Shown piece by piece: positions 1 through 64,000 of a DNA stretch of 64,000 nt. This DNA comes from Aphanocapsa lilacina HA4352-LM1 (GTDB taxonomy: Bacteria; Cyanobacteriota; Cyanobacteriia; Gloeobacterales; Gloeobacteraceae). Every line of letters begins with the position of its first letter. Within the stretch, counting starts at the first letter, position 1. The translations under genes were made by a program, and so were the position numbers. The DNA lies in the NCBI GenBank assembly GCA_019359725.1, contig JAHHGR010000004.1, forward strand, positions 1-64,000, read 5' to 3'. The notes under the pieces are model-generated. The model was not told the DNA's origin and did no database searches. It saw only the letters and a list, made by a program, of their open reading frames with translations.

Positions 1-112
1 TCATCGCAGCGAAGTGAACTTTCTGGTGAACCTGGTGTGTGGATTGATTGCCTATTGCCACAAGCCGAACAAGCCGTCGGTGGCCTCGGATGTGGAGCGG
101 CTCAGCGCTTAA
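1..112 (+). CDS. Transposase, C-terminal end only (left-truncated by window)
   Basis: An open frame enters from the left edge and stops with TAA at 110-112. It reads about 36 residues, including [22 protein letters not shown]. That hydrophobic stretch followed by a Lys/Pro-rich tail is typical of the extreme C-terminus of IS982-like and related DDE transposases. Only the tail is visible, so the family is a guess. It converges on the response regulator gene that ends at 146. Confidence 0.5.
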
Positions 113-145
113 CCCGAACTGACGTTTAATTAGCAAGTTTGACTT

Positions 146-817
146 CTACGGCATTCCGAAGCGGTAACCCTGCCCATAGACTGTGTGAATCAGAGCATTA
201 CCGGCGTCTTTGTCGATTTTGCGCCGCAGCAGTTTGACCTGGGCTGCCACCACGTTGCTGTTCGGCTCGGCCCCCGAGTCCCAAACGTGCTCCAGGATCT
301 GCTCGTGGGTGAGCAACTGGCCGGGATGGCGCATGAAGTATTCGAGCAACTGGTACTCTTTGGCCGACAGATCGATGGGACGACCGGCGCGGCGGGCAAG
401 CTTGTTGCTTACATCGAGCACCAGATCCCCCAGGCGCAACTCGTCGGCCTGTCGCTCGGGAGGACGGCGCAACAAGGCCCGCACCCGGGCAAGCAACTCG
501 CGCAGCTCGAAGGGTTTGACCAAATAATCGTCCGCGCCGGCCTCAAAACCGGCAAGTTTGCTGTCGATGGTGTCGCGGGCGGTGAGCATCAACACCGGTA
601 CCGAGTGCCCACCGGCGCGTAGCCGGCGGCACAAATCCAGTCCCGAGTGACCAGGCAGCATCCAGTCGAGAATAACAAGGTCGTAGCTCTGATTTGACAG
701 CAAATTCCAGGCGTGATCTCCGTCGTAGCTGGTTTCGACCACATGGCCTTCGCGCTTCAGCATCGCAGCCAGGGGATCGGCCAGTTCCGCTTCATCCTCG
801 ACCAAAAGCAGGTGCAC
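146..817 (-). CDS. OmpR/PhoB-type DNA-binding response regulator
   Basis: A 223-residue two-domain regulator. The receiver domain (about residues 1-115) has the acidic pair VEDE near the N-terminus, the phospho-acceptor Asp in LVILDWMLPG, the conserved Thr/Ala in LTARD and the Lys in YLVKPFE. The C-terminal winged helix (about 125-220) ends with the family signature HTVYGQGYRF. I chose the GTG at 817 because it overlaps the stop codon of the permease gene (TAGTG). The longer frame upstream is antisense-type noise over mlaE. It resembles the cyanobacterial RppA/ManR group. No histidine kinase is adjacent, so the partner kinase and signal are unknown. Confidence 0.9.
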   Translation of the reverse strand: MHLLLVEDEAELADPLAAMLKREGHVVETSYDGDHAWNLLSNQSYDLVILDWMLPGHSGLDLCRRLRAGGHSVPVLMLTARDTIDSKLAGFEAGADDYLVKPFELRELLARVRALLRRPPERQADELRLGDLVLDVSNKLARRAGRPIDLSAKEYQLLEYFMRHPGQLLTHEQILEHVWDSGAEPNSNVVAAQVKLLRRKIDKDAGNALIHTVYGQGYRFGMP

Positions 818-1584
818 TAGAAACCCCTTTGCAGGGCCTCGCCCGCTCCCCGAAACATCAAGGCCGAGAGGACAAAATTGACGATAAAAATCGTCAAGAG
901 GGCCGTCACCACCGACTGGGTGGTGGACCGGCCCACCCCCCGGGCGCCGCCGGTGGTGGTCAGTCCCCAGTTGGAGCCGATCATGGCGATGAGCACCCCG
1001 AAGATACCCGCCTTGATCAGGCCGCTGACGACATCCCAACTCTCCAGCAAATTGCGGGCTGAATCGAGGTAGAGGGTAGCTGAGATGCCATAAAGCTGGG
1101 TGGTGATGAAAAGTCCGCCCGCCAATCCTGTGACGTCCGCCACGATCGTGAGCACCGGCAGCATCACCGCGCAGGCGATCACCCGCGGGGTGACCAGATA
1201 GTCGATCGGGTCGGTGCGCAGTACCTCCAGCGCGTCGATTTGCTCGGTGACGCGCATTGTACCCACCTCGGCGGCAAAAGCCGACCCCACCCGCCCAGCG
1301 ATGATCACAGCAGTGAGCACCGGGGCCAGTTCGCGGGTGAGGGCAATTGCCAGCACACCGCCGATAGCGGAGGAGGCGCCGAAAGAAATAAATTCGCGCG
1401 CCACCTGGATCGTGAAGACCATGCCGATGGTGATGGCCGTGATCACGGCCACCAGCACCGATTCGGTACCGACCACTGAGAGTTGATCGACCGTATTGCG
1501 CCAGTGAATGCGCCCGCGCAGCAGATGGACAAAAACCTGTCCGGCAAGCAGACCGGCCGAGATCAGCCTCTGGATCCATTCCAT
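817..1584 (-). CDS. mlaE: MlaE-family ABC transporter permease
   Basis: A 255-residue integral membrane protein of the MlaE/YrbE/TGD1 family, the permease of lipid-trafficking ABC importers that act between outer and inner membranes. Family features visible are an amphipathic N-terminus, the long conserved segment with ALTRELAPVLTAVI and GRVGSAFAAEVGTM, then EQIDALEVL and several hydrophobic helices. It starts 3 bp after the chlorophyll synthase stop and its stop overlaps the regulator start, so the three genes are co-transcribed. The matching ATPase (MlaF) and MCE protein (MlaD) are not in this window. Cyanobacteria often scatter these subunits. Confidence 0.9.
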   Translation of the reverse strand: MEWIQRLISAGLLAGQVFVHLLRGRIHWRNTVDQLSVVGTESVLVAVITAITIGMVFTIQVAREFISFGASSAIGGVLAIALTRELAPVLTAVIIAGRVGSAFAAEVGTMRVTEQIDALEVLRTDPIDYLVTPRVIACAVMLPVLTIVADVTGLAGGLFITTQLYGISATLYLDSARNLLESWDVVSGLIKAGIFGVLIAMIGSNWGLTTTGGARGVGRSTTQSVVTALLTIFIVNFVLSALMFRGAGEALQRGF

Positions 1585-1587
1585 GGG

Positions 1588-2619
1588 CTAGAGGCTCCCC
1601 CAACCGAGCGCCAGGCCCGTCACCAGCATCCCAAAGACCAAAAACGGTTGGGAACTCGCCTGGTAGCGCACATCGTTGGCCACCGGGTCCGCCAGAAATC
1701 GCCGCTGAAAAACAATCTGCGGTACGATCAGTGCCGCCAGAACGGCCGCGTAGAGCCAACTTTGCAGATAGAGCAAATAACCTAGCACGCCGATTTGAAA
1801 CACATCGATCATCAGTACGCAGATCCAGGCGGCCCGATCGACGCCGAAGATTACCGGCAGCGAGCGCAAACCTAGTTTGCGGTCGCCCTCGATGCTCTTG
1901 AAGTCGTTGACGATGGCAATCCCGAGGCCGGAGAACGAATAGAAGAGTGTGAGCACGACGATCGTTGGACTGAGGGTGCCGAACAGGGCGTGGCCTGCGC
2001 ACCAGGGCAGAGCGATGTAGCTTGCTCCCAGGGCGTAGTTACCCAGCCAGCCGTTCTGCTTGAGCTTAAGAGGCGGTGCTGAGTAGATGTAGGCAAGAAA
2101 AGCGCCGAAGAGCGTCAGCCCCGTGAGCACCCAAGGCGTATGCCGCGCACCGAACTCGGCCGCCGCCCACAGATCGAGACCCACCGCCAGGGCCAGCCCC
2201 AGCCCCAACAGGCTGCATATCTGGGCCATCACCTGGCCGATTGTGATCGCTCCTGAGGGAATGGGCCGGTAGGGCTCGTTGATGGCGTCGAGTGCGCGGT
2301 CGTAATAGTCGTTGAGCGTCTGGGTATAACCGGCCAAAAGCGGTCCGCTCAGTACCATGCAGGCGACGCCGGCCAGTACATAGGTGCCGTTCCACTGGAA
2401 GTAACCCGCCCAGTTGAACATGCCCGCGGAGGCGGTGCCGCAAAGCACCCCCCACATCAACGGAATCCAGGTGACGGGCTTCATCAACTGCAGCCGGATC
2501 TGCCACAGCGGGCGCTGCGCGTTGGTGTCCGCCCCCCGCATCCCCAACAGGCTGCGGGTCTTGCGCGTGTCCTTGGCCTGGGTGTTTTCCATGATCCCGA
2601 TGCCTTCTGTCTGCTTCAT
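1588..2619 (-). CDS. chlG: Chlorophyll synthase (ChlG)
   Basis: A UbiA-superfamily prenyltransferase that attaches the phytyl or geranylgeranyl chain to chlorophyllide a, the last step of chlorophyll a synthesis. The first Asp-rich motif is seen in NDYYDRALDAINEPYRPIPSG, characteristic of ChlG rather than of menaquinone or tocopherol enzymes. The second is NDFKSIEGDRKLG. About eight hydrophobic helices follow a roughly 45-residue polar N-terminus. The 343-residue length is normal for the family. The first ATG is used here. A second in-frame ATG lies 9 codons in. It leads the chlG-mlaE-regulator operon, and its promoter must lie in the roughly 90 bp shared with the divergent HTH gene. Confidence 0.95.
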   Translation of the reverse strand: MKQTEGIGIMENTQAKDTRKTRSLLGMRGADTNAQRPLWQIRLQLMKPVTWIPLMWGVLCGTASAGMFNWAGYFQWNGTYVLAGVACMVLSGPLLAGYTQTLNDYYDRALDAINEPYRPIPSGAITIGQVMAQICSLLGLGLALAVGLDLWAAAEFGARHTPWVLTGLTLFGAFLAYIYSAPPLKLKQNGWLGNYALGASYIALPWCAGHALFGTLSPTIVVLTLFYSFSGLGIAIVNDFKSIEGDRKLGLRSLPVIFGVDRAAWICVLMIDVFQIGVLGYLLYLQSWLYAAVLAALIVPQIVFQRRFLADPVANDVRYQASSQPFLVFGMLVTGLALGWGSL

Positions 2620-2708
2620 CTTAAGGCAAGTGGCCTCCAGGCTCAGGTTTCGAGCTTGTCGCTATGATAGTGAGGTTGATCAGCAATCACCCCAGGCAAG
2701 TATCCGCC

Positions 2709-4079
2709 ATGGCCCGAGCCAAACTGAGCGATCAAGAAAAGCAAGACATTGCGCGGCTTTACCGCGAAACCCACACCTCGACCACCCGGCTTGCCGAGCA
2801 ATTTGGGGTCAGTGTCAGTACCATCAGCCGCCTGCTCAAAAGCGAGCTGGGCGAGCAGGAGTATACAGGCTTGAGCGCTATGCGCCGCGCTGCTCGTGGC
2901 CCATCCGAAGCGAGCGCCCCTGCTGAGGTGGTGCAGGAGGAATTGCCCGCTATCCCGCCTGTCGCCCTGCCGGAGGAACCGTCTAGGCCGCCGCAACCTA
3001 GGGTTGTAGTGGACGGCGAATTGGCCGGCGGGGTAGATCTTGAAACCCCCGCTGCGACGGTTCTTCCGGAGCCGCGGGAGCTGGAGTCCATCGCTGAGTT
3101 ACCGCCCCAGGCCGTCGAGCCCGAACCGATTGCGGCTTCCCAGGCTCCGGAAGAACCCGTGCCAGCCTCCATTTTTGAGATTTCAGCTGAAACAGAACCC
3201 GTTCCAGTGTCCGAAGCCTCTGACGAGGTGGAACCGGCTCCTACTTTTGAGGTGCCCGGTGCTGTAGAATTGGCTCCTACTGCGGAGCTGCCTCGCCGCC
3301 GCCGCCGCCGGGCCGCTGCTGTTTCCGCAGAACCGGAGCCGGTGCCCGAGAGCTCCCCGATTGTAGCCCCAGCGCCAGAACCACCGGTTGAGGTAGTTCT
3401 ACCTGCCATTGCGGAGTTTGAGCCCGCTGCCCCCGAGGTGCTGCCCGCCCCGGCTCGCCCGGAGGGCGAATCGGCAGATCCCCCCCCGGTGCGCAGCCGC
3501 ATCCTCAAGCGCTCCGATCCGGCTCGGATGGCGGCGAGTGAACCTGCTGCCGCGGTGCCGTCCCAGTTTGCCGAACTGGAGGCAGAATTTGCCCAGTCCG
3601 CAGGGCGCTTCGCGGGCGAAGAATTCGACGAAGAGGACGATTTTGACGAAGAAGAGGATGAAGACGGCTTGCCTTTGGAGCCGGAAACCCTCTCTGCTGA
3701 ATCGTTGCTGCCTATCGAGGTGTTGCCGTTTGCAGAAGCCGAATTTCCGCGCACCTGCTGGGTGGTGGTGGACCGCGCCTCTGAGCTGATGACCCGGCCT
3801 TTGCGCGATTTCAACATCGGCACCATCCCCGACGGCGAGCGCGAGGAAATAACGCTTCCAATCTTCGAAAACCAGCGGGTGGCGCGGCGCTATTCGAGCC
3901 ATTACCACCGCCCGCTGCGCCTACCCGCGCACTTGATTCTCTCGACGCGCCTCTACCTGCTGCGCAAGGGGATCACCCGTCTGTTGGTCGGCAAGCAGGT
4001 CTATTCGCTGGTACAGGGAGAAGAGGTGCCGGTAAACGGGGACGACCAATATCACCCCGACACGGAGGATCTGCTGTGA
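2709..4079 (+). CDS. HTH protein with long acidic low-complexity middle and conserved C-terminal domain
   Basis: A 456-residue protein in three parts. Residues 1-55 form a transposase/resolvase-like helix-turn-helix (RLAEQFGVSVSTISRLLKSE). Residues about 60-340 are rich in Pro, Glu and Ala, with an Arg run and a strongly acidic stretch (FDEEDDFDEEEDED) near 310, and are probably disordered. Residues about 345-456 form a folded-looking block beginning RTCWVVVDRASELMTRPLRDFNIGTI. I start at the ATG at 2709, where the HTH begins; a frame 15 codons longer exists. Its stop overlaps the GTG of thiG, so translation is coupled. Homologous architecture occurs in other cyanobacteria, but the function is unknown to me. 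Confidence 0.75.
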   Translation: MARAKLSDQEKQDIARLYRETHTSTTRLAEQFGVSVSTISRLLKSELGEQEYTGLSAMRRAARGPSEASAPAEVVQEELPAIPPVALPEEPSRPPQPRVVVDGELAGGVDLETPAATVLPEPRELESIAELPPQAVEPEPIAASQAPEEPVPASIFEISAETEPVPVSEASDEVEPAPTFEVPGAVELAPTAELPRRRRRRAAAVSAEPEPVPESSPIVAPAPEPPVEVVLPAIAEFEPAAPEVLPAPARPEGESADPPPVRSRILKRSDPARMAASEPAAAVPSQFAELEAEFAQSAGRFAGEEFDEEDDFDEEEDEDGLPLEPETLSAESLLPIEVLPFAEAEFPRTCWVVVDRASELMTRPLRDFNIGTIPDGEREEITLPIFENQRVARRYSSHYHRPLRLPAHLILSTRLYLLRKGITRLLVGKQVYSLVQGEEVPVNGDDQYHPDTEDLL

Positions 4080-4900
4080 TCCAGACCCAATCGCCGCCCG
4101 ATGCGCTGCAGATTGCCAATCGCTCCTTCCGCTCGCGGCTGATGACCGGCACCGGCAAATATCGCTCCTTCGAGGCGATGCGCGCCGCCGTCGCCGCTTC
4201 TGGAAGCGAAATTGTCACCGTCGCTGTGCGGCGGGTGCAGGAGGGTGTGCCGGGCCACGGCGGCCTCGGCCAGGAACTCGACTGGCAAAAACTCTGGATG
4301 CTGCCCAACACCGCCGGGGCGAAGAGCGCCGAAGAAGCGGTGCGCTACGCCCACTTCGGCCGCGAGATGGCAAAAATCCTGGGCCAGGAGGACAACCACT
4401 GGGTAAAGCTCGAAGTGATCCCCGAGACCAAGTACCTGCTGCCCGACCCCCTCGGCACCCTGCAGGCGGCGGAGACGCTCATCAAACAGGGCTTTACGGT
4501 GCTGCCCTATATCAACGCCGATTTTCATCTGGCCCGGCGGCTCTGGGAGATGGGCTGCGCCACGGTCATGCCGTTGGGCTCTCCCATCGGCTCCGGCCAG
4601 GGCCTTCAGAACGCGGCGGCCATTGCGCTCATTATTGCCGAATCGCCGGTGCCGGTGGTGGTGGACGCGGGCATCCGCACACCTTCGGAGGCCTGCCGGG
4701 CGATGGAGATGGGAGCGGCGGCGCTGCTCATCAATACCGCCATCGCCCAAGCTGAAGATCCAATCGCCATGGGCCGCGCGATGGGCCTGGCCACCGAGGC
4801 GGGCCGGATGGCCCACCAGGCGGGGGCCATCCCGGTCAAAACTTACGCCAGCGCCAGTTCGCCACTTGCGGGACTGGTGGGGAGCGCTGTCGGCAGTTGA
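4076..4900 (+). CDS. thiG: Thiazole synthase ThiG
   Basis: Builds the thiazole phosphate half of thiamine from deoxyxylulose phosphate, a glycine-derived dehydroglycine imine and ThiS thiocarboxylate. This is a TIM barrel of 274 residues. Recognisable blocks are SRLMTGTGKY at the N-terminus, EVIPETKYLLPDPLGTLQAAE with the Schiff-base Lys region, PLGSPIGSGQGLQN and the phosphate-binding VVVDAGIRTPSEA. The start is the GTG inside GTGA, overlapping the stop of the HTH gene. No ThiS or ThiO is fused or adjacent, unlike the ThiO-ThiG fusion of some cyanobacteria. Confidence 0.95.
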   Translation: MIQTQSPPDALQIANRSFRSRLMTGTGKYRSFEAMRAAVAASGSEIVTVAVRRVQEGVPGHGGLGQELDWQKLWMLPNTAGAKSAEEAVRYAHFGREMAKILGQEDNHWVKLEVIPETKYLLPDPLGTLQAAETLIKQGFTVLPYINADFHLARRLWEMGCATVMPLGSPIGSGQGLQNAAAIALIIAESPVPVVVDAGIRTPSEACRAMEMGAAALLINTAIAQAEDPIAMGRAMGLATEAGRMAHQAGAIPVKTYASASSPLAGLVGSAVGS

Positions 4901-4934
4901 GCCCACGGATGCCGTCGGGTCGGGGGGGAACGCT

Positions 4935-6482
4935 GTGAAAGTCGTCGAAACCGTGGCCAGGCTCGAAGCGTTCCGGCGGGCGCGCGCCCCGGTCGCCGGT
5001 GTGGAGATGGGACTGGTGATGACGATGGGGGCGCTGCACGAAGGCCACCGCAGCTTGGTCGCCCGCGCTCGCCGCGAGAACACCGTGCTGGTGGTCAGCA
5101 TCTTTGTCAATCCTGCCCAGTTTGGTCCGAACGAAGATCTGAGCCGCTACCCGCAGCCTCTGGAAGCCGATCTCGAACTCTGCCGCCACGAAGGGGTGGA
5201 TCTCGTCTTTGTGCCGCCGGAGTCCGAACTCTACCCGCCGGGTTTCGTTACCAAAGTGGTACCGGACCCGGCCCTCACCGAAACGATGTGCGGACTTGCG
5301 CGTCCAGGCCACTTCAGCGGTGTGGCCACCGTCGTGGCCAAGGTGATGAACCTGGTGCAGCCGGTGCGCGCTTACTTCGGCCAGAAAGACGCCCAGCAGG
5401 TGGCGGTGATCCAGTCCGTCTGCCGCGATCTCAATATCGGCGGCCACATCGTCGTCTGCCCGACCGTGCGCGACCCGGACGGCCTTGCCCTGAGTTCCCG
5501 CAACGTCTACTTAGATCCTGAGCAACGCAGCACTGCCCTCGCCCTACCCCGTGCCCTCGACAAAGCGGCCCATCTCTGGGCAGGAGGCGAGCGGCAGGCG
5601 AGCGAACTGGAGCGCGCCGTCCGCTCCGTGCTCGCAAGCGAACCGGGCGCAGAGGTCGAGTACGTGGCGGCGGTCGATCCTGAACGGCTTACTCCCCATC
5701 AGGAGCGATCGGGACCGCTGCTGGTGGCGGCGGCGGTGCGGGTCGGCTCCACGCGCCTGATCGACAACGTCGTGCTGGGCCAGCACCACGAGCGCCGGCC
5801 GATTATCGCCATCGACGGACCCGCTGGGGCCGGCAAATCGACCCTCGCCCGCCGCCTGGCCCAGCGGCTCGGGTTTCTCTATATCGATACGGGGGCGATG
5901 TACCGGGCGGTCACCTGGAGGGCCATGCAGGAGCGGATCGATCCCCTCGACGGTGAGCGGCTCAGCGCACTGACCCGCGCCGTGCGCATCCGGCTTGCCC
6001 CCGGCTATCAAAGTGCGTTTCCCACGCGGGTGTGGGTAGACGGCGAAGAAGTGACCCGGGCGGTGCGCGACGAGGCGGTGTCGCTGCAGGTGAGTGCCGT
6101 TTCTTCCCATCCGGGTGTGCGCAGCGAACTGGTTGCCCAACAGCGCCGCATCGGCGAAGCGGGGGGTGTCATTCTCGACGGCCGCGACATCGGCACCCAC
6201 GTCTTTCCCCGGGCGGAACTGAAAATTTATCTGACCGCCTCCGTCGAGGAGCGGGCGCTGCGCCGGGCGGAGGACTTGAAGGCCAAAGGTTTGCCGGTAC
6301 CCGATATCGAAGTGCTCAAAGAGCAGATCCGCAGCCGCGACAACCAGGATATGAGCCGCGCCTATGCCCCCCTGCGCAAGGCCGAGGACGCCATCGAGGT
6401 CAACACCGACACCTTCACAGTCCAGGACACCCTCGACCGGTTGCTCGCCCTCTACCGCGACAAAGTGGGAGGCGGCGTCTGA
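4935..6482 (+). CDS. panC/cmk: Bifunctional pantothenate synthetase / cytidylate kinase (PanC-Cmk)
   Basis: A 515-residue fusion typical of cyanobacteria. Residues 1 to about 280 are pantoate-beta-alanine ligase, with MTMGALHEGHRSLV carrying the HxGH-type nucleotide site, FVNPAQFGPNEDLSRYP, YFGQKDAQQ and the KMSKS-like region in GLALSSRN. Residues about 285-515 are (d)CMP kinase, with the P-loop IDGPAGAGKSTLA, YIDTGAMYR and DGRDIGTHVFP. The GTG at 4935 fits the PanC N-terminus and follows a G-rich ribosome-binding stretch (ggggggaa). A frame open further upstream overlaps thiG and is not the real N-terminus. Confidence 0.95.
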   Translation: MKVVETVARLEAFRRARAPVAGVEMGLVMTMGALHEGHRSLVARARRENTVLVVSIFVNPAQFGPNEDLSRYPQPLEADLELCRHEGVDLVFVPPESELYPPGFVTKVVPDPALTETMCGLARPGHFSGVATVVAKVMNLVQPVRAYFGQKDAQQVAVIQSVCRDLNIGGHIVVCPTVRDPDGLALSSRNVYLDPEQRSTALALPRALDKAAHLWAGGERQASELERAVRSVLASEPGAEVEYVAAVDPERLTPHQERSGPLLVAAAVRVGSTRLIDNVVLGQHHERRPIIAIDGPAGAGKSTLARRLAQRLGFLYIDTGAMYRAVTWRAMQERIDPLDGERLSALTRAVRIRLAPGYQSAFPTRVWVDGEEVTRAVRDEAVSLQVSAVSSHPGVRSELVAQQRRIGEAGGVILDGRDIGTHVFPRAELKIYLTASVEERALRRAEDLKAKGLPVPDIEVLKEQIRSRDNQDMSRAYAPLRKAEDAIEVNTDTFTVQDTLDRLLALYRDKVGGGV

Positions 6483-7177
6483 ATCGGGCGTACCGGCAAG
6501 TACCGATTGTCGAATCCGGCGAGCCGCTGGTGGAGTTGCCGCCCGCTCTGCTGCGCTTCAAGCCTCACCCCTACGTCGCCCTCGGCGCTCCTTACGGCCG
6601 GATTTCGCCGTTTTGTCTGCGATCGGGTGTGGTGGAGCGTTTGCTGGCGGCGCAGCGCATTTTGCAGACAAACGATTCGGCTCTGCGGTTGATCATCTTC
6701 GATGCCTACCGACCTATTGCTGTGCAGCAGTTCATGGTCGATTGGACTTTCGCGGATCTGGTGTCACATGCCGGATTGGACGCGCAAAGGCTGACTGCTC
6801 AACAGCGCTCGGAACTTGTCGAGCAAGTGCACCGCTTCTGGGCCGAACCGAGCCTCGACCCGGCCACTCCTCCACCCCACAGCACTGGAGCGGCGGTGGA
6901 TCTGACCCTGGCCTCTGCGTCTGGAAAACCAGTTGCCATGGGAGGTGAAATCGACGAGATCTCCGAGCGTTCCTTTCCAGCTCACTATTCTCAGGATCAG
7001 ACAGAGACAGGGAAGCGCTTCCACCACTGCCGCACTCTGCTGCTTACAGCAATGGCAAGTGCGGGCTTCCAGCAACACCCCGGGGAGTGGTGGCATTTTT
7101 CCTATGGCGATCAGCTCTGGGCGTTCTATCAACAGCAGCCGACGGCGATTTACGGGCGGTCGGAAGCTTATTGTTGA
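6479..7177 (+). CDS. D-alanyl-D-alanine dipeptidase (VanX/DdpX family), apparent CTG start
   Basis: A zinc dipeptidase that cleaves D-Ala-D-Ala and is used in cell-wall turnover. The family zinc ligands are visible in PPHSTGAAVDLTL (His and Asp) and GEWWHFSYGD (the ExxWH catalytic Glu and ligand His). The DAYRP block precedes them. There is no ATG, GTG or TTG at the expected N-terminus. The reading frame matches family members from NRAYRQVPI onward, and the codon at the expected Met position is CTG at 6479, overlapping the Cmk stop as CTGA. The next possible start, GTG at 6530, would remove the first 17 residues. The start is therefore the uncertain part. Confidence 0.8.
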   Translation: MNRAYRQVPIVESGEPLVELPPALLRFKPHPYVALGAPYGRISPFCLRSGVVERLLAAQRILQTNDSALRLIIFDAYRPIAVQQFMVDWTFADLVSHAGLDAQRLTAQQRSELVEQVHRFWAEPSLDPATPPPHSTGAAVDLTLASASGKPVAMGGEIDEISERSFPAHYSQDQTETGKRFHHCRTLLLTAMASAGFQQHPGEWWHFSYGDQLWAFYQQQPTAIYGRSEAYC

Positions 7178-7287
7178 CAGGATTCAAGCATTTCTCGATA
7201 TTTTTGTCCAATGGCACGCGTCAGTTTCTGAAGCTCGTAGCGGTCACTTATTCCACCCAAGTCTGCAATTCCTTCGCCGATTCAAAA

Positions 7288-7795
7288 ATGAAGTGCAACG
7301 GCTGAGAGCCTTCCCCTGAGGGGGCTCACGGAGGTAGCCTGGCGTTTACTACGACGAAAGGCCACCCCCATGAGCTACACCCAGCTGAGCGCCCAGGAAC
7401 GCCAGCAGATCTATGCGTGCCGATCCCAGCAAGGCTTGAGCCTCCAAGCGATTGCCGGCTTACCGGGCCGCAACGCCGGCACTATCAGTCGGGAACTGAA
7501 GCGCAACCGCTCGCAAGGGCTGGTAAGGAATTTAGCGAGCACGAGAAGCTGAGCGAAGCAGTTGGAGCAGCGTGCTACTTTGCGAAGCCATATCCCTGTT
7601 GGGAGCGGGGATTGAACGAGCATACGAACGGTATGCTGCGTCAATTTTTTCCAAAAAAGAGAGATTTTTTGATTGGGAAGCCTGAGCCGTTGCAGCAGGC
7701 GGTAGATTTGCTGAATGACCGGCCGAGAAAAGCGCTTGGTTATCGGACACCTCGGGAGGTATTCTTGGGTGAGTCAGGCCCTGTTGCACTTCAAA
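7288..7795. mobile_element. IS30-family element, internally deleted copy with inverted repeats
   Basis: A perfect 11-bp inverted repeat bounds the element: tgaagtgcaac at 7289-7299 and its reverse complement gttgcacttca at 7783-7793. Between them lie only the two ends of an IS30 transposase gene. The element is about 0.5 kb, compared with about 1.1 kb for a full copy. It sits between the dipeptidase gene and a strong terminator that probably belonged to that gene. Confidence 0.75.
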
Positions 7796-7800
7796 CTTGA
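7370..7800 (+). pseudogene. IS30-family transposase remnant (middle deleted, frame changed)
   Basis: The N-terminal piece (7370 to about 7516) reads MSYTQLSAQERQQIYACRSQQ and a helix-turn-helix ending in TISRELKRNRS, as in IS30 transposases. The sequence then jumps, in another frame, to GKEFSEHEKLSEAVGAACYFAKP through WERGLNEHTNGMLRQFFPKK and NDRPRKALGYRTP, the last part of the DDE catalytic domain. Roughly 200 residues between them are missing, including most catalytic acids. The protein cannot be active. Confidence 0.85.
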
Positions 7801-7816
7801 ATGGGCCAAATGATTT

Positions 7817-7852
7817 ACAGCCCGAAGTTTACACGACTTCGGGCTGTTTTTG
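7817..7852 (+). terminator. Rho-independent terminator
   Basis: A perfect 11-bp stem (acagcccgaag at 7817-7827 with cttcgggctgt at 7837-7847) and a 9-nt loop are followed by a T run at 7847-7851. The T run is on the plus strand. It probably terminated the panC/cmk-dipeptidase operon before the IS30 copy inserted upstream of it. Confidence 0.85.
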
Positions 7853-7913
7853 TAGGATCAATTCCTGACATTCAACACTTCTGCGCCTTCAGCAAGCACT
7901 CGCCGCTTTGGCG

Positions 7914-8843
7914 TCAAGGCAGTTCAACTGAGAGGGGTTTGGCGATGTGCGGCAGGCCCCAACCGAGTTTCTCGCGCAGCAGCGCGAAAAATTCGGGCGG
8001 CTGCAGACGAATCAGCCGGGTGCGGTAGCGGGCGCGGCGGATGCGCACCTGATCGCCCGGCCAGATGTAGCAGCCGGAGTTGCCGTCGAGTGAAAGAATC
8101 AGGTGCTGGTGGTTGGTGGGAGGATGGACTACCAGCGATTCGGTGTCGGCAAAGACCAGCCCCCGCGCCGCGAGCGAGTGGGGACAGATGGGGATGAGCT
8201 GCAGTACCTGCACGTCGGGGGTGATCACCGGCCCCCCGGCGGCGAGGGCGTAGGCGGTCGAACCGGTAGGGGTGGCGACGATCACTCCGTCGGCGGCGAT
8301 ATCGACGATGTTGTGGCGGCCGATGGCCACTTCGAAGTGGCAAATTCCCGAGAGCGGTTCTTTGTGCACCACCGCCTCGTTGAGGGCCAGGGCTTCCCAG
8401 ATGAGCCGCTCGTCGCGAAAGACGCGCACTTCGATCATCGAACGGTCTTCGAGGGCGTACTGGCCGGCGAGTAGCGTATCGATGGCCGGGTGGATTTGAT
8501 TGAGGTAGCCCTCGGTGAGAAAGCCCATGTGGCCGGTGTTGATGGCCAACAGGGGAATGTCGAAGGGGGCCACCTGGCGGGCGGCGGCCAGTACCGTGCC
8601 GTCGCCCCCCAGCACGATGGCGAAGGGCATCGCCTCGTCGAAACCTTCGGCCGCGAGCCGGTCGATGGGGGTGTGGCAGACGGGGCTGTCCAGCCGGGGG
8701 AAACCCAGGATACCGCCCCAGCCGGTAGTCTGGTAGACGCGGTAGCCCGCGTTCTGGAATTTTTCGGTCAACTCGGCCGCCGCCCGGGCGGCGGCCGGTT
8801 TGATGTCGTTGAAGATGATCCCGGCTTTGGGGAGGGCCATCAT
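7914..8843 (-). CDS. nadK: NAD kinase
   Basis: Phosphorylates NAD to NADP. The 309-residue sequence has the catalytic GGDGT motif in [16 protein letters not shown], the conserved [22 protein letters not shown] and the glycine-rich [16 protein letters not shown]. Two consecutive ATG codons occur at the start (8843 and 8840). The first lies 2 bp after the lipA stop, so the genes form an operon. A longer frame reaching into lipA is not the real start. Gloeobacter-like cyanobacteria usually carry two NAD kinases; this sequence alone does not tell which one this is. Confidence 0.93.
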
Positions 8844-8845
8844 GG

Positions 8846-9706
8846 CTATTCCAGCTCGCCAGCGTGGTAGGAACTGCGCACTAGCGGTCCGGAGCGCACG
8901 TGGGCAAAGCCCAAATCGCGGGCGACGGCGCCCAGTTCGGCAAATTCGGCCGGGGTCCAGTACTTGTGCACCGGCAGGTGGTCCCTGGAGGGCTGGAGGT
9001 ACTGGCCGAGGGTGATCCGGTCGCAACCGACCTTGCGCAGGTCAAGCAACGTCTCGATCACTTCTTCGCGCGTCTCGCCGTGGCCCAGCATCAACCCCGA
9101 CTTGGTGAAAATCTTCGCATCCAGACGCTTGACGGCGGCAAGGACCGCCAAACTGCGCGCGTAGGTAGCGGCGCGGCGGGCGTAGCTTTGCAGGCGCTGT
9201 ACCGTCTCGATGTTGTGATTAAAGCAGACGGGCCGCGCGGCGACCACGGTGGCGATACACGCCTCTACACCGCGAAAATCCGGGATGAGTACTTCGATCT
9301 TAATCTCGGGGTTGCGCGCGCGGATGGATTCCATCGTGCGCACAAACCAGCCCGCACCCTGATCCGGCAGATCGTCGCGGGCCACCGAAGTGAGCACCAC
9401 ATACTTGAGTCCCAACAGCACCACCGACTCGGCGACTTTTTCAGGCTCCTGCGGGTCAAGGGGAAGAGCCTTGCCACCGGCAACCTGGCAGAAGCCGCAG
9501 GCGCGGGTGCACACGGGTCCCATCAACAAAAATGTCGCGGTCTTCTGCGCGTAGCACTCTGCGCGGTTCGGGCAGCGCCCCTCCTCGCAGATGGTGTGCA
9601 GCGAGCGCTGCTTGACGATCTTCTCGACCGTCGAGACTTGCGAGGCGGTGCCGATGGTGCGGCGCACCCACTCGGGCAGGCGGGAGCTGGCGGTTTGGTG
9701 AGGCAT
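8846..9706 (-). CDS. lipA: Lipoyl synthase
   Basis: A radical SAM enzyme that inserts two sulfurs into octanoyl groups to make lipoate, needed by GcvH and the 2-oxoacid dehydrogenases. Both clusters are visible: the auxiliary cluster in [13 protein letters not shown] (C-x4-C-x5-C) and the SAM cluster in CTRACGFC, with the C-terminal RSSYHAGE Ser ligand. I chose the ATG at 9706 ([13 protein letters not shown]), where family similarity begins, giving 286 residues. The longer frame adds 19 unsupported codons. It is transcribed with nadK. Confidence 0.95.
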
Positions 9707-9719
9707 GGCGAGCGCGGAC

Positions 9720-10138
9720 GGATCGCCTTTCAGGATACCTTGACACTCGCCAAAGGGTCTCAAGCCCTCTCGTCAAACACACATCAAGATCGAATCCGTT
9801 CGCGACGCTTCCGGTCACAACGGTTGGGGTAGGCCTATCGGGTGCAAAGCTTATCAACAAATCCGAGCTTCGGGTAACAAACTGCGATGTTTTTGAACCG
9901 CCCTACCGGCCGTACGGTTGATTAACCAGACAGTTTCGCAAATGTTCTTCCGTAGCAAGCCAACCGTGTCACTAGATTGGCATAGCCCTCAAAGCCTCCC
10001 GGGAGCGGGCGTTGCCGTGTTGCAGGTTAATATTTGTTGAAAGCTGTTTTCGGAATAGAGGCCGCGTGGTAGCGTCGTAGCTAACGAAGGTGTTGCTTCA
10101 GGGCCAGTTCTCTCAACCCCCTACACTGGCCCCTTTTT
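9720..10138 (+). ncRNA. Candidate small RNA region ending in an orphan terminator
   Basis: The 480 bp between lipA (leftward) and the next leftward gene hold no convincing protein. A clear plus-strand terminator ends at 10138, yet no plus-strand gene precedes it, so an independent transcript is likely. An AT-rich ttaatat at 10028-10034 could be a -10 box but has no good -35 partner. I cannot match the sequence to 6S RNA, tmRNA or Yfr1. The 5' end given is only the left limit of the intergenic space. Confidence 0.35.
10101..10138 (+). terminator. Rho-independent terminator without an upstream gene
   Basis: An 8-bp stem gggccagt (10101-10108) pairs with actggccc (10125-10132), with a 16-nt loop and a TTTTT tail at 10134-10138. 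The tail orientation fits only plus-strand transcription, and the flanking genes on both sides are minus strand. Confidence 0.7.
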
Positions 10139-10186
10139 ATTGGCATTTTTACCGATTCCTACACAGGTGTTGACCTGCTGCAAACC

Positions 10187-10522
10187 TCACCGCCGCAAAA
10201 AGCGTTCCGGCGGTAGGGTCAATACCTTCGAGATGAACTGTATCCAGATGGCCGCAGCCACGGCGCTGCCGACGGCGAAGGCAAAAGGGTAGGTGATCGA
10301 GCCTGGGACACTGAAGATGAGCGGCAGACTGCCGATACCGACGGCGGCGGCGACCAGCAGGCCGATGTAGGGCAAAAGCAGCAACCGGGCGTCGCGCCTG
10401 AACACCGGTTGGGCGAGCAGGCCGAGCAGGGTGCGGCGCAGCGCGAGGCCGCAGCTCAAGGAGGCCAGGGCCGCCGCCAAGATCAAAAACAGCGGGCCGG
10501 GATCGATGGCGGACTCGGGCAC
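10187..10522 (-). CDS. Small membrane protein of unknown function
   Basis: A 111-residue protein with three or so hydrophobic segments (about residues 10-30, 45-70 and 75-95), a basic centre (FRRDARLLLLPY) and an Arg-rich tail. It begins with GTG at 10522. I do not recognise a family. It is divergent from gcvT, with about 87 bp between them for both promoters. Confidence 0.65.
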   Translation of the reverse strand: MPESAIDPGPLFLILAAALASLSCGLALRRTLLGLLAQPVFRRDARLLLLPYIGLLVAAAVGIGSLPLIFSVPGSITYPFAFAVGSAVAAAIWIQFISKVLTLPPERFLRR

Positions 10523-10609
10523 AGCGCAGCAGCCTCGCGGCAGTGATAAACAGAAGCCAGTGTACCAGCAGCCGTACTCGCGCCCGAGTCCCCCCGCGTA
10601 CTAGGATGC

Positions 10610-11713
10610 ATGGTGGCCCGTAGCCTGGGTTTGATGAGCGACCTCAAGCGCACCCCTCTTTACGCGCAGCACCTGCAGCTTGGTGCGCGCCTCGTTCCCT
10701 TCGGCGGCTGGGAGATGCCCCTGCAGTACAGCACCCTCACCGGCGAACACCGGGCCGTGCGCACCGGCGCGGGTCTTTTCGACATTTCCCACATGGGCAA
10801 GTACACCCTCTCGGGGCCGGACGTGCTGGCTCAGATCCAGCGGCTGGTGCCCTCGGATCTGGCCCGATTGCAACCCGGCCAGGCCCAGTACACCGTCCTG
10901 CTCAATGAGCAAGCTGGGATCATCGATGATCTCATTTTTTACTGCCGGAGTCCAGAGCATTGGGTGGTGATCGTCAACGGCGCCACCAACGACAAAGACC
11001 GCCGCTGGCTCGCAGAACACCTGCAGGGCGTTCACTTTGACGACCTCACCGGCACCCACACGCTGCTGGCGCTGCAGGGACCGGCGGCGGCCGAGACGCT
11101 GCAACCGCTGGTAGACATCGACCTTGCCCGGTTGGGCCGCTTTGGGCATGCCCAGGTCTCGCTGGTCGGCAAACCGGCTTTTCTGGCCAGGACCGGCTAT
11201 ACCGGTGAGGACGGCTTTGAGATGATGAGCCCCCAGCCCGCAGGCATCGCGCTGTGGCAGTCGCTCACGGCAGCCGGTGTACCGCCCTGCGGCCTTGGTG
11301 CCCGCGATACTTTGCGCCTTGAGGCGGCGATGCACCTGTACGGTCAGGACATGGATGAATCGACCACGCCGCTCGAAGCGTCTCTGGGCTGGGTGGTCGA
11401 TTGGGACAAGCCCGATTACCTCGGCCGGGAGATTTTGCTGGCCCAAAAGGCCCGCGGCACCGAGCGGCGGTTGGTCGGGCTCACCGTCGAAGGCCGGCAG
11501 ATTGCCCGCCACGGCTACGGCCTTTTTGACGGCGAGAGGCAGGTAGGAGTCGTCACCAGCGGCACCCTCACCCCGACGGTCGGGCGGCCCATTGCGCTTG
11601 CCTACGTGAGCACACCGCTGGCCCGCATCGGTTCGACGCTCGAAGTCGACATTCGTGGTCGCCGGGTTCCAGCCACCGTCATCAGGCGCCCCTTCTACCG
11701 CCGCGCGCTGTAA
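10610..11713 (+). CDS. gcvT: Aminomethyltransferase, glycine cleavage T protein
   Basis: Transfers the aminomethyl carbon from lipoyl-GcvH to tetrahydrofolate in glycine cleavage, important for photorespiratory glycine in cyanobacteria. The 367-residue sequence has typical blocks: [44 protein letters not shown] and [22 protein letters not shown] ribosome-binding stretch (tagga) precedes the ATG at 10610. An in-frame ATG at 10634 ([10 protein letters not shown]) matches the family start as well, so the first eight residues are optional. gcvH follows 37 bp downstream. Confidence 0.95.
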
Positions 11714-11750
11714 GATCCCTGTGTGACAAAAATGCAGAGGTAGGCGAACC

Positions 11751-12140
11751 ATGGCCCTGGAATATCCGGAGGAACTGAAGTATCTCGACTCCCACGAGTA
11801 CCTGCGCGTCGAGGGAGACACCGTGGTGGTGGGCGTCACGTCCTATGCCGTCGACCAACTCGGCGATATCGTCTTTGTCTCGCTTCCCGAGGAAGGAGAC
11901 CGTATCAACCGCGGCGACAGCTTCGGTTCGATCGAATCAGTCAAGGCGGTCGAGGAACTGTACGCTCCGCTCTCCGGAACGGTTCTATCGGTCAACACCG
12001 TCGCAGTCGAAGATCCGGCGCTCATCGGAAGCGATCCTTACGGCGACGGTTGGCTCATCAAGGTCCGCCTTGCTGATCCTGGCGACGAGTTGAGTGAAAC
12101 AATGAGCGCCGAGGAATACCGCGAGCGCGTCGAAGGCTGA
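11751..12140 (+). CDS. gcvH: Glycine cleavage system H protein
   Basis: The lipoyl carrier that shuttles the aminomethyl group between GcvP, GcvT and GcvL. It has 129 residues, the normal length. The lipoylated Lys lies in SIESVKAVEELYAP, and GDGWLIKV is conserved near the end. A purine-rich site (agaggtagg) precedes the ATG. It follows gcvT and ends 5 bp before the next small gene. GcvP is not in the window. Confidence 0.95.
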   Translation: MALEYPEELKYLDSHEYLRVEGDTVVVGVTSYAVDQLGDIVFVSLPEEGDRINRGDSFGSIESVKAVEELYAPLSGTVLSVNTVAVEDPALIGSDPYGDGWLIKVRLADPGDELSETMSAEEYRERVEG

Positions 12141-12145
12141 GCAAA

Positions 12146-12517
12146 ATGTTACGCACATTGCGCCGTTACAGCAGACAATCGCTCTGCATCGTCTCCGCCT
12201 TGCTGTTCATCACAAGCTGCAGCGGCAGCCCGAAGCTGGAGGGCCGGGTGAACAAAGTCTCAGCCCTGAAGGCCGATTTTGGGGCGGCCTGGCCCTTCAC
12301 CGTCGCCAAGGGTGAATTGGCCTGCGTGAATGGCATCCAACTGGTCTTCTTCGCGAACGGCCGCATCTACGCCCTTAACGAAGCTGCCGCCAGGCGCTAC
12401 GAACCCATCGACGCCATCCACGCGGCAGACCCGGATCCCCAGAAGCAGCAACAGGGTGTCAAGCTGTCGCTTGCACCGTTTCTGGAGAAGGGCCGGCAGC
12501 TGTGCGTAGAAAACTAA
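12146..12517 (+). CDS. Small lipoprotein, DUF2511/YebY-like
   Basis: A 123-residue protein with a basic N-terminus, a hydrophobic segment and a lipobox ending ITSC near residue 25, so it is probably an outer-membrane or periplasmic lipoprotein. The mature part contains FGAAWPFTVAKGELACVNG and NGRIYALN, which resembles the YebY/DUF2511 pattern. I am moderately sure of that family. It sits 5 bp after gcvH, which suggests co-transcription, but no functional link is evident. Confidence 0.7.
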   Translation: MLRTLRRYSRQSLCIVSALLFITSCSGSPKLEGRVNKVSALKADFGAAWPFTVAKGELACVNGIQLVFFANGRIYALNEAAARRYEPIDAIHAADPDPQKQQQGVKLSLAPFLEKGRQLCVEN

Positions 12518-12526
12518 GCCCGCGTC

Positions 12527-12832
12527 TTAAGTTTCCCTGCCCAGGGTGTTGCGCAGTACCTTGACCTCTTCGGCCGCCACGCGGGTGGCGGGCACTGCTC
12601 GACGCACCCAGCGATCGGCCCGCACGTAACGAAACTCAGAAATAATCAGGTCTTCACAGTAAGCGGTGGTGACCTGACGGGCACAATCGGCATATAGCTT
12701 CTCAAGCCGCCTGGTGCTGAGGTGGCTAGCCTGCTGGGCTTCCTCCGGCAACTCGTAGTCGGTGGCGAAGGCACCCTGGGCGTTCGTCGCCATCAAGATC
12801 GCTACGGCAAAAAGATGAATCAATCGCTTCAT
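12527..12832 (-). CDS. Small secreted protein of unknown function
   Basis: A 101-residue protein with a clear signal peptide (MKRLIHLFAVAILMATNAQGAFA, cleavage probably after AFA). The mature part has two cysteines (ADCARQ and YCEDL) that could form a disulfide. No family is recognised. It converges on the lipoprotein gene with 9 bp between the stops. Confidence 0.6.
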   Translation of the reverse strand: MKRLIHLFAVAILMATNAQGAFATDYELPEEAQQASHLSTRRLEKLYADCARQVTTAYCEDLIISEFRYVRADRWVRRAVPATRVAAEEVKVLRNTLGRET

Positions 12833-12946
12833 AGTTCCAGGCGCAATCGGCCTTTGCCCTACAATACTTACTTACAGCTAAACGGATTGAAGCGCTTTTG
12901 CCATGACCCCTGAGGCATAGGCTGCAAGAGGGAAATACAGACCCGT

Positions 12947-13219
12947 CTATCCAAAGTAACTCCACACCTGCAGCGCGCTACCGAATAACAACCAGCCGCC
13001 GATCACAGTCACTGCCAAGACCGTGAAATGATCCGCCGGTAGAACGGCCCGGCTCTCATTTTGAAACAGCACGTACAGACCCAACAGCAGCAGCCCGCCT
13101 GTCAACACCGCCAGATGCAAACTCCACAAGTTCCACACCCACTGGTTCGAAGGCTGCAGATGCAGGTGCAGCTGCTGAACGTACACGAGGCACTGAGTAT
13201 CCATCATTCCTCCGCCCAT
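12947..13219 (-). CDS. Small membrane protein of unknown function
   Basis: A 90-residue protein with a polar, His-rich N-terminus (VQQLHLHLQPSNQW) followed by two hydrophobic segments (about 30-50 and 65-85). No family is recognised. It has an ordinary ATG start at 13219. A tandem pair of Met codons a few residues in offers an alternative. Confidence 0.5.
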   Translation of the reverse strand: MGGGMMDTQCLVYVQQLHLHLQPSNQWVWNLWSLHLAVLTGGLLLLGLYVLFQNESRAVLPADHFTVLAVTVIGGWLLFGSALQVWSYFG

Positions 13220-13327
13220 GAGTATCGTTAATTATCGGCAGCTATTTTCACCAAATATAGCTTATGCAACCTCAATGGCAGGCAAAAGAAGCAACGCAAG
13301 AATTTAGAGTGGTACAGCTTTTGATTT

Positions 13328-13696
13328 TCAAGCCAGGCCCGGGGGGCTGAGCAAATTTTTGGCGTGCGCGGTCTGCACCAGCGCGGCAAGGCGCTCAGCT
13401 TCGGCCGTTGCCACCCGCCGCCCCAGGTTCGTCAATCGGTAGTACCGCCGCCGCTCGTCGTCGGACCCAGGGTCCGGCCGTTCGCCCCATTCTTCGATCC
13501 AGCCGTCACCCAGCAGGCGCTTGATCGACCCGTAGAGCGTTCCTGGCCCCAACCGGACTTTGTGTCGGGTGCGCTGTTCGATCTCCTGCATGATCCCGTA
13601 GCCGTGGCGCTCACCGTCCGCGAGCGACAGCAAAATTTGAAACACCGCCGGAGTCAGGGGCAGGTGGTCCTCGGGGTGAGCGGAAGTGGATTTCAT
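13328..13696 (-). CDS. PadR-family transcriptional regulator
   Basis: A 122-residue winged-helix repressor. The PadR signature is visible: FQILLSLADGERHGYGIMQEIE, then GPGTLYGSIKRLLGDGWIEE and RRRYYRLTNLGRRVA. Such proteins usually repress themselves and a neighbouring transporter or membrane gene. The only neighbours are the small membrane protein downstream and the broken gtrA-like gene upstream, so its target is unclear. Confidence 0.9.
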   Translation of the reverse strand: MKSTSAHPEDHLPLTPAVFQILLSLADGERHGYGIMQEIEQRTRHKVRLGPGTLYGSIKRLLGDGWIEEWGERPDPGSDDERRRYYRLTNLGRRVATAEAERLAALVQTAHAKNLLSPPGLA

Positions 13697-13707
13697 AGCT
13701 CAAGGAT

Positions 13708-13717
13708 GGATATATCC
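13708..13717. promoter_or_regulatory. Palindrome upstream of the PadR gene, candidate operator
   Basis: A perfect 10-bp palindrome, ggatatatcc, lies 12 bp upstream of the regulator start. Its position fits autoregulation by a dimeric winged-helix repressor. It is short, so it could be chance. Confidence 0.3.
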
Positions 13718-13807
13718 GGCATTGATAGGTTACGGAGGCCCGCAGGGACTGTCAAGATGGGACAGGGCCACCGGTGCGGGAGAGCAGCTAAAAATGGCAG
13801 GCAGCAC

Positions 13808-14077
13808 GGAGTCGGCCCAGTGGCGGGAGTGTTGAGCAGTTATTTTTTCAATGCGCGCTGGACGTTTCGGGAGCAGTTTCAGGCGAGCGACCGCTGCGCT
13901 GGACGGGCTCTGGGGCGATTTCTGGTGGTATCGGGGGTGTGCCTTGCCTTGAATACGGCCACATTTGCACTGGTGTTCAGCGGTTGGCAGGCAAGCCGAT
14001 AGGCGGCGCTGGCGGCGGCGACGGCGGTGACTTTTGTGTGCGGTTTCTGGCGCAACCGGGTCTGGACATTCCGTTAG
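13808..14077 (+). pseudogene. GtrA-family membrane protein remnant
   Basis: The frame reads SYFFNARWTFRE, then ALGRFLVVSGVCLALNTATFALVF, an in-frame TAG at 14000-14002, and continues in the same frame with AALAAATAVTFVCGFWRNRVWTFR before a final TAG at 14075-14077. The paired NxRWTF motifs and helices are those of GtrA proteins, flippase-like partners of glycosyltransferases. The first membrane helices are missing upstream. Both the nonsense codon and the lost N-terminus mark it as decayed. The rest of the gap from 13718 to 14351 has no gene I can support. Confidence 0.7.
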
Positions 14078-14166
14078 ACCGCCACGAAGCTCAGCCCTGC
14101 GATACACCCGCGTATCGCTACCGCCGCGCGATTCTGATAAGAGTTCTCCTTATATACTCACCCCTA

Positions 14167-14190
14167 CCCCAGCCTCGGCTGGGGTTTATT
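14167..14190 (+). terminator. Rho-independent terminator
   Basis: The stem ccccagcc (14167-14174) pairs with ggctgggg (14177-14184) across a very short loop and is followed by tttatt. Orientation is plus strand, so it would end transcripts from the GtrA remnant before the reductase gene. Confidence 0.65.
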
Positions 14191-14351
14191 TATAGGGGCC
14201 GCAAAGTACCGCCGATCACCGGCAACTGGCCCGGGAGGCCATCAAGCCAGGCGACCCCCGTACCCTCCGCCCGCTGCGCCCCAAATGCGGTAAAGTCCCT
14301 AACTGCGGACGCGGTGCGTGCCTGCTACAGTAGGGGTCGCCAGCTCACTTT

Positions 14352-15053
14352 ATGATGGTCGATTCGACCATGGCCACCTCGACCACCATCGTCCTCGGCA
14401 TGAGCGCCGACGGCAAAATTGCTCCGGCCGACCCCCTCGCCCCGAGGCGCTCGGACCCGGTCGACCACGCCCATCTTGAATATCAAACGTCCCTAGCGGA
14501 TCTGATCCTTATCGGCGCAGGCACCATCCGCATCGAGGGGCAAACCTATACCGTGAGAGACCCCCAGTGGATTGCCGCCCGCCAGGTGCGCGGCCAGCCG
14601 CCGCAGCCCATCACCTGTGTGGTCAGCCGCTCGCTCGCTCTGCCGCCGGATCTGCCGTTTTTTACGCAGCCTATCGAGCGCTGGATCTTGACGACTGAAC
14701 AGGCCGTAGCCCGCAACCCGCACCCGCACCTTGCCGAACTGGCGACCCTGGTGGCGGCGGGTGCGAACGAACTCGACTGGGAGCGCGCCTACGCCTTTTT
14801 TGCCGGGCGGGGCATCGGGCGGGTGGTGGCCCTCGGCGGCGGCGATCTGGTCGCAGCGCTGCTGGCGGCGGGACGTATCGACGATCTGTGGCTCACGGTC
14901 TGGCCGGTTATCTTCGGCGGGCGCGAGGCCACCACACCGGTCGAAGGCGCCGGTTTTGCACCGCTCAAGGCACCGGCCCTCGAACTGATTGAATGGCGCC
15001 AGACGGCCGGCGACTTGTTTTTGCACTACCGGGTGATCAAGCCATGCAGGTAA
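14352..15053 (+). CDS. RibD C-terminal-type reductase (DHFR-like fold)
   Basis: A 233-residue stand-alone homologue of the RibD reductase domain, which reduces the ribosylamino-pyrimidine intermediate of riboflavin synthesis with NADPH. Visible features are the N-terminal MSADGKIA, DLILIGAGTIRIEGQTYTVRDP and the nucleotide-binding VVALGGGDLVAALLAAGRIDDLWLT followed by PVIFGG. No deaminase domain is present, so it may act on riboflavin intermediates or be a relative of unknown substrate. Starts at 14352, 14355 or 14370 are all possible. It overlaps the next gene by 10 bp. Confidence 0.8.
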   Translation: MMVDSTMATSTTIVLGMSADGKIAPADPLAPRRSDPVDHAHLEYQTSLADLILIGAGTIRIEGQTYTVRDPQWIAARQVRGQPPQPITCVVSRSLALPPDLPFFTQPIERWILTTEQAVARNPHPHLAELATLVAAGANELDWERAYAFFAGRGIGRVVALGGGDLVAALLAAGRIDDLWLTVWPVIFGGREATTPVEGAGFAPLKAPALELIEWRQTAGDLFLHYRVIKPCR

Positions 15054-15553
15054 AAATCATCCGCAGCCACCGGCGCACCCGCAGCGTCAGCGCCCGGGCC
15101 GAGGGGGACGTGTTTGTCGTGCGCGCCCCCGTCCAGATGGACGATGCCGAGTTGCACCGGATTGTCGAGCGCCTCAAAAGCCGCTGGCTGAAGCGCGCCC
15201 ACTGCCCACTGCTCGACGACGACGAACTGGAGCGCCGCGCCCGCCAACTCAACCGCCACTATTTCGAGGGGCGTCTGGAGTGGCAATCGATTCGCTGGGT
15301 AACCAATCAGGAGGCGCGCTGGGGCAGTTGCACCCCGACTTTGGGCACCATTCGCCTCTCCCACCGCCTCGCAGCCCTGCCGACTTTTGTGCGCGACTAC
15401 GTGCTGGTGCACGAACTGGCGCATCTGGTCGAACCCAACCACGGTCCACGCTTCTGGGCGCTGGTCAACCGCTTCGAAAAAGCCGAGCGCGCCCGCGGCT
15501 ACCTGATGGCCCTGGGGCTGGGAGATATCGATCCGGCGGAACCCGAAGCCTGA
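15044..15553 (+). CDS. YgjP-type (M48/WLM-like) zinc metallopeptidase
   Basis: A 169-residue protein with the zinc motif HELAH in VRDYVLVHELAHLVEPNHGPRFW, where the downstream HGPRFW is the distinctive second block of the YgjP/DUF45 family. RWGSCTPTLGTIRLSHRL precedes it, also typical. Substrates of this family are unknown. It starts at ATG 15044 inside the end of the reductase gene, indicating translational coupling. Confidence 0.85.
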   Translation: MQVKIIRSHRRTRSVSARAEGDVFVVRAPVQMDDAELHRIVERLKSRWLKRAHCPLLDDDELERRARQLNRHYFEGRLEWQSIRWVTNQEARWGSCTPTLGTIRLSHRLAALPTFVRDYVLVHELAHLVEPNHGPRFWALVNRFEKAERARGYLMALGLGDIDPAEPEA

Positions 15554-15593
15554 GGGACTTAAAATAGCGGGTGTCGCACCCAACGTGTGCCCT

Positions 15594-18113
15594 ATGCCGC
15601 CCATCGCCCTCGACCAGATTCTCAGTGCCGATATCCAGACGCCTGCCCGCTACCTGGGCAACGAACTGGGCGCTTTTCACAAAGATTGGGAAGGCGCAAG
15701 CGTGCGCTGGGTGCTTACCTATCCGGAGATTTACGAAGTCGGGGCTTCCAACCTCGGGCACATTATTCTCTACAACATCCTGAACACCCAGCCCCGGCAG
15801 CTTTGTGACCGCGCCTACCTACCGGGGACAGATCTGGCCGCTCGATTGCGCGAGACCGGCACACCGCTTTTTGCCGTCGAGTCGCGCTATGCTCTGGCGG
15901 AATTTGACCTGGTTGGCTTTTCGCTTGCCTACGAACTGGGGGTGACCAACGCCCTGGAGATGCTCGCCCTGGCGGGCCTGCCCCTGCGCGCCCGAGATCG
16001 TGACCGCACCCATCCCCTTATCTTCGCGGGCGGACCGACCGCCAGTTCCAACCCGGAGCCCTATACCGACTTTTTCGACTTTTTTGTCTTCGGCGACGGC
16101 GAAGAAGTCCTGCCTGAAATCGGCCTGGTGATCGAGGAGGGCAAAGCGGCGGGCCTCGGCCGTGGGGCGCAGCTGTTGGATCTGGCCCAGGTACCGGGGG
16201 TCTACGTGCCTTGCTTCTACGCGCCGGTAGCGGGGGTGCCCACCCCGACGGCCGATGTGCCCGCCCGGGTGGTGCGCCGTGTGGCCACCCCGATGCCCAA
16301 ATATTCGGTGGGGTTGGTGCCCCTCATCGAGACGGTCCACGACCGGCTCGCCATCGAGGTGCGCCGCGGCTGCACCCGCGGCTGTCGGTTCTGTCAGCCC
16401 GGCATGCTCACCCGCCCGGCCCGCGATGTCGCCCCGGAGGCGGTGGTCGAGGGCATCGTCGCGGGGCTCAAGGCCACCGGCTACAACGAATTTTCGCTCC
16501 TGTCGCTGAGCTGCTCCGATTACCTGTCGCTGCCGGCGGTGGGTGCCCGGCTGCAAAATACCCTGCGCGACGATCTCGTTTCGCTGTCGCTGCCTTCGCA
16601 GCGGGTCGACCGCTTCGACGAGCAACTGGCGGGGATCATCGGCGGGGCGCGCAAGCCGGGGCTCACCTTCGCTCCTGAGGCCGGCACCCAGCGCCTGCGC
16701 GATGTGATCAACAAAGGCCTCACCAACGCAGATCTGCTGCGGGGGGTGAAGACCGCCTACGAGCAGGGCTGGGATCTGGTGAAGCTCTACTTTATGATTG
16801 GGCTGCCCACCGAGACCGACCAGGACGTGCTCGGGATCGCCGAAACGATCGGCTGGCTGCAGCGCGAGTGCCGCCTGCCCAACCGCCGTCGCCTGGAGGT
16901 GAACGTCACCATCTCCAACTTCACCCCGAAGCCGTTTACGCCTTTCCAGTGGCACTCGGTCACCGCCGAGGAACTGCACCGCAAACAGGCGCTGTTGCAG
17001 GCGGCCTTGCGTCGGCTTAAGGGGGTCAAGGCCAACTTTACCGACATCCGCGTCTCGGCGCTCGAGGATGTGCTCACCCGCGCCGGCCGCGATATGAACA
17101 GTGCAATCCACCGCGCCTGGGAACTGGGTGTGGCTCGCCACGATCCCTGGTTTGCCCCGGACGCCTTTTTTGGCATCTGGGATCGGGTGCTGGCAGAATT
17201 CGGCTACAGCTGGGATGTGGTGGGACCACCCGTCGAAGCGCCGCTGCCGTGGGATTTTATCGATACCGGCATCGACAAGCGCTGGCTGGCGGAGGACTAT
17301 CGGCGGGCCTTAGCGGAGGTGGTTGTGCCCGACTGCTCCTTCGATTCGTGCTCCCACTGCGGGGTGTGCGGCGAAGATTTTGGCACCAACGTCGTCATCG
17401 CCCCGCCCCCGGTACCCGGGCGGGTCGCCTCCGTCACCCCGCCACCCCCGGCTGCCCAGCGATTGCGGGTGGTCTTCGCCAAATTGGCAGAATCGCGCTT
17501 TATCGGTCACCTCGACCTGCAGCGGCTCTGGGAGCGGGCCTGCCGCCGCGGCGAGATCGCCCTGGCCCACTCCGGCGGTTTCCATCCGCTGCCGCGCATC
17601 GTGGCGGCCACCGCCCTGGCCCTCGGGGCCGAAAGCAGCGGCGAGATCGTCGATTTTGAATTGGTCGCTCCCCTCGATCCCGAGGAATTTCGGGCACGGC
17701 TACAGGCCCAATTGCCCGCAGGCGTGGAGATGGTGAGCGTCGAGTCCGTTCCCCTCAAAAGCCCCGCCGCCGCCACTGAGCTGGTAGCGGCCGAGTATCG
17801 CCTGCTGGTGCACACCCCCGCTCCGGCGGACTGGGTGGCTATTGTGGCGGCGATTAACGCAAGCGAGCAACTCCCGGTCGAGCGCACCAGCAAAAAATCG
17901 GGCAACGCCTACACCGTCGACGCGCGGCCGTGGCTGTTTGAACTGGAACTGGCGGCCGTGCGGCCGGAGGCCATCGAGATCCGCTACGGGGGGGCCTGCC
18001 GCAACGACGGCACGGTCTTGCGCCCCGACGACATCGTTCAACTGCTCCAGCGCGCCAGCGGCCTGGAACTGGTGCTGACCCGTATCCACCGCCTCGGTTT
18101 GCGTTTGAGCTGA
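15594..18113 (+). CDS. B12-binding-domain radical SAM protein with C-terminal DUF2344 (TIGR03960/TIGR03936)
   Basis: An 839-residue protein. Residues 1 to about 220 form a cobalamin-binding-like Rossmann region (VRWVLTYPEIYEVGASNLG, IFAGGPTASSNPEPY). The radical SAM cluster CTRGCRFC is near residue 260. An extra Cys cluster (CSFDSCSHCGVC) lies near 580. The C-terminal 220 residues are the DUF2344 domain (RLRVVFAKLAESRFIGHLDLQRLWERA). The family often sits beside RNase E/G and ribosomal genes and is suspected in RNA or protein modification, but its reaction is unknown. I start at ATG 15594; GTG 15585 is possible. Confidence 0.9.
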   Translation: MPPIALDQILSADIQTPARYLGNELGAFHKDWEGASVRWVLTYPEIYEVGASNLGHIILYNILNTQPRQLCDRAYLPGTDLAARLRETGTPLFAVESRYALAEFDLVGFSLAYELGVTNALEMLALAGLPLRARDRDRTHPLIFAGGPTASSNPEPYTDFFDFFVFGDGEEVLPEIGLVIEEGKAAGLGRGAQLLDLAQVPGVYVPCFYAPVAGVPTPTADVPARVVRRVATPMPKYSVGLVPLIETVHDRLAIEVRRGCTRGCRFCQPGMLTRPARDVAPEAVVEGIVAGLKATGYNEFSLLSLSCSDYLSLPAVGARLQNTLRDDLVSLSLPSQRVDRFDEQLAGIIGGARKPGLTFAPEAGTQRLRDVINKGLTNADLLRGVKTAYEQGWDLVKLYFMIGLPTETDQDVLGIAETIGWLQRECRLPNRRRLEVNVTISNFTPKPFTPFQWHSVTAEELHRKQALLQAALRRLKGVKANFTDIRVSALEDVLTRAGRDMNSAIHRAWELGVARHDPWFAPDAFFGIWDRVLAEFGYSWDVVGPPVEAPLPWDFIDTGIDKRWLAEDYRRALAEVVVPDCSFDSCSHCGVCGEDFGTNVVIAPPPVPGRVASVTPPPPAAQRLRVVFAKLAESRFIGHLDLQRLWERACRRGEIALAHSGGFHPLPRIVAATALALGAESSGEIVDFELVAPLDPEEFRARLQAQLPAGVEMVSVESVPLKSPAAATELVAAEYRLLVHTPAPADWVAIVAAINASEQLPVERTSKKSGNAYTVDARPWLFELELAAVRPEAIEIRYGGACRNDGTVLRPDDIVQLLQRASGLELVLTRIHRLGLRLS

Positions 18114-18115
18114 AA

Positions 18116-18958
18116 TCACCCCAGCCGGAACACCGCCAGCCAGGTGGGCACGCCAATGCCTTCGATGAGCCAGCGAAAGATCCGATCGTCTCCTACGCGG
18201 TAGCTAAGAGCCAGAAGGGCTATATAAAGCCCGATCAATCCCAGACCCGGCTGCTCCGACAGCACCGCGCAAAGCCCCGCCAGGCTGCCCGAGAGCACGG
18301 AGAAGAGTCGGGCGGGACCGTCCCCCAATAACACAGGCAGAGTCAGCGTGCCTGCCTCACGGTCCCCCCCTAGGTCGCGCAAATCATTGAGGTTCACCAG
18401 GGCAGCCGCAAAAAAGAAAATGACGCTTCCCACCAGCGCCGTGCGTTCGTTCCAGGCACTACCGGCCGCTGCCGCCGGTACTCCCACGGTAAGCACCGCC
18501 CACAGCAGGGCGACGTACGGAACTTTGACGGTGGGCAATTGGCGCGGCGCCCGGCCCCCCGGCAGCACACGGCTGCTGTAGACCAGGGCGAAACCGATCC
18601 CCGCCCCGATCGGCACAAGGGCCATCGGCCGAAGACAGAGCAGCACCGCGGCCACCAGGGCGGCAGCGGCAGTAAACCGTGCAAGGGATCGGCGGTGGCG
18701 GGTCACCCAGCGGGTGCGCTCAGCGGTGTTGCTTTGATCGGCGGGACTGTCGGCGTCCGCCAGCCGGTCGCGATTGTAGGTCACGAGGGTCAGGGCAAAG
18801 ATCAGCGCCAACGCGGCCGGGTCCGTGGGAATGTTCAGCAGCTTCTGCGTGCAGGTGCCCCAGAGCACGGCCGTGAGCGCCAGCACCACGTTCGGATAGA
18901 GCAGCCAGCGCTCCAGGATGCCGACCACCCCACCAAGCGGCGCCAAAAACCGTTTCAC
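18116..18958 (-). CDS. UbiA-superfamily membrane protein
   Basis: About 280 residues with eight or so hydrophobic segments. It has remnants of the two Asp motifs of UbiA prenyltransferases: TYNRDRLADAD, and NLNDLRDLGGDREAGTLTLP. The first motif departs from NDxxDxxxD, so the substrate, and even prenyltransferase activity, are uncertain. I chose GTG at 18958 (VKRFLAPLGG); the longer frame overlaps deoC. It converges on the radical SAM gene with 2 bp between stops and lies 38 bp downstream of deoC. Confidence 0.75.
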   Translation of the reverse strand: MKRFLAPLGGVVGILERWLLYPNVVLALTAVLWGTCTQKLLNIPTDPAALALIFALTLVTYNRDRLADADSPADQSNTAERTRWVTRHRRSLARFTAAAALVAAVLLCLRPMALVPIGAGIGFALVYSSRVLPGGRAPRQLPTVKVPYVALLWAVLTVGVPAAAAGSAWNERTALVGSVIFFFAAALVNLNDLRDLGGDREAGTLTLPVLLGDGPARLFSVLSGSLAGLCAVLSEQPGLGLIGLYIALLALSYRVGDDRIFRWLIEGIGVPTWLAVFRLG

Positions 18959-18996
18959 CCTCAGCCTCTGTCTTGAGCGTCCTCTTCGAGGGTACG

Positions 18997-19677
18997 TTAC
19001 GCCGTCTCTCCCAAAGCGTGCTGTTCGCGCAGAATCTCGACTCCCCGGCCGGTGCCCAGGCGGTTTGCCCCGGCAGCCAACCGTTCGAGGGCCTGGTTCA
19101 GGGTGTGGATGCCGCCCGCCACTTTGATCCCCAACTGGTTGCGCAGAATGCGCCGCAGACCCAAAATATCTTCGGGCCGCACCGGACCCGACCAACCGGC
19201 GGAGGTCTTCAGGGCAGTGACTCCGACATCGAGACACACCTCGGCGACGTGCTGGCGCTCGGTTGCATCCAGCAAGTTCAACTCCAGAATCGCCCGCACC
19301 TCACAGCCGACCGCATCGACGATCTGACCGAGTTCTTCGTAGATGGCGTTGTAGTGGCCGGATTTGATCGCCCCCAGGTTGACCATCACCTCCAGGCCGG
19401 TCACCCCCCTCGCCGCCGCCTCCTGCGCTTCGAAAAGCTTGCAGGGGGCGGTGGTCAGTCCCAGCGGAAAACCGACGACCGTGAAGACCTGGGGTTTTTG
19501 CTTGTGCAGCAATTCGACGGCCAAAGGCGCGTACACCGGTGCTACGCAGACTGCGGCAAAGCGGTACCGCTGCGCCTCCCAACACATCTGGCGAACATCG
19601 TCTACGGTGGCGGTGGGTTTGAGGCAAGTCTGCTCGATAAATCCGGCCAGTTCGATTTCGGGATGGCTGCTAATCAT
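18997..19677 (-). CDS. deoC: Deoxyribose-phosphate aldolase
   Basis: Cleaves 2-deoxyribose 5-phosphate to acetaldehyde and glyceraldehyde 3-phosphate in deoxynucleoside salvage. This is a 226-residue TIM barrel. The Schiff-base Lys is in TALKTSAGW, the second Lys in GIKVAGGIH, and the early LxxT(C)LKP block is ELAGFIEQTCLKPTAT. The ATG at 19677 gives the family N-terminus. The longer frame upstream covers the divergent gene and is not used. Confidence 0.93.
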   Translation of the reverse strand: MISSHPEIELAGFIEQTCLKPTATVDDVRQMCWEAQRYRFAAVCVAPVYAPLAVELLHKQKPQVFTVVGFPLGLTTAPCKLFEAQEAAARGVTGLEVMVNLGAIKSGHYNAIYEELGQIVDAVGCEVRAILELNLLDATERQHVAEVCLDVGVTALKTSAGWSGPVRPEDILGLRRILRNQLGIKVAGGIHTLNQALERLAAGANRLGTGRGVEILREQHALGETA

Positions 19678-19768
19678 CGTTCGCGGTCCAAATTTCTCCA
19701 CAGAATACCCCCAGTTTCTCCGAATGGTACACAGCGCTATTCTGTAGACAGCTATCAAAGGTGCGGCG

Positions 19769-20080
19769 ATGGCGCAAAACCCAAGAGACGACCAGGACGC
19801 CTTTCTGGACGGACTGGTGGTAGGAGCGGTGATCGGTTCGGTGGTAGGGGGGCTGGTCGCCAGCCTGGTAGCCCCGCGCCTGCGGCGCAACGCCGAAATC
19901 GAAGTGCCCCATCGCTCCCCCGAACCACCCGGCTCCCCAGGGGTCGATCCAGGCACACTCGAAGACGCCCGGCGCGTGCTCGACGAAAAAATTGCCGAAC
20001 TCAACCAGGCTATTGAGCAGACCCGCAGCCGTCTATGGTCGAGCACCCAGCCGTCCCCTCCCCCAGAGATGCCATCGTGA
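19769..20080 (+). CDS. YtxH-like small membrane-anchored protein
   Basis: A 103-residue protein with one glycine-rich membrane segment near the N-terminus (GLVVGAVIGSVVGGLVASLVAPRLRR), a Pro-rich linker and a C-terminal helix likely to form a coiled coil (ARRVLDEKIAELNQAIEQTRSRLW). The architecture resembles YtxH/gas-vesicle-like stress proteins. It lies just upstream of the Ycf19 gene on the same strand. Confidence 0.65.
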   Translation: MAQNPRDDQDAFLDGLVVGAVIGSVVGGLVASLVAPRLRRNAEIEVPHRSPEPPGSPGVDPGTLEDARRVLDEKIAELNQAIEQTRSRLWSSTQPSPPPEMPS

Positions 20081-20117
20081 ACTACCCTGGAATAAGAAAC
20101 ATACGGTGACAGCGGAG

Positions 20118-20393
20118 ATGATCGCTCAGACTTTGGCCCCGGCGCTCAACAACTTCATCCAGATCTACGTGGTTCTCCTGTTTGTGCGGGTTCTGCTTAG
20201 CTGGTTTCCCAATATCGATTGGTCGAGCAATCCCTGGGCTATCCTCAGCCAGCTGACCGATCCTTACCTCAACCTTTTTCGCTCGATCATCCCGCCCCTG
20301 GGCGGCATCGACCTCTCACCCATCCTGGCGTTTCTGGCGCTGCAGGTCGTGGGCGGTCTGCTGGTGAGCGGTCTGGCGAGCCTGCCGGTCTAG
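20118..20393 (+). CDS. YggT/Ycf19-family membrane protein
   Basis: A 91-residue protein with two membrane helices and the family block VLLSWFPNIDWSSNPWAILSQLTDPYLNLFRSIIPP. Ycf19/YggT proteins are conserved in cyanobacteria and plastids and are linked to membrane organisation and cytochrome assembly in plants (CCB3-type). ATG 20118 follows a cggag ribosome site by 2 nt. An in-frame GTG at 20106 is an alternative. The open frame extending upstream overlaps the previous gene and is not used. Confidence 0.88.
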   Translation: MIAQTLAPALNNFIQIYVVLLFVRVLLSWFPNIDWSSNPWAILSQLTDPYLNLFRSIIPPLGGIDLSPILAFLALQVVGGLLVSGLASLPV

Positions 20394-20424
20394 AATAGTC
20401 GCGCATCCGCACCAAGGAGCGCCT

Positions 20425-22161
20425 ATGGCTGCTGCGATCCGCTACCGGGTGAGCATGGAAAAAGCCCATGCCCACCTTTTTGATGTCGAGATGACCATCG
20501 AGGGCTGGAGCGATTCGGCCCTGACGCTCAAGCTGCCGGTCTGGACGCCGGGATCGTACCTGGTGCGCGAGTACAGCCGCCACCTGCAGGATTTTGAGGC
20601 TGTGGGTGCCACCGGAGCAATGCGGTGGCAGAAACTGGCCAAGCAGACCTGGCGGGTGGAAGTGCCCGCAGACGGGCGGGTGCAGGTGCGCTACCGCATC
20701 TACGCCAACGAACTGACCGTGCGCACCAGCCACCTGGATACCACCCACGCCTTCTTCAACGGGGCCTGCCTGTTTTTCTATGTGCCGGGGTGCGAATCGT
20801 CCCCGTGCGAAGTGAGCGTGGCGCCGCTCAACCCCGACTGGCGCGTCAGCACCGCCCTTGCCGCCGTGCCGGGCCGGGAGAACACCTTTCAGGCCACCAG
20901 TTACGACGAACTGGTGGATAGTCCCTTTGAGGTGGGCACCCACCGCATCGTCCCTTTTACGGTCCAGGGCAAACCCCACACCCTGGCTGTCTGGGGCAAA
21001 AGCAACCTCGATTACAACCGCTTCCTGCCGGATCTGGAGAGCCTCATCACCACCGAGGCAAAACTCTTCGGCGGCCTCCCCTACGAGTACTATTTGTTTT
21101 TGGTGCACTTTGCCGACGGCTACGGCGGTTTGGAGCACCGCAATTCGACGACGCTGCTCTATCCACGCTTCGAGTTGAGGGGCAACGAAAAATACTTCAA
21201 GTTTTTGAATCTGGTCGCCCACGAATTTTTCCACCTCTGGAACGTCAAGCGCGTCCGGCCTTCGACCCTCGATCGATTCGACTACGCCCACGAAAATTAC
21301 ACCCGCTCGCTGTGGTTCATGGAAGGAGCCACCAGTTACTATGACGAGCTGCTCCCACTGCGCGCCGGTATCTATGATGCCACCCACTACCTCAAGCAAC
21401 TGGGAATCCACATCACCTGCCTGCTCACCACCCCCGGCCGCGCGGTCCAATCGCTGGCCGAATCGAGCTTCGACACCTGGATCAAGCTCTACCGGCCCAA
21501 CGAGAACTCCCTAAATTCCCAGGTGTCCTACTACCTCAAAGGGCAACTGGTTTGTCTGCTGCTCGATCTCGAAATTCGCCTGCGCACCGGTGGCGAACGT
21601 TCCCTCGACGATGCGATGCGCCATCTCTGGCAGCATTATGGTGCAGTGGACACCAGTTTTCCAGAGGCAGAACTCGAAGCCATCATCGAGCGGGCGGTGG
21701 GCCTGGATCTAAAACTCTTTTTTGACCACGCCCTACGCTCGACCGGCGAACTGGACTTCGAGGACCACTTCGCCCCCTTCGGCCTCCAGCTGGTACCGAC
21801 CGGCACCGACAGCGCGCCGCCCTATCTGGGCTTGCGCACTCAGGAGCAGAACGGCCGCACCACGGTTCAGAACGTCGAAGCAGGCTCTCCCGCCCAACTG
21901 GCCGGTGTGGCAACCGGCGACGAGTTGGTGGCCCTGGCAGGTTGGAAGGTGACCCACGGCACGCTCAAGGACCGTCTAGCCGACTGGCGGCCTGGGGACC
22001 ACCTCGAAGTGACGTACTTTCGCCGTGAGGAGTTGCGCACCACCACCGCGCGCCTCGGCGAAGCATGTCCCACCGCCTACACCGTCGAGCGGCGCGCCGA
22101 GGCGACCGCCCAAGAGCGCGAACGCCTCACAGCCTGGCTTGGGGAAAAAGGCCCTGCCTAA
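20425..22161 (+). CDS. M61-family metallopeptidase with PDZ domain
   Basis: A 578-residue glycyl-aminopeptidase-type enzyme. It has an N-terminal beta domain (about 1-170), then the thermolysin-like catalytic domain with HEFFHLWNVKRVRP near residue 268 and WFMEGATSYYDELL about 30 residues on, supplying the third zinc ligand Glu. A PDZ domain follows at about 460-545 (TTVQNVEAGSPAQLAGVATGDELVAL). No signal peptide is obvious, so it is probably cytoplasmic. Its stop overlaps the stop of the TPR remnant on the other strand. Confidence 0.92.
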   Translation: MAAAIRYRVSMEKAHAHLFDVEMTIEGWSDSALTLKLPVWTPGSYLVREYSRHLQDFEAVGATGAMRWQKLAKQTWRVEVPADGRVQVRYRIYANELTVRTSHLDTTHAFFNGACLFFYVPGCESSPCEVSVAPLNPDWRVSTALAAVPGRENTFQATSYDELVDSPFEVGTHRIVPFTVQGKPHTLAVWGKSNLDYNRFLPDLESLITTEAKLFGGLPYEYYLFLVHFADGYGGLEHRNSTTLLYPRFELRGNEKYFKFLNLVAHEFFHLWNVKRVRPSTLDRFDYAHENYTRSLWFMEGATSYYDELLPLRAGIYDATHYLKQLGIHITCLLTTPGRAVQSLAESSFDTWIKLYRPNENSLNSQVSYYLKGQLVCLLLDLEIRLRTGGERSLDDAMRHLWQHYGAVDTSFPEAELEAIIERAVGLDLKLFFDHALRSTGELDFEDHFAPFGLQLVPTGTDSAPPYLGLRTQEQNGRTTVQNVEAGSPAQLAGVATGDELVALAGWKVTHGTLKDRLADWRPGDHLEVTYFRREELRTTTARLGEACPTAYTVERRAEATAQERERLTAWLGEKGPA

Positions 22162-22370
22162 CCCATCACCGCGGCGATTTTTTTGAGTTCCGCCTGCAGC
22201 TTCTGGACCTGGGCGGTGTTGCCCTGGCCGGAGTAGAGGTCGATCGCCTTTTTGAGATCGGCGATGGCTTTGTCCTTTTCGCCCCGAACGGCGAGTGCCA
22301 GACCGCGCAAACGGAAGGCCGCAGGGGACGGCTGCAACGCGATGGCCCGCTCGTAATCGGCAAGAGTAAA
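22158..22370 (-). pseudogene. 3' end of a tetratricopeptide-repeat gene, truncated
   Basis: Reading the minus strand into the TAG at 22158-22160 gives ADYERAIALQPSPAAFRLRG, then GEKDKAIADLKKAIDLY and a helical tail to AAVMG. This is a TPR pattern with the canonical Ala/Gly and Tyr positions. There is no start codon, and the homology ends abruptly near 22370, where an IS5-type transposase end begins. The gene has lost its 5' part. Confidence 0.7.
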
Positions 22371-22478
22371 GACTATGAGCAGTGGCCGCAGAGCAGTGAG
22401 TCGATGATCTACCTGGCAAACATTCAGCTGATCCTGCGCAGATTAACCGCGACTCAGCCTGCCTCCAAAACCGCTTAA
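22362..22478 (+). mobile_element. IS5-family transposase C-terminal fragment
   Basis: The plus strand reads KSKDYEQWPQSSESMIYLAN and then IQLILRRLTATQPASKTA before TAA at 22476-22478. The SKDYE....SE.MIYLA..xLxLRRL pattern is the standard C-terminus of IS5-family transposases. Only about 38 residues remain, directly joined to the broken TPR gene. Confidence 0.75.
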
Positions 22479-22580
22479 CAACTTTACGAATTAGCTCTCA
22501 GACCGTCCCCTGCTGCTCAACTATAGCTGCAAGCCGACTTCCAGGCTCGTCAAACCGCCCTTACCCTCTGTCAAACCTGA

Positions 22581-24368
22581 TCACCCTTGGGGTTTGGGCA
22601 GCAGGGTGGAGCGCACGTTCAGTTCTTTGAGCTGGCGATCGGCCACGGCCGACGGGGCGCCGAGCATCAGGTCCTGGGCGCGCTGGGTCTTCGGAAAGGC
22701 AATGACCTCGCGGATCGACTGCTCGCCCGCGATGAGCATCACAAAGCGGTCGAAGCCGTAGGCGATGCCACCGTGGGGCGGGGTGCCGTACTCAAAAGCG
22801 TCGAGCAGGAAGCCGAATTTGGCGCGCGCTTCTTCCTCAGTGAGGCCAATGGTCTCAAAGACCCGTTCCTGCAGAGCGCGCCGGTAGATGCGCAGGCTGC
22901 CGCCGCCCACCTCGACGCCATTCCAGATAATGTCGTAGGCGAGGGCGCGGGCGGTCTTCAGGTCGTGCTCGTCCTCGGGCCGTGGGGCGGTGAAGGGGTG
23001 GTGGAGCGCTTCGAGGCGCTTCTCCTCGGCGTTCCACTCGAACATCGGAAAGTCGGTGACCCAGAGCAGGTTGTGGCGGTTCGGGTCGATGAGTCCCAAC
23101 TCTTCGCCCATCTTGAGGCGCAAGCGGCCCAGGTAATTGAGAACGGTCGGGACCGCCGTCCCGTCGCCCGCACCAAACAATAGCAGGTGACCCGGTTGGG
23201 CGCCGGTCTTCTCGATCATGCCCGCGGCGATTTCGGGGGTGAGGCTTTTGCTGAAGGCCCCGATCGTATCGACCTGGCCGCCCTCGCGCACGCGGGCAAA
23301 CAGCAGCCCCCGCGCCCCAAACTGGGTGACGAACTCGAAGAGATCACCGCCCGGTTTGACGCGGGTATTGGTGATCCCCTCGGCCCCCGGTACCGGCAGA
23401 CAGACGACTTTGCCCCCGGCGGCCACCGCCCCCGAGAGCACCTGGAAACTCGATTCGCGAAATACCTCCGAGACCTCGACCAGTTCGAGGCCGAAGCGGG
23501 TGTCGGGCTTGTCGGAGCCGTAGCGGACCATCGCCTCGGCGTAGGTGAGGCGCCGCAGCGGCAAAGATAGCTCCAGACCCATCGTCTCCTGGAGAATGGC
23601 GGCCACCAACCCTTCGTTGAGGGCGATGATTTCTTCCATCGACAGGAAGCTCATCTCTATGTCGAGCTGGGTAAATTCCGGCTGGCGGTCGGCGCGCAGA
23701 TCTTCGTCACGGAAGCAGCGGGCGATCTGGTAGTAGCGGTCGAAGCCCGCGACCATCAACAGTTGCTTGAATAGCTGCGGCGACTGCGGCAGGGCGAACC
23801 AATCGCCAGGGTTGACCCGCGAGGGCACCAGGTAGTCGCGCGCCCCTTCGGGGGTGGATTTGACCAGTACTGGCGTCTCGATCTCGGTAAACCCGCGCTC
23901 GTCGAGGTGGCGGCGCACGATCTGCATGACCCAGTGGCGCAGGCGCAACAGTTTTTGCATCCGCCCGCGGCGCAAATCGAGATAGCGAAACTTGAGGCGC
24001 AATTTCTCGTCGACTTCCTCGTCCTTGGAGATCGCAAAGGGCGGGGTCTCGGCCCGGTTGAGCACTTCGAGGGTATCGGCGTAGACTTCGACCGTGCCGG
24101 TGGAAAGGCGCGGGTTGAGGGAGTGCTCGGGGCGGGCGCTCACCCGGCCTTCGACGCGCACGACGTATTCGTTGCGCAAAGAACTGGCGAGGTGGTAGCT
24201 CTCGGGGGTGCGCTGCGGGTCGGAGACGATCTGAACAACGCCCGTATAATCGCGCAAGTCAAGAAAAATAACGCCGCCGTGATCGCGCCAGCCGTCGATC
24301 CAGCCGTAGAGGGAGACGGTTTTGCCGATGTGCTCGGAGCGCAAAGTGCCGCAGTAGTCGGAACGCAT
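22581..24368 (-). CDS. aspS: Aspartyl-tRNA synthetase
   Basis: A class II synthetase of the bacterial type, 595 residues. The N-terminal OB-fold carries [29 protein letters not shown]. Motif 2 is [18 protein letters not shown]. The bacterial GAD insert lies in the middle (about 290-420). Motif 3 is [28 protein letters not shown] chose ATG 24368 ([10 protein letters not shown]), the family start; a frame 15 codons longer exists. It is divergent from the DUF192 gene. Confidence 0.95.
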
Positions 24369-24485
24369 GGAAGAAGCGAGTGCAGTTTTTCCATGATAGA
24401 CCCGGGCAGTCACAAACCTTTATCTTCAGCATCGGGTGCCCTGGAGCGGCCGGTTCGGTCGACAGAAAACGCTACGATAACCCTC

Positions 24486-24986
24486 ATGAAGCCACTACAT
24501 CGTCGCGCACTTTGGGCCGGATTAGCCCTGTCGCTATGGGCGGTGCCCGCGTCGGCCCAGCAAACCGGACAACCCCAGCGCCTGCCCCTCGAAGCGCAGA
24601 TCACCTTCGGCAAGCAGACCTTCAAACTGGAGGTGGCGCGCACGGTGCAGCAGCAGGCGACGGGCCTGATGTTCCGCACCCAGATGCCCGCCGACCGGGG
24701 AATGCTCTTTATCTTCGAGCCGCCCCGACCGGCCGCCTTCTGGATGCGCAACACGTTGATTCCCCTCGACATGGTCTTTGCCTACCGGGGCACCATCGTC
24801 CACATCGCCGCCGACGTGCCGCCCTGCAAGGTGGAGCGCTGTCCGACCTACGGCCCACAGGGGAGTATCGACGTCGATCAGGTGGTTGAATTCAACGCCG
24901 GGACGGCCGCCAGATTGCAACTGAAGACCGGCGACCGGGTGAAAATCGAATTTGTCGGCCCCGGCGCGTTCTTGAATCCGCAATAG
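24486..24986 (+). CDS. Secreted DUF192 protein
   Basis: A 166-residue protein. A signal peptide ends near AQQ at residue 24. The DUF192 domain follows, with VARTVQQQATGLMFRTQMPADRGMLFIF, FWMRNTLIPLDMVF and VVEFNAGTAARLQLKTGDRV. The family is small, periplasmic in many bacteria, and of uncertain function. It lies 45 bp upstream of the allophycocyanin gene on the same strand; whether they share a transcript is unclear. Confidence 0.88.
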   Translation: MKPLHRRALWAGLALSLWAVPASAQQTGQPQRLPLEAQITFGKQTFKLEVARTVQQQATGLMFRTQMPADRGMLFIFEPPRPAAFWMRNTLIPLDMVFAYRGTIVHIAADVPPCKVERCPTYGPQGSIDVDQVVEFNAGTAARLQLKTGDRVKIEFVGPGAFLNPQ

Positions 24987-25031
24987 GGGTTACACTCGTG
25001 CCCAGGAGAACCTGTTCAGCATCACTGACTT

Positions 25032-25517
25032 ATGAAAGACGCCATCAGCACGGTCATCGCCAAGTACGACTCCCAGGGCAAATACTTCGATAACGCCGCG
25101 GTCGATCAGCTCAAAGCCTACTTTGCGACCGGTGAACTGCGGGTGCGCTCAGCGGCGGCGATCAGCGCCAACGCCCAATCGATCATCAAAGAAGCGACCG
25201 CCAAAGCCCTGCTCTACAGCACTCTGACGCGCACCGGCGGCAACATGTACTACGCCCGCCGCTTCGCCGCCTGCATCCGCGACATGGAGTACTTCCTGCG
25301 CTACGCGACTTTTGCGATGGTGGCCGGCGACACCAGCCTGCTCGACGAGTACGTCCTCAATGGCCTCAAGGAGACCTACACCTCCCTGGGTGTGCCTATC
25401 GACGCCACCGTCAAGGGCATCAACGCCCTGCGCGAGGTGGTGGCTTCGGTGGTCGGGCCGGAGGCGGCCGGAGAAGCCAGCAAGTACTTCGACCACCTGG
25501 CGAAGGGATTGCAGTAG
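25032..25517 (+). CDS. apcB: Allophycocyanin beta-type subunit
   Basis: A 161-residue phycobiliprotein, the exact length of ApcB. The chromophore Cys is residue 81 (RRFAACIRD), and Asn71 (GGNMY) is the position methylated in beta subunits. The sequence through [16 protein letters not shown] matches ApcB better than the longer ApcF core beta. It would carry one phycocyanobilin and pair with an alpha subunit in the phycobilisome core. No apcA or apcC is adjacent, so this is a dispersed copy or paralogue, and the exact name is uncertain. Confidence 0.85.
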
Positions 25518-25568
25518 GCTTCAGCAGCGATGTTGATGGGCCGCCGTCCGCTAAGGGGCTGTCCGTCG

Positions 25569-27230
25569 TTATCTCTTGAACTGGTACAGCACGTTCGTCT
25601 TGTCGCCGGTGACATAGACGCTGCCCCGTTTGTCCAGCGCTACACCGTTGAAGACGTAGGTGGGTGGAGTGCCGGGTATGCCCTCCAGGCCGATGCTGAG
25701 ATTATTGATGAGCGTAGTGGCTTTTCCGGTTTTTGGATCCAGGCGCGAAAGGCGGCCTGCCCCGCTTTCGACGACCAGCAGCTTGCCGTCGGGTTCCACC
25801 GCCAGACCCTCCGGTGCCTCAAGCCCACTGGCTACTGTGAGCGGCGGGTTCAACGGCTGCCCATCCGCCACAATTTTCAACACACTGCCGGCGGCGCGAT
25901 CGCTCACCCAGAGATCGCTGGTAGTCGCCGCCAGACCCGCCGGCTCCCCTAGATTGTCGGCGAGTGTCTCCCGCTGGTCCGGGTTCGAGGCTTTGGCGCG
26001 AACGACTTTGCCGCTGCCGAATTCGGCGACAACCAGATCGCCTTGGAAGCGAATCGCATTTAAGGGAGCATCGAAACTGTAACTGCCGGTAATCGTCTTT
26101 GCTGCCGGATCCCAAATTTGCACCGTGTTGCCGAACCAGGAAGACAACAGCAGGTTGTCGCCGTCGGGTGCGACCGTGAATGGGGAGGAGAGGGCGGAAA
26201 CCCCGATGAGCGATCTTTCGACGCTGAGCTGCCGGCCTTTCAAGTTTCCAAATTCGCGCAATGCGGTCCAGTCGGCCACAAACACCGATTCCCCACCGTC
26301 GGGGCGCGGCACGACGGCAACACCGCCGGGGGCAATCAGACCGCCCTCGATCACTCGGCGAATCTTGCCGTCGGCCAGAACCTCGACGACGAAACCGTCC
26401 ACGGCGCTGGAGACAAACAGACGATCTTCAGAGTCGAAGGCCAGATTGTCCAGGCCGGGCGGGAGGAGGGCGATCACTTGCTTTTGCCCGCTTTGGGGAT
26501 CGACGCGCACGACTTCACCGGTCGCAAGGTCTACCACGTATAGGCGGCCTTGCGCATCGAACTTGGCTGCCACCGGAAAGCCGAAACCTTCGGCCACCGG
26601 CGTGATGGCGCCTGTATCGACATCGATGCGGGCGACCTGGCCTTTGAACATGATCGGGCTGTACAAAAAGCCGTCGGGACCGAAGTCGAAGCCGTTCGGT
26701 CCACCGAAATTCGAAGCGATCAACCGCGGGGGCACTTCGCCGTCGGGATCGAGTTCGTAAAGGGCGTCGCCGAAAAAGGACAGGCCGACGAACAGCCGCC
26801 CGTCCGCCGAGAACGTCAGAGGATTGACGCCGCTGGGCAGCACCGCCACGGTGCTCTTGGTGCCCTCGGGTGAGAGGCGGCCGACTTCTCCAGTCAAGAT
26901 CGACGTCCAGTACAAAGAGCCGTCCGGGCCGAAGGTGATGTCGTCCGGCCCTTCTACCCCCTGAGCCGGGCCGAAGCGCTCAAGGATGGCACCGGTGCGG
27001 GAGCCGGCCCGAACGACCTCCCGGCCGCGCAGGCTGGCAATGTGCAGCTGGTCTTTGCTGTCGAAGGCCAGGCCGTTGGCACCGTGCAGCGGCCCGCCGC
27101 GCACCAGTACAGAAGCGGCGGTCTGCGCCCCAGTGGGTTTGGCGAGCAGCCAGGTGGCCGCAAGCATTACAGCGCAGGCGGGGGCGAACCACTTTTTGAG
27201 CGTTCGCACCTGGACATTTGCGTTGTGCAT
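25569..27230 (-). CDS. Secreted NHL/SMP-30-like beta-propeller protein
   Basis: A 553-residue protein with an N-terminal signal sequence (basic LKKWF, then ACAVMLAATWLLA, cleavage near AQT). The rest is repeats of about 40-45 residues containing patterns such as GLAFDSKDQLHIAS, DDITFGPDGSLYWTS, GFDFGPDGFLYSPI and GLAVEPDGKLLVVE, as in NHL and SMP-30 propellers. No catalytic residues can be assigned. The ATG at 27230 has a good ribosome site (ggag, 8 nt upstream). It is probably a periplasmic binding or scaffold protein, with a hydrolase function possible. Confidence 0.8.
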   Translation of the reverse strand: MHNANVQVRTLKKWFAPACAVMLAATWLLAKPTGAQTAASVLVRGGPLHGANGLAFDSKDQLHIASLRGREVVRAGSRTGAILERFGPAQGVEGPDDITFGPDGSLYWTSILTGEVGRLSPEGTKSTVAVLPSGVNPLTFSADGRLFVGLSFFGDALYELDPDGEVPPRLIASNFGGPNGFDFGPDGFLYSPIMFKGQVARIDVDTGAITPVAEGFGFPVAAKFDAQGRLYVVDLATGEVVRVDPQSGQKQVIALLPPGLDNLAFDSEDRLFVSSAVDGFVVEVLADGKIRRVIEGGLIAPGGVAVVPRPDGGESVFVADWTALREFGNLKGRQLSVERSLIGVSALSSPFTVAPDGDNLLLSSWFGNTVQIWDPAAKTITGSYSFDAPLNAIRFQGDLVVAEFGSGKVVRAKASNPDQRETLADNLGEPAGLAATTSDLWVSDRAAGSVLKIVADGQPLNPPLTVASGLEAPEGLAVEPDGKLLVVESGAGRLSRLDPKTGKATTLINNLSIGLEGIPGTPPTYVFNGVALDKRGSVYVTGDKTNVLYQFKR

Positions 27231-27333
27231 GTCTTGCTCCTTTGAATAAACGTCAGTTACTTCGAGCCTATGCAGCATTGCCGACTGAGAAATCTTTTGT
27301 TAATATGCCGACAATTCTTGACTTGCCTGAACT

Positions 27334-28917
27334 GTGGACACCAATACCAATAGACAGGATGATGCCAGCCTCGAAGAATCGGCGGGGTTTGAGAACTCCT
27401 ATCCGCTAGAGGAGCCGGACACGGGCGATACCGGGCTACTGGCAGCCGCTGTCGGCCCCGGCGACGCCCAGGGGGAGGGCACTTTTGACGGCGTCAGCGC
27501 TCACAGCCTCCAAGCAGACAGCGCCGACCAGGCCGACGACGCCACCGCTGTTTTTTTCGGCGCCATGCCCAACCCGCAGCTATGGAACAGCCAGGGCTGG
27601 GAGGACTGCCAGAGCGCCCTTGAACGGTGCAGCGCGCTACACCAGGCTCGGCTGGCTTTTGCGGACCCGGCGGCCGACGCCTTGGCTGGGGGAGCCGCCG
27701 CTTCTACGACTGGTAATGACATCGCCGATTTTGGGGAGGATGCGGACGGCGGTGAGCCCTTTATTGACGATGCCACCGTTGTTGCAAGCTCCTGGGAAGC
27801 GAACACGGTGTTCTGGGAGGGGGCATCACAAAACCCTATTCAAGACGCCGTCGTTGCGGAGGCAGAGGCGCCGACTGGCGATACTTTCGCGGACGGCGAA
27901 GTGTCGGAGGCAACCTTGGGCTTCGACAACGATACTGTCGCCAGTGACGACTGGGCGAACTGGGAGGCGTTGTCCGCGTGGGCAGCCACCGAGAAGAGCG
28001 ATGGGGAAGGCCAGGAAGACTGGGCAGCCGCCGGTGCACCGCTCGACGTGCAGAAAGGGAATGGTTTTGAGAAGGCGCGAGTGTTGCAGGCTCAGCTGAG
28101 AGCCGAGGTGGAAGGAGCGGGTAGCGAGGAGTCGCCCGGCCCTGAAGCGGAGTCGGTCCCTGAGTGGCTCACTGATGTGGGAGAAGCGGGTCTGACGGGC
28201 CTGGGTTTGGTGCAGGAGCTGACCTACCCGATTTGGAAGCAGTTTGAGGAACCTCAGGGCAAACCCAAAAACTTCAACCTATCGTTTCGGGACATCTCGG
28301 GATTTCCGAAGCCGACCGGTCAGGTCTACATCAACCGGATAGATTCCTTGACCGGCAATCCGACCAAGTGGAAAGGTTTACGGTTGGACTTTGGGCCATT
28401 TCCGGATCAGGACCCGGTCAGCGGCAGCGTCAAAAAAGACCCGCTGACCGGAGAGAAAATATACAAAGTCGGCTGGCACTGGAACCAAGACGGCGCTTGG
28501 ACAGCTTTCGGCATTAGAAACCACACAGAAATCAAAGCTGGGACATTGGCTAACACCCTTGGCCGGACTTTGGAGGCGACAAAACTTCCCGGCCGGGCAG
28601 TACTGGCAGGAGGGGTGTTTCTTGATGCCTGGGCGATGGGCAGTGCAATCGACACCGCTCTTCACAGCGGCGATTGGGACCCTGCCGTCGTCGAAGGAGT
28701 CCGCATTGCGGGTGGTTGGGCAGGCGGGTGGGCCGCGGCACAAGTAGGGGGTGGTCTAGGGGCGACCATCGGTACCACCGTCTTACCAGGTATCGGTACG
28801 ATCGTCGGGGGAGCAGTGGGGGGCCTGACCGGCGGAGCGTTGGGGTACTTGGGCGGTTCAGCCATCGGGCAGAGTGCAGCAGAGCAGGCCACGAGCTCTG
28901 CACGTCCGGAACCCTAG
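27334..28917 (+). CDS. Large acidic protein with polymorphic-toxin-like C-terminus and glycine zipper
   Basis: A 527-residue protein that I do not recognise as a whole. Residues 1 to about 280 are very acidic, rich in Asp, Glu, Ala and Gly with regularly scattered Trp and no Cys, probably disordered. Residues about 310-400 look folded: RDISGFPKPTGQVYINRID, YKVGWHWNQDGAWTAFGIRNHTEI. Then come about 60 residues of helices and a glycine-zipper segment (GGGLGATIGTTVLPGIGTIVG) near 470-515. The WHWN..NH block followed by alanine- and glycine-rich helices recalls the ends of Rhs-like and other secreted toxins, but this is a resemblance only. The GTG-initiated frame opens at 27334; a pentapeptide gene follows after 18 bp. 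Confidence 0.6.
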   Translation: MDTNTNRQDDASLEESAGFENSYPLEEPDTGDTGLLAAAVGPGDAQGEGTFDGVSAHSLQADSADQADDATAVFFGAMPNPQLWNSQGWEDCQSALERCSALHQARLAFADPAADALAGGAAASTTGNDIADFGEDADGGEPFIDDATVVASSWEANTVFWEGASQNPIQDAVVAEAEAPTGDTFADGEVSEATLGFDNDTVASDDWANWEALSAWAATEKSDGEGQEDWAAAGAPLDVQKGNGFEKARVLQAQLRAEVEGAGSEESPGPEAESVPEWLTDVGEAGLTGLGLVQELTYPIWKQFEEPQGKPKNFNLSFRDISGFPKPTGQVYINRIDSLTGNPTKWKGLRLDFGPFPDQDPVSGSVKKDPLTGEKIYKVGWHWNQDGAWTAFGIRNHTEIKAGTLANTLGRTLEATKLPGRAVLAGGVFLDAWAMGSAIDTALHSGDWDPAVVEGVRIAGGWAGGWAAAQVGGGLGATIGTTVLPGIGTIVGGAVGGLTGGALGYLGGSAIGQSAAEQATSSARPEP

Positions 28918-28935
28918 TCAAGGAGGTGCAAAAGC

Positions 28936-29736
28936 ATGCTGAAAAACTATTTCAAGGCGGTTCTTCAAGACTGGCATTACTTTTTAACATTTTTGCAAGA
29001 CCTCAAATCTGCTGCTGCTCAGGACAAACAAAGGGTGCACAGCGCCCAGGAGTTGCTGGAGCGCTACGCCCGGGGTGAGCGCTATTTCGTTTTGGCCGAT
29101 CTAGAAAAAGAAGACTTGCGCGGTGTGGAGTTGCCGGGTGCTCATTTCATCCGTGCGTTCCTCAAAGGAGCGGACCTGCGCGGCGCGAACCTACGCGGGG
29201 GGACCTTCGACCACTACACCAGCCTCGAAGGGATTCTCATCGACGACAAGACGCAGTTGGATTCCAAATGGCGGACGGTGTGGGAACTGGTCAACCTGCC
29301 GCCGGTCACAGGCCGGCAGTTGCCCGGAGCGGATCTTGCGGGCACTCAGCTGACGGGGGTCCATCTGCAGCGGGCCAACCTAGCGGGGGCCGATCTTTCG
29401 GAAACCTGTCTAGACGAAGCGCAACTGCAGGAAGCAAATCTGGAGCGGTCTATCCTGCGTGAGGCACGTTTTGTCAGTGCCAATTTGCGGGGAGTGAACC
29501 TCAAGGGGGCGGATTGCCGGGGGGCCAAACTGTTTGACGCCAACCTGTGCGATACCGATTTGCGCGAAGCCAACCTCTCCAAGGCGAACCTGATCGAAGC
29601 TGTGCTGGTCAGTGCGGACTTGCGCGGGGTGGACCTGCGCGAAGCGAATCTGGACAGTGCGAACTGCAAGGGGGCGAATCTGGAGGGGGTGCTGCTGGCT
29701 GGGGCGACGATGCCCGACGGGAGCATTCATCCTTAA
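28936..29736 (+). CDS. Pentapeptide-repeat protein
   Basis: A 266-residue protein. After about 45 residues of mixed helix come two blocks of A(D/N)LxG-type pentapeptides: about residues 50-95, and an uninterrupted run from about 130 to 260 (ADLSETCLDEAQLQEANLER). This predicts a right-handed quadrilateral beta-helix. A very strong ribosome site (aggaggtg) precedes the ATG. It sits 18 bp after the acidic zipper protein, so the two are surely co-transcribed. Pentapeptide proteins serve as gyrase protectors, toxin-immunity factors or scaffolds. None can be chosen from sequence. Confidence 0.9.
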   Translation: MLKNYFKAVLQDWHYFLTFLQDLKSAAAQDKQRVHSAQELLERYARGERYFVLADLEKEDLRGVELPGAHFIRAFLKGADLRGANLRGGTFDHYTSLEGILIDDKTQLDSKWRTVWELVNLPPVTGRQLPGADLAGTQLTGVHLQRANLAGADLSETCLDEAQLQEANLERSILREARFVSANLRGVNLKGADCRGAKLFDANLCDTDLREANLSKANLIEAVLVSADLRGVDLREANLDSANCKGANLEGVLLAGATMPDGSIHP

Positions 29737-29789
29737 AGTTACGGTTGCAAAGAGCTGAGCGGGAGCAGTTGCACCCGAGCCGACGGGAC

Positions 29790-30578
29790 TCAAATCAAAA
29801 AAGGGCCGAGGCGGGCCGCCATACTTTCGAGTTGTTCTTTCACCATTGGCGGGTCAAAAATATGGCCGCCCGGGAGCATCTGCAGGGCAAACGCGCCGCT
29901 GGTCTGCTCCCGCCAAGCCGCCAGTTGTGCGTGGGTGACGACCGTGTCGTGCGCACCGCCGTAGACATATACGGGACAACCAAGCGGCGGCTCCGGCTGG
30001 TAAACGTAGTGCTCCGTAAGTTTTAAGTCGGCCCGCAAAATGCCCAGGTAGTGTTCCCGCCACTTCGGGTGGGCCAGCAGGGCTTCGGGGGTGCCGCCGA
30101 CTTTGCGCACCCAGGCCACAAGCGCCGCCTCCGAAAGCACATCGCCCGCGGGCATCGGGGAGGTCAGTTGCGGCGCCCGGCGGCTGGCCACCATCAGACA
30201 GACCGGCGGCGGCAGGTGCCGCCGCCGCAACTGCCGCGCCAACTCGAAACCGACGAGCGCCCCCATGCTGTGCCCAAAAAAGGCAAAAGGCCGGTCGAGG
30301 TGGGGGGCGATGATCGAGGCTATCGCTTCGATCAGTTCCGGCAACCGGCAGGGCATCGGCAACCGGGTCAGGTTCTCACGGCCGGGCAATTGGCAGGGCC
30401 GCACTTCGATCGCCGCAGGCAGCGATTCGCGCCAACCGCGGTAGACCGACGCGCCGCAGCCCGCGTGGGGAAAACAGAACAGCCGCAGCCGGGCACGCGG
30501 ATTCGGGGTGCACCAGCGGAACCACTCCGCTGCGGCAAAAAGCGGCAAGGCCGTGAAATGATCGATCGGTGAATTCAT
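29790..30578 (-). CDS. Type II thioesterase (GrsT/SrfAD-like), last gene of the cluster
   Basis: A 262-residue alpha/beta hydrolase. It opens with the family block RLRLFCFPHAGCGASVYRGW, has the nucleophile Ser in FGHSMGALVGFELARQL, the acid in GGAHDTVV and the catalytic His in LPGGHIF. Such enzymes remove misprimed or finished acyl chains from carrier proteins. ATG 30578 overlaps the P450 stop as ATGA; the longer frame is not used. Because it is a separate protein, it may edit carriers or release the final product. Confidence 0.92.
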   Translation of the reverse strand: MNSPIDHFTALPLFAAAEWFRWCTPNPRARLRLFCFPHAGCGASVYRGWRESLPAAIEVRPCQLPGRENLTRLPMPCRLPELIEAIASIIAPHLDRPFAFFGHSMGALVGFELARQLRRRHLPPPVCLMVASRRAPQLTSPMPAGDVLSEAALVAWVRKVGGTPEALLAHPKWREHYLGILRADLKLTEHYVYQPEPPLGCPVYVYGGAHDTVVTHAQLAAWREQTSGAFALQMLPGGHIFDPPMVKEQLESMAARLGPFLI

Positions 30579-31831
30579 CGGCCAAACCGTACAGGAAGAG
30601 ACTTCAGCCCACGCAGGATGAAGCTGTGGTCCAACCACTCGGGGCAATCACTCAGCAATTCCAACTTCTCAAAGCGAGCGAGCAACACGCGCAAAGCCAC
30701 CTGGGCCTCCAGTTGGGCGAGGACGGCACCCAGACAATGGTGCATGCCCTGCCCAAAAGCCAGATGCGCAGTGTCGGTGCGGGCGATGTCGAAGCGGTCC
30801 GGTTGGTCGAAGCGGGCCGGGTCACGATTGGCCGCCCCGAGACAAAGCAGCACCTGCTCACCCGGTTTGACGGTCCAACCGCCCATTTCCACGGTTGCAG
30901 TCGCCCGGCGCTTGGTCTGCTGCAACGGGCTTTCATAGCGCAGCATTTCGCTGACGGCAGCACCCATCGTTTCGGGGTGCCGCCGAAGACGCTCCAGTTG
31001 TTCGGGGTGCTGCAGCAGCGCGAGCAGACCGTTGGCGATCAAACCGCGGGTGGTTTCGTGGCCGGCCACGAACATCATGATGCAACTGAAGACGATCTCC
31101 GCCTCGCTCAAGCAACCGTCTTCGAGCCGCCCGGCACCCAGGGCGCTAATCAGATCGTCGCCGGGCCGCCTGCGCCGCTCGCAAAGCAGGGCCTCGAAAA
31201 AAGTGATCGCCTCGCAAAGCACCGCCTGGACCCGGGGGAAATCCGCCCCGGCCATCAGCCCCGGCTCCAGCAGATAGCGCAGTTGATGGGTCCACTCGCG
31301 CACTGTCTGCCAACTGGCAGGCGGTAGCGCCATCGATTCGGCCATAAATTGCAGCGGCAGCCTGTCGGCAAAATCGGCGACCGCATCCATCCGGTCGGCT
31401 GTACTCACCCGGTCGAGCAGTTGGGTGGCCACCCGAGCGATGTGGGCCTGCTCCTGCTCGAGCGTCCGGCGCTTGAGCGCCCTGACGACCGGATGGCGAA
31501 GACGGGTGTGGTCGGGTTCATCGGTAAAGACAATCGATTTGGCGGCCAATTGGGCCAGCGGATTGGTCTGTGCTTGCGCAGGACTTTCGCTGCGCTGGCG
31601 GACCGACTGCGGAATCTGGCTGGAACTGAAGCGCGGATCTTTGAGCACGGCGATCACATCGGCGTGGCGCGTCAGTACCCACATGCCCAGGCTGCGGTGG
31701 ACAGGCACTGCCTCCCGCAGACGGGCGTAAACGCGGTAAGGGTCGCGGCGAAACTCCGGATCGAAGGGGTTAAACCGCAAGGGTCGCTCGGCGGGCGGGC
31801 GGGATGCTGGGGCCATGGTCGGTTCGGTCAT
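30575..31831 (-). CDS. Cytochrome P450 (first of two)
   Basis: A 418-residue bacterial class I P450. The I-helix is MFVAGHETTRGLIANG, the ExxR is EMLRY, and the heme loop is FGQGMHHCLGAVLAQLE with the axial Cys near 364. No reductase or ferredoxin is encoded nearby, so cellular partners are needed. ATG 31831 overlaps the methyltransferase stop (ATGA). It probably hydroxylates or epoxidises the carrier-bound chain or the released product. In polyyne clusters a P450 commonly follows the desaturases. Confidence 0.93.
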   Translation of the reverse strand: MTEPTMAPASRPPAERPLRFNPFDPEFRRDPYRVYARLREAVPVHRSLGMWVLTRHADVIAVLKDPRFSSSQIPQSVRQRSESPAQAQTNPLAQLAAKSIVFTDEPDHTRLRHPVVRALKRRTLEQEQAHIARVATQLLDRVSTADRMDAVADFADRLPLQFMAESMALPPASWQTVREWTHQLRYLLEPGLMAGADFPRVQAVLCEAITFFEALLCERRRRPGDDLISALGAGRLEDGCLSEAEIVFSCIMMFVAGHETTRGLIANGLLALLQHPEQLERLRRHPETMGAAVSEMLRYESPLQQTKRRATATVEMGGWTVKPGEQVLLCLGAANRDPARFDQPDRFDIARTDTAHLAFGQGMHHCLGAVLAQLEAQVALRVLLARFEKLELLSDCPEWLDHSFILRGLKSLPVRFGR

Positions 31832-32718
31832 GACGGGCGGCTCCAGTGCGAACGGATCGGTCGCAGCACCAGGCGCAGCAACCCGATTTTGCCCATGCGA
31901 AAGCCCACGGCCGACAACTTCAAATAGCGCTCGTAGCGCTCGACCACCGGCTCCCCCACCAGGGTGACGGCCTCTTCGCGCCGGGAACGCAAACGGGAAA
32001 GCCACGCTTCGCAGGTGCGGGCATAGTCCAGGCGGTCGTTGCGCAGTAGGGCAAGCTCAAACAAACCGTCGCTGGCTGCGACGATCTCCTCCAAACGCGG
32101 CAATTCCGAGTCGGGAAAGATTTCTGACTGGATAAAGCGGTTGGCTTCTTCGGGGCGGAGCGTCCCGTAGGCAATCGTTTGCAAGGACAGTCGCCCCGGG
32201 GCTGAAAGCCACCGGTGGCAGCGCTCAAAAAAGGCGCGATAGACCCGAATTTTCTCAGGGCTCGATTGATCCGGTTGGGCAAAATGCTCGAACGCGCCAA
32301 TCGAGACAATGGCATCGTAGGCTGCGGTAGGAGTGTGCGCAGTCCAGCTTTCTGTGCGCACCTCGACGCCGGTAAGCCCCAAGGAGCGGAGGTAAGATGC
32401 CTGCGCTTCGCTGAGGGTGAGACCCACAGCCCGCCGCACCCCATAGACCCCCGTCATTCGCCCCAGCAGTGAGCCCCAACCGCAGCCAATATCGAGGGTG
32501 CAAGCGGCACCGACGGCACCGGCGGCGCGAATAAAAAAATCGAGCTTCTGCTGTTGGGCGAGCGACAAAGGCAGATCGGGAGCATCCGCCTCCCACAGGG
32601 CGCAGGAGTAGGTCATCGACTCATCCAGCCAGAGACTGTAAAAGGCGTGGCTGACATCGTAATGGTGGCGGATCCCCTCGGCCGAGCCGCCCCAGGTTTG
32701 AGCGGACAACTCGCTCAC
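31828..32718 (-). CDS. Cyclopropane/mycolate-synthase-like SAM methyltransferase
   Basis: About 296 residues from the GTG at 32718, which lies within GTGA at the ACP stop. It has the CMAS-type substrate segment IRHHYDVSHAFYSLWLDESMTYSCALWE, the SAM loop LDIGCGWGSLL, and IVSIGAFEHF with the Glu-His of the active site. The C-terminus (YERYLKLSAVGFRMGKIG) follows the CMAS pattern. Relatives add a methylene or methyl group across a cis double bond. Placed directly after an ACP and a desaturase gene, it probably acts on an ACP-bound unsaturated acyl chain. Confidence 0.88.
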   Translation of the reverse strand: MSELSAQTWGGSAEGIRHHYDVSHAFYSLWLDESMTYSCALWEADAPDLPLSLAQQQKLDFFIRAAGAVGAACTLDIGCGWGSLLGRMTGVYGVRRAVGLTLSEAQASYLRSLGLTGVEVRTESWTAHTPTAAYDAIVSIGAFEHFAQPDQSSPEKIRVYRAFFERCHRWLSAPGRLSLQTIAYGTLRPEEANRFIQSEIFPDSELPRLEEIVAASDGLFELALLRNDRLDYARTCEAWLSRLRSRREEAVTLVGEPVVERYERYLKLSAVGFRMGKIGLLRLVLRPIRSHWSRPS

Positions 32719-32999
32719 GGTTGCACCGGCTGGGCCGACGACACTGGCAGTTTCCGGCCATAGAGATGTTGCGACATCGCGTCGATCGTCGGGTATTCGA
32801 ACAGCAATGACGGCGATAGTTCCAGCTCCAGCCACTCCTCCAGTTCACTGACCAGCGATACCACAATCGCCGAGTCGAGGCCGAAGCGTTCAAAATCGGT
32901 TTGAACGTCCACTTGCTGAGCGTCCACATTCAGAAAATCGCCGATATAGGCTTGCATCCACTCGGCGATGGCAGATTGGGAAACGGAAATGTCCATCAT
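32715..32999 (-). CDS. Stand-alone acyl carrier protein (DSA type)
   Basis: A 94-residue carrier protein. The phosphopantetheine Ser is in DFERFGLDSAIVVSLVSELEEWL, followed by helix III (SLLFEYPTIDAMSQHL). Two ATG codons lie at 32999 and 32996; the longer frame has no support. It lies between a desaturase and the CMAS-like gene, with its stop overlapping the latter. It probably carries their common substrate. Confidence 0.88.
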   Translation of the reverse strand: MMDISVSQSAIAEWMQAYIGDFLNVDAQQVDVQTDFERFGLDSAIVVSLVSELEEWLELELSPSLLFEYPTIDAMSQHLYGRKLPVSSAQPVQP

Positions 33000-33037
33000 G
33001 GCAAAACTCCTTGTCTGTAGTCGTTGCAAGCTGTCGC

Positions 33038-33997
33038 TCAAGCCCGCTTCAGCCGGATTTGCTCCTCGGAGGGCACCTTCACATCCCAGGCCAACCCCAG
33101 TCGCGCCAAAAGCCAGATGAGCCAGTAGCCGGGGTCGAGGCGGTACCAGGCGAGGCCGAAGGCGGCGGAAGTGGGAAAGGCGTGGTGGTTGTTGTGCCAG
33201 GATTCACCAAAACTGACCAGCGCCAGCACGGCACTGTTGCGGCTGTGCTCGCGCGTCGCAAAAAGCCGGGGGCCGAAGCTGTGCAAAAAAGAATTGATCG
33301 ACCAGATGATATTGCCCAGGACAAACATGCGCACCGCCCCACCCCAGAGAAACCCGAGCAGCAGCCCGGCAACATGGCCGTGCAGCCACCAGCCCACCAG
33401 CGAGGGGATAGCGAGGCCCAGCAGCACCCACCAGAGATACAGACCGTTGACCTGCAGCAACGACCGGTCGCGCAACAAATCCGAGGCATAGCACACGACG
33501 TTGGGATACTCGTGTTGCCGCATCCAGAGCAGATGGGCGTGCAGCAGACCGCGCAGGCGGCCTACCGGATCTCGACCGTGCAGGTTGGGCGAATGGGGAT
33601 CGCCGGGCTGGTCGCTCAATTCGTGGTGGCGCCGGTGCAGCGCCACCCAGGAGATGACCGAGCCCTGGCCGGCCATCGAGCCCGAGACGGCCAGCAGCGC
33701 CTGGACCCAGGGAGCCGCGCTGAAGGAGCGGTGGGTAAACAGACGGTGGTAGCCGACGGTGACGCCGAAGCCGGTCACCAGCCACAAACCCAGCAACAAA
33801 CTCCCCTCGATGGGGCCGGGGGGCCAGACCCACGACAGTGCCACCGCCGCCACGGTCCCGATCGCAGGCAGAATATCGAAGAAAAAGAAATGCCGCCTCT
33901 GGTAGCGATGAATGTACGGATCGTCAAGAACGTCTCGCCGTCGGGTCAAACGGGTCCAGCCCTTGACGGACTCGGGCTGCTCGGCAGGCTCTGGCAT
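33038..33997 (-). CDS. Acyl-lipid/acyl-ACP desaturase (copy D, next to fusion gene)
   Basis: A membrane di-iron fatty acid desaturase of the DesC/Delta9 type, 319 residues. All three histidine boxes are intact: GYHRLFTHRSF, HRRHHELSDQPGDPHSP and ESWHNNHHAFP. About four membrane helices are present. ATG 33997 is the family start. In such clusters, relatives can work as acetylenases, and the choice cannot be read from the boxes. The upstream gene is the CMAS-SABATH fusion (38 bp gap) and the downstream gene an ACP. Confidence 0.92.
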   Translation of the reverse strand: MPEPAEQPESVKGWTRLTRRRDVLDDPYIHRYQRRHFFFFDILPAIGTVAAVALSWVWPPGPIEGSLLLGLWLVTGFGVTVGYHRLFTHRSFSAAPWVQALLAVSGSMAGQGSVISWVALHRRHHELSDQPGDPHSPNLHGRDPVGRLRGLLHAHLLWMRQHEYPNVVCYASDLLRDRSLLQVNGLYLWWVLLGLAIPSLVGWWLHGHVAGLLLGFLWGGAVRMFVLGNIIWSINSFLHSFGPRLFATREHSRNSAVLALVSFGESWHNNHHAFPTSAAFGLAWYRLDPGYWLIWLLARLGLAWDVKVPSEEQIRLKRA

Positions 33998-34035
33998 GGT
34001 GGAGGATATCCTGATGGGTATAAAGTCGGGCCGGA

Positions 34036-36048
34036 TCAATTTCTGGCCAAAACAAGCTGCAACTGCACTTGTTCGTAGACAAACGCTCGCGGACTGCGGG
34101 CGATGCGGCTGTGTACTGCGGCGTAGTAATTCTCCAGCCAGCGCGCTCGGTCGCGAAAAAGGGTTTGGGCAAACAGCGGTTCGCTGAATGCCCGGATGAA
34201 GGCCGTGTACGCCTGCGCGTACTCCTGGAGATTGCCGCTCTGCCGGTAGCGGGTGTAGAGAGGACAGGGCAGAGCCTGCACCTCGGCATGCTCGACGGTA
34301 TATTGCTCTACCAGCGGCGAGCCGGGTTCCTGGAGCGGGGCGAGCACCTCCGCCAGAGACGGGCAGTAGGTGGGATAGAAAAAGTCGTGGTATTGCTGGC
34401 GATCGAGGGTGCCGTCTTCCACCATTGCGAGGAGCACCTGGTTCATCAGTTCGGTCGTCATCAATCCACTGATTTTCTCGCCGTCGATCCCTGCCAGTTC
34501 ACCGGCATCCGCCCGCCCGAGCATCAACAGCACCAGCCGTCCACCGGGCCGGGTTTCTTGAGCCCGGCAGGACAAAAAAGCCGTCAGATCCTGGCGGGAT
34601 TGCGCGGCGAAAGCCTCGCGCACCGGCCCCCTGGCCCATCCGGAGTAGGTGTGTTCCGGAAAGTGCACCACAGGCAGACGGCTTAACCAGTGCAAAGCGG
34701 TCGACGAGAGGCCGAAACTGGCTGAGCCGCTGGGGAGGATCTGGCCGTAGAACGAACGGCCGGCGGCGAAGACATAGATTGGACACCCGTTGGCCGTCTC
34801 CAGGCAGCACTCAGTAGAGCCCAGGTTGCGGAACAACCCGTTGAAATTGTTGGTGGGCAGGTCGTTGTGGATGACACAAATGGTCGGTTGGAGATCTTCT
34901 CGGCCGGCAAGGGCGTCGAGAGCCCACTGGACGGCCATCAGGGAGTTCCGGCCTTCGCAGCAGCCGTAATCGACGATCGTAAACGGTCGGCTGTCCGTGG
35001 GCGGCGGGATGCGGCGGACCGCTCCGGCAATCAGCGCCTGCGCCGAGACTAGAGCGAGCTTTTGAGAGTCGGAGTGCGCGTCGTAGAAACCTCCCCCCTG
35101 CATGCCGGGAGTCGCCGCCGACCTTGCCCTGGTATCTGGACTTTGCCAATCGTGCGTCGTCTGGTGGTCGCCTTGCTGCTCAAAAAGTCGGTCGTTGCGG
35201 CGCAGGGTAATGCGCAGCAGGTGCATAGCCCTGGTGCGAAAGCTGAGCACAAACAGCGCCAGATACTTCTCGTATCGGCTGACCGCCGCCTCCCCGACCA
35301 GGGCCACGGCCTGCGCCCGGTGCGATTTCAAGCGCGTCAGCCAGCTTTGGCAGGTGAGCCGGTAATCCTCCGCGTCGTTGCGCAAAGCGATCACTTCGAA
35401 CGTGCGCGCGCTCGCTTGGGCGATCTCCATCAGGGTCGGCAAGTCCGATTCGGGGAAGATCTCGCTGGAGAAAAATGGATGCATCTGCTGCTTGGGGACG
35501 TTGCCGTAGGCGATCGTCTGCAGCGAGAGCCGACCGCCGGGCGGCAGCCAACCGTGGCAACGTTCGAAAAACTCGCGGTAGACTTGCCCTTTTTGCGCAC
35601 CGGTGAGCTCCGGTCTGGCGAAGTGCTCGAAAGCGCCCACGGAGATGATCGCGTCGTAAGGTTCTTCCGGCGCATGGTCCTGCCAGCTTTCGAGCCGGAC
35701 TTCGATGCGCGGATGGCCAAAAGCGGCGATCCAGGTGGCCTGGGTTTGGCTCAGGGTGAGTCCGACGGCCCGGGCGACACCGTGCGCCCCGACCAACGAC
35801 CGCAGTGTTCCCCCCCAGCCGCAGCCGATGTCCAGGACCCGGCCGCCCCCCGCGGCCTGGGCTTCGCGGATGTGATGGTCGATCTTGCGGGCCTGGGCCT
35901 CCTCCAGCGTGCCGTCTGCTTCCCAAAGCCCGCAGGAATAGGTCATGCTGCTGTCGAGCCACAGCCGGTAAAATTCGTCTCCCAGGTCGTAGTGGTATTG
36001 AATGGCCTGCGCCGAGGCGCAAGCCTGGGCCGTCGCAGCGGTATTCAT
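34036..36048 (-). CDS. CMAS-like methyltransferase fused to a SABATH carboxyl methyltransferase
   Basis: A 670-residue fusion. Residues 1 to about 290 are a CMAS-type enzyme (IQYHYDLGDEFYRLWLDSSM, SAM loop VLDIGCGWGGTL near 70, ISVGAFEHF). After a linker, residues about 320-670 match the SABATH family, the plant-type salicylate/jasmonate/indole-acetate carboxyl methyltransferases. They show the opening GFYDAHSDSQKLAL, SAM loop IVDYGCCEGRNSLMAV, NDLPTNNFNGLFRNLG near 393, and SFYGQILPSGSASFGLSSTALHWLS near 430. SABATH enzymes turn free carboxylates into methyl esters. ATG 36048 overlaps the preceding desaturase stop. Fusion of both activities in one chain is unusual. One reading is chain methylation or cyclopropanation followed by carboxyl capping. 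Confidence 0.9.
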   Translation of the reverse strand: MNTAATAQACASAQAIQYHYDLGDEFYRLWLDSSMTYSCGLWEADGTLEEAQARKIDHHIREAQAAGGGRVLDIGCGWGGTLRSLVGAHGVARAVGLTLSQTQATWIAAFGHPRIEVRLESWQDHAPEEPYDAIISVGAFEHFARPELTGAQKGQVYREFFERCHGWLPPGGRLSLQTIAYGNVPKQQMHPFFSSEIFPESDLPTLMEIAQASARTFEVIALRNDAEDYRLTCQSWLTRLKSHRAQAVALVGEAAVSRYEKYLALFVLSFRTRAMHLLRITLRRNDRLFEQQGDHQTTHDWQSPDTRARSAATPGMQGGGFYDAHSDSQKLALVSAQALIAGAVRRIPPPTDSRPFTIVDYGCCEGRNSLMAVQWALDALAGREDLQPTICVIHNDLPTNNFNGLFRNLGSTECCLETANGCPIYVFAAGRSFYGQILPSGSASFGLSSTALHWLSRLPVVHFPEHTYSGWARGPVREAFAAQSRQDLTAFLSCRAQETRPGGRLVLLMLGRADAGELAGIDGEKISGLMTTELMNQVLLAMVEDGTLDRQQYHDFFYPTYCPSLAEVLAPLQEPGSPLVEQYTVEHAEVQALPCPLYTRYRQSGNLQEYAQAYTAFIRAFSEPLFAQTLFRDRARWLENYYAAVHSRIARSPRAFVYEQVQLQLVLARN

Positions 36049-37037
36049 CGGCCTTGCCTCCTGGCGGCGATCGTTGCTTGGCTCGGAATCTTTACCTCCC
36101 AGACCAGGCCGACAGCAGCGAGCAGCCGAATGCACCAGCCGCTCGGGTCGATCTGCCACCACTCCAGACCAGTCACAGCCGAGCTGCAAAAGGCGTGGTG
36201 GTTGTTGTGCCAGGACTCGCCCAGGGTAGGAAGAGCGAGCCAGGCGTTGTTGGTGCTCAAATCTCCAGTGGCGAAAGGGCGATCACCCAGCAGGTGGCAG
36301 ACGGAATTGAGGGCGCCGATGTAGAGCTGGTGCACCAGGAAGATGCGGACCATTCCACCCCACAGCAGCCCCTGCAGGGCTCCCATCCAGGTCGCGCTTG
36401 CCAGTCCTCCCACGAGGGCGGGAAGCAACAGCCCGAGCAGCACCCAGAGGTAGTACCGGCGGCTGAGGCGGCTGACATCGAGATCGCGCAGCAGATCTCG
36501 GGCCAGGAGTGCGCAGTTGGTAATTTCGCTGTCGAGCATCCAGCCGGTGTGGGCGTGCCAGAGGCCCGGCAGCCGCCCAAGCGGCCGGTCGGCTTTGAGA
36601 TAGGGCGAATGGGGATCGCCGGGCTCGTCCGGGAAATGGTGGTGGAGGCGGTGGGTGGCAGCCCAGTAGACGAGCGGTCCGGAGGCGGCCATTCCACCTA
36701 GAACCGCCAGGCTGACCCGCACCGGTGGACTCGCCTTGAAGGCGCCGTGGGCGAAGTGGCGATGGTAGCCGACTTCCAGGCCGAACACCGTCAGGACGTA
36801 CATCCCCAGCAGCAATGCGACATCCAGAAGCCGAAGCGGCTGGAAGGCCAGCAGGCCCAGGGCCGCCAGGGTTCCCAGGGCGGGAATCCCAAGGGTCACC
36901 AGGCCCACGCTCCGGTAGCGGGCCTGCAGATGGGCGTTGGCGGTCGTTACCCGCACTTTGCCGCCGGGCAGATATTTGGACGAGGGCGCAGGAAAGTGGT
37001 CGGTTTCCATCGTCGAGCCGGGATAGAGGTACAGCAT
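36045..37037 (-). CDS. Acyl desaturase (copy C, after KS-ACP-TE)
   Basis: A DesC-type membrane desaturase of 330 residues. The boxes are GYHRHFAHGAF, HRLHHHFPDEPGDPHSP and ESWHNNHHAF, all intact. The ATG at 37037 lies 2 bp after the PKS stop. A second ATG at 37010 is an alternative, and neither has a clear ribosome site. The stop overlaps the fusion-gene start (ATGA), which ties the two proteins translationally and suggests consecutive steps. Confidence 0.92.
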   Translation of the reverse strand: MLYLYPGSTMETDHFPAPSSKYLPGGKVRVTTANAHLQARYRSVGLVTLGIPALGTLAALGLLAFQPLRLLDVALLLGMYVLTVFGLEVGYHRHFAHGAFKASPPVRVSLAVLGGMAASGPLVYWAATHRLHHHFPDEPGDPHSPYLKADRPLGRLPGLWHAHTGWMLDSEITNCALLARDLLRDLDVSRLSRRYYLWVLLGLLLPALVGGLASATWMGALQGLLWGGMVRIFLVHQLYIGALNSVCHLLGDRPFATGDLSTNNAWLALPTLGESWHNNHHAFCSSAVTGLEWWQIDPSGWCIRLLAAVGLVWEVKIPSQATIAARRQGR

Positions 37038-37039
37038 GT

Positions 37040-39913
<2,874 letters not shown>

Positions 39914-39933
39914 GCCGTTTGCTCCCGCAACCA

Positions 39934-41205
39934 TCAAAAGGTGACAGGCAACCGCTTCAGCCCGCGCAGGAGCGTTCCTTCGCGCCGCTCGGGCTTGCGC
40001 CCCTCCGCGAGGCGCAGCTTCGGGAATTGCTGCACCAGGGTCTGAAAGACGACCTGACCTTCCACACGCGCCAGCGGACCGCCAAAGCAATGGTGAATGC
40101 CGTCGCCGAAGGCGAGATGGCGGTTGTCGGCGCGGGTAAGATCCAATCTGTGGGGATCGAAAAACTGGGCCGGGTCGCGGTTGGCTGCCCCCAGGTACAG
40201 ATGTACGTGCTCACCGGCGCCAATCGTGCAACCTTCTATCTCGATATCCTCGATTGCCGCCCGGGCGACCAGTTGAATCGAACTGTCGTAGCGCAGCAAC
40301 TCCTCGACCGCGCCGGCGATGATCTCCGGTTTACTGCGCAGCAGTTCCAGTTGCTCCGGATGGGTCAGCAGGGCGAGCATGCCGTTGCCGATAAGATTGA
40401 CCGTCGTCTCTTCACCCCCGGCAAACAACTGCATACAGACGGCGACCACTTCCTCCTCGCTGAGGCGGTTGCCTTCCTCCTGGGCGGCGATCAAACTGTC
40501 GATGAGATCCGTGCCCGGCTGTCGCTTGCGCTGGGCGACAAGACCAAGAAAATAAGTTCCGAATTCCTCGACCACCGCATTCAAGTGCAGATAGCCTTCC
40601 AGGGAAATCACCGGGTCGAAGATGCGCGCCAGTTCGTCCGAGAGGTGCCCCAACCGGGCATAATCCGCCGCCGGCACTCCGATGAGCCGGGCAATGACGA
40701 TGGCCGGAAGCGGGCAGGCCAAGTCGGCCATGATGTCCATCGCACCTTGCTCGCGCACCTTACCCAGCAAATCCGCCAGGGTCGCCTCGACGTGCGGACG
40801 CAGCCGATCGACAAAACTCGCGCTAAAAGCCTTGGTGATCAGTCCCCGCAACCGGCCGTGATCGGGAGGCTCCAGGAAGAAGAAAAACTTGCTGCTGGAG
40901 CGGACCAGGGCATCGAAGTTTCCCTGATCCGGTGTGAGATAGCGATTTTTGTTTTTGATCCAGCCGGGCTTGTCGAGGACGCGAAAGCGCCGGTCGCGCA
41001 GGATGGATTTGATATCGCTGTAGCGGGTAAATACCCAGGCACCCATAAAGTTGCGATAGATGGGAAATTCGCGGCGCAGACGGTCATAAAACGGATAGGG
41101 ATCTTCGTGAAAAGCGGGATCGAAAACATTGAATTTAAAGGGTGCTTCTGTTTGGGGCAGCGTATTGCCGAACGCATCCTGATTGAGATTGGCGACAGAA
41201 TCCAT
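39934..41205 (-). CDS. Cytochrome P450 (second of two)
   Basis: A 423-residue class I P450 with I-helix LFAGGEETTVNLIGNG (Gly instead of the usual His before Glu, as in several bacterial families), ExxR in EELLRY, and heme loop FGDGIHHCFGGPLARVE with Cys near 372. ATG 41205 follows a clear ribosome site (gaggag). Its sequence differs clearly from the other P450 of the cluster, so they probably act at different positions. It sits between an ACP gene and the AT-less KS-ACP-TE, which suggests a carrier-bound substrate. Confidence 0.93.
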   Translation of the reverse strand: MDSVANLNQDAFGNTLPQTEAPFKFNVFDPAFHEDPYPFYDRLRREFPIYRNFMGAWVFTRYSDIKSILRDRRFRVLDKPGWIKNKNRYLTPDQGNFDALVRSSSKFFFFLEPPDHGRLRGLITKAFSASFVDRLRPHVEATLADLLGKVREQGAMDIMADLACPLPAIVIARLIGVPAADYARLGHLSDELARIFDPVISLEGYLHLNAVVEEFGTYFLGLVAQRKRQPGTDLIDSLIAAQEEGNRLSEEEVVAVCMQLFAGGEETTVNLIGNGMLALLTHPEQLELLRSKPEIIAGAVEELLRYDSSIQLVARAAIEDIEIEGCTIGAGEHVHLYLGAANRDPAQFFDPHRLDLTRADNRHLAFGDGIHHCFGGPLARVEGQVVFQTLVQQFPKLRLAEGRKPERREGTLLRGLKRLPVTF

Positions 41206-41254
41206 AGTCTGCTCCTCGATGGTGAGCCGGGGCAACTGGTTTTTCAAACATTGA

Positions 41255-41510
41255 TTAGGCGCCGAGGTGTTCGGCGACCGATTCGATGTTGATGAATTCC
41301 CAAAAGAGGGTAGGTTCAAGATCGCGACCGAGCCAGTTGCCCATCTCCGTGGTGACGGTGACGGCTACGGAGGAATCGAGGGCGTAGTCGCTAAAGGGAA
41401 CGGCAATGTCGATGCGTTCTGCCGCAATGCCCAGAAACTGGGCCAGGCGGGCAGCCAACCAGGCTTCGATTTGCGGCGCCGTCGGGCAATCGCCGCAAGG
41501 CCGGATACGG

Positions 41511-41530
<20 letters not shown>
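41255..41530 (-). CDS. Stand-alone acyl carrier protein (LDSS type)
   Basis: A 91-residue carrier. Ppant Ser in FSDYALDSSVAVTVTTEMGNWL, and helix III is FWEFINIESVAEHLG. ATG 41530 lies inside the end of the AT-less KS gene (20-bp overlap), so this ACP is probably the partner of that KS, which has no carrier domain of its own. The N-terminus includes PCGDCPTAPQ, an unusual Cys pair. Confidence 0.88.
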
Positions 41531-43384
<1,854 letters not shown>

Positions 43385-43385
<1 letters not shown>

Positions 43386-43672
43386 CAAACCCGGCCGGCC
43401 AGGTGGCGGGCCAGGATCTCGATGGTCTGGTAGTCGTAGAGCAGGGCCGGATCGAGTTCGCAGCCCAGCCAGGCTTCGAGATCGCCCGTCATGCCGATCG
43501 AAGCGGAGGAATCCAGTCCGTAGCGCTCGAAGGGGATCGCGATATCGACTTTGTCCGGGCGGATGTCGAGCAACTGTGCCAGATAGGCAATCAGCCACTC
43601 CTGAATCTCCGCTTCGTGCGGGTGGACAGCGGCCGTCTTGCGGGCCGGATTCGACAGAGGCTGTGTTTCCAT
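43385..43672 (-). CDS. Stand-alone acyl carrier protein (desaturase-linked)
   Basis: A 95-residue carrier protein with Ppant Ser in FERYGLDSSASIGMTGDLEAWL and helix III LLYDYQTIEILARHL. It follows two desaturase genes and a FAAL, which is the gene set used for ACP-bound desaturation and acetylenation in polyyne and terminal-alkyne pathways. Its stop shares a base with the KS start, so it may also feed that ketosynthase. Confidence 0.9.
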
Positions 43673-43705
43673 GCAGGTACCTACGTTCAGAACAGTATCG
43701 ACAGG

Positions 43706-44659
43706 TCAGATCGCCCTTGCCTTTGCCCGGCGCATCGCCTGGGTGGGGATCTTCACCTCCCAGACCAGGCCCAGCTTTTCTAGTGCACGAATAACCCAGC
43801 CGGAAGGATCGATCTGCCACCACTCCAGACCCGCCATCGCTGCGTTCGGAAAGGCGTGGTGGTTGTTGTGCCAGGACTCGCCCAGAGTCGGGATGGCAAA
43901 CCAGAAATTGTTGGTGCTCCGGTCATCGGCATCAAAAGGACGTTCACCAAAAAAGTGCGCGCAGGAGGTGATCGACCAGATCATGTTGTGCCAGAAGAAA
44001 ATCCGCACCGGTCCACCCCACAAAAAGCCGGTGAGCACTCCCATCCACGTCCCGGTGAGCACACCGCCCAACACCGCCGCAATCAGCAGGCCGAGAAACA
44101 CCCAGAAAAAATAAGTCCGGCTGATGGGCGCGATCGCTTTGTCCCGCAGCAGGTCACCGGCATAGTAGGCGGCGTTTGGCACGACATGGTCGAACGTCCA
44201 GCCGACGTGGGCGTGCCAGAGTCCCCGCGCGCTTCCCCACCACCCCTCGCCGTGAAAGTGGGGGGAATGGATGTCCCCCGGTTGGTCGCTGAACTCGTGG
44301 TGCAAGCGGTGCAGGGCCACCCAGAAGACGACAGGTCCTTGGGCCGCCATCGAACCGAGGATCGCAAGAACCACCCGCACAGGCGTAACGGCCTGGAAGC
44401 TGCGGTGGGTAAAGTGCCGGTGCAGACCGATGTTCACCCCGAAGCCGGTGAGGAGGAACCCGCCCAGAAAAAGCCCAATTTCCACGGCGCCCGGCGCCCG
44501 GCCCTGGCAAACCAGCGCCAGGGCCGCCAGACAGCCCAGCAGCGACAGCGAACTGACTGCGACGGCGTGCAGCCGCTGGTGGTTTTTCAAGCGGGCACTG
44601 TCGAGGGTCCTGCGCGGGCCTTTGCTCGTCGCCTGCGAGAAGATCGGCTTTGCGTCCAT
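43706..44659 (-). CDS. Acyl desaturase/acetylenase candidate (copy B)
   Basis: A 317-residue DesC-type membrane desaturase. Boxes: GLHRHFTHRSF, HRLHHEFSDQPGDIHSP, ESWHNNHHAFP. It starts 4 bp after the stop of copy A and precedes an ACP gene, so the two desaturases and the ACP act as a unit. In known bacterial polyyne clusters, successive desaturases of this type convert alkene to alkyne. That assignment here is inference. Confidence 0.92.
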   Translation of the reverse strand: MDAKPIFSQATSKGPRRTLDSARLKNHQRLHAVAVSSLSLLGCLAALALVCQGRAPGAVEIGLFLGGFLLTGFGVNIGLHRHFTHRSFQAVTPVRVVLAILGSMAAQGPVVFWVALHRLHHEFSDQPGDIHSPHFHGEGWWGSARGLWHAHVGWTFDHVVPNAAYYAGDLLRDKAIAPISRTYFFWVFLGLLIAAVLGGVLTGTWMGVLTGFLWGGPVRIFFWHNMIWSITSCAHFFGERPFDADDRSTNNFWFAIPTLGESWHNNHHAFPNAAMAGLEWWQIDPSGWVIRALEKLGLVWEVKIPTQAMRRAKARAI

Positions 44660-44663
44660 AGGA

Positions 44664-45641
44664 TTAACCTGCGTGCGAACGGGTTGGCTGTGGGCGCACC
44701 GCCTTGGCGGCGATCAGCGCCTGGGAAGGCACCTTGACTTCTCGGGCGAGACCCAGCTTCTCGAGCAAGCGAATCAGCCAGGCTCCGGGGTCGGGTTGCC
44801 ACGGTTGGAGCCCGAATACCGCCGAGTTGGGAAAGGCGTGATGGTTGTTGTGCCAGGACTCCCCGCCGGTCGGCAGCGCCAACCAGGGGTTGTTGGTGCT
44901 GCGCTCGCCGGTCTCGAAGGGCCGGCTGCCGAACAGATGCGTCACCGAGTTGATGCTGTTGGTGAAGTGATAGGAACAAAACAACCGCACCCCACCGCCC
45001 CAGAGCAAACCAAGCAGCGCACCGCTTGTATCCCGGGTCCACCAGGCTCCAAGCAGCGCCGGGAGGAGCAACCCCAGGGCCGCCCACAGGTAGTAAAGCC
45101 TGCTGATGCGGGCGATGAGCGGATCGCGGATCAGATCGCGTGCGAAGATGGTGGCGTTGGTCAGGTCGTGATCGAACGTCCAGCCGATGTGGGCGTGCCA
45201 GAATCCCCGCAGGCCGCCCAGCGGCGTTTGCGCCCTGATGTAGGGCGAGTGCACGTCACCCGGGCGATCGCTGTACTGGTGGTGCCGCCGGTGGTTGCTG
45301 ACCCAATAGATGAGCGGACCTTCGCAGGCCATCGAACCGAGGACGGCGAGCAGTACGCGGATGACAGGGTGCGCCTCAAAGGCGCAGTGGGTGAAATGCC
45401 GGTGAAAACCGACGGTGATCCCCCCCACCATCGTCAGGGTGTACATCCCCAAAAACAGCCCCAATTCCAAGAGCCCAAGGCCCGAGCGCAGGGCGATTGC
45501 CGCCGCCGCCGCCGAGGCGACGGCAGGCAGCGACAGAATGGCCAACGCATGCATCCGCTGGGCGTTGCGCACAGCGGCGGTGCTTTTGATGATCGTCTTT
45601 TGCCAGGGGAGCGGACTGGCGCGCTCGAAGGGCGATGACAT
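44664..45641 (-). CDS. Acyl desaturase/acetylenase candidate (copy A)
   Basis: A DesC-type membrane desaturase of about 325 residues. Boxes: GFHRHFTHCAF, HRRHHQYSDRPGDVHSP, ESWHNNHHAFP, all His present. ATG 45641 (MSSPFERA) is preceded by aggaag at good spacing; a GTG at 45671 overlapping the FAAL stop would add ten residues. It directly follows the second FAAL. Confidence 0.92.
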   Translation of the reverse strand: MSSPFERASPLPWQKTIIKSTAAVRNAQRMHALAILSLPAVASAAAAAIALRSGLGLLELGLFLGMYTLTMVGGITVGFHRHFTHCAFEAHPVIRVLLAVLGSMACEGPLIYWVSNHRRHHQYSDRPGDVHSPYIRAQTPLGGLRGFWHAHIGWTFDHDLTNATIFARDLIRDPLIARISRLYYLWAALGLLLPALLGAWWTRDTSGALLGLLWGGGVRLFCSYHFTNSINSVTHLFGSRPFETGERSTNNPWLALPTGGESWHNNHHAFPNSAVFGLQPWQPDPGAWLIRLLEKLGLAREVKVPSQALIAAKAVRPQPTRSHAG

Positions 45642-45663
45642 CGTTCGGCTTCCTGTGAAATGT

Positions 45664-47454
45664 TCAGACACTCGAGCGCCCCGCAGGCGGCATCGGGCTT
45701 CTGCCCCCGGCGTAGAGCACCGGCAGCGTCCCGTCGAGAAACTGGCTACGGCAGGTGCGGCGCTGGATTTTGCCGCTGGAGGTCTTGGGGATGGAGCCGG
45801 TTTTGATCAGCGCGGCCGTATCGACGTGCAGCCCGTGGCGGGCCGCCACCGCCTGGCGGATACTGCTGAGCACTTCTTCGAAATCCAGCGCTTGGGGAAG
45901 CTGTCGTTCGAGTTCCTGGACGACCACCAGCCGTTCTTCGCCGTCGAATTCGACGGCAAAGGCCGCCCCACAGCCCGGGCGCAAGGCCCGGTGACAATTT
46001 TCCACCGATGCTTCGATGTCCTGGGGGTAATGGTTCGCCCCCCGAATGATGATCAAGTCCTTGAGGCGGCCGGTGACGAACAGCTCCCCACCCTCGATAA
46101 ACCCGAGATCGCCCGTGCGCAGGAATGGCCCGGCACCCGTGTCGGCCAGACGGGCGCCGAAAGTCGCTGCGGCTTCAGTCGGCCGGTTCCAGTAGCCCCG
46201 GGCGACACTCGGCCCCGCAACCCAGATTTCACCCACCTGCGCGGGGGGGCAGAGCGTCGAATTTATCGGATCGGCGATCACCACCTCCTGCCCCAACCAG
46301 GGTCGTCCGCAACCCACCAGCAGGCGGCTGCCGGGATCGTCCTCGGCGGCGGGCACGACCCTGTCTTGCTCAAGGGCGGCGGCGGCGACGCTGCGCACGA
46401 CGGCGGGGGTCTGAAAAAGACCCCCTGTAACAAACAGGGTGGCCTCCGCCAGGCCGTAGCAAGGGTAGAACGCCTTCGCTCGAAATCCACATCCGGCGAA
46501 GGCGGCAGCAAACGCCTGGAGGGTGTGGGCGCGCACCGGCTCCGCTCCGTTGAAAGCCACGCGCCAACTGCTTAGATCGAGCCCCTCGCGCTGCTCGGCC
46601 GACACCTTGCGCACGCACAGGTCGTAGGCAAAGTTCGGCCCGCCGCTGGTGGTGGCGCGGTGGCGGGTGATCGCTTCGAGCCAGCGGCGCGGCTTCTGCA
46701 CAAAATCCACCGGTGACATCAAGACACAGGGGATACCCAGATGGAGCGGCTGCAGGACGTTGCCGATTAGTCCCATGTCGTGAAAGAGCGGCAGCCAGCC
46801 CGCGAAGATCGTCTCGTCGCTGTGCCCGAAGGCGCCTTCGACCATCCGCTGGTTGTGCAGCAAGTTGCCGTGGGTGATCATGACCCCCTTTGGATGGCCT
46901 GTCGATCCGGAGGTGTACTGCAAAAACGCGAGGCTGTCCTTGGAGAAAGTGCACTCCTGCCAGGCGTCGGCCAGATCGGTATCGAGGTTGTCGGTGGCCA
47001 GCCATTGCAGCCCGGCCAGTTGGGGATTCTGGGTGGTCCACAGATCGCTGCGGTCCAGGCAAGCCGCGGTCGTCAGCACCGCCGTCACCCCGGCGTCCGC
47101 CAGGATGGCCTGGAGCTTCGGCGCCGGGCGGCGCGGCCGCGGGGAGTGGGCCGGGACTGCCGTTACACCGGCGTACAGGCACCCCATAAAGGCCGTTACA
47201 AATTCCAGCCCCGGCGGATAGAGCAGCACCGCCCGTCGTCCGCGCAAGTTCGACTGCTGCAGCCTGGCGGCGATCGCCCTGGCCAGGCGATCGATTTCAA
47301 AGAACGTCAGTCGCACAGCTCCGGCGGTTTCCCCTTCCCAGGTGTAAGCGCACCGGGCGGAGCGCACCGAAGACCATCGCCTGAGGGCCTCGACTAGGTT
47401 GTCGGCCGTCCGGGCGGCTCTCGACATCTGTGGTTTAGCTGAGCTTTTTGTCAT
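45664..47454 (-). CDS. Fatty acyl-AMP ligase (FAAL), second copy
   Basis: A 596-residue adenylating enzyme. Core motifs are LQYTSGSTGHPKGVMITHGNLLHN, the Tyr-Gly loop in FYPCYGLAEATLF, FLRTGDLGF, and GSIPKTSSGKIQR with the catalytic Lys. The FAAL-specific features are the GCLYAGVTAVPAHSPRP stretch and GNVLQPLHLGIPCVLMSP; together these disfavour CoA transfer and favour transfer to ACP. It heads the desaturase-desaturase-ACP block, so it most likely loads the fatty acid onto the ACP at 43385. It lies 2 bp from the upstream reductase gene. Confidence 0.93.
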   Translation of the reverse strand: MTKSSAKPQMSRAARTADNLVEALRRWSSVRSARCAYTWEGETAGAVRLTFFEIDRLARAIAARLQQSNLRGRRAVLLYPPGLEFVTAFMGCLYAGVTAVPAHSPRPRRPAPKLQAILADAGVTAVLTTAACLDRSDLWTTQNPQLAGLQWLATDNLDTDLADAWQECTFSKDSLAFLQYTSGSTGHPKGVMITHGNLLHNQRMVEGAFGHSDETIFAGWLPLFHDMGLIGNVLQPLHLGIPCVLMSPVDFVQKPRRWLEAITRHRATTSGGPNFAYDLCVRKVSAEQREGLDLSSWRVAFNGAEPVRAHTLQAFAAAFAGCGFRAKAFYPCYGLAEATLFVTGGLFQTPAVVRSVAAAALEQDRVVPAAEDDPGSRLLVGCGRPWLGQEVVIADPINSTLCPPAQVGEIWVAGPSVARGYWNRPTEAAATFGARLADTGAGPFLRTGDLGFIEGGELFVTGRLKDLIIIRGANHYPQDIEASVENCHRALRPGCGAAFAVEFDGEERLVVVQELERQLPQALDFEEVLSSIRQAVAARHGLHVDTAALIKTGSIPKTSSGKIQRRTCRSQFLDGTLPVLYAGGRSPMPPAGRSSV

Positions 47455-47456
47455 CT

Positions 47457-48467
47457 TCAAGGCACCAGGATGAACTTGCCGATGTGTGCGCCCTGCTCCA
47501 TCCGTGCGTGGGCTTCGCGGACGTCCCGCAGCGGGAAGATTCCCGCTATCGGCAGCGCGTAGGTACCATCTGCAAACCGATCGAGAACGTGTTGGTAGGC
47601 CCTTTGCACCGGCTCGCTTCCCAGGGCGCTCAATTCGTCGAGCAGCCACCCGCGCAGGGCGGCGCGCTTGCGAATCAGCGGTGTGACATCCAGCACGTCC
47701 GGTTTGCCCAGCAGGCCGTAGATCCAGATCGTTCCGCCCTGTGCGAGCAGGTGGATCGCCGATTGCAACAACGGCCCGGCCCCCACGGGGTCGAAGACCA
47801 CATCGACGACGCCGTTGTCGGTGAGCTTTTTGACCTGCTTGCGCCACTGGCGTTCGCTGGTGCACACGATATGGGCGTAGGCGGATTCGCCCATCGCCCG
47901 CAGCTTTTCGCACTTGAGGGCGCTGGTCGTGGTGCCGATCGCCACGCCGCCATGGTGGCGGACGATCTGGGCGGCGGCGATGGCGACGCTGCTGCTCGCG
48001 GCGGGCAACAGCACCACTTGACCGGCTCTGAGGCCCTGGCGCCAGATAAGACAACTCCAGGCCGTCAGGTACGCCAGCCAGAGCGCCCCCAGCAGCTGGT
48101 CGGGCAGGGCGTCGGGGGCAATCACCGTCTGTGCGGCGCTCGTCAAGTAGTGCGTGCCGTAGGTTCCAACCCGGCCCTCAGGGTGGACCGGCGCGTCGAG
48201 GCTGAGCAGCACCCGTTGGCCGACGTGCCGGTCGTGCACTGCGGGCCCGACAGCCTCGATATAGCCGCCACCTTCCAGGCCGGGGGTGAAGGGCGGCTCT
48301 CCTGAAGAAAGCCGGTACTCGCCGCGGCGCGCCATCAAGTCGGCGTGGTTCATGCCGATGCTGGTCAGCCGCACCAGCACCTGCTGCCCGGTCGGGCAGG
48401 GATCGGGCAAGGCGGCCAGGTGCAGCCGGTCGACCCCCCCGAACGCTTCGACGATTACTTTTTGCAT
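47457..48467 (-). CDS. Zinc-independent quinone-oxidoreductase-type reductase (MDR family)
   Basis: A 336-residue medium-chain dehydrogenase/reductase of the quinone oxidoreductase subgroup. It has VRLTSIGMNHADLMARRGEY, the substrate lobe GLEGGGYIEAVG and the nucleotide-binding region around VVLLPAASSSVAIAAAQIVRHHGG, with a divergent glycine motif. The structural zinc Cys set is absent. In lipid and polyketide clusters such enzymes can act as trans enoyl reductases. Its ATG overlaps the ligase stop by 13 bp. Confidence 0.85.
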   Translation of the reverse strand: MQKVIVEAFGGVDRLHLAALPDPCPTGQQVLVRLTSIGMNHADLMARRGEYRLSSGEPPFTPGLEGGGYIEAVGPAVHDRHVGQRVLLSLDAPVHPEGRVGTYGTHYLTSAAQTVIAPDALPDQLLGALWLAYLTAWSCLIWRQGLRAGQVVLLPAASSSVAIAAAQIVRHHGGVAIGTTTSALKCEKLRAMGESAYAHIVCTSERQWRKQVKKLTDNGVVDVVFDPVGAGPLLQSAIHLLAQGGTIWIYGLLGKPDVLDVTPLIRKRAALRGWLLDELSALGSEPVQRAYQHVLDRFADGTYALPIAGIFPLRDVREAHARMEQGAHIGKFILVP

Positions 48468-50053
48468 GGCAAGGCTCCCGCAGCCGCCGGCGCGCCGCCG
48501 TTGGCATGGTGCTCGACCTCGACGCCGCTCGCCTCGGGGTCGGCGGCCACGGCCTGCGGGCGCAACCGGCGCTTGAGGATCCGGCCTGTGGGCGATTTGG
48601 GCAGCGCCTCCACCACCGTGAGCCGCCGCGGCACTTTGATCGGGGCGAGTTGCGAGCGGGCGTAGTGCACAAGCTCGGCCTCCCCGACCGTCGCTCCTTC
48701 GTGCAGGCTCACGTAGGCGTGGACAACCTCGCCCTTGTCGGGGTCCGGGTCGCCCACGACGGCGGCTTCGCGCACCGCCCGGTGGCTGAGCAGGACTTTT
48801 TCGACCTCCTGGGAATAGACATTCTGGCCGCTGACGATGATCACATCTTTGATGCGGTCGACCACAAAGTAGTACCCATCCGCGTCCCGATAGCCCAGAT
48901 CCCCCGAGCGCAACCAGCCGTCTAGAAATACCGCTGCGCTCGCCTCCGGCCGGTTGTGGTAGCCCTTGAAGACATGGGGGCCGCGGATCAACAACTCGCC
49001 CACCTGGCCCTCGCCCAGCAAGGCACCGGTTTGCGGGTCGCAGACGGCCAGTTCCGGTCCCCCCGGCAGGGGCTTGCCGATCGAGCCGGGCCGGACCGGG
49101 CCGGGCAGGGGATTGAGGGTGGTGCTGCTGACGCATTCGGTGAGGCCGTAGCCCTGGCGGACGATATCCCCGAAGCGGGCGCGAAAGTCCGCCTCCACCT
49201 GGGGGTGCAGGGCGCTGCCGCCGCAACAGACGCAGCGCAGGTTCTCCGTCAGCCGAAAGTCCGCCGGAAAACGCAGCAGCGTCGAGAGCAGATTCGGCAC
49301 GGCGATCAAAAAGCTCAAGCGCGGATCGCGCAGGTGCTCCATCAGACGCTTGGGGGTGAGGCGGTGCTCGAAGGTGACCGACGCTCCCATCAGCGCAAAG
49401 AGCACCAGGGCCACCATGCATCCGAACGAATGGAACAACGGCAGGACACACAGCAGGTGGTCCTTCGGCGTGCCCTCGATGGCTATCCGGCTGCTCTGGG
49501 CGATGGCCCAGAAGTTGCCGTGGGTGAGCAGGGCGGCTTTCGGTTCACCGGTGGTTCCGGAAGTGTACAGCAGCGCGGCGGTATCCGTCGGGTGGAGCCG
49601 CAGGATGCCGCTGCGCCCGGCAGTCGCCGTCAGCTCGACAAAGCTCAGATCCCCGGCCGGAACCTCGCCGCCCACGACGATAAAAGTCAACATCGGTGGC
49701 AGACAGCGCAGCGGCGCCAGGGTTGGCAGCAAATCGGCGGTGGTGATCACCGCCTGGGCCTGCGAATCGAGCAAGATATGGCGCAACTCGCGCAGGGTCA
49801 GTTGGGGATTGATCAGTACGGGTTGCGCCCCCAACCACCACAGGCCGTACATGGCCAGGCCGTATTCGGGAAGATTCGGCAGCATCACGGCGATCCGGCA
49901 ACCGGGGGCGTACCCGAGCCGCCGCAGGCCGGTCGCCAAATTTTCGCTCGCGCGCACCACCTGGTTGTAGGTATAGGAGCGGCCGTCGCCGGTGAAGAGA
50001 GTTTTGCAGGGCGTATTTTCGAGCCCCTCATCCAGGATGTAGGCAAGATTCAT
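48455..50053 (-). CDS. Acyl-CoA ligase
   Basis: A 532-residue ANL enzyme of the long-chain acyl-CoA synthetase type: LLYTSGTTGEPKAALLTHGNFW, RQGYGLTECVSST, WLRSGDLGYRDADGY and KSPTGRILKR. It lacks the FAAL insertion, so CoA ester formation is the likelier reaction, though loading of an ACP cannot be excluded. ATG 50053 overlaps the PPTase stop (ATGA). It may activate a starter acid or recycle a released product. Confidence 0.9.
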   Translation of the reverse strand: MNLAYILDEGLENTPCKTLFTGDGRSYTYNQVVRASENLATGLRRLGYAPGCRIAVMLPNLPEYGLAMYGLWWLGAQPVLINPQLTLRELRHILLDSQAQAVITTADLLPTLAPLRCLPPMLTFIVVGGEVPAGDLSFVELTATAGRSGILRLHPTDTAALLYTSGTTGEPKAALLTHGNFWAIAQSSRIAIEGTPKDHLLCVLPLFHSFGCMVALVLFALMGASVTFEHRLTPKRLMEHLRDPRLSFLIAVPNLLSTLLRFPADFRLTENLRCVCCGGSALHPQVEADFRARFGDIVRQGYGLTECVSSTTLNPLPGPVRPGSIGKPLPGGPELAVCDPQTGALLGEGQVGELLIRGPHVFKGYHNRPEASAAVFLDGWLRSGDLGYRDADGYYFVVDRIKDVIIVSGQNVYSQEVEKVLLSHRAVREAAVVGDPDPDKGEVVHAYVSLHEGATVGEAELVHYARSQLAPIKVPRRLTVVEALPKSPTGRILKRRLRPQAVAADPEASGVEVEHHANGGAPAAAGALPCKK

Positions 50054-50817
50054 CGCGGCGATCTCCTTGAAATCGGCTCCGGGCTGTGCCAGCAGTGCAC
50101 CTGCCCGCTCGAACCTTCCACAGCCAGAGCTGCCGGATAATCCGGCCAGGGCAACAGGTCCAACAGCACCCAGCGCCCGGCTTCTCCAGATTCCTCCCGG
50201 CTTTGCAGGAGTGCTGCCGGTGCGTCCGGTGCGAGCGAAACTGTGTAGCGGTCAGGAGCAAGCGCGAAGCCATATCCCCTGGCTTTGGCGTAGGCCTCTT
50301 TGCGCGTCCAGCAACGAAAAAAAGCGGCGCGGCGCTGGTAGGGAGCGAGGGCTTTGAATACCCGGTTTTCGTCCTCGGAGAACGCGACGCGCGCAAGCTG
50401 ATCGAAATTGGCAAGCGGTCGATCCCATTCGAGATCGACGCCGACCTCCCGCCCGCAGCTAAAGGCGTACACGGCCTTTCCCTGGCTGTGGGACAGATTG
50501 AAGCGCAACGGGTGCGCCCCGTCGGTCAGCAGCGGTTTGCCGTGCGCTCCGTAGCTGATCGGCACGCAAGCCGGTTCGCTCTGCAGATATAGTCCCAGTA
50601 GCATCCGCAGTGTGGCGCGGCCGACGATGAAGCGCCGGCGGTGCTGCTCGAAGCAGAAGCGTTCCGCCCGGCTCTGTTCCTGCGGGCACAGGGTGCGCTC
50701 CAGCGCCGGCAGGGAAGCGGCGGGCCAATCGAGATCCGCCTGCCAGATGTGCACCGCGGCCGCGGTCAGCACCGGCGGGGCGGCAGTCGGCCGCCACGGG
50801 GCTTCAATAGCGACCAT
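50050..50817 (-). CDS. Sfp-type 4'-phosphopantetheinyl transferase
   Basis: Activates carrier proteins by adding the CoA-derived arm. It has 255 residues. Motifs are RFNLSHSQGKAVYAF, VGVDLEWDR with the metal-binding Asp and Glu, and FFRCWTRKEAYAKARGYGFA. It resembles the HetI/Sfp group of cyanobacteria. It is placed within the operon, so the cluster provides its own carrier activation. The start at 50817 overlaps the preceding FAD gene by 14 bp. Confidence 0.93.
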   Translation of the reverse strand: MVAIEAPWRPTAAPPVLTAAAVHIWQADLDWPAASLPALERTLCPQEQSRAERFCFEQHRRRFIVGRATLRMLLGLYLQSEPACVPISYGAHGKPLLTDGAHPLRFNLSHSQGKAVYAFSCGREVGVDLEWDRPLANFDQLARVAFSEDENRVFKALAPYQRRAAFFRCWTRKEAYAKARGYGFALAPDRYTVSLAPDAPAALLQSREESGEAGRWVLLDLLPWPDYPAALAVEGSSGQVHCWHSPEPISRRSPR

Positions 50818-52282
50818 CGGGCGAGGCTGGTCCGGCCAGCGCCGAAGGGTCGACGGTGCGCATCGGGGTGGAGAAACCGCCCGGTGGGGACGGGCTGTCG
50901 GCGGGCTGCCGGCGGAAAGCTTTGGCGAGTACCCCGGCGGCGATCTCCGGTTGGAAGAATACCCCCGGCGGTTTGAGCATGTTGACCACCTCGATGTAGG
51001 TGGTGAACATACTGGCCTTTTCGGTAGCGAGCATCTGCACGCGGTCCATGTACCAGTGCATGAATCGGGTGCGCATCGAGCGCTGCCCCCCTTCGGTGAC
51101 CGGATAACGAAAGTCCTCGCCCGTGGCCATCAGCCAGGGATAGATGTTTAGTTCGGCGAGGTTCTTCTGGAAGCGCTGCCCCAAACCGGTCAGCTCGGCG
51201 CCGGGTTGCTCGTGCAAACAGCGCTCCAGCAACAGCGCCCCCCGCCCGGCCATCGTGATCCCCTGGCCGTAGAGGGGGTTGAAGGCGCAGGTGGCGTCCC
51301 CGAGCACCACCAGCCGTTCGGGCCAGCGCGCCAGCCGTTCGTAGTGGCGCAGACAGTTCTCGGCATTCTGGAAACCATAGATAGGCGAGACGGGCCGGGC
51401 GCCCTGGATGGTCTCGTACAGCAGCGGGCTGCGCAAAGAGCGCGCGAACTCCAGATAGCCGGCCTCATCGGTGGGTGGATAGTCCCGGGCTCCACCGCCC
51501 AGGGTGACGATCCAGCGATCGCCCTCGAGCGGAAAGAGCGCGCCCCCGCGCAACATCGCGGGGGGTTTGCGAAAGACGTTCAGGGATTTCCACTGACCGT
51601 GGAAGTTCTCGGGGCGGGCGTAGTAGCGGGTGGCATAGCCCATGAAGGCGTTGATTTTGGTCTGTGCGAGGGAGCCGTAGCCGAGCGCTTCCAGCCACTG
51701 CGGCATCCGGGTGTTCCGCCCGCTCGCATCGACGACCAGGTCGGCACTCAACGATTCGACCGCGCCGGGAGTGCTCTCGGCGCGCTGGCTGCAGCGGACC
51801 CGCACCCCGCTGATGCGGCTGCGGCCAGGATCGCTCAACAGTTCAACGACTTCGGTTGTGGTCTGAAAAGCGATGTTCTTGATGTTCCGGACGCGCCTGC
51901 GCACGCACCACTCCAGCAGATCCCGGCTCAAGGAGTAGGTGCGCAGACCGCTGTAGTAGCGCGGAGCCCAGCCGGCCGGCAAAAACCAGAGCGCCTCCGC
52001 ACCCCATTCGAGGGGCACAGCGCCGCCCGCCTGCAAATCGGCTTCGATGCCCGGCAACAATTGCTCCAGGATCATCAGCCCCCGGGCCAGCAACAGGTGA
52101 AAATGGCGAGCCTGGGGTACCCCTTTGCGAAATTCGGGCTGATCTGCGAGGCGATCGCGCTCGAGAATGCTCACCCGCTCGAAGTGGGGAGCGAGCACCC
52201 GGGCGGCCAGCAGGCCGGCGATGCTGCCGCCGATGACGACGGCGTGCCGACGGGCGGGGGGGGCAGTGGTAAGGTCAAACAT
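50804..52282 (-). CDS. FAD-dependent monooxygenase
   Basis: A 492-residue flavoprotein with Rossmann motif HAVVIGGSIAGLLAARVL, SILERDRL, the middle DLVVDASGRNTRMP, and LVVLGDATCAFNPLYGQGITMAGRGA, the GD motif of class A (PHBH-like) enzymes. The tryptophan halogenase WxWxIP motif is absent. It could hydroxylate or epoxidise an unsaturated chain. ATG 52282 (MFDLTTAPP) is preceded by an agga-type site; the longer frame is not used. Confidence 0.88.
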   Translation of the reverse strand: MFDLTTAPPARRHAVVIGGSIAGLLAARVLAPHFERVSILERDRLADQPEFRKGVPQARHFHLLLARGLMILEQLLPGIEADLQAGGAVPLEWGAEALWFLPAGWAPRYYSGLRTYSLSRDLLEWCVRRRVRNIKNIAFQTTTEVVELLSDPGRSRISGVRVRCSQRAESTPGAVESLSADLVVDASGRNTRMPQWLEALGYGSLAQTKINAFMGYATRYYARPENFHGQWKSLNVFRKPPAMLRGGALFPLEGDRWIVTLGGGARDYPPTDEAGYLEFARSLRSPLLYETIQGARPVSPIYGFQNAENCLRHYERLARWPERLVVLGDATCAFNPLYGQGITMAGRGALLLERCLHEQPGAELTGLGQRFQKNLAELNIYPWLMATGEDFRYPVTEGGQRSMRTRFMHWYMDRVQMLATEKASMFTTYIEVVNMLKPPGVFFQPEIAAGVLAKAFRRQPADSPSPPGGFSTPMRTVDPSALAGPASPDGRY

Positions 52283-52323
52283 CAAAGTGGTTCCTGCGTT
52301 GGTAAAATGGCGCGAAAACGGTC

Positions 52324-54078
52324 CTATTGGCTGCACCAGGCTTCGAGGGTACCGGCCAGGTAGCGCGCCCGCGCTCCGAGGCGCTGAATTTTGCCGATGG
52401 CGGTCTTGGGCAATGTTCCGGGTTTGAGCAGCACCACGGTGGGCCGCAGACCGTGCTGCTCGGCGACGGCCCGCTGGACGGCGCTTACGATTGACTTTGC
52501 CGCCGACACTGGCACCGGATCGTCGTCGGCCAGTTCTGCGGCCACCACCAGCCGCTCTTCACCGTCCGATGCGATCGAAAAGGCGGCGCTGGAGTTGGGC
52601 CGCAGGGCCGGATGGCTCGTCTGCACCGTCAATTCGATGTCCTGCGGGTAGTGGTTGCGGCCGCTGATGATGATGAGCTCTTTGCAGCGCCCGGTGAGAA
52701 AAAAGTGGCCGTCGGCGATAAAGCCCAGATCTCCCGTGCGCAAAAACGGGCCTTCGGCGCAATCGGCGATCCGGGCTGCGAAGGTCGCCTGGGAGATGTC
52801 CGGTTTTTGCCAGTAGCCGCTTGCGACACTGCCGCCGGCCACCCAGATTTCGCCGATCTCGCCCGGCTGACAGCGCCGCCGGGTTTCGGGGTGGACGACG
52901 GCGATGGTCGGGTCCTGGTCGTACAGTTCGAACCCGGCCACTTTGATCGCCTCGGCCTGGCCGGGGGGGGCATCGACGGCGCGGCCCGCCCCCAGGTGGG
53001 CCTTGTCGAGGGCTTTGACTTTTGGGCGTTCGGACTTGCGGCCGACGGAGACCATCAGGACGCTTTCCGCCAGGCCGTAACCGGGCACGAACGTCTCGGG
53101 GCGAAACCCGCAGGGGGCGAAGGCGGCGCTAAAGCGCTCCAGCAAGTCGCACTGGATGGGTTCACCGCCGATAATCGCCACCTCCCAACTGCTCAGGTCC
53201 AGTTCGCCGCGCTGTTCGGGCGGAATTTCTTTGATGCAGAGGTTGAAGCCGAAGTTGGGGCCTGCCGCCCCCCGGCCCCGGTAGCGCGAGATAGCCCTCA
53301 ACCAGCGCAACGGCCGCTGCAAAAAAGCGGCCGGCGGCATCAGCACGCTCAGATAACCGACGTAGACCGGTTGCACCACCGCGGACATCAAAGCCAGGTT
53401 GTGGTGCAAAGGCAGCCAGGTCACCCAGGTGGATTGCTCGGTGTGGTGGCAGGCGGTCTGGATCAGCTTCTGGTTGTGCAGGACGTTGGCGTGGGTGAGC
53501 ATGACGCCCTTCGGAGCGGCTGTGGAACCCGAGGTGTACTGCAGCAGCGCGATGGAAGCACTCTCTACCTGCGGGGGGCGCCACGGTTCGGCCGGTGTCT
53601 CGGGCAACTGGTCGGTGCACAGCCACTGCAGCGGCTGCCGCGCTTCGCCGCCGGCCGGTTGGGAGTGGACGAGCGCGTGCACGCCGGTGGTGGTGAGCAC
53701 CCAGCGCGCCTGGGCGTCGCGGATCACCCCGTGCAGACCCGCGAGACTCTTCTCCAGTTGCATCGGATCGGGCGGGTAGGCCGGTGCGGCGATCACACCT
53801 GCGTACAGGCAACCGTAGAAGGCGGCCACATAGTCCAATCCTGTCGGATAGAGCAGCACCGCCCGTTCACCGGCGGCGGCAAAAGTCTGCAGATGGGCTG
53901 CGATCGCCCGGGCGCGCCGATCGAGTTCGCCGTAGGTGAGGTTGCTCTGCTGCGTCTCGCCGTCGGCCAAGAAGGTGAAGGCGAGTCTTTCGGGCTGCTG
54001 GACTGCCCGGCGCTGCAGCATTGCGACGAGCGTCGTCGGTTGGGCGGCAATGGACGGATTGTCGAGTAGGTTGACCAT
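52324..54078 (-). CDS. Fatty acyl-AMP ligase (FAAL), first copy
   Basis: A 584-residue FAAL: LLQYTSGSTAAPKGVMLTHANVLHN, GYGLAESVLM, FLRTGDLGFI, RNHYPQDIE and TLPKTAIGKIQR. The FAAL-type hydrophobic stretch AAFYGCLYAGVIAAPAYPPD is clear. It follows the large synthase by 42 bp, so it may load the starter onto that synthase or onto the ACP at 60283. It is only moderately similar to the second FAAL, so this is not a recent duplicate. Confidence 0.93.
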   Translation of the reverse strand: MVNLLDNPSIAAQPTTLVAMLQRRAVQQPERLAFTFLADGETQQSNLTYGELDRRARAIAAHLQTFAAAGERAVLLYPTGLDYVAAFYGCLYAGVIAAPAYPPDPMQLEKSLAGLHGVIRDAQARWVLTTTGVHALVHSQPAGGEARQPLQWLCTDQLPETPAEPWRPPQVESASIALLQYTSGSTAAPKGVMLTHANVLHNQKLIQTACHHTEQSTWVTWLPLHHNLALMSAVVQPVYVGYLSVLMPPAAFLQRPLRWLRAISRYRGRGAAGPNFGFNLCIKEIPPEQRGELDLSSWEVAIIGGEPIQCDLLERFSAAFAPCGFRPETFVPGYGLAESVLMVSVGRKSERPKVKALDKAHLGAGRAVDAPPGQAEAIKVAGFELYDQDPTIAVVHPETRRRCQPGEIGEIWVAGGSVASGYWQKPDISQATFAARIADCAEGPFLRTGDLGFIADGHFFLTGRCKELIIISGRNHYPQDIELTVQTSHPALRPNSSAAFSIASDGEERLVVAAELADDDPVPVSAAKSIVSAVQRAVAEQHGLRPTVVLLKPGTLPKTAIGKIQRLGARARYLAGTLEAWCSQ

Positions 54079-54120
54079 GGTTTGGCTCTGAAATCACGAC
54101 ATTTTGGGCGGGGGCCGCCG

Positions 54121-57100
54121 CTAGTGGGCGCTCGGGGCGGCGAGCAAGCCCGCAGCGACCGCCCCGAGCACCGCCTCGCGGGCGCTCTCGAGGAAGATGT
54201 GGTTGCCTGCAAACATCTCCAGCTGGAAGGCGCCGTTGGTGTGGGCGGACCAGGCAGCCAACGACTCGCGGTCGACGACGGCGTCCTGCAGGCCGCCAAA
54301 GGCGGTGATCGGGCAATCGAGGGGCGGCTCCTCGGTGTAGAGGTGGGTGCTCAGGAGGCAGGCGTCCGCCCGCACCCGCGGCAGCAGGACCTGCATGAAT
54401 TCGGCATTGTCCATCAGCGACTGGGGTGCACTGATAACGCGCGGGATCTCCTCGCGGAGCCTGGCGTCCGTCCAGCCGGACACCCCGGTGCCCTGGGACG
54501 GCGTGCGCAGGTGCGGCGCATAGTAGGCGGCGGCAAACAGATGAACCGGCAGCGCGCCGGATTGGCGGCGCAGCCGCCGGGCCAGTTCGAAGCAGACCAG
54601 CGCCCCCAGGCTGTGGCCGTAGAAGGCAAACGGCCGATCCAGCTCGGGGCCTATCTGCTCGGCCAGGGTCGCAATCAGCGCGAAGAAATCCGCCACGGGC
54701 GGCTCTTCGAGCCGCTCCTCGCGCCCCGGCAATTGAATGGCGCAGACTTCGACATCGGCAGGCAAACCCTCCGGCCATTGCCGAAAAGTCGAGGCGCCGC
54801 CGCCTAGATAGTGGAAGCAGAACAGGCGCAACCGCGCGCCGGGATTCGGTCGGGGGCGCACCAGCCAGGGGTTGTCCCGTCCGGCGGCGGTTTGGGAGGT
54901 TGGGACCGCCGGCGCATCGGCGGCAACCTGCTGCGCCAGTTTCCAGGCGAGCTGGGAGAGGCTGGGATTTTGCAACAGCAGCACCACCGGCACATTCACC
55001 CCCAGCTCACCTTCGATCCGTCGCTTGAGTTCGGTGGTCATCAACGAATCGAGACCCAGTTCGTTGACCGGTTGCTCCAGATCGAAACTGTGGGAGGGAG
55101 CGAGCCCCAGCACCTGGGCCAACTGCCCGCGCAGGTGGGTCAGCAAAAGGGCATAGCAGGGCTCAAAACCGATCGAGCGCAACTGTTGGGCCAGTTCGGC
55201 GCCGCCGCTTGGAGCTTGAACCGCCGCGCTCTGCCGGGGTTGAACCTCCCGGGCGATTTGCCTGAGCAAGGACGGCAGGCGGCCCGGCAGGAACGGTTGC
55301 ACAAACTTTGCCCACCGCACCGGCAGCACGCCAAGCTGGGCGGGAACGGCCTGGCGGAGCATCCATTCGAGGGCCTTGAGTCCGCGCTGGACCGGGATGG
55401 CGCTCACCCCCTGGGCGGCGATCCGCTCCTGATGCCGGCGGCTGAGGGCGGCGGCCATGCCGCCTTCGGCCCAGGGTCCCCAGTTGATACTGAGGGCGGG
55501 CAGGCCCAGGGCGCGGCGGTGATGGGCCAGCGCGTCCAGACAGGCGTTCGCCGCCGCGTAATTGCCCTGTCCCGGGGAGCCCAATAGACCGGCCACCGAA
55601 GAGAACAGCACAAAAAAGTCCAGATCGAGCTGGCGGGTGAGCGTGTGCAAATGCCAGGCTCCCTGCACCTTCGGGGCGAGGACGGCGGCAAAGCGTTCGC
55701 GGTTTTGCTGGACCAGCAGGCCGTCGTCGAGCACCCCCGCCGCGTGCACGATCCCGCGCAGCGGCGGCAGCCCATCGCCGAAATGCTCCAGGACAGCCTG
55801 CGCTTGGTGCGGGTCGCAGATGTCCGCCTGCAGAACGCAGATCTGGGCTCCAAGCTTCCTGAGGCCGGCAAGAGCAGCTTCGGCCTCGGGCGAGGGGGCG
55901 CGTCGGCCCACCAGCGCCAGGTGCCTGGCGCCCTGCTCGACCATCCACCGCGCCACCTGCAGACCGAGATTGCCCAGCCCGCCGGTCACCAGATAGCCGC
56001 CGCTCTCCCAATCGGGGGGGGCGCTCGCGGCGGTCCGGCCCTGGCGGGTCTGCACCAGGCGGGCCGCCAGCCGTTCCTCCCCGCGCCAGGCCACGTGATC
56101 TTCGCCATCCGGCGCCTGCAGTTGAGCGAGCAACCGGGCGGCCTCGTCGCGGCCGGGCTCGACATCGAGATCCACAAGCCCTCCCCAGAGTTCCGGGTGT
56201 TCCAGGGCGATCACCCGACCCAGACCCCACAGGGCGTTGTGCTCCACCGCGCGCTCGCCAAGGGGTTGTCCGAGCGCCTGGGTCCCCCGGGTGACCAGCC
56301 ACAGCGGTGCCTGGCTTTCGGCGAGCACCAGCGCCTGGACCAGATGCAGCGCACTTTCCCAGAGCGCTGGTCCGCTCGCCTCCTCCAAGCTCCACAGGTG
56401 CACAACCCCCAGCAGCGGCAGGCCGTTGCAGCTTGCGATCTCCCGCAAAAGCCGCCGAAAATCCTCCGGCTTTTGCCCGTTGAGCGCGTAGTGCCGAGCG
56501 GGCTCCAAAATTGCGAACTGCTCGGAGGCAACCACGCGGACGCTGCTGTGGCCCTGCGCCTCCAACCGGGTGGCCAGGTCCGCTCCCAGAGCGCTGTTGC
56601 CGCTCAGCACAATCCAACGGCCCGGCGGCCGGGTTGCGATTTGGGGGGCAGGCAAAGGCAGCGGTTGCCAGGCGAGTTCGTAGAACCAGTCGTTCGACTG
56701 CATGATGTTGAGCAGGGCTTCGCGCGAAGCGCGCTTCATCAACAGACCGTCGATTTCGAGCACCACCCGGTCCTGTGCGTCGTAGAGCACATAGTCCCCG
56801 GTGAGCGTGCCGCTCTGCTGCTGCTCGCGCGGGCGCATCCGCACGTGGCTGCGCAGCTGTCCGCGCGCCGGGCTGCCGTGGTAGCGGATCCGCTCGAAAT
56901 GCACCGGAATGTGCACGTCGTTGCCATGGAACGCCTGCTCGCCCGCCGTGGGCAATGCACCCGCCAGCACCTGCAAACAGGAATCGAGCATCACCGGATG
57001 GATCTGGTAGAGCAAGGCTTCTGCCTCCAGACCCTCCGGCAGTTGCAGGTACCCCAGGGCTTCTCCGTCGCGACGCTCCACCTGACGGACTCCTTGAAGC

Positions 57101-60100
57101 TTGGGTCCGAGATCCAGCCCCGCTTCGCGGATGCGCCGGTAGAACGCTTCGAGCGCTTCCGGGCTGAGGGGGGCGGCAAAATCGGGCCGGTACAGCTTCT
57201 GGGTGTCCGTTGCGCGCACAAGCTCACCGGTGGCGAGCACTTTCCAGTCGGCTTCGCCCGCTTCGGCGCGCTCCTTGCCGCAACACACCTGAAAAGTAGC
57301 CCGGTCCGCTCCATCCGGTTCGAAGATCAGCTGCACGAGGCGCTCCTCGCCGTCAAACAGCGTGAAGGCCTCCTGGATCAACACGTCCTGCAGGGTGTAG
57401 GCACCCTCGCCGAGGACGGCGCCCGCGGCGGCGATCGCCATCGAGATGTACGAGGCTCCCGGTACGACCACGACACCGTGCAGGCGGTGATCGTCGAGAA
57501 AGGGCTGACGGGCGACGCCGACGCGCGCCTGAAACTGGACCTGCTTGAGGGGCGAGGGCAGGCGCCCGCCCAGCATCGCCTGGGGAGCCCCGTCCGCGGC
57601 GAGGGCGACATCGTCGGCCCGGCTCGCAGGCGGGACGTCGAGCCAGTGGCGCTCGCGCTGCCAGGGATAGAGGGGCAGATCGGCACAAAAGCGCCCCTGC
57701 GGGGCAAGGCGTTCCCAGGCGATCGGGAAGTCGAGGGTGTAGAGCGTGCCCAGGGCCGCCAGCAGCGCGGGACGCTCCGGCTCCTTGCGGCGCAGCGAGG
57801 CCAGAACAACGCCTTCTTGGCCCGCCTGCTCCAGGCATTGGCGGATCGCACCGCCCAGTACCGGATGGGGGCTCAACTCCAAAAAGACGGTATAGCGATC
57901 GGCTATCAGCGCTGCGACCGCCTCGGCAAAGCGCACAGGCTCCCGGAGATTGCGCCCCCAGTAGACCGCTTCGAACTGCCCGCCTGCGGCACTTTCGCCG
58001 GTGAGCGTCGAGTAGATCGCCACCGCGGCGGGGCGGGGGGACAGACCGGCCAACAGAGCGCTCAGTTCCCGCGCGAACGGCTCCATCGGCGGGCAATGGA
58101 AGGCATAGTCCACCGGGAGATATTTGTGATAGACGTCGCGGCGCTCCAGAATCGCCACCACTTCCGCCAGGGCCGCACTTTCGCCGGACAGCACCGTCGA
58201 GGTGGGACTGTTGACGGCGGCAAGCGAGACACGGTCGCAAAAGTTCTCGATCAGTGTCTCCGCCTGGGCCGCGGGCAACTCCACCGCCACCATCCGCCCC
58301 CGGCCGGTCGCCTGCTGCATCAGCCGCGCCCTGTGCACAACAATGCGCACCGCCTCTTCGAGGGTCAGTACCCCGGCGATGTGGGCTGCGGCCACCTCCC
58401 CGACACTGTGGCCGACCACGCCGTCCGGTGGGACCCCCCAGCTGCGCCACAGGTCCGCCAAACCCACCTGCAGGGCAAATAGAGCCGGTTGGGCAAACTC
58501 CGTCTGCGCAAGGCGCGAATCGGCCTCCGATGCGCGCAATGCTTCCAGCAGCGACCAGTCTGCGTATTCGCGCACAGCAGCGTCACAGCGCTCGACGGCG
58601 GCTTTAAACAGCGGCTCGTGCTCCAGCAGTTCCCGTCCCATCGCCCACCACTGTGGACCCTGGCCCGAGCACACAAAAGCGATCCTCGGGCGGCGTTTGC
58701 GCGGTTGCCTGCCGCTCACCACGCCGCGGTGCGGCTGGCCCCGGCCAAAATCCTCCAGACGCTCGCCCAGTTCGGCAAGGGTGTGGGCGACCACGGCGAG
58801 GCGCTCGCCGTGGTGGTTGCGGCGCAACCCGGCGCTATAGGCAAGATCCGCCAGGGCGGGAAGCGCCCGGTCCGAGCGCAGCCACGCGCGGTACGCCGAA
58901 GCCAGATCCTGCAAAGCTTGGGCTGTGCGGGCCGACAGAGGCACCAGATACGCCCGGGCGTCGGCCTGCGGCGCGGCGGGGGCGGGCAGCGGCAGGGCGG
59001 GCGCCTCCTGCAGAATCACATGGGCGTTCGTGCCGCCAAAGCCAAAGGAGCTGATCCCGGCAAGGGCCGGTTGCGACGCTTGCGGCCAGGGAACGAGGCT
59101 ACCCAGGACCCGCACCGGCAGCCGCTCAAACGGGATGTGGGGGTTGGCCTGCTCGAAGTGCAGACTCGGCGGGATCTGCCGATGCTGCAGCGACAGCGCC
59201 ACTTTGATGATCCCGGCGATCCCGGCGGCGGCCTCCAGGTGGCCGATGTTCGTCTTGACCGAGCCCAGCAGACAGGGATTGTCCGGGGAGCGCCGGCCAG
59301 CCAGCACTGCGCCCAGGGCCAGCACTTCGATCGGATCGCCCAGGGGGGTGCCGGTGCCGTGGGCTTCGACGTAGCCGATCGCTTCCGGCGGCACTCCGGC
59401 GGCGGCGAGGGCCTCCCGGATGACCGCCTGCTGCGCCAGACCGTTCGGCGCCGTCAGGCTGCTGCTGCGCCCATCTTGGTTGAGGGCGCAGCCCGCCACC
59501 AGCGCCAGCACCCGGTCCCCGTCGCGCTCGGCGTCCGCCAGGCGCTTCAAGATCACCGCACCGCAGCCTTCGCCGCGGACGTACCCGTTGGCACGGCTGT
59601 CGAAGGTGCGGCAGCGCCCATCGGGCGAGAGCATCTGCGCCTCAGAAAAGATAATCGTCAGGTCCGGAGAGAGCAGCAGATTGACGCCACTGGCCAGGGC
59701 CAGATCCGATTCGCGGTGGGCCAGACTCCGGCAGGCCAGGTGCAAAGCCACCAGCGAAGAGGAGCAGGCCGTGTCGACCGCCAGGCTCGGGCCGCGCAGA
59801 TCCAGCAGATAGGACAGGCGATTGGCGGCGATGCTGAAGGCGTTGCCGGTGCCGACCAGGGCGTCGAGCCGGTCGGGAGATCGCCTGTTGACCCGCGTAT
59901 AGTCCTGGGTGCATATCCCCACGAACACCCCCGTCCGGCTGCCTGCGAGGCGCTCCAGGGGCAGTCCCGCCTGCTCGAAGGCGTCGCAGGCCACCTCCAG
60001 CAACAGCCGCTGCTGCGGATCCATCAGCCGCGCTTCGCGGGGGGTGATCCCAAAAAACTGGTGGTCGAAGCGATCGACCGACTCCAAAAACCCTCCCCAG

Positions 60101-60279
60101 CGCGTGTTCATCGTTGCGGGGGTTCGCCTGTGGGGGTCGTAGAAGGCATCCACATCCCACCGCTCCGCCGGAACTTCACCGATGGCATCGACGCCGTCGC
60201 ACAACAATTGCCAGTAAGCCTTCAGGTCGCTCGCCCCCGGAAAACGGCAACCCATACCGATGATTGCGATAGGTTCCAT
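54121..60279 (-). CDS. Type I polyketide synthase, KS-AT-DH-KR-ACP-TE
   Basis: A 2052-residue synthase. KS about 1-430 (Cys in AVDTACSSSL; EAHGTGT; NIGHLEAA). AT about 515-810, with GHSVGEVAAAH near 626 and YAFHCPPME. DH about 895-1170, with HRLHGVVVVP near 930 and DSCLQ. KR about 1300-1610, with TGGLGNLG near 1430 and the Tyr in GQGNYAAANA. ACP with Ser in GLDSLMTTEL near 1743. TE about 1815-2052 with GHSLGALVCFELARRL. No enoyl reductase or methyltransferase domain is present, so full reduction would need the PfaD-type protein or the quinone-oxidoreductase-type protein. The AT region carries YAFH rather than HAFH, so malonyl specificity is not certain. It starts 3 bp after the ACP stop. Confidence 0.95.
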   Translation of the reverse strand: MEPIAIIGMGCRFPGASDLKAYWQLLCDGVDAIGEVPAERWDVDAFYDPHRRTPATMNTRWGGFLESVDRFDHQFFGITPREARLMDPQQRLLLEVACDAFEQAGLPLERLAGSRTGVFVGICTQDYTRVNRRSPDRLDALVGTGNAFSIAANRLSYLLDLRGPSLAVDTACSSSLVALHLACRSLAHRESDLALASGVNLLLSPDLTIIFSEAQMLSPDGRCRTFDSRANGYVRGEGCGAVILKRLADAERDGDRVLALVAGCALNQDGRSSSLTAPNGLAQQAVIREALAAAGVPPEAIGYVEAHGTGTPLGDPIEVLALGAVLAGRRSPDNPCLLGSVKTNIGHLEAAAGIAGIIKVALSLQHRQIPPSLHFEQANPHIPFERLPVRVLGSLVPWPQASQPALAGISSFGFGGTNAHVILQEAPALPLPAPAAPQADARAYLVPLSARTAQALQDLASAYRAWLRSDRALPALADLAYSAGLRRNHHGERLAVVAHTLAELGERLEDFGRGQPHRGVVSGRQPRKRRPRIAFVCSGQGPQWWAMGRELLEHEPLFKAAVERCDAAVREYADWSLLEALRASEADSRLAQTEFAQPALFALQVGLADLWRSWGVPPDGVVGHSVGEVAAAHIAGVLTLEEAVRIVVHRARLMQQATGRGRMVAVELPAAQAETLIENFCDRVSLAAVNSPTSTVLSGESAALAEVVAILERRDVYHKYLPVDYAFHCPPMEPFARELSALLAGLSPRPAAVAIYSTLTGESAAGGQFEAVYWGRNLREPVRFAEAVAALIADRYTVFLELSPHPVLGGAIRQCLEQAGQEGVVLASLRRKEPERPALLAALGTLYTLDFPIAWERLAPQGRFCADLPLYPWQRERHWLDVPPASRADDVALAADGAPQAMLGGRLPSPLKQVQFQARVGVARQPFLDDHRLHGVVVVPGASYISMAIAAAGAVLGEGAYTLQDVLIQEAFTLFDGEERLVQLIFEPDGADRATFQVCCGKERAEAGEADWKVLATGELVRATDTQKLYRPDFAAPLSPEALEAFYRRIREAGLDLGPKLQGVRQVERRDGEALGYLQLPEGLEAEALLYQIHPVMLDSCLQVLAGALPTAGEQAFHGNDVHIPVHFERIRYHGSPARGQLRSHVRMRPREQQQSGTLTGDYVLYDAQDRVVLEIDGLLMKRASREALLNIMQSNDWFYELAWQPLPLPAPQIATRPPGRWIVLSGNSALGADLATRLEAQGHSSVRVVASEQFAILEPARHYALNGQKPEDFRRLLREIASCNGLPLLGVVHLWSLEEASGPALWESALHLVQALVLAESQAPLWLVTRGTQALGQPLGERAVEHNALWGLGRVIALEHPELWGGLVDLDVEPGRDEAARLLAQLQAPDGEDHVAWRGEERLAARLVQTRQGRTAASAPPDWESGGYLVTGGLGNLGLQVARWMVEQGARHLALVGRRAPSPEAEAALAGLRKLGAQICVLQADICDPHQAQAVLEHFGDGLPPLRGIVHAAGVLDDGLLVQQNRERFAAVLAPKVQGAWHLHTLTRQLDLDFFVLFSSVAGLLGSPGQGNYAAANACLDALAHHRRALGLPALSINWGPWAEGGMAAALSRRHQERIAAQGVSAIPVQRGLKALEWMLRQAVPAQLGVLPVRWAKFVQPFLPGRLPSLLRQIAREVQPRQSAAVQAPSGGAELAQQLRSIGFEPCYALLLTHLRGQLAQVLGLAPSHSFDLEQPVNELGLDSLMTTELKRRIEGELGVNVPVVLLLQNPSLSQLAWKLAQQVAADAPAVPTSQTAAGRDNPWLVRPRPNPGARLRLFCFHYLGGGASTFRQWPEGLPADVEVCAIQLPGREERLEEPPVADFFALIATLAEQIGPELDRPFAFYGHSLGALVCFELARRLRRQSGALPVHLFAAAYYAPHLRTPSQGTGVSGWTDARLREEIPRVISAPQSLMDNAEFMQVLLPRVRADACLLSTHLYTEEPPLDCPITAFGGLQDAVVDRESLAAWSAHTNGAFQLEMFAGNHIFLESAREAVLGAVAAGLLAAPSAH

Positions 60280-60282
60280 GGG

Positions 60283-60594
60283 CTAAATCTCCCGCCGATG
60301 AGCCGTCGCCTCGATCTCCTCCACCAGCCACCCGGCCAGGGCTTGGATTGTCGGATAATTCCACAGCACCGTCGGCGAAAGTGCAAAGCCTACCTGCTTT
60401 TCCAATTTGCCCAGAAGCACCAGAGCCTGCACAGAACTTAAACCGTAACTGCCGAGCGGTTGCCGAAGGTCGATGTCCTCAGGATCGATTTGCTCTTCTT
60501 CGAGACTTTCGACGAGCAAGGAGATAATTAACTCCTGCAATGCTTCCGCGTTTGCCAGCTCTTTTGAAGCCAATGAATACGGTGGAGCGTTCAT
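60283..60594 (-). CDS. Stand-alone acyl carrier protein (GLSS type)
   Basis: A 103-residue carrier with Ppant Ser in LGSYGLSSVQALVLLGKLEKQVG. Ser replaces the usual Asp of the DSL motif, a variant seen in carriers that serve FAALs. Helix III is LWNYPTIQALAGWLVEE. It sits 36 bp after PfaD and 3 bp before the synthase, so it probably delivers the starter or an intermediate to the synthase. Confidence 0.88.
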   Translation of the reverse strand: MNAPPYSLASKELANAEALQELIISLLVESLEEEQIDPEDIDLRQPLGSYGLSSVQALVLLGKLEKQVGFALSPTVLWNYPTIQALAGWLVEEIEATAHRREI

Positions 60595-60630
60595 GCAGTC
60601 TACCTCAAGAAAATAGATAGTTTGCTTTCC

Positions 60631-62274
60631 CTAACGCGTAGGAAGGTACCGGCAGTAGGCGGGCGGCAGTTGAAGACCCTGACTTCTTAAATGCTGTACC
60701 CGGTACAAAAAAGCAGCTCCCAGCATCAACTGTCCAGCCACATCGACAACTGTGCGATTTTCAGGCACGCCCAGGTAGGTGCCTTTGACCCAGTCGTTAA
60801 AGGCACCCATCGATGGTCCACACCAGATCTGATAATCCATCTCCCGACCCTTTTCGCCGAGGTTAGACCAGCGCGAAGAAAGGCCCAGATACCAGCGGAA
60901 GATCAGGGCCATTTTGCGCCTGGGGTTGCCCTCGGCTTTTTCGATTTGCTGTGGATCGCGATGGCTGAAATAAGCAATGGTTTCCTGCCAGATCTGTTCG
61001 AGGCTTTTTTTAAATATTTGGGATTCGAGTTTTTGAATTTCGGCGGCCGGGATTTCTTCGAGAGCGCCGTAGGTCTTGTACAACTCGTAGAGTTTCTGGG
61101 CGCGCATCGCAAACAAGGTTTCGCGTTTGAGCACCTGCAGTCTGACCCCCAACTCGAACATGTCCGCCGCCGGGGCCATCGTCACATCGGTCGTCTCCGC
61201 CCTGGCCAGCAGGGCACGGGTGTGGGCGGAGGTACCCGCCTCGACGCAGGCCTGGTTGACCGAGCCGGTCACGACGTACGCCGCCCCCATCATGAAGGCC
61301 GCCAGAACGGCCTGCGGCGTGCCGATCCCGCCTGCTGCCCCGATGCGCGTCGGCTGGGCGAAGCGCTGTTGTGCCTGGATCTCGTCGCGTTGGGCCAGGA
61401 TCGAAGGCAGCAGGCACACCAGGGCACGGTTGTCGGTGTGACCGCCGGAATCCGCCTCGACAGTGATATCGTCCGCCATCGGCACTTTGCCCGCCAGGGT
61501 CGCCTGCAAAGGCGAGAGCCGACCCGCCTCGACGAGTTGCCGCAGCAGTGCTTCAGGTGCCGGCTGCAGAAAGCGGCCCGCCACCTCCCGGCGGGAGACC
61601 TTCGCAATCACCCGGTTGGCAACCGCGATCCGCCCAGCCGGATCGAGCCCCAACCCCGCCGCGCGGTAGTGAACGATCTCGGTTGTGAGATCGATGTAGG
61701 CGCTCGCCTCGACGGTGCGCACGCCACCTTCGAGGTACACCCGCACCGCCCCCGCCTCCAGGGCCGGTTCGCTGGGGCTGTGGATCAAATTGAAGGCGTA
61801 GGGTCCCTCCGGCAGCGCCGCCTGAATGCGTCTGATCGCCGCGGCGATCCGATCCGGCACCAGACCGGCTGCCCCGAAACTGCCAAGCATACCGGCCCGG
61901 CCCACGGCGATCACCAGTTCCTCCGAGGCGATGGCGTTGGCCATTGCCCCGGTCATGTACGCACAGCGGACCCGATGGGCGGCCAGAAAAGCGGGATCGC
62001 CCAGGGAGTGCAAAGGCATCGCCGGCACAAAGGCCAGCACCTCCGGCAGATCGGCTTCCTCGGCGGCCCTCAGCCACGACCCGCCTCTTGCCAGACCGAT
62101 CCGGCCTTGTTGGCGAACGGCATAGCAGGGCACGTCGCTATCGCGCAAAATCGAGCGGATACCGGGTTCATCGAAGGCGACCGCATCGGCAGGACCGCTC
62201 CAGACCTGCCCGGTCTTCGGCGCGCTGCCTGCGTGGCGCACATCGGTGTCACAAACCGTTGTAGAGATAGGCAT
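60631..62274 (-). CDS. pfaD: PfaD-family trans-acting enoyl reductase
   Basis: A 547-residue FMN-dependent TIM barrel of the PfaD/trans-ER group, used by polyunsaturated fatty acid synthases and trans-AT polyketide synthases. Recognisable blocks are MTGAMANAIASEELVIAVGRAGMLGSFGAAGL, DDITVEADSGGHTDNR, IGAAGGIGTPQAVLAAFMMGAAYVVTGSVNQ, and the C-terminal helical part with YLGLSSRWSNLGEKGREMDYQIWCGPSMGAFNDWVKGTYL. ATG 62274 shares its A with the stop of the upstream acyltransferase (TAATG). Longer upstream frame is not used. Confidence 0.93.
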   Translation of the reverse strand: MPISTTVCDTDVRHAGSAPKTGQVWSGPADAVAFDEPGIRSILRDSDVPCYAVRQQGRIGLARGGSWLRAAEEADLPEVLAFVPAMPLHSLGDPAFLAAHRVRCAYMTGAMANAIASEELVIAVGRAGMLGSFGAAGLVPDRIAAAIRRIQAALPEGPYAFNLIHSPSEPALEAGAVRVYLEGGVRTVEASAYIDLTTEIVHYRAAGLGLDPAGRIAVANRVIAKVSRREVAGRFLQPAPEALLRQLVEAGRLSPLQATLAGKVPMADDITVEADSGGHTDNRALVCLLPSILAQRDEIQAQQRFAQPTRIGAAGGIGTPQAVLAAFMMGAAYVVTGSVNQACVEAGTSAHTRALLARAETTDVTMAPAADMFELGVRLQVLKRETLFAMRAQKLYELYKTYGALEEIPAAEIQKLESQIFKKSLEQIWQETIAYFSHRDPQQIEKAEGNPRRKMALIFRWYLGLSSRWSNLGEKGREMDYQIWCGPSMGAFNDWVKGTYLGVPENRTVVDVAGQLMLGAAFLYRVQHLRSQGLQLPPAYCRYLPTR

Positions 62275-64000
62275 TATCGGCTCCCTGACGAGTGCTCCGT
62301 GGCCTGGACGGGTGCGTCGAGCACCTGCTGAGCGGCGGCAAGCTGCAGCTGGAGAATTGCGCCCCATTGCCTGAGCGACACGGCCCGCTGTTCTAGAAAA
62401 CTGCTGTGCGCCCGGCTGGCTGTAGCCGTCTGCACCAGGGAGGTCTCCCACGGCGGCGGGGGGAGCGGCCCTTGAACGGTCGCGCCGGGCCGCTGCTCCG
62501 GCGCGCTCCCGCGCTCGCCCGCCGCTTCGAGCGGCGGCGAGCGCGGCTCAAGTCGGTCGCCACCCAGGACTATCGTTTTGGAGAGTGTTTTTTGAGCCGC
62601 GGCGCCGCCCGCAGCGCCCCGCTCCAAAGTCGTCAGATCCACCGGCACCCGATGACTGACCAGGGCTGCCAGTAGGCGCACAATCGAAACCTGCTCGCTG
62701 ACGCCGCGCTGGTCGATCTGGAGGCTGAGGTGCGGGCGATCTCCGAGAATGGCGGCAATCCAGCGGGCACAACCGCCGCTCGGCCCGACCTCGATAAAGC
62801 ACCGGTGACCATCCTCGTACACCCGTTCGACCAGGCGCGGAAAATCGACGCGCCGGCACAGATTGGCCGTCAGGGCCGTGGCGATGGACTGCGCCTCCAG
62901 ATCGATCGGGGCGTACCCGGCCGTCGAGTAGAACGCCAGCTCCGGCTTCCCCTGGATTGCCACGGTGGTCAAGCGCGCAATCTCCTCAGAGCGGGAGCGC
63001 ACCGCCTCGCAGTGCAGCACGCCGTCGAAGGGTGCGCGCACCGCACCGCATCCCAGGTGCTCGATCAGCCGTTGGCACTGGGCGCTATCCCCGGCGATCA
63101 CCACCTCGCCGGGGGTATTGACGTGGGTCAGGTAGACGCGCTCGTGCTCCGTCAGGGCTTGCTCGACCGCCCCCGCCGGGGCGAGCAGCACGAAGCTGCT
63201 CCACAAGTCTGAGGTTGCTTGCTCGGGGGCGATGGCCCAGTGTTCGCGCGCCGCCAGCTTCGGCCCGGCCAGGCAGCGGGTGAACAACGGCGAGGCGCGC
63301 AGGGGCTTGCACAGCGCGTCGCAGTCCGCCCAGACCCCAAGGGCGCTCAGCATGCTCGTCTCCCCAAGGCTGTAGCCGAAAGCTGCCTGGGGTTGCACTG
63401 CGAATTCGCGCTGCAAGATGCTGGTGTACAGCGCCGCGAAAGCGAGCCCGGAGTCGATCATCGCCAATGGATCGGCCAGCAGGCGTTGCTCGTGGGCGAT
63501 CCGCTCTCTGGCGGACAGGGTACTCAGGCTCCTTGGATAGAGGAGCTTTTCGCGCGTCAACAGAGCGGCATCTTCGCTCAGTTCGTCGAGGCGCCGGTGG
63601 CAGCGGGGAAAGCGGTACAGCAGATCCTGCCCGAGGCCGGGGTAAGTATTGAACGCGCCGGGGTAGACGAAGGCGACCCGGGTTTGCCGCCCGAGCGGCT
63701 CGACGGTGAAATAGCTGCCCACGGGGGTCTTCCAGGTCTTGCCCTGCTCAAAGGCCGCGGCGATGCCTTTGTAGGCGCGGCGCAGCTGGCCTGTCACTTC
63801 CTCGCGGTCGTGGCCGACGATAGCGAGAGCGTAGGGCAGATCAGGGCGGCTGCGGTAGGCTGCGTGGCAGCGCCGGGCCAGGACTTCGAGGGCTTGATTT
63901 TCGGCGAGCCGGGCTTCCAGTTGCTCCAGCTGCGTCTGCAGATCGGCGCGGTCGGCCGCGGCGATTACCAGCAGATGCGGTCGAAAGGGCGGGCCTGCTG
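62274..64000 (-). CDS. PfaB-type acyltransferase protein (5' part outside window)
   Basis: Open frame from the TAA at 62274-62276 to the right edge without a stop; at least 575 residues. It contains an AT domain with the Ser in FGYSLGETSML (Tyr replacing the usual His of GHS), LTHVNTPGEVVIAG, and a C-terminal FIEVGPSGGCARWI instead of the usual FLELSPHPVL. These are features of PfaB acyltransferases from polyunsaturated-fatty-acid synthases. The last 110 residues are a Pro-rich linker and a Gln-rich helix. Its pairing with PfaD is the usual arrangement. It may serve the AT-less KS proteins. A KS-like N-terminal part, if any, lies beyond the window. Confidence 0.88.
   Translation of the reverse strand, partial: AGPPFRPHLLVIAAADRADLQTQLEQLEARLAENQALEVLARRCHAAYRSRPDLPYALAIVGHDREEVTGQLRRAYKGIAAAFEQGKTWKTPVGSYFTVEPLGRQTRVAFVYPGAFNTYPGLGQDLLYRFPRCHRRLDELSEDAALLTREKLLYPRSLSTLSARERIAHEQRLLADPLAMIDSGLAFAALYTSILQREFAVQPQAAFGYSLGETSMLSALGVWADCDALCKPLRASPLFTRCLAGPKLAAREHWAIAPEQATSDLWSSFVLLAPAGAVEQALTEHERVYLTHVNTPGEVVIAGDSAQCQRLIEHLGCGAVRAPFDGVLHCEAVRSRSEEIARLTTVAIQGKPELAFYSTAGYAPIDLEAQSIATALTANLCRRVDFPRLVERVYEDGHRCFIEVGPSGGCARWIAAILGDRPHLSLQIDQRGVSEQVSIVRLLAALVSHRVPVDLTTLERGAAGGAAAQKTLSKTIVLGGDRLEPRSPPLEAAGERGSAPEQRPGATVQGPLPPPPWETSLVQTATASRAHSSFLEQRAVSLRQWGAILQLQLAAAQQVLDAPVQATEHSSGSR

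Follow-up and report, generated by a model that had tools for sequence, protein, structure and literature searches.

The window, the whole 64,000-nucleotide stretch of Aphanocapsa lilacina HA4352-LM1 DNA analysed here, ends in a long series of genes on one strand. Gene calls bore out the 24 consecutive minus-strand genes (g31-g54) that a sequence-only reading had placed between position 29790 and the window end, and their ATGA, GTGA and TGATG junctions were found. That observation was correct but truncated by the window edge, which cuts through g54. Followed along the 100,666-bp contig, the one-direction run comprises 32 genes over 51 kb (29790-80771), so the window shows the downstream two thirds of the cluster and the other 17 kb had been missed. 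When the strand labels of the 78 called genes were shuffled 10,000 times, no shuffle reached a same-strand run of 32 (shuffle maximum 24). The accompanying claim that no gap exceeds 49 bp depends on start codons: the gene calls leave 89 and 90 bp at g45/g46 and g52/g53, an upstream ATG at 60594 reduces the gap preceding g52 to 36 bp, and an open frame also lies upstream of g45, so the maximum varies with the starts chosen. The 32-gene run holds a single 268-bp gap, at g58/g59.

Pfam reproduced the domain counts given previously (window coordinates follow, all on the minus strand). The four PF00487 membrane desaturases are g35 (33038..33997; three His boxes, placed by tree), g37 (36045..37037), g43 (43706..44659) and g44 (44664..45641), orthologues of gll1938, gll1940, gll1946 and gll1947, respectively, whose coordinates appear in the accessible part of PMC2593844. 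The four free acyl carrier proteins (ACPs, PF00550) are g34 (32715..32999), g40 (41255..41530), g42 (43385..43672; 43-59% to cassette ACPs of four other genomes) and g52 (60283..60594). There are three ketosynthase (KS) proteins, not counting g54. Two of them, g38 (37040..39913; KS-ACP-TE) and g41 (41511..43385), lack an acyltransferase (AT) and have a linker scar in common, with the KS-AT and post-AT linkers of g38 retained and the AT absent between them; the third, g51 (54121..60279), is a type I PKS (KS-AT-DH-KR-ACP-TE) with catalytic motifs. PF00975 thioesterase domains were found in g31 (29790..30578; type II-like, GHSMG motif), g38 and g51. Two CMAS domains occur in g33 (31828..32718) and g36 (34036..36048), the latter fused to a SABATH carboxyl methyltransferase domain, and two cytochromes P450 are encoded by g32 (30575..31780; 51-52% to cassette P450s of Rhodococcus opacus and Nocardia vinacea) and g39 (39934..41205).

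The two genes read before as fatty acyl-AMP ligases (FAALs), g45 (45664..47367; start uncertain, maybe upstream) and g50 (52324..54078), both match PF00501 and PF23024, and their best specific NCBIfam models are FAALs, all below curated cut-offs. Identity of g45 to cassette FAALs was 39-63%, the Veronia match being in pieces. The acyl-CoA ligase g47 (48455..50053) likewise matched NCBIfam ligase models below cut-off, and g48 (50050..50817; PF01648), Sfp-like in length and motifs, is the one phosphopantetheinyl transferase (PPTase) of the whole run. For g49 (50804..52282) the label of FAD monooxygenase held in part: tblastn relatives are annotated FAD-dependent monooxygenase and all Pfam and NCBIfam matches are sub-cut-off, so we call it an FAD-dependent oxidoreductase or monooxygenase. 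An MDR-family oxidoreductase absent from the earlier list, g46 (47457..48467; quinone_pig3 below cut-off), is a possible trans enoyl reductase.

A Pfa/hgl-type block spans the window edge. The PfaD-type enoyl reductase g53 (60631..62241; PfaD_N) scored 654 bits against the TIGR02814 cut-off of 449, and g54, of which the C-terminal part lies in the window (62274..64000; the gene reaches contig position 66605), scored 153.9 bits against a PfaB family cut-off of 144.3, in agreement with its earlier assignment as PfaB type. It contains two KS domains, the first, PfaC-type one with Ser for Cys, and an AT narrowly under the gathering score (31.5 against 32.7), a PfaB/C or HglC-like KS-CLF-AT arrangement. 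Outside the window, Pfam identified g55 (KR-DH; contig 66593-69043), which matches positions 1756-2581 of the PfaA model below cut-off, and g56 (KS-AT-ACP; contig 69088-72978), which scored 1349 bits against the TIGR02813 (PfaA) cut-off of 1010. These are followed by two small proteins without Pfam matches (g57, g58), a 4HBT thioesterase (g59; contig 73791-74243), a TonB receptor (g60), a phosphoesterase (g61) and an FMO (g62), which ends at contig 80771. The description of this block as PUFA-type stood insofar as the PfaA, PfaB and PfaD cut-offs were passed; however, Pfam at E up to 0.001 revealed no FabA-type DH/I in g53-g56, the PfaA counterpart shows a single PP-binding stretch (in g56) and no tandem ACPs, and the first KS of g54 carries Ser. 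The hgl type is defined in PMC3098273 by a fused KS-CLF-AT (HglC) without DH/I, which is what Pfam and motifs reveal in g54. The split PfaA, the KS-CLF-AT and PfaD, the absent FabA-type dehydratase and the single ACP thus place the block nearer hgl than PUFA synthases. Pfam detected no glycosyltransferase (hglT) in g31-g62; hglT is absent from non-heterocytous islands (PMC11804610).

The cluster is conserved across Gloeobacter genomes. Each of the 31 genes from g31 to g61 has a colinear counterpart both in Gloeobacter violaceus PCC 7421 and in a second Gloeobacter genome (G003), with similarly low dS across the three species. Nearly all genes are under purifying selection: dN/dS stayed at or below 0.45 in all pairs for all genes but two, with one pair giving 0.61 for g50 and one giving 2.41 for g57, which has 55 aa. 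In another genome of the genus (G002), neither SABATH nor the g33 CMAS subfamily was matched and desaturase matches did not exceed 43%, so not every Gloeobacter has the cluster. One Gloeobacteraceae genome carries a FAAL, an ACP and a g51-like PKS fused in a single 2,679-aa frame.

Both CMAS domains match PF02353 far above its gathering score (198 and 203 bits against 27) and far below the NCBIfam equivalog cut-offs. The fold and SAM site are kept, and Glu and Tyr are retained at the compared positions. In the cassette subfamily to which g33 belongs, Gln180 occupies what we take to be the position of the bicarbonate-site His, in role and in CmaA1 numbering; it was present in 10 of 10 alignment rows, and two solved mycobacterial enzymes have His there. 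The same Gln occurs in 19 of 89 CMASs without a nearby FAAL. With the bicarbonate-site His replaced, C1 transfer may have an outcome other than cyclopropanation. The SABATH half of g36 (PF03492, 167 bits against 29.8) has the SAM motif and an aligned conserved Trp that presumably plays a role in this domain. Its best solved relative is the fatty acid O-methyltransferase 5f2k (E 2.2e-32), which we take to be of mycobacterial origin, and a methyl ester product fits this relationship.

A CMAS-containing cassette common to several phyla had been overlooked. The order g35-g31 (desaturase, ACP, CMAS, P450, thioesterase) is colinear with FAAL-bearing cassettes of Rhodococcus, Nocardia, Pseudonocardia and Thalassospira; in our cluster it has no adjacent FAAL of its own. 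Among 388 genomes searched, every non-Gloeobacter genome with the g33-type CMAS subfamily (4/4) encodes FAAL, desaturase, ACP and CMAS in this order, one of them with an additional gene following the FAAL. In trees, g35 groups with the cassette desaturases of the four genera (98/99) and g33 with their CMASs (94/94), a clade that also includes Sphingobium; g44 joins the CMAS-cassette desaturases weakly (87/89, 85/88), and desaturases from the four-gene sets form no single clade (7 changes). No FAAL was found near two Streptomyces CMASs inside the g33 clade, one of which (L066, the other being L067) lies on a 4.6-kb contig. We found no description of the cassette in the open-licence literature searched. 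We tentatively propose, at a little under even odds, that it is a horizontally spread cassette for cyclopropane (or C1-branched) acyl-ACP starters, the cyclopropane counterpart of jamABC and the missing medium-chain cyclopropane route, and that Gloeobacter, an early-branching cyanobacterium, has added two such CMAS units to an hgl-type synthase, AT-less KSs and a PKS fed by a FAAL, yielding a novel class of methyl-esterified lipid-polyketides.

The data support the earlier view of a large conserved lipid/polyketide cluster with FAAL/desaturase, PKS and Pfa-type genes and enzymes for C1 transfer and carboxyl methylation. We infer, with a probability of roughly 60%, that three machineries in one 51-kb Gloeobacter cluster produce a fatty-acid-derived lipid-polyketide that is released and methyl-esterified; the reactions, their order and the structure of a single product are the predicted part of this model, which builds on the observed gene content, conservation, selection, catalytic motifs and recurrence of the cassette. 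The FAAL/desaturase/ACP/CMAS cassettes would load a fatty acid onto a free ACP, the membrane di-iron desaturases would introduce a double bond into the ACP-bound chain, and the CMAS would move a C1 unit from SAM to it, leaving the chain with either a cyclopropane or a methyl/methylene branch. Malonyl units would be added by g41 and g38, for which an AT must act in trans since both are AT-less, and by the FAAL-fed g51 (with g50 and g52). The reduced hgl-type synthase (g56-g53) could supply a fatty acyl chain as building block or starter, and the P450s, FAD enzyme and MDR enzyme may tune oxidation. The thioesterase of g38 or g51 would free the acid, whose carboxyl would then be a substrate for methylation by the SABATH half of g36.

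Two or more adjoining but independent pathways, with g53-g59 as an hgl-type lipid synthase and g31-g52 as a FAAL/desaturase/CMAS/PKS system, each with its own product, are a rather unlikely alternative. In one genome (G007) the block g52-g56, ACP included, is present and no FAAL, desaturase or CMAS counterparts were found among its called neighbours, so the block may serve a separate product; in many cassette loci no Pfa genes were among the matches, and the 268-bp gap at g58/g59 points the same way. Against this, the genes share one strand with short or overlapping junctions throughout g51-g54, an identical order and similarly low dS in three species, and a single PPTase. A role of the genes in making or modifying the usual PUFAs of Gloeobacter membranes (18:2, 18:3) is highly improbable, although the cluster has four desaturases and PMC3098273 gives the PUFA content of G. 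violaceus alongside its Type O synthase. FabA-type DH/I was not found, and the cluster is not genus-wide, as G002 indicates. To our knowledge, membrane lipids need no FAAL/ACP-linked logic, P450s or SABATH enzyme.

The polyyne-type label given before does not suit the cluster, and a product with at least one triple bond, made by JamB-type desaturases acting as acetylenases, is improbable. As far as the available text of PMC8406139 goes, seven genes are common to polyyne clusters, including jamABC-like FAAL/desaturase/ACP, two further desaturases (one a distinct third type, CayE/PgnH-like), rubredoxin and thioesterase, with CMAS outside this set. The FAAL, several desaturases, ACP, thioesterase and P450 are all present here, and the accessible part of PMC2593844 places four G. 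violaceus desaturases in the JamB clade. Two desaturases of a polyyne-type cassette in Streptomyces sp. Mg1 share 37-48% identity with their Gloeobacter counterparts, and those of a jamaicamide-type FAAL-DES-DES-KS locus (G011) join g37 (85/83). However, the best rubredoxin match had E 1.2 in the contig and E 0.36 over three Gloeobacter stretches, where a probe for the third-type desaturase (the third of the Mg1 cassette, type assigned by gene order) gave nothing better than E 2.5; neither was found in the contig. Since the same portion of PMC8406139 reports 10 actinobacterial polyyne-clade genomes with a P450 replacing thioesterase and rubredoxin, the missing rubredoxin alone is not decisive. 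The grouping of g35, and weakly g44, with CMAS-cassette desaturases also argues against acetylenases.

The lipid-polyketide model, if true, bears on published questions. Among the open-licence literature matches listed, none describes the whole, consistent with the earlier statement that no known pathway has all the parts; parts are already in print (2008, 2011, 2025), which that reading had missed. PMC2593844 (2008), in its accessible part, lists the four desaturases. Pfa/hgl-type genes of G. violaceus are mentioned in PMC3098273 and PMC11804610 and may or may not be the g53-g56 locus. In this thylakoid-less organism at the base of its class, one Pfa/hgl-type locus lies within a FAAL/desaturase/CMAS/PKS cluster, and PMC11804610 calls for characterising its unknown lipids. 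According to the accessible part of PMC6213206 (2018), no CFAS was known for medium-chain acids, its own candidate being a two-CFAS cluster beside metW-type genes; in the portion available, PMC10180397 leaves the cyclopropanation enzyme open and suggests partial reduction by the PKS, rather than a desaturase, as the source of the double bond. The cassette would offer candidate enzymes for both medium-chain cyclopropanation and lyngbyoic-acid-type biosynthesis. Its four genes are few enough for transfer to E. coli, providing a handle for cyclopropanes on polyketide or peptide starters.

Compared with the cepacin, caryoynencin and protegencin clusters, FAAL, ACP, multiple desaturases, thioesterase and P450 are common, whereas rubredoxin and the third-type desaturase were not found here. 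As in jamABC, from the source text available, a FAAL would load a fatty acid onto a free ACP, the site of action of a JamB-type membrane desaturase; here, however, the unit includes a CMAS and several desaturases, and acetylenase activity is putative. The NRPS domain and halogenase of the jamaicamide type are absent from our Pfam hits. With CmaA1, MmaA2 and bacterial CFA synthase the CMASs share the PF02353 fold and SAM site, but have Gln for His and, as gene context suggests, an ACP-bound substrate instead of phospholipid or mycolate; lyngbyoic acid, majusculoic acid and grenadamide (cyanobacteria, Labrenzia) are of the medium-chain cyclopropane type expected of such a cassette, a candidate link. 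The nearest solved SABATH relative remains 5f2k, whereas here the domain is fused to a CMAS. Relative to Pfa/hgl synthases (Types A/B, F and O of PMC3098273; hgl islands of PMC11804610), the split PfaA and the PfaB and PfaD scores over cut-off are shared, as are the fused KS-CLF-AT of HglC and the absence of DH/I in Type F; distinct are the single ACP in PfaA, the Cys-to-Ser change in g54, the lack of a detected glycosyltransferase in the run and the embedding of the block among FAAL, desaturase and CMAS genes.

Gene calling over the whole 100,666-bp contig with a dicodon-based caller gave 78 genes; the window covers its first 64,000 bases, and the contig belongs to a 4.2-Mb draft genome. Thirty-two consecutive genes (g31-g62) all lie on the minus strand and span 51 kb (contig 29790-80771), and a same-strand run of this length was reached in none of 10,000 shuffles of strand labels. 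The one-direction run of 24 genes seen in the sequence-only reading (g31-g54) was thus confirmed as a real run cut at the window end. When all 32 genes were scanned with Pfam, the domain inventory of that reading was upheld and an MDR oxidoreductase (g46) was added. Beyond the window the scans identified KR-DH (g55), KS-AT-ACP (g56) and 4HBT thioesterase (g59) proteins, as well as a TonB receptor, a phosphoesterase and an FMO. No family matched g57 or g58. No tRNA was found in the window by ARAGORN. The whole is a hybrid lipid/polyketide cluster, real and larger than first noted. It is adjoined on the opposite strand by g63 (contig 81486-85079), which encodes a large protein in which WD40-like repeats and an N-terminal NTPase-like region can be made out by eye, and which is conserved in three of three Gloeobacter genomes.

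The end of the cluster formed by g35-g34-g33-g32-g31 encodes a desaturase, an ACP, a PF02353 C1 transferase (CMAS), a P450 and a TE. This order was found in Thalassospira marina, Pseudonocardia alni and Rhodococcus opacus by annotation and BLAST (for Pseudonocardia, the gene order is that of the deposited annotation) as desaturase-ACP-CMAS-P450-TE-FAAL, the last being a fatty acyl-AMP ligase. A genome scan detected the same arrangement in Nocardia vinacea, the TE being a partial match there and in Rhodococcus. Identities of these cassettes were 55-62% to g35, 54-59% to g33 and 38-52% to g32. In trees, g35 grouped with the cassette desaturases of Thalassospira, Pseudonocardia, Rhodococcus and Nocardia (98/99) and g33 with the CMASs of the same cassettes (94/94), with Sphingobium also inside. 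Plasmid tblastn with the desaturase g43 and with g36, a CMAS fused to a SABATH domain, returned the same five replicons. Other orders were FAAL-(IS)-DES-ACP-CMAS-DES-KS/ACP-KS in Polaromonas JS666 (DES, membrane desaturase) and FAAL-DES-ACP-CMAS-CMAS-CMAS-FAAL/ACP-NRPS in a Scytonema MAG, and variants of the set occurred in a Solirubrobacteraceae MAG, Veronia and Tistrella. On plasmid pSRL2 of Sphingobium indicum B90A (L061:10866-14746), an acyl-homoserine-lactone synthase, an ACP, a CMAS (53% to g33) and a FAAL stand in a row, genes that suggest a C1-modified, perhaps cyclopropyl, acyl-homoserine lactone signal. Family f4 also has SABATH genes, in 22 of its small-genome members and as one further, fragmentary match (L018-L034), at no more than 89 bits and so well below the 167-174 bits of Gloeobacter.

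The CMAS profile A1 was searched against 388 genomes of the class, 366 of which had some match. Scores above 380 bits were confined to seven of the 388, namely three Gloeobacter genomes (two copies each) and G169, G264, G371 and G223; the next best score was 184 bits. Beside the CMAS, all four of the latter genomes carry the order FAAL-DES-ACP-CMAS; in G223 a single additional gene separates the FAAL from the DES. Downstream of this set, G264 encodes a lipocalin, a desaturase, an FMO, a B12-binding radical SAM protein, an SDR and a GDSL hydrolase in one direction (L153:11321-17849), and ORF lengths are nearly the same in G169. Six named genome loci, among the matches listed, were at least 42% identical to g33: four (L062-L065) have FAAL, DES and ACP nearby, a Streptomyces locus (L067) does not have this set nearby, and L123 is a partial match on a 4.2-kb contig.

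Across 103 CMAS hits in the fetched loci, position 180, a His in the solved mycobacterial enzymes, was Gln in 13 of 14 CMASs near a FAAL versus 19 of 89 others. The Fisher p of 3.7e-7 overstates independence, since the sample is related and partly selected: three of the 14 are tandem copies on a single Scytonema contig, and five plasmid loci in the count were chosen because the desaturase and CMAS searches both pointed there. The association is best treated as a pattern and not as a measure of probability. In the tree, desaturases of FAAL-DES-ACP-CMAS sets fall into more than one clade (7 changes), which argues that cassette partners have been exchanged.

Gloeobacter violaceus PCC 7421, a genome of the same genus, carries the cluster, with four desaturase genes at the exact printed coordinates of gll1938, gll1940, gll1946 and gll1947 (PMC2593844), which places the window in Gloeobacter; this desaturase survey was the only open-licence paper found for the G. 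violaceus locus tags. Colinear counterparts of g31-g61 were present for 31 of 31 genes both in G. violaceus and in a second Gloeobacter (G003); in the latter, no called gene corresponded to the FMO g62. A third congener (G002) seems to be without the cluster, as neither a SABATH match nor a CMAS of the g33 subfamily turned up in it and none of its desaturase matches exceeded 43%. The cluster genes are evidently kept functional. For all genes g31-g61 and all pairs of the three species dN/dS was at most 0.45, except for g50 (0.61 in one pair) and the 55-aa g57 (2.41 in one pair).

Divergence was uneven along the cluster. For g35-g61, dS was 0.03-0.22 between the three species, whereas g31-g34 (and g28) of the window genome stood at 0.57-0.94 from both other Gloeobacter; between G. 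violaceus and G003, g31-g34 differed by 0.10-0.43. The edge is sharp and falls between g34 and g35 (window 29790-32999 versus 33038 onward). Because dS is high to both other species here and low elsewhere, and because two other contig stretches are 93-97% identical to both, the ACP-CMAS-P450-TE end was probably swapped for a divergent allele in the window genome by recombination. A synteny breakpoint lies at window ~22365-22585, where the G. violaceus counterpart jumps from 3.73 Mb (for 14352-22364) to 2.05 Mb (from 22585 on); a ~135-bp repeat at its edge is present three times in G003.

The ketosynthases g38 and g41 (window 37040-39913 and 41511-43385) have the active-site Cys and His motifs, and neither contains an AT. 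Aligned to the type I PKS g51, g38 passes from the KS-AT linker to the post-AT linker across 17 residues, which indicates that an AT has been lost. The resulting scar of ~180 residues is shared by g38 and g41: compared in 30-residue blocks, it is 90-100% identical in the window genome and 96-100% in G. violaceus (only patchily so in G003), while their KS-part blocks are 33-80% alike, a difference that points to gene conversion of the scar between the two genes. A malonyl-loading AT would have to act on both in trans, with the ATs of g51, g54 and g56 as candidates. In another Gloeobacteraceae genome (G005, L052), a FAAL, an ACP and a g51-like PKS are fused in one 2,679-aa frame, which supports FAAL g50 or g45, with the ACP g52, as the feeder of g51.

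Two known pathway types were weighed against this gene content. A polyyne-type label had been proposed from the sequence. Seven genes are common to four polyyne clusters (PMC8406139), and a Streptomyces sp. Mg1 plasmid, the source of our probes, has all seven by annotation. Across the three Gloeobacter stretches its rubredoxin and third-desaturase probes gave no match better than E 0.36 and 2.5, respectively, and with neither component found, polyyne membership was rejected and the label dropped. An alkyne is nevertheless a conceivable, though unlikely, product, given that the other two Mg1 desaturases are 37-48% identical to Gloeobacter desaturases and that polyyne-clade genomes exist in which a P450 replaces TE and rubredoxin (PMC8406139). 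The PUFA-type label survives in part: the PfaA, PfaB and PfaD cut-offs were passed, but no FabA-type DH/I (Pfam) and no tandem ACPs were found in this part of the cluster, and a classic PUFA synthase was rejected.

Within this block, g56 reached 1349 bits where the PfaA cut-off is 1010 and matched best over model positions 4-1163, and g55 matched positions 1756-2581 at 464 bits, below cut-off. Since they match separate stretches of the model, g56 and g55 together read as a split PfaA with one ACP. The PfaD cut-off was exceeded by g53 and the PfaB cut-off (NCBIfam) by g54 (contig 62274-66605), in which Pfam detected two KS domains and an AT; this is the KS-CLF-AT fusion described for HglC. The first KS of g54 reads VDAASAS, with Ser for the catalytic Cys, in three of three Gloeobacter, and two homologues in genome G007 keep the Cys; only the g56 KS would condense within the block. 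With no FabA-type DH/I found, g53-g56 resemble hgl Type F (PMC3098273). An hgl island whose product is not known (PMC11804610) and a Type O synthase (PMC3098273) have been reported in G. violaceus. Further KS-AT loci in the window genome (C69:1134-7720, C15:31466-40803, C52:4840-7053) match g51 at 33-36%, the same level as g56. As these genomes hold several such loci, either report may concern another locus than g53-g56. In G. violaceus the C69 type is represented by L051, a second Pfa-like locus with PfaA- and KR-DH-like genes and no FAAL or desaturase matches among its called genes.

These observations suggest a model in which FAAL g45 would adenylate a free fatty acid and load it onto ACP g42 (or g34), desaturases g44, g43, g37 and g35 would introduce one double bond each, and CMAS g33 and the CMAS half of g36 would add a C1 unit from SAM to those double bonds. 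P450s g32 and g39 would hydroxylate the chain, g41 and g38 would add units, and the g38 TE would release it; the SABATH half of g36, closest among solved structures to a fatty acid O-methyltransferase, would methylate the carboxyl group. In a second line, FAAL g50, ACP g52 and PKS g51 would add one or more reduced units. The hgl-type block would supply a fatty acyl chain, and PPTase g48 would activate the carriers. That these lines do not join into one molecule and make separate products seems to us rather unlikely.

Open-licence matches listed for a FAAL and cyclopropane pathway were mycobacterial or unrelated papers only. Of 11 open-licence papers naming both fatty acyl-AMP ligase and cyclopropan-, ten were mycobacterial or corynebacterial by title; the exception was PMC10849952, whose passages concern halogenation. 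By term search, a FAAL review (PMC11837247) has no word beginning 'cyclopro' and no 'CMAS', and PMC13291983, which surveyed hybrid PUFA-PKS-NRPS pathways in 2026, has no 'Gloeo', 'FAAL' or 'desaturase'. Nothing was found in the open-licence literature on a SABATH fatty-acid enzyme, and the matches listed there held no description of the recurring FAAL-desaturase-ACP-CMAS set. Parts of the cluster are already in print. Compared with known systems, it is the combination of genes that is new, above all the recurring FAAL-desaturase-ACP-CMAS set.
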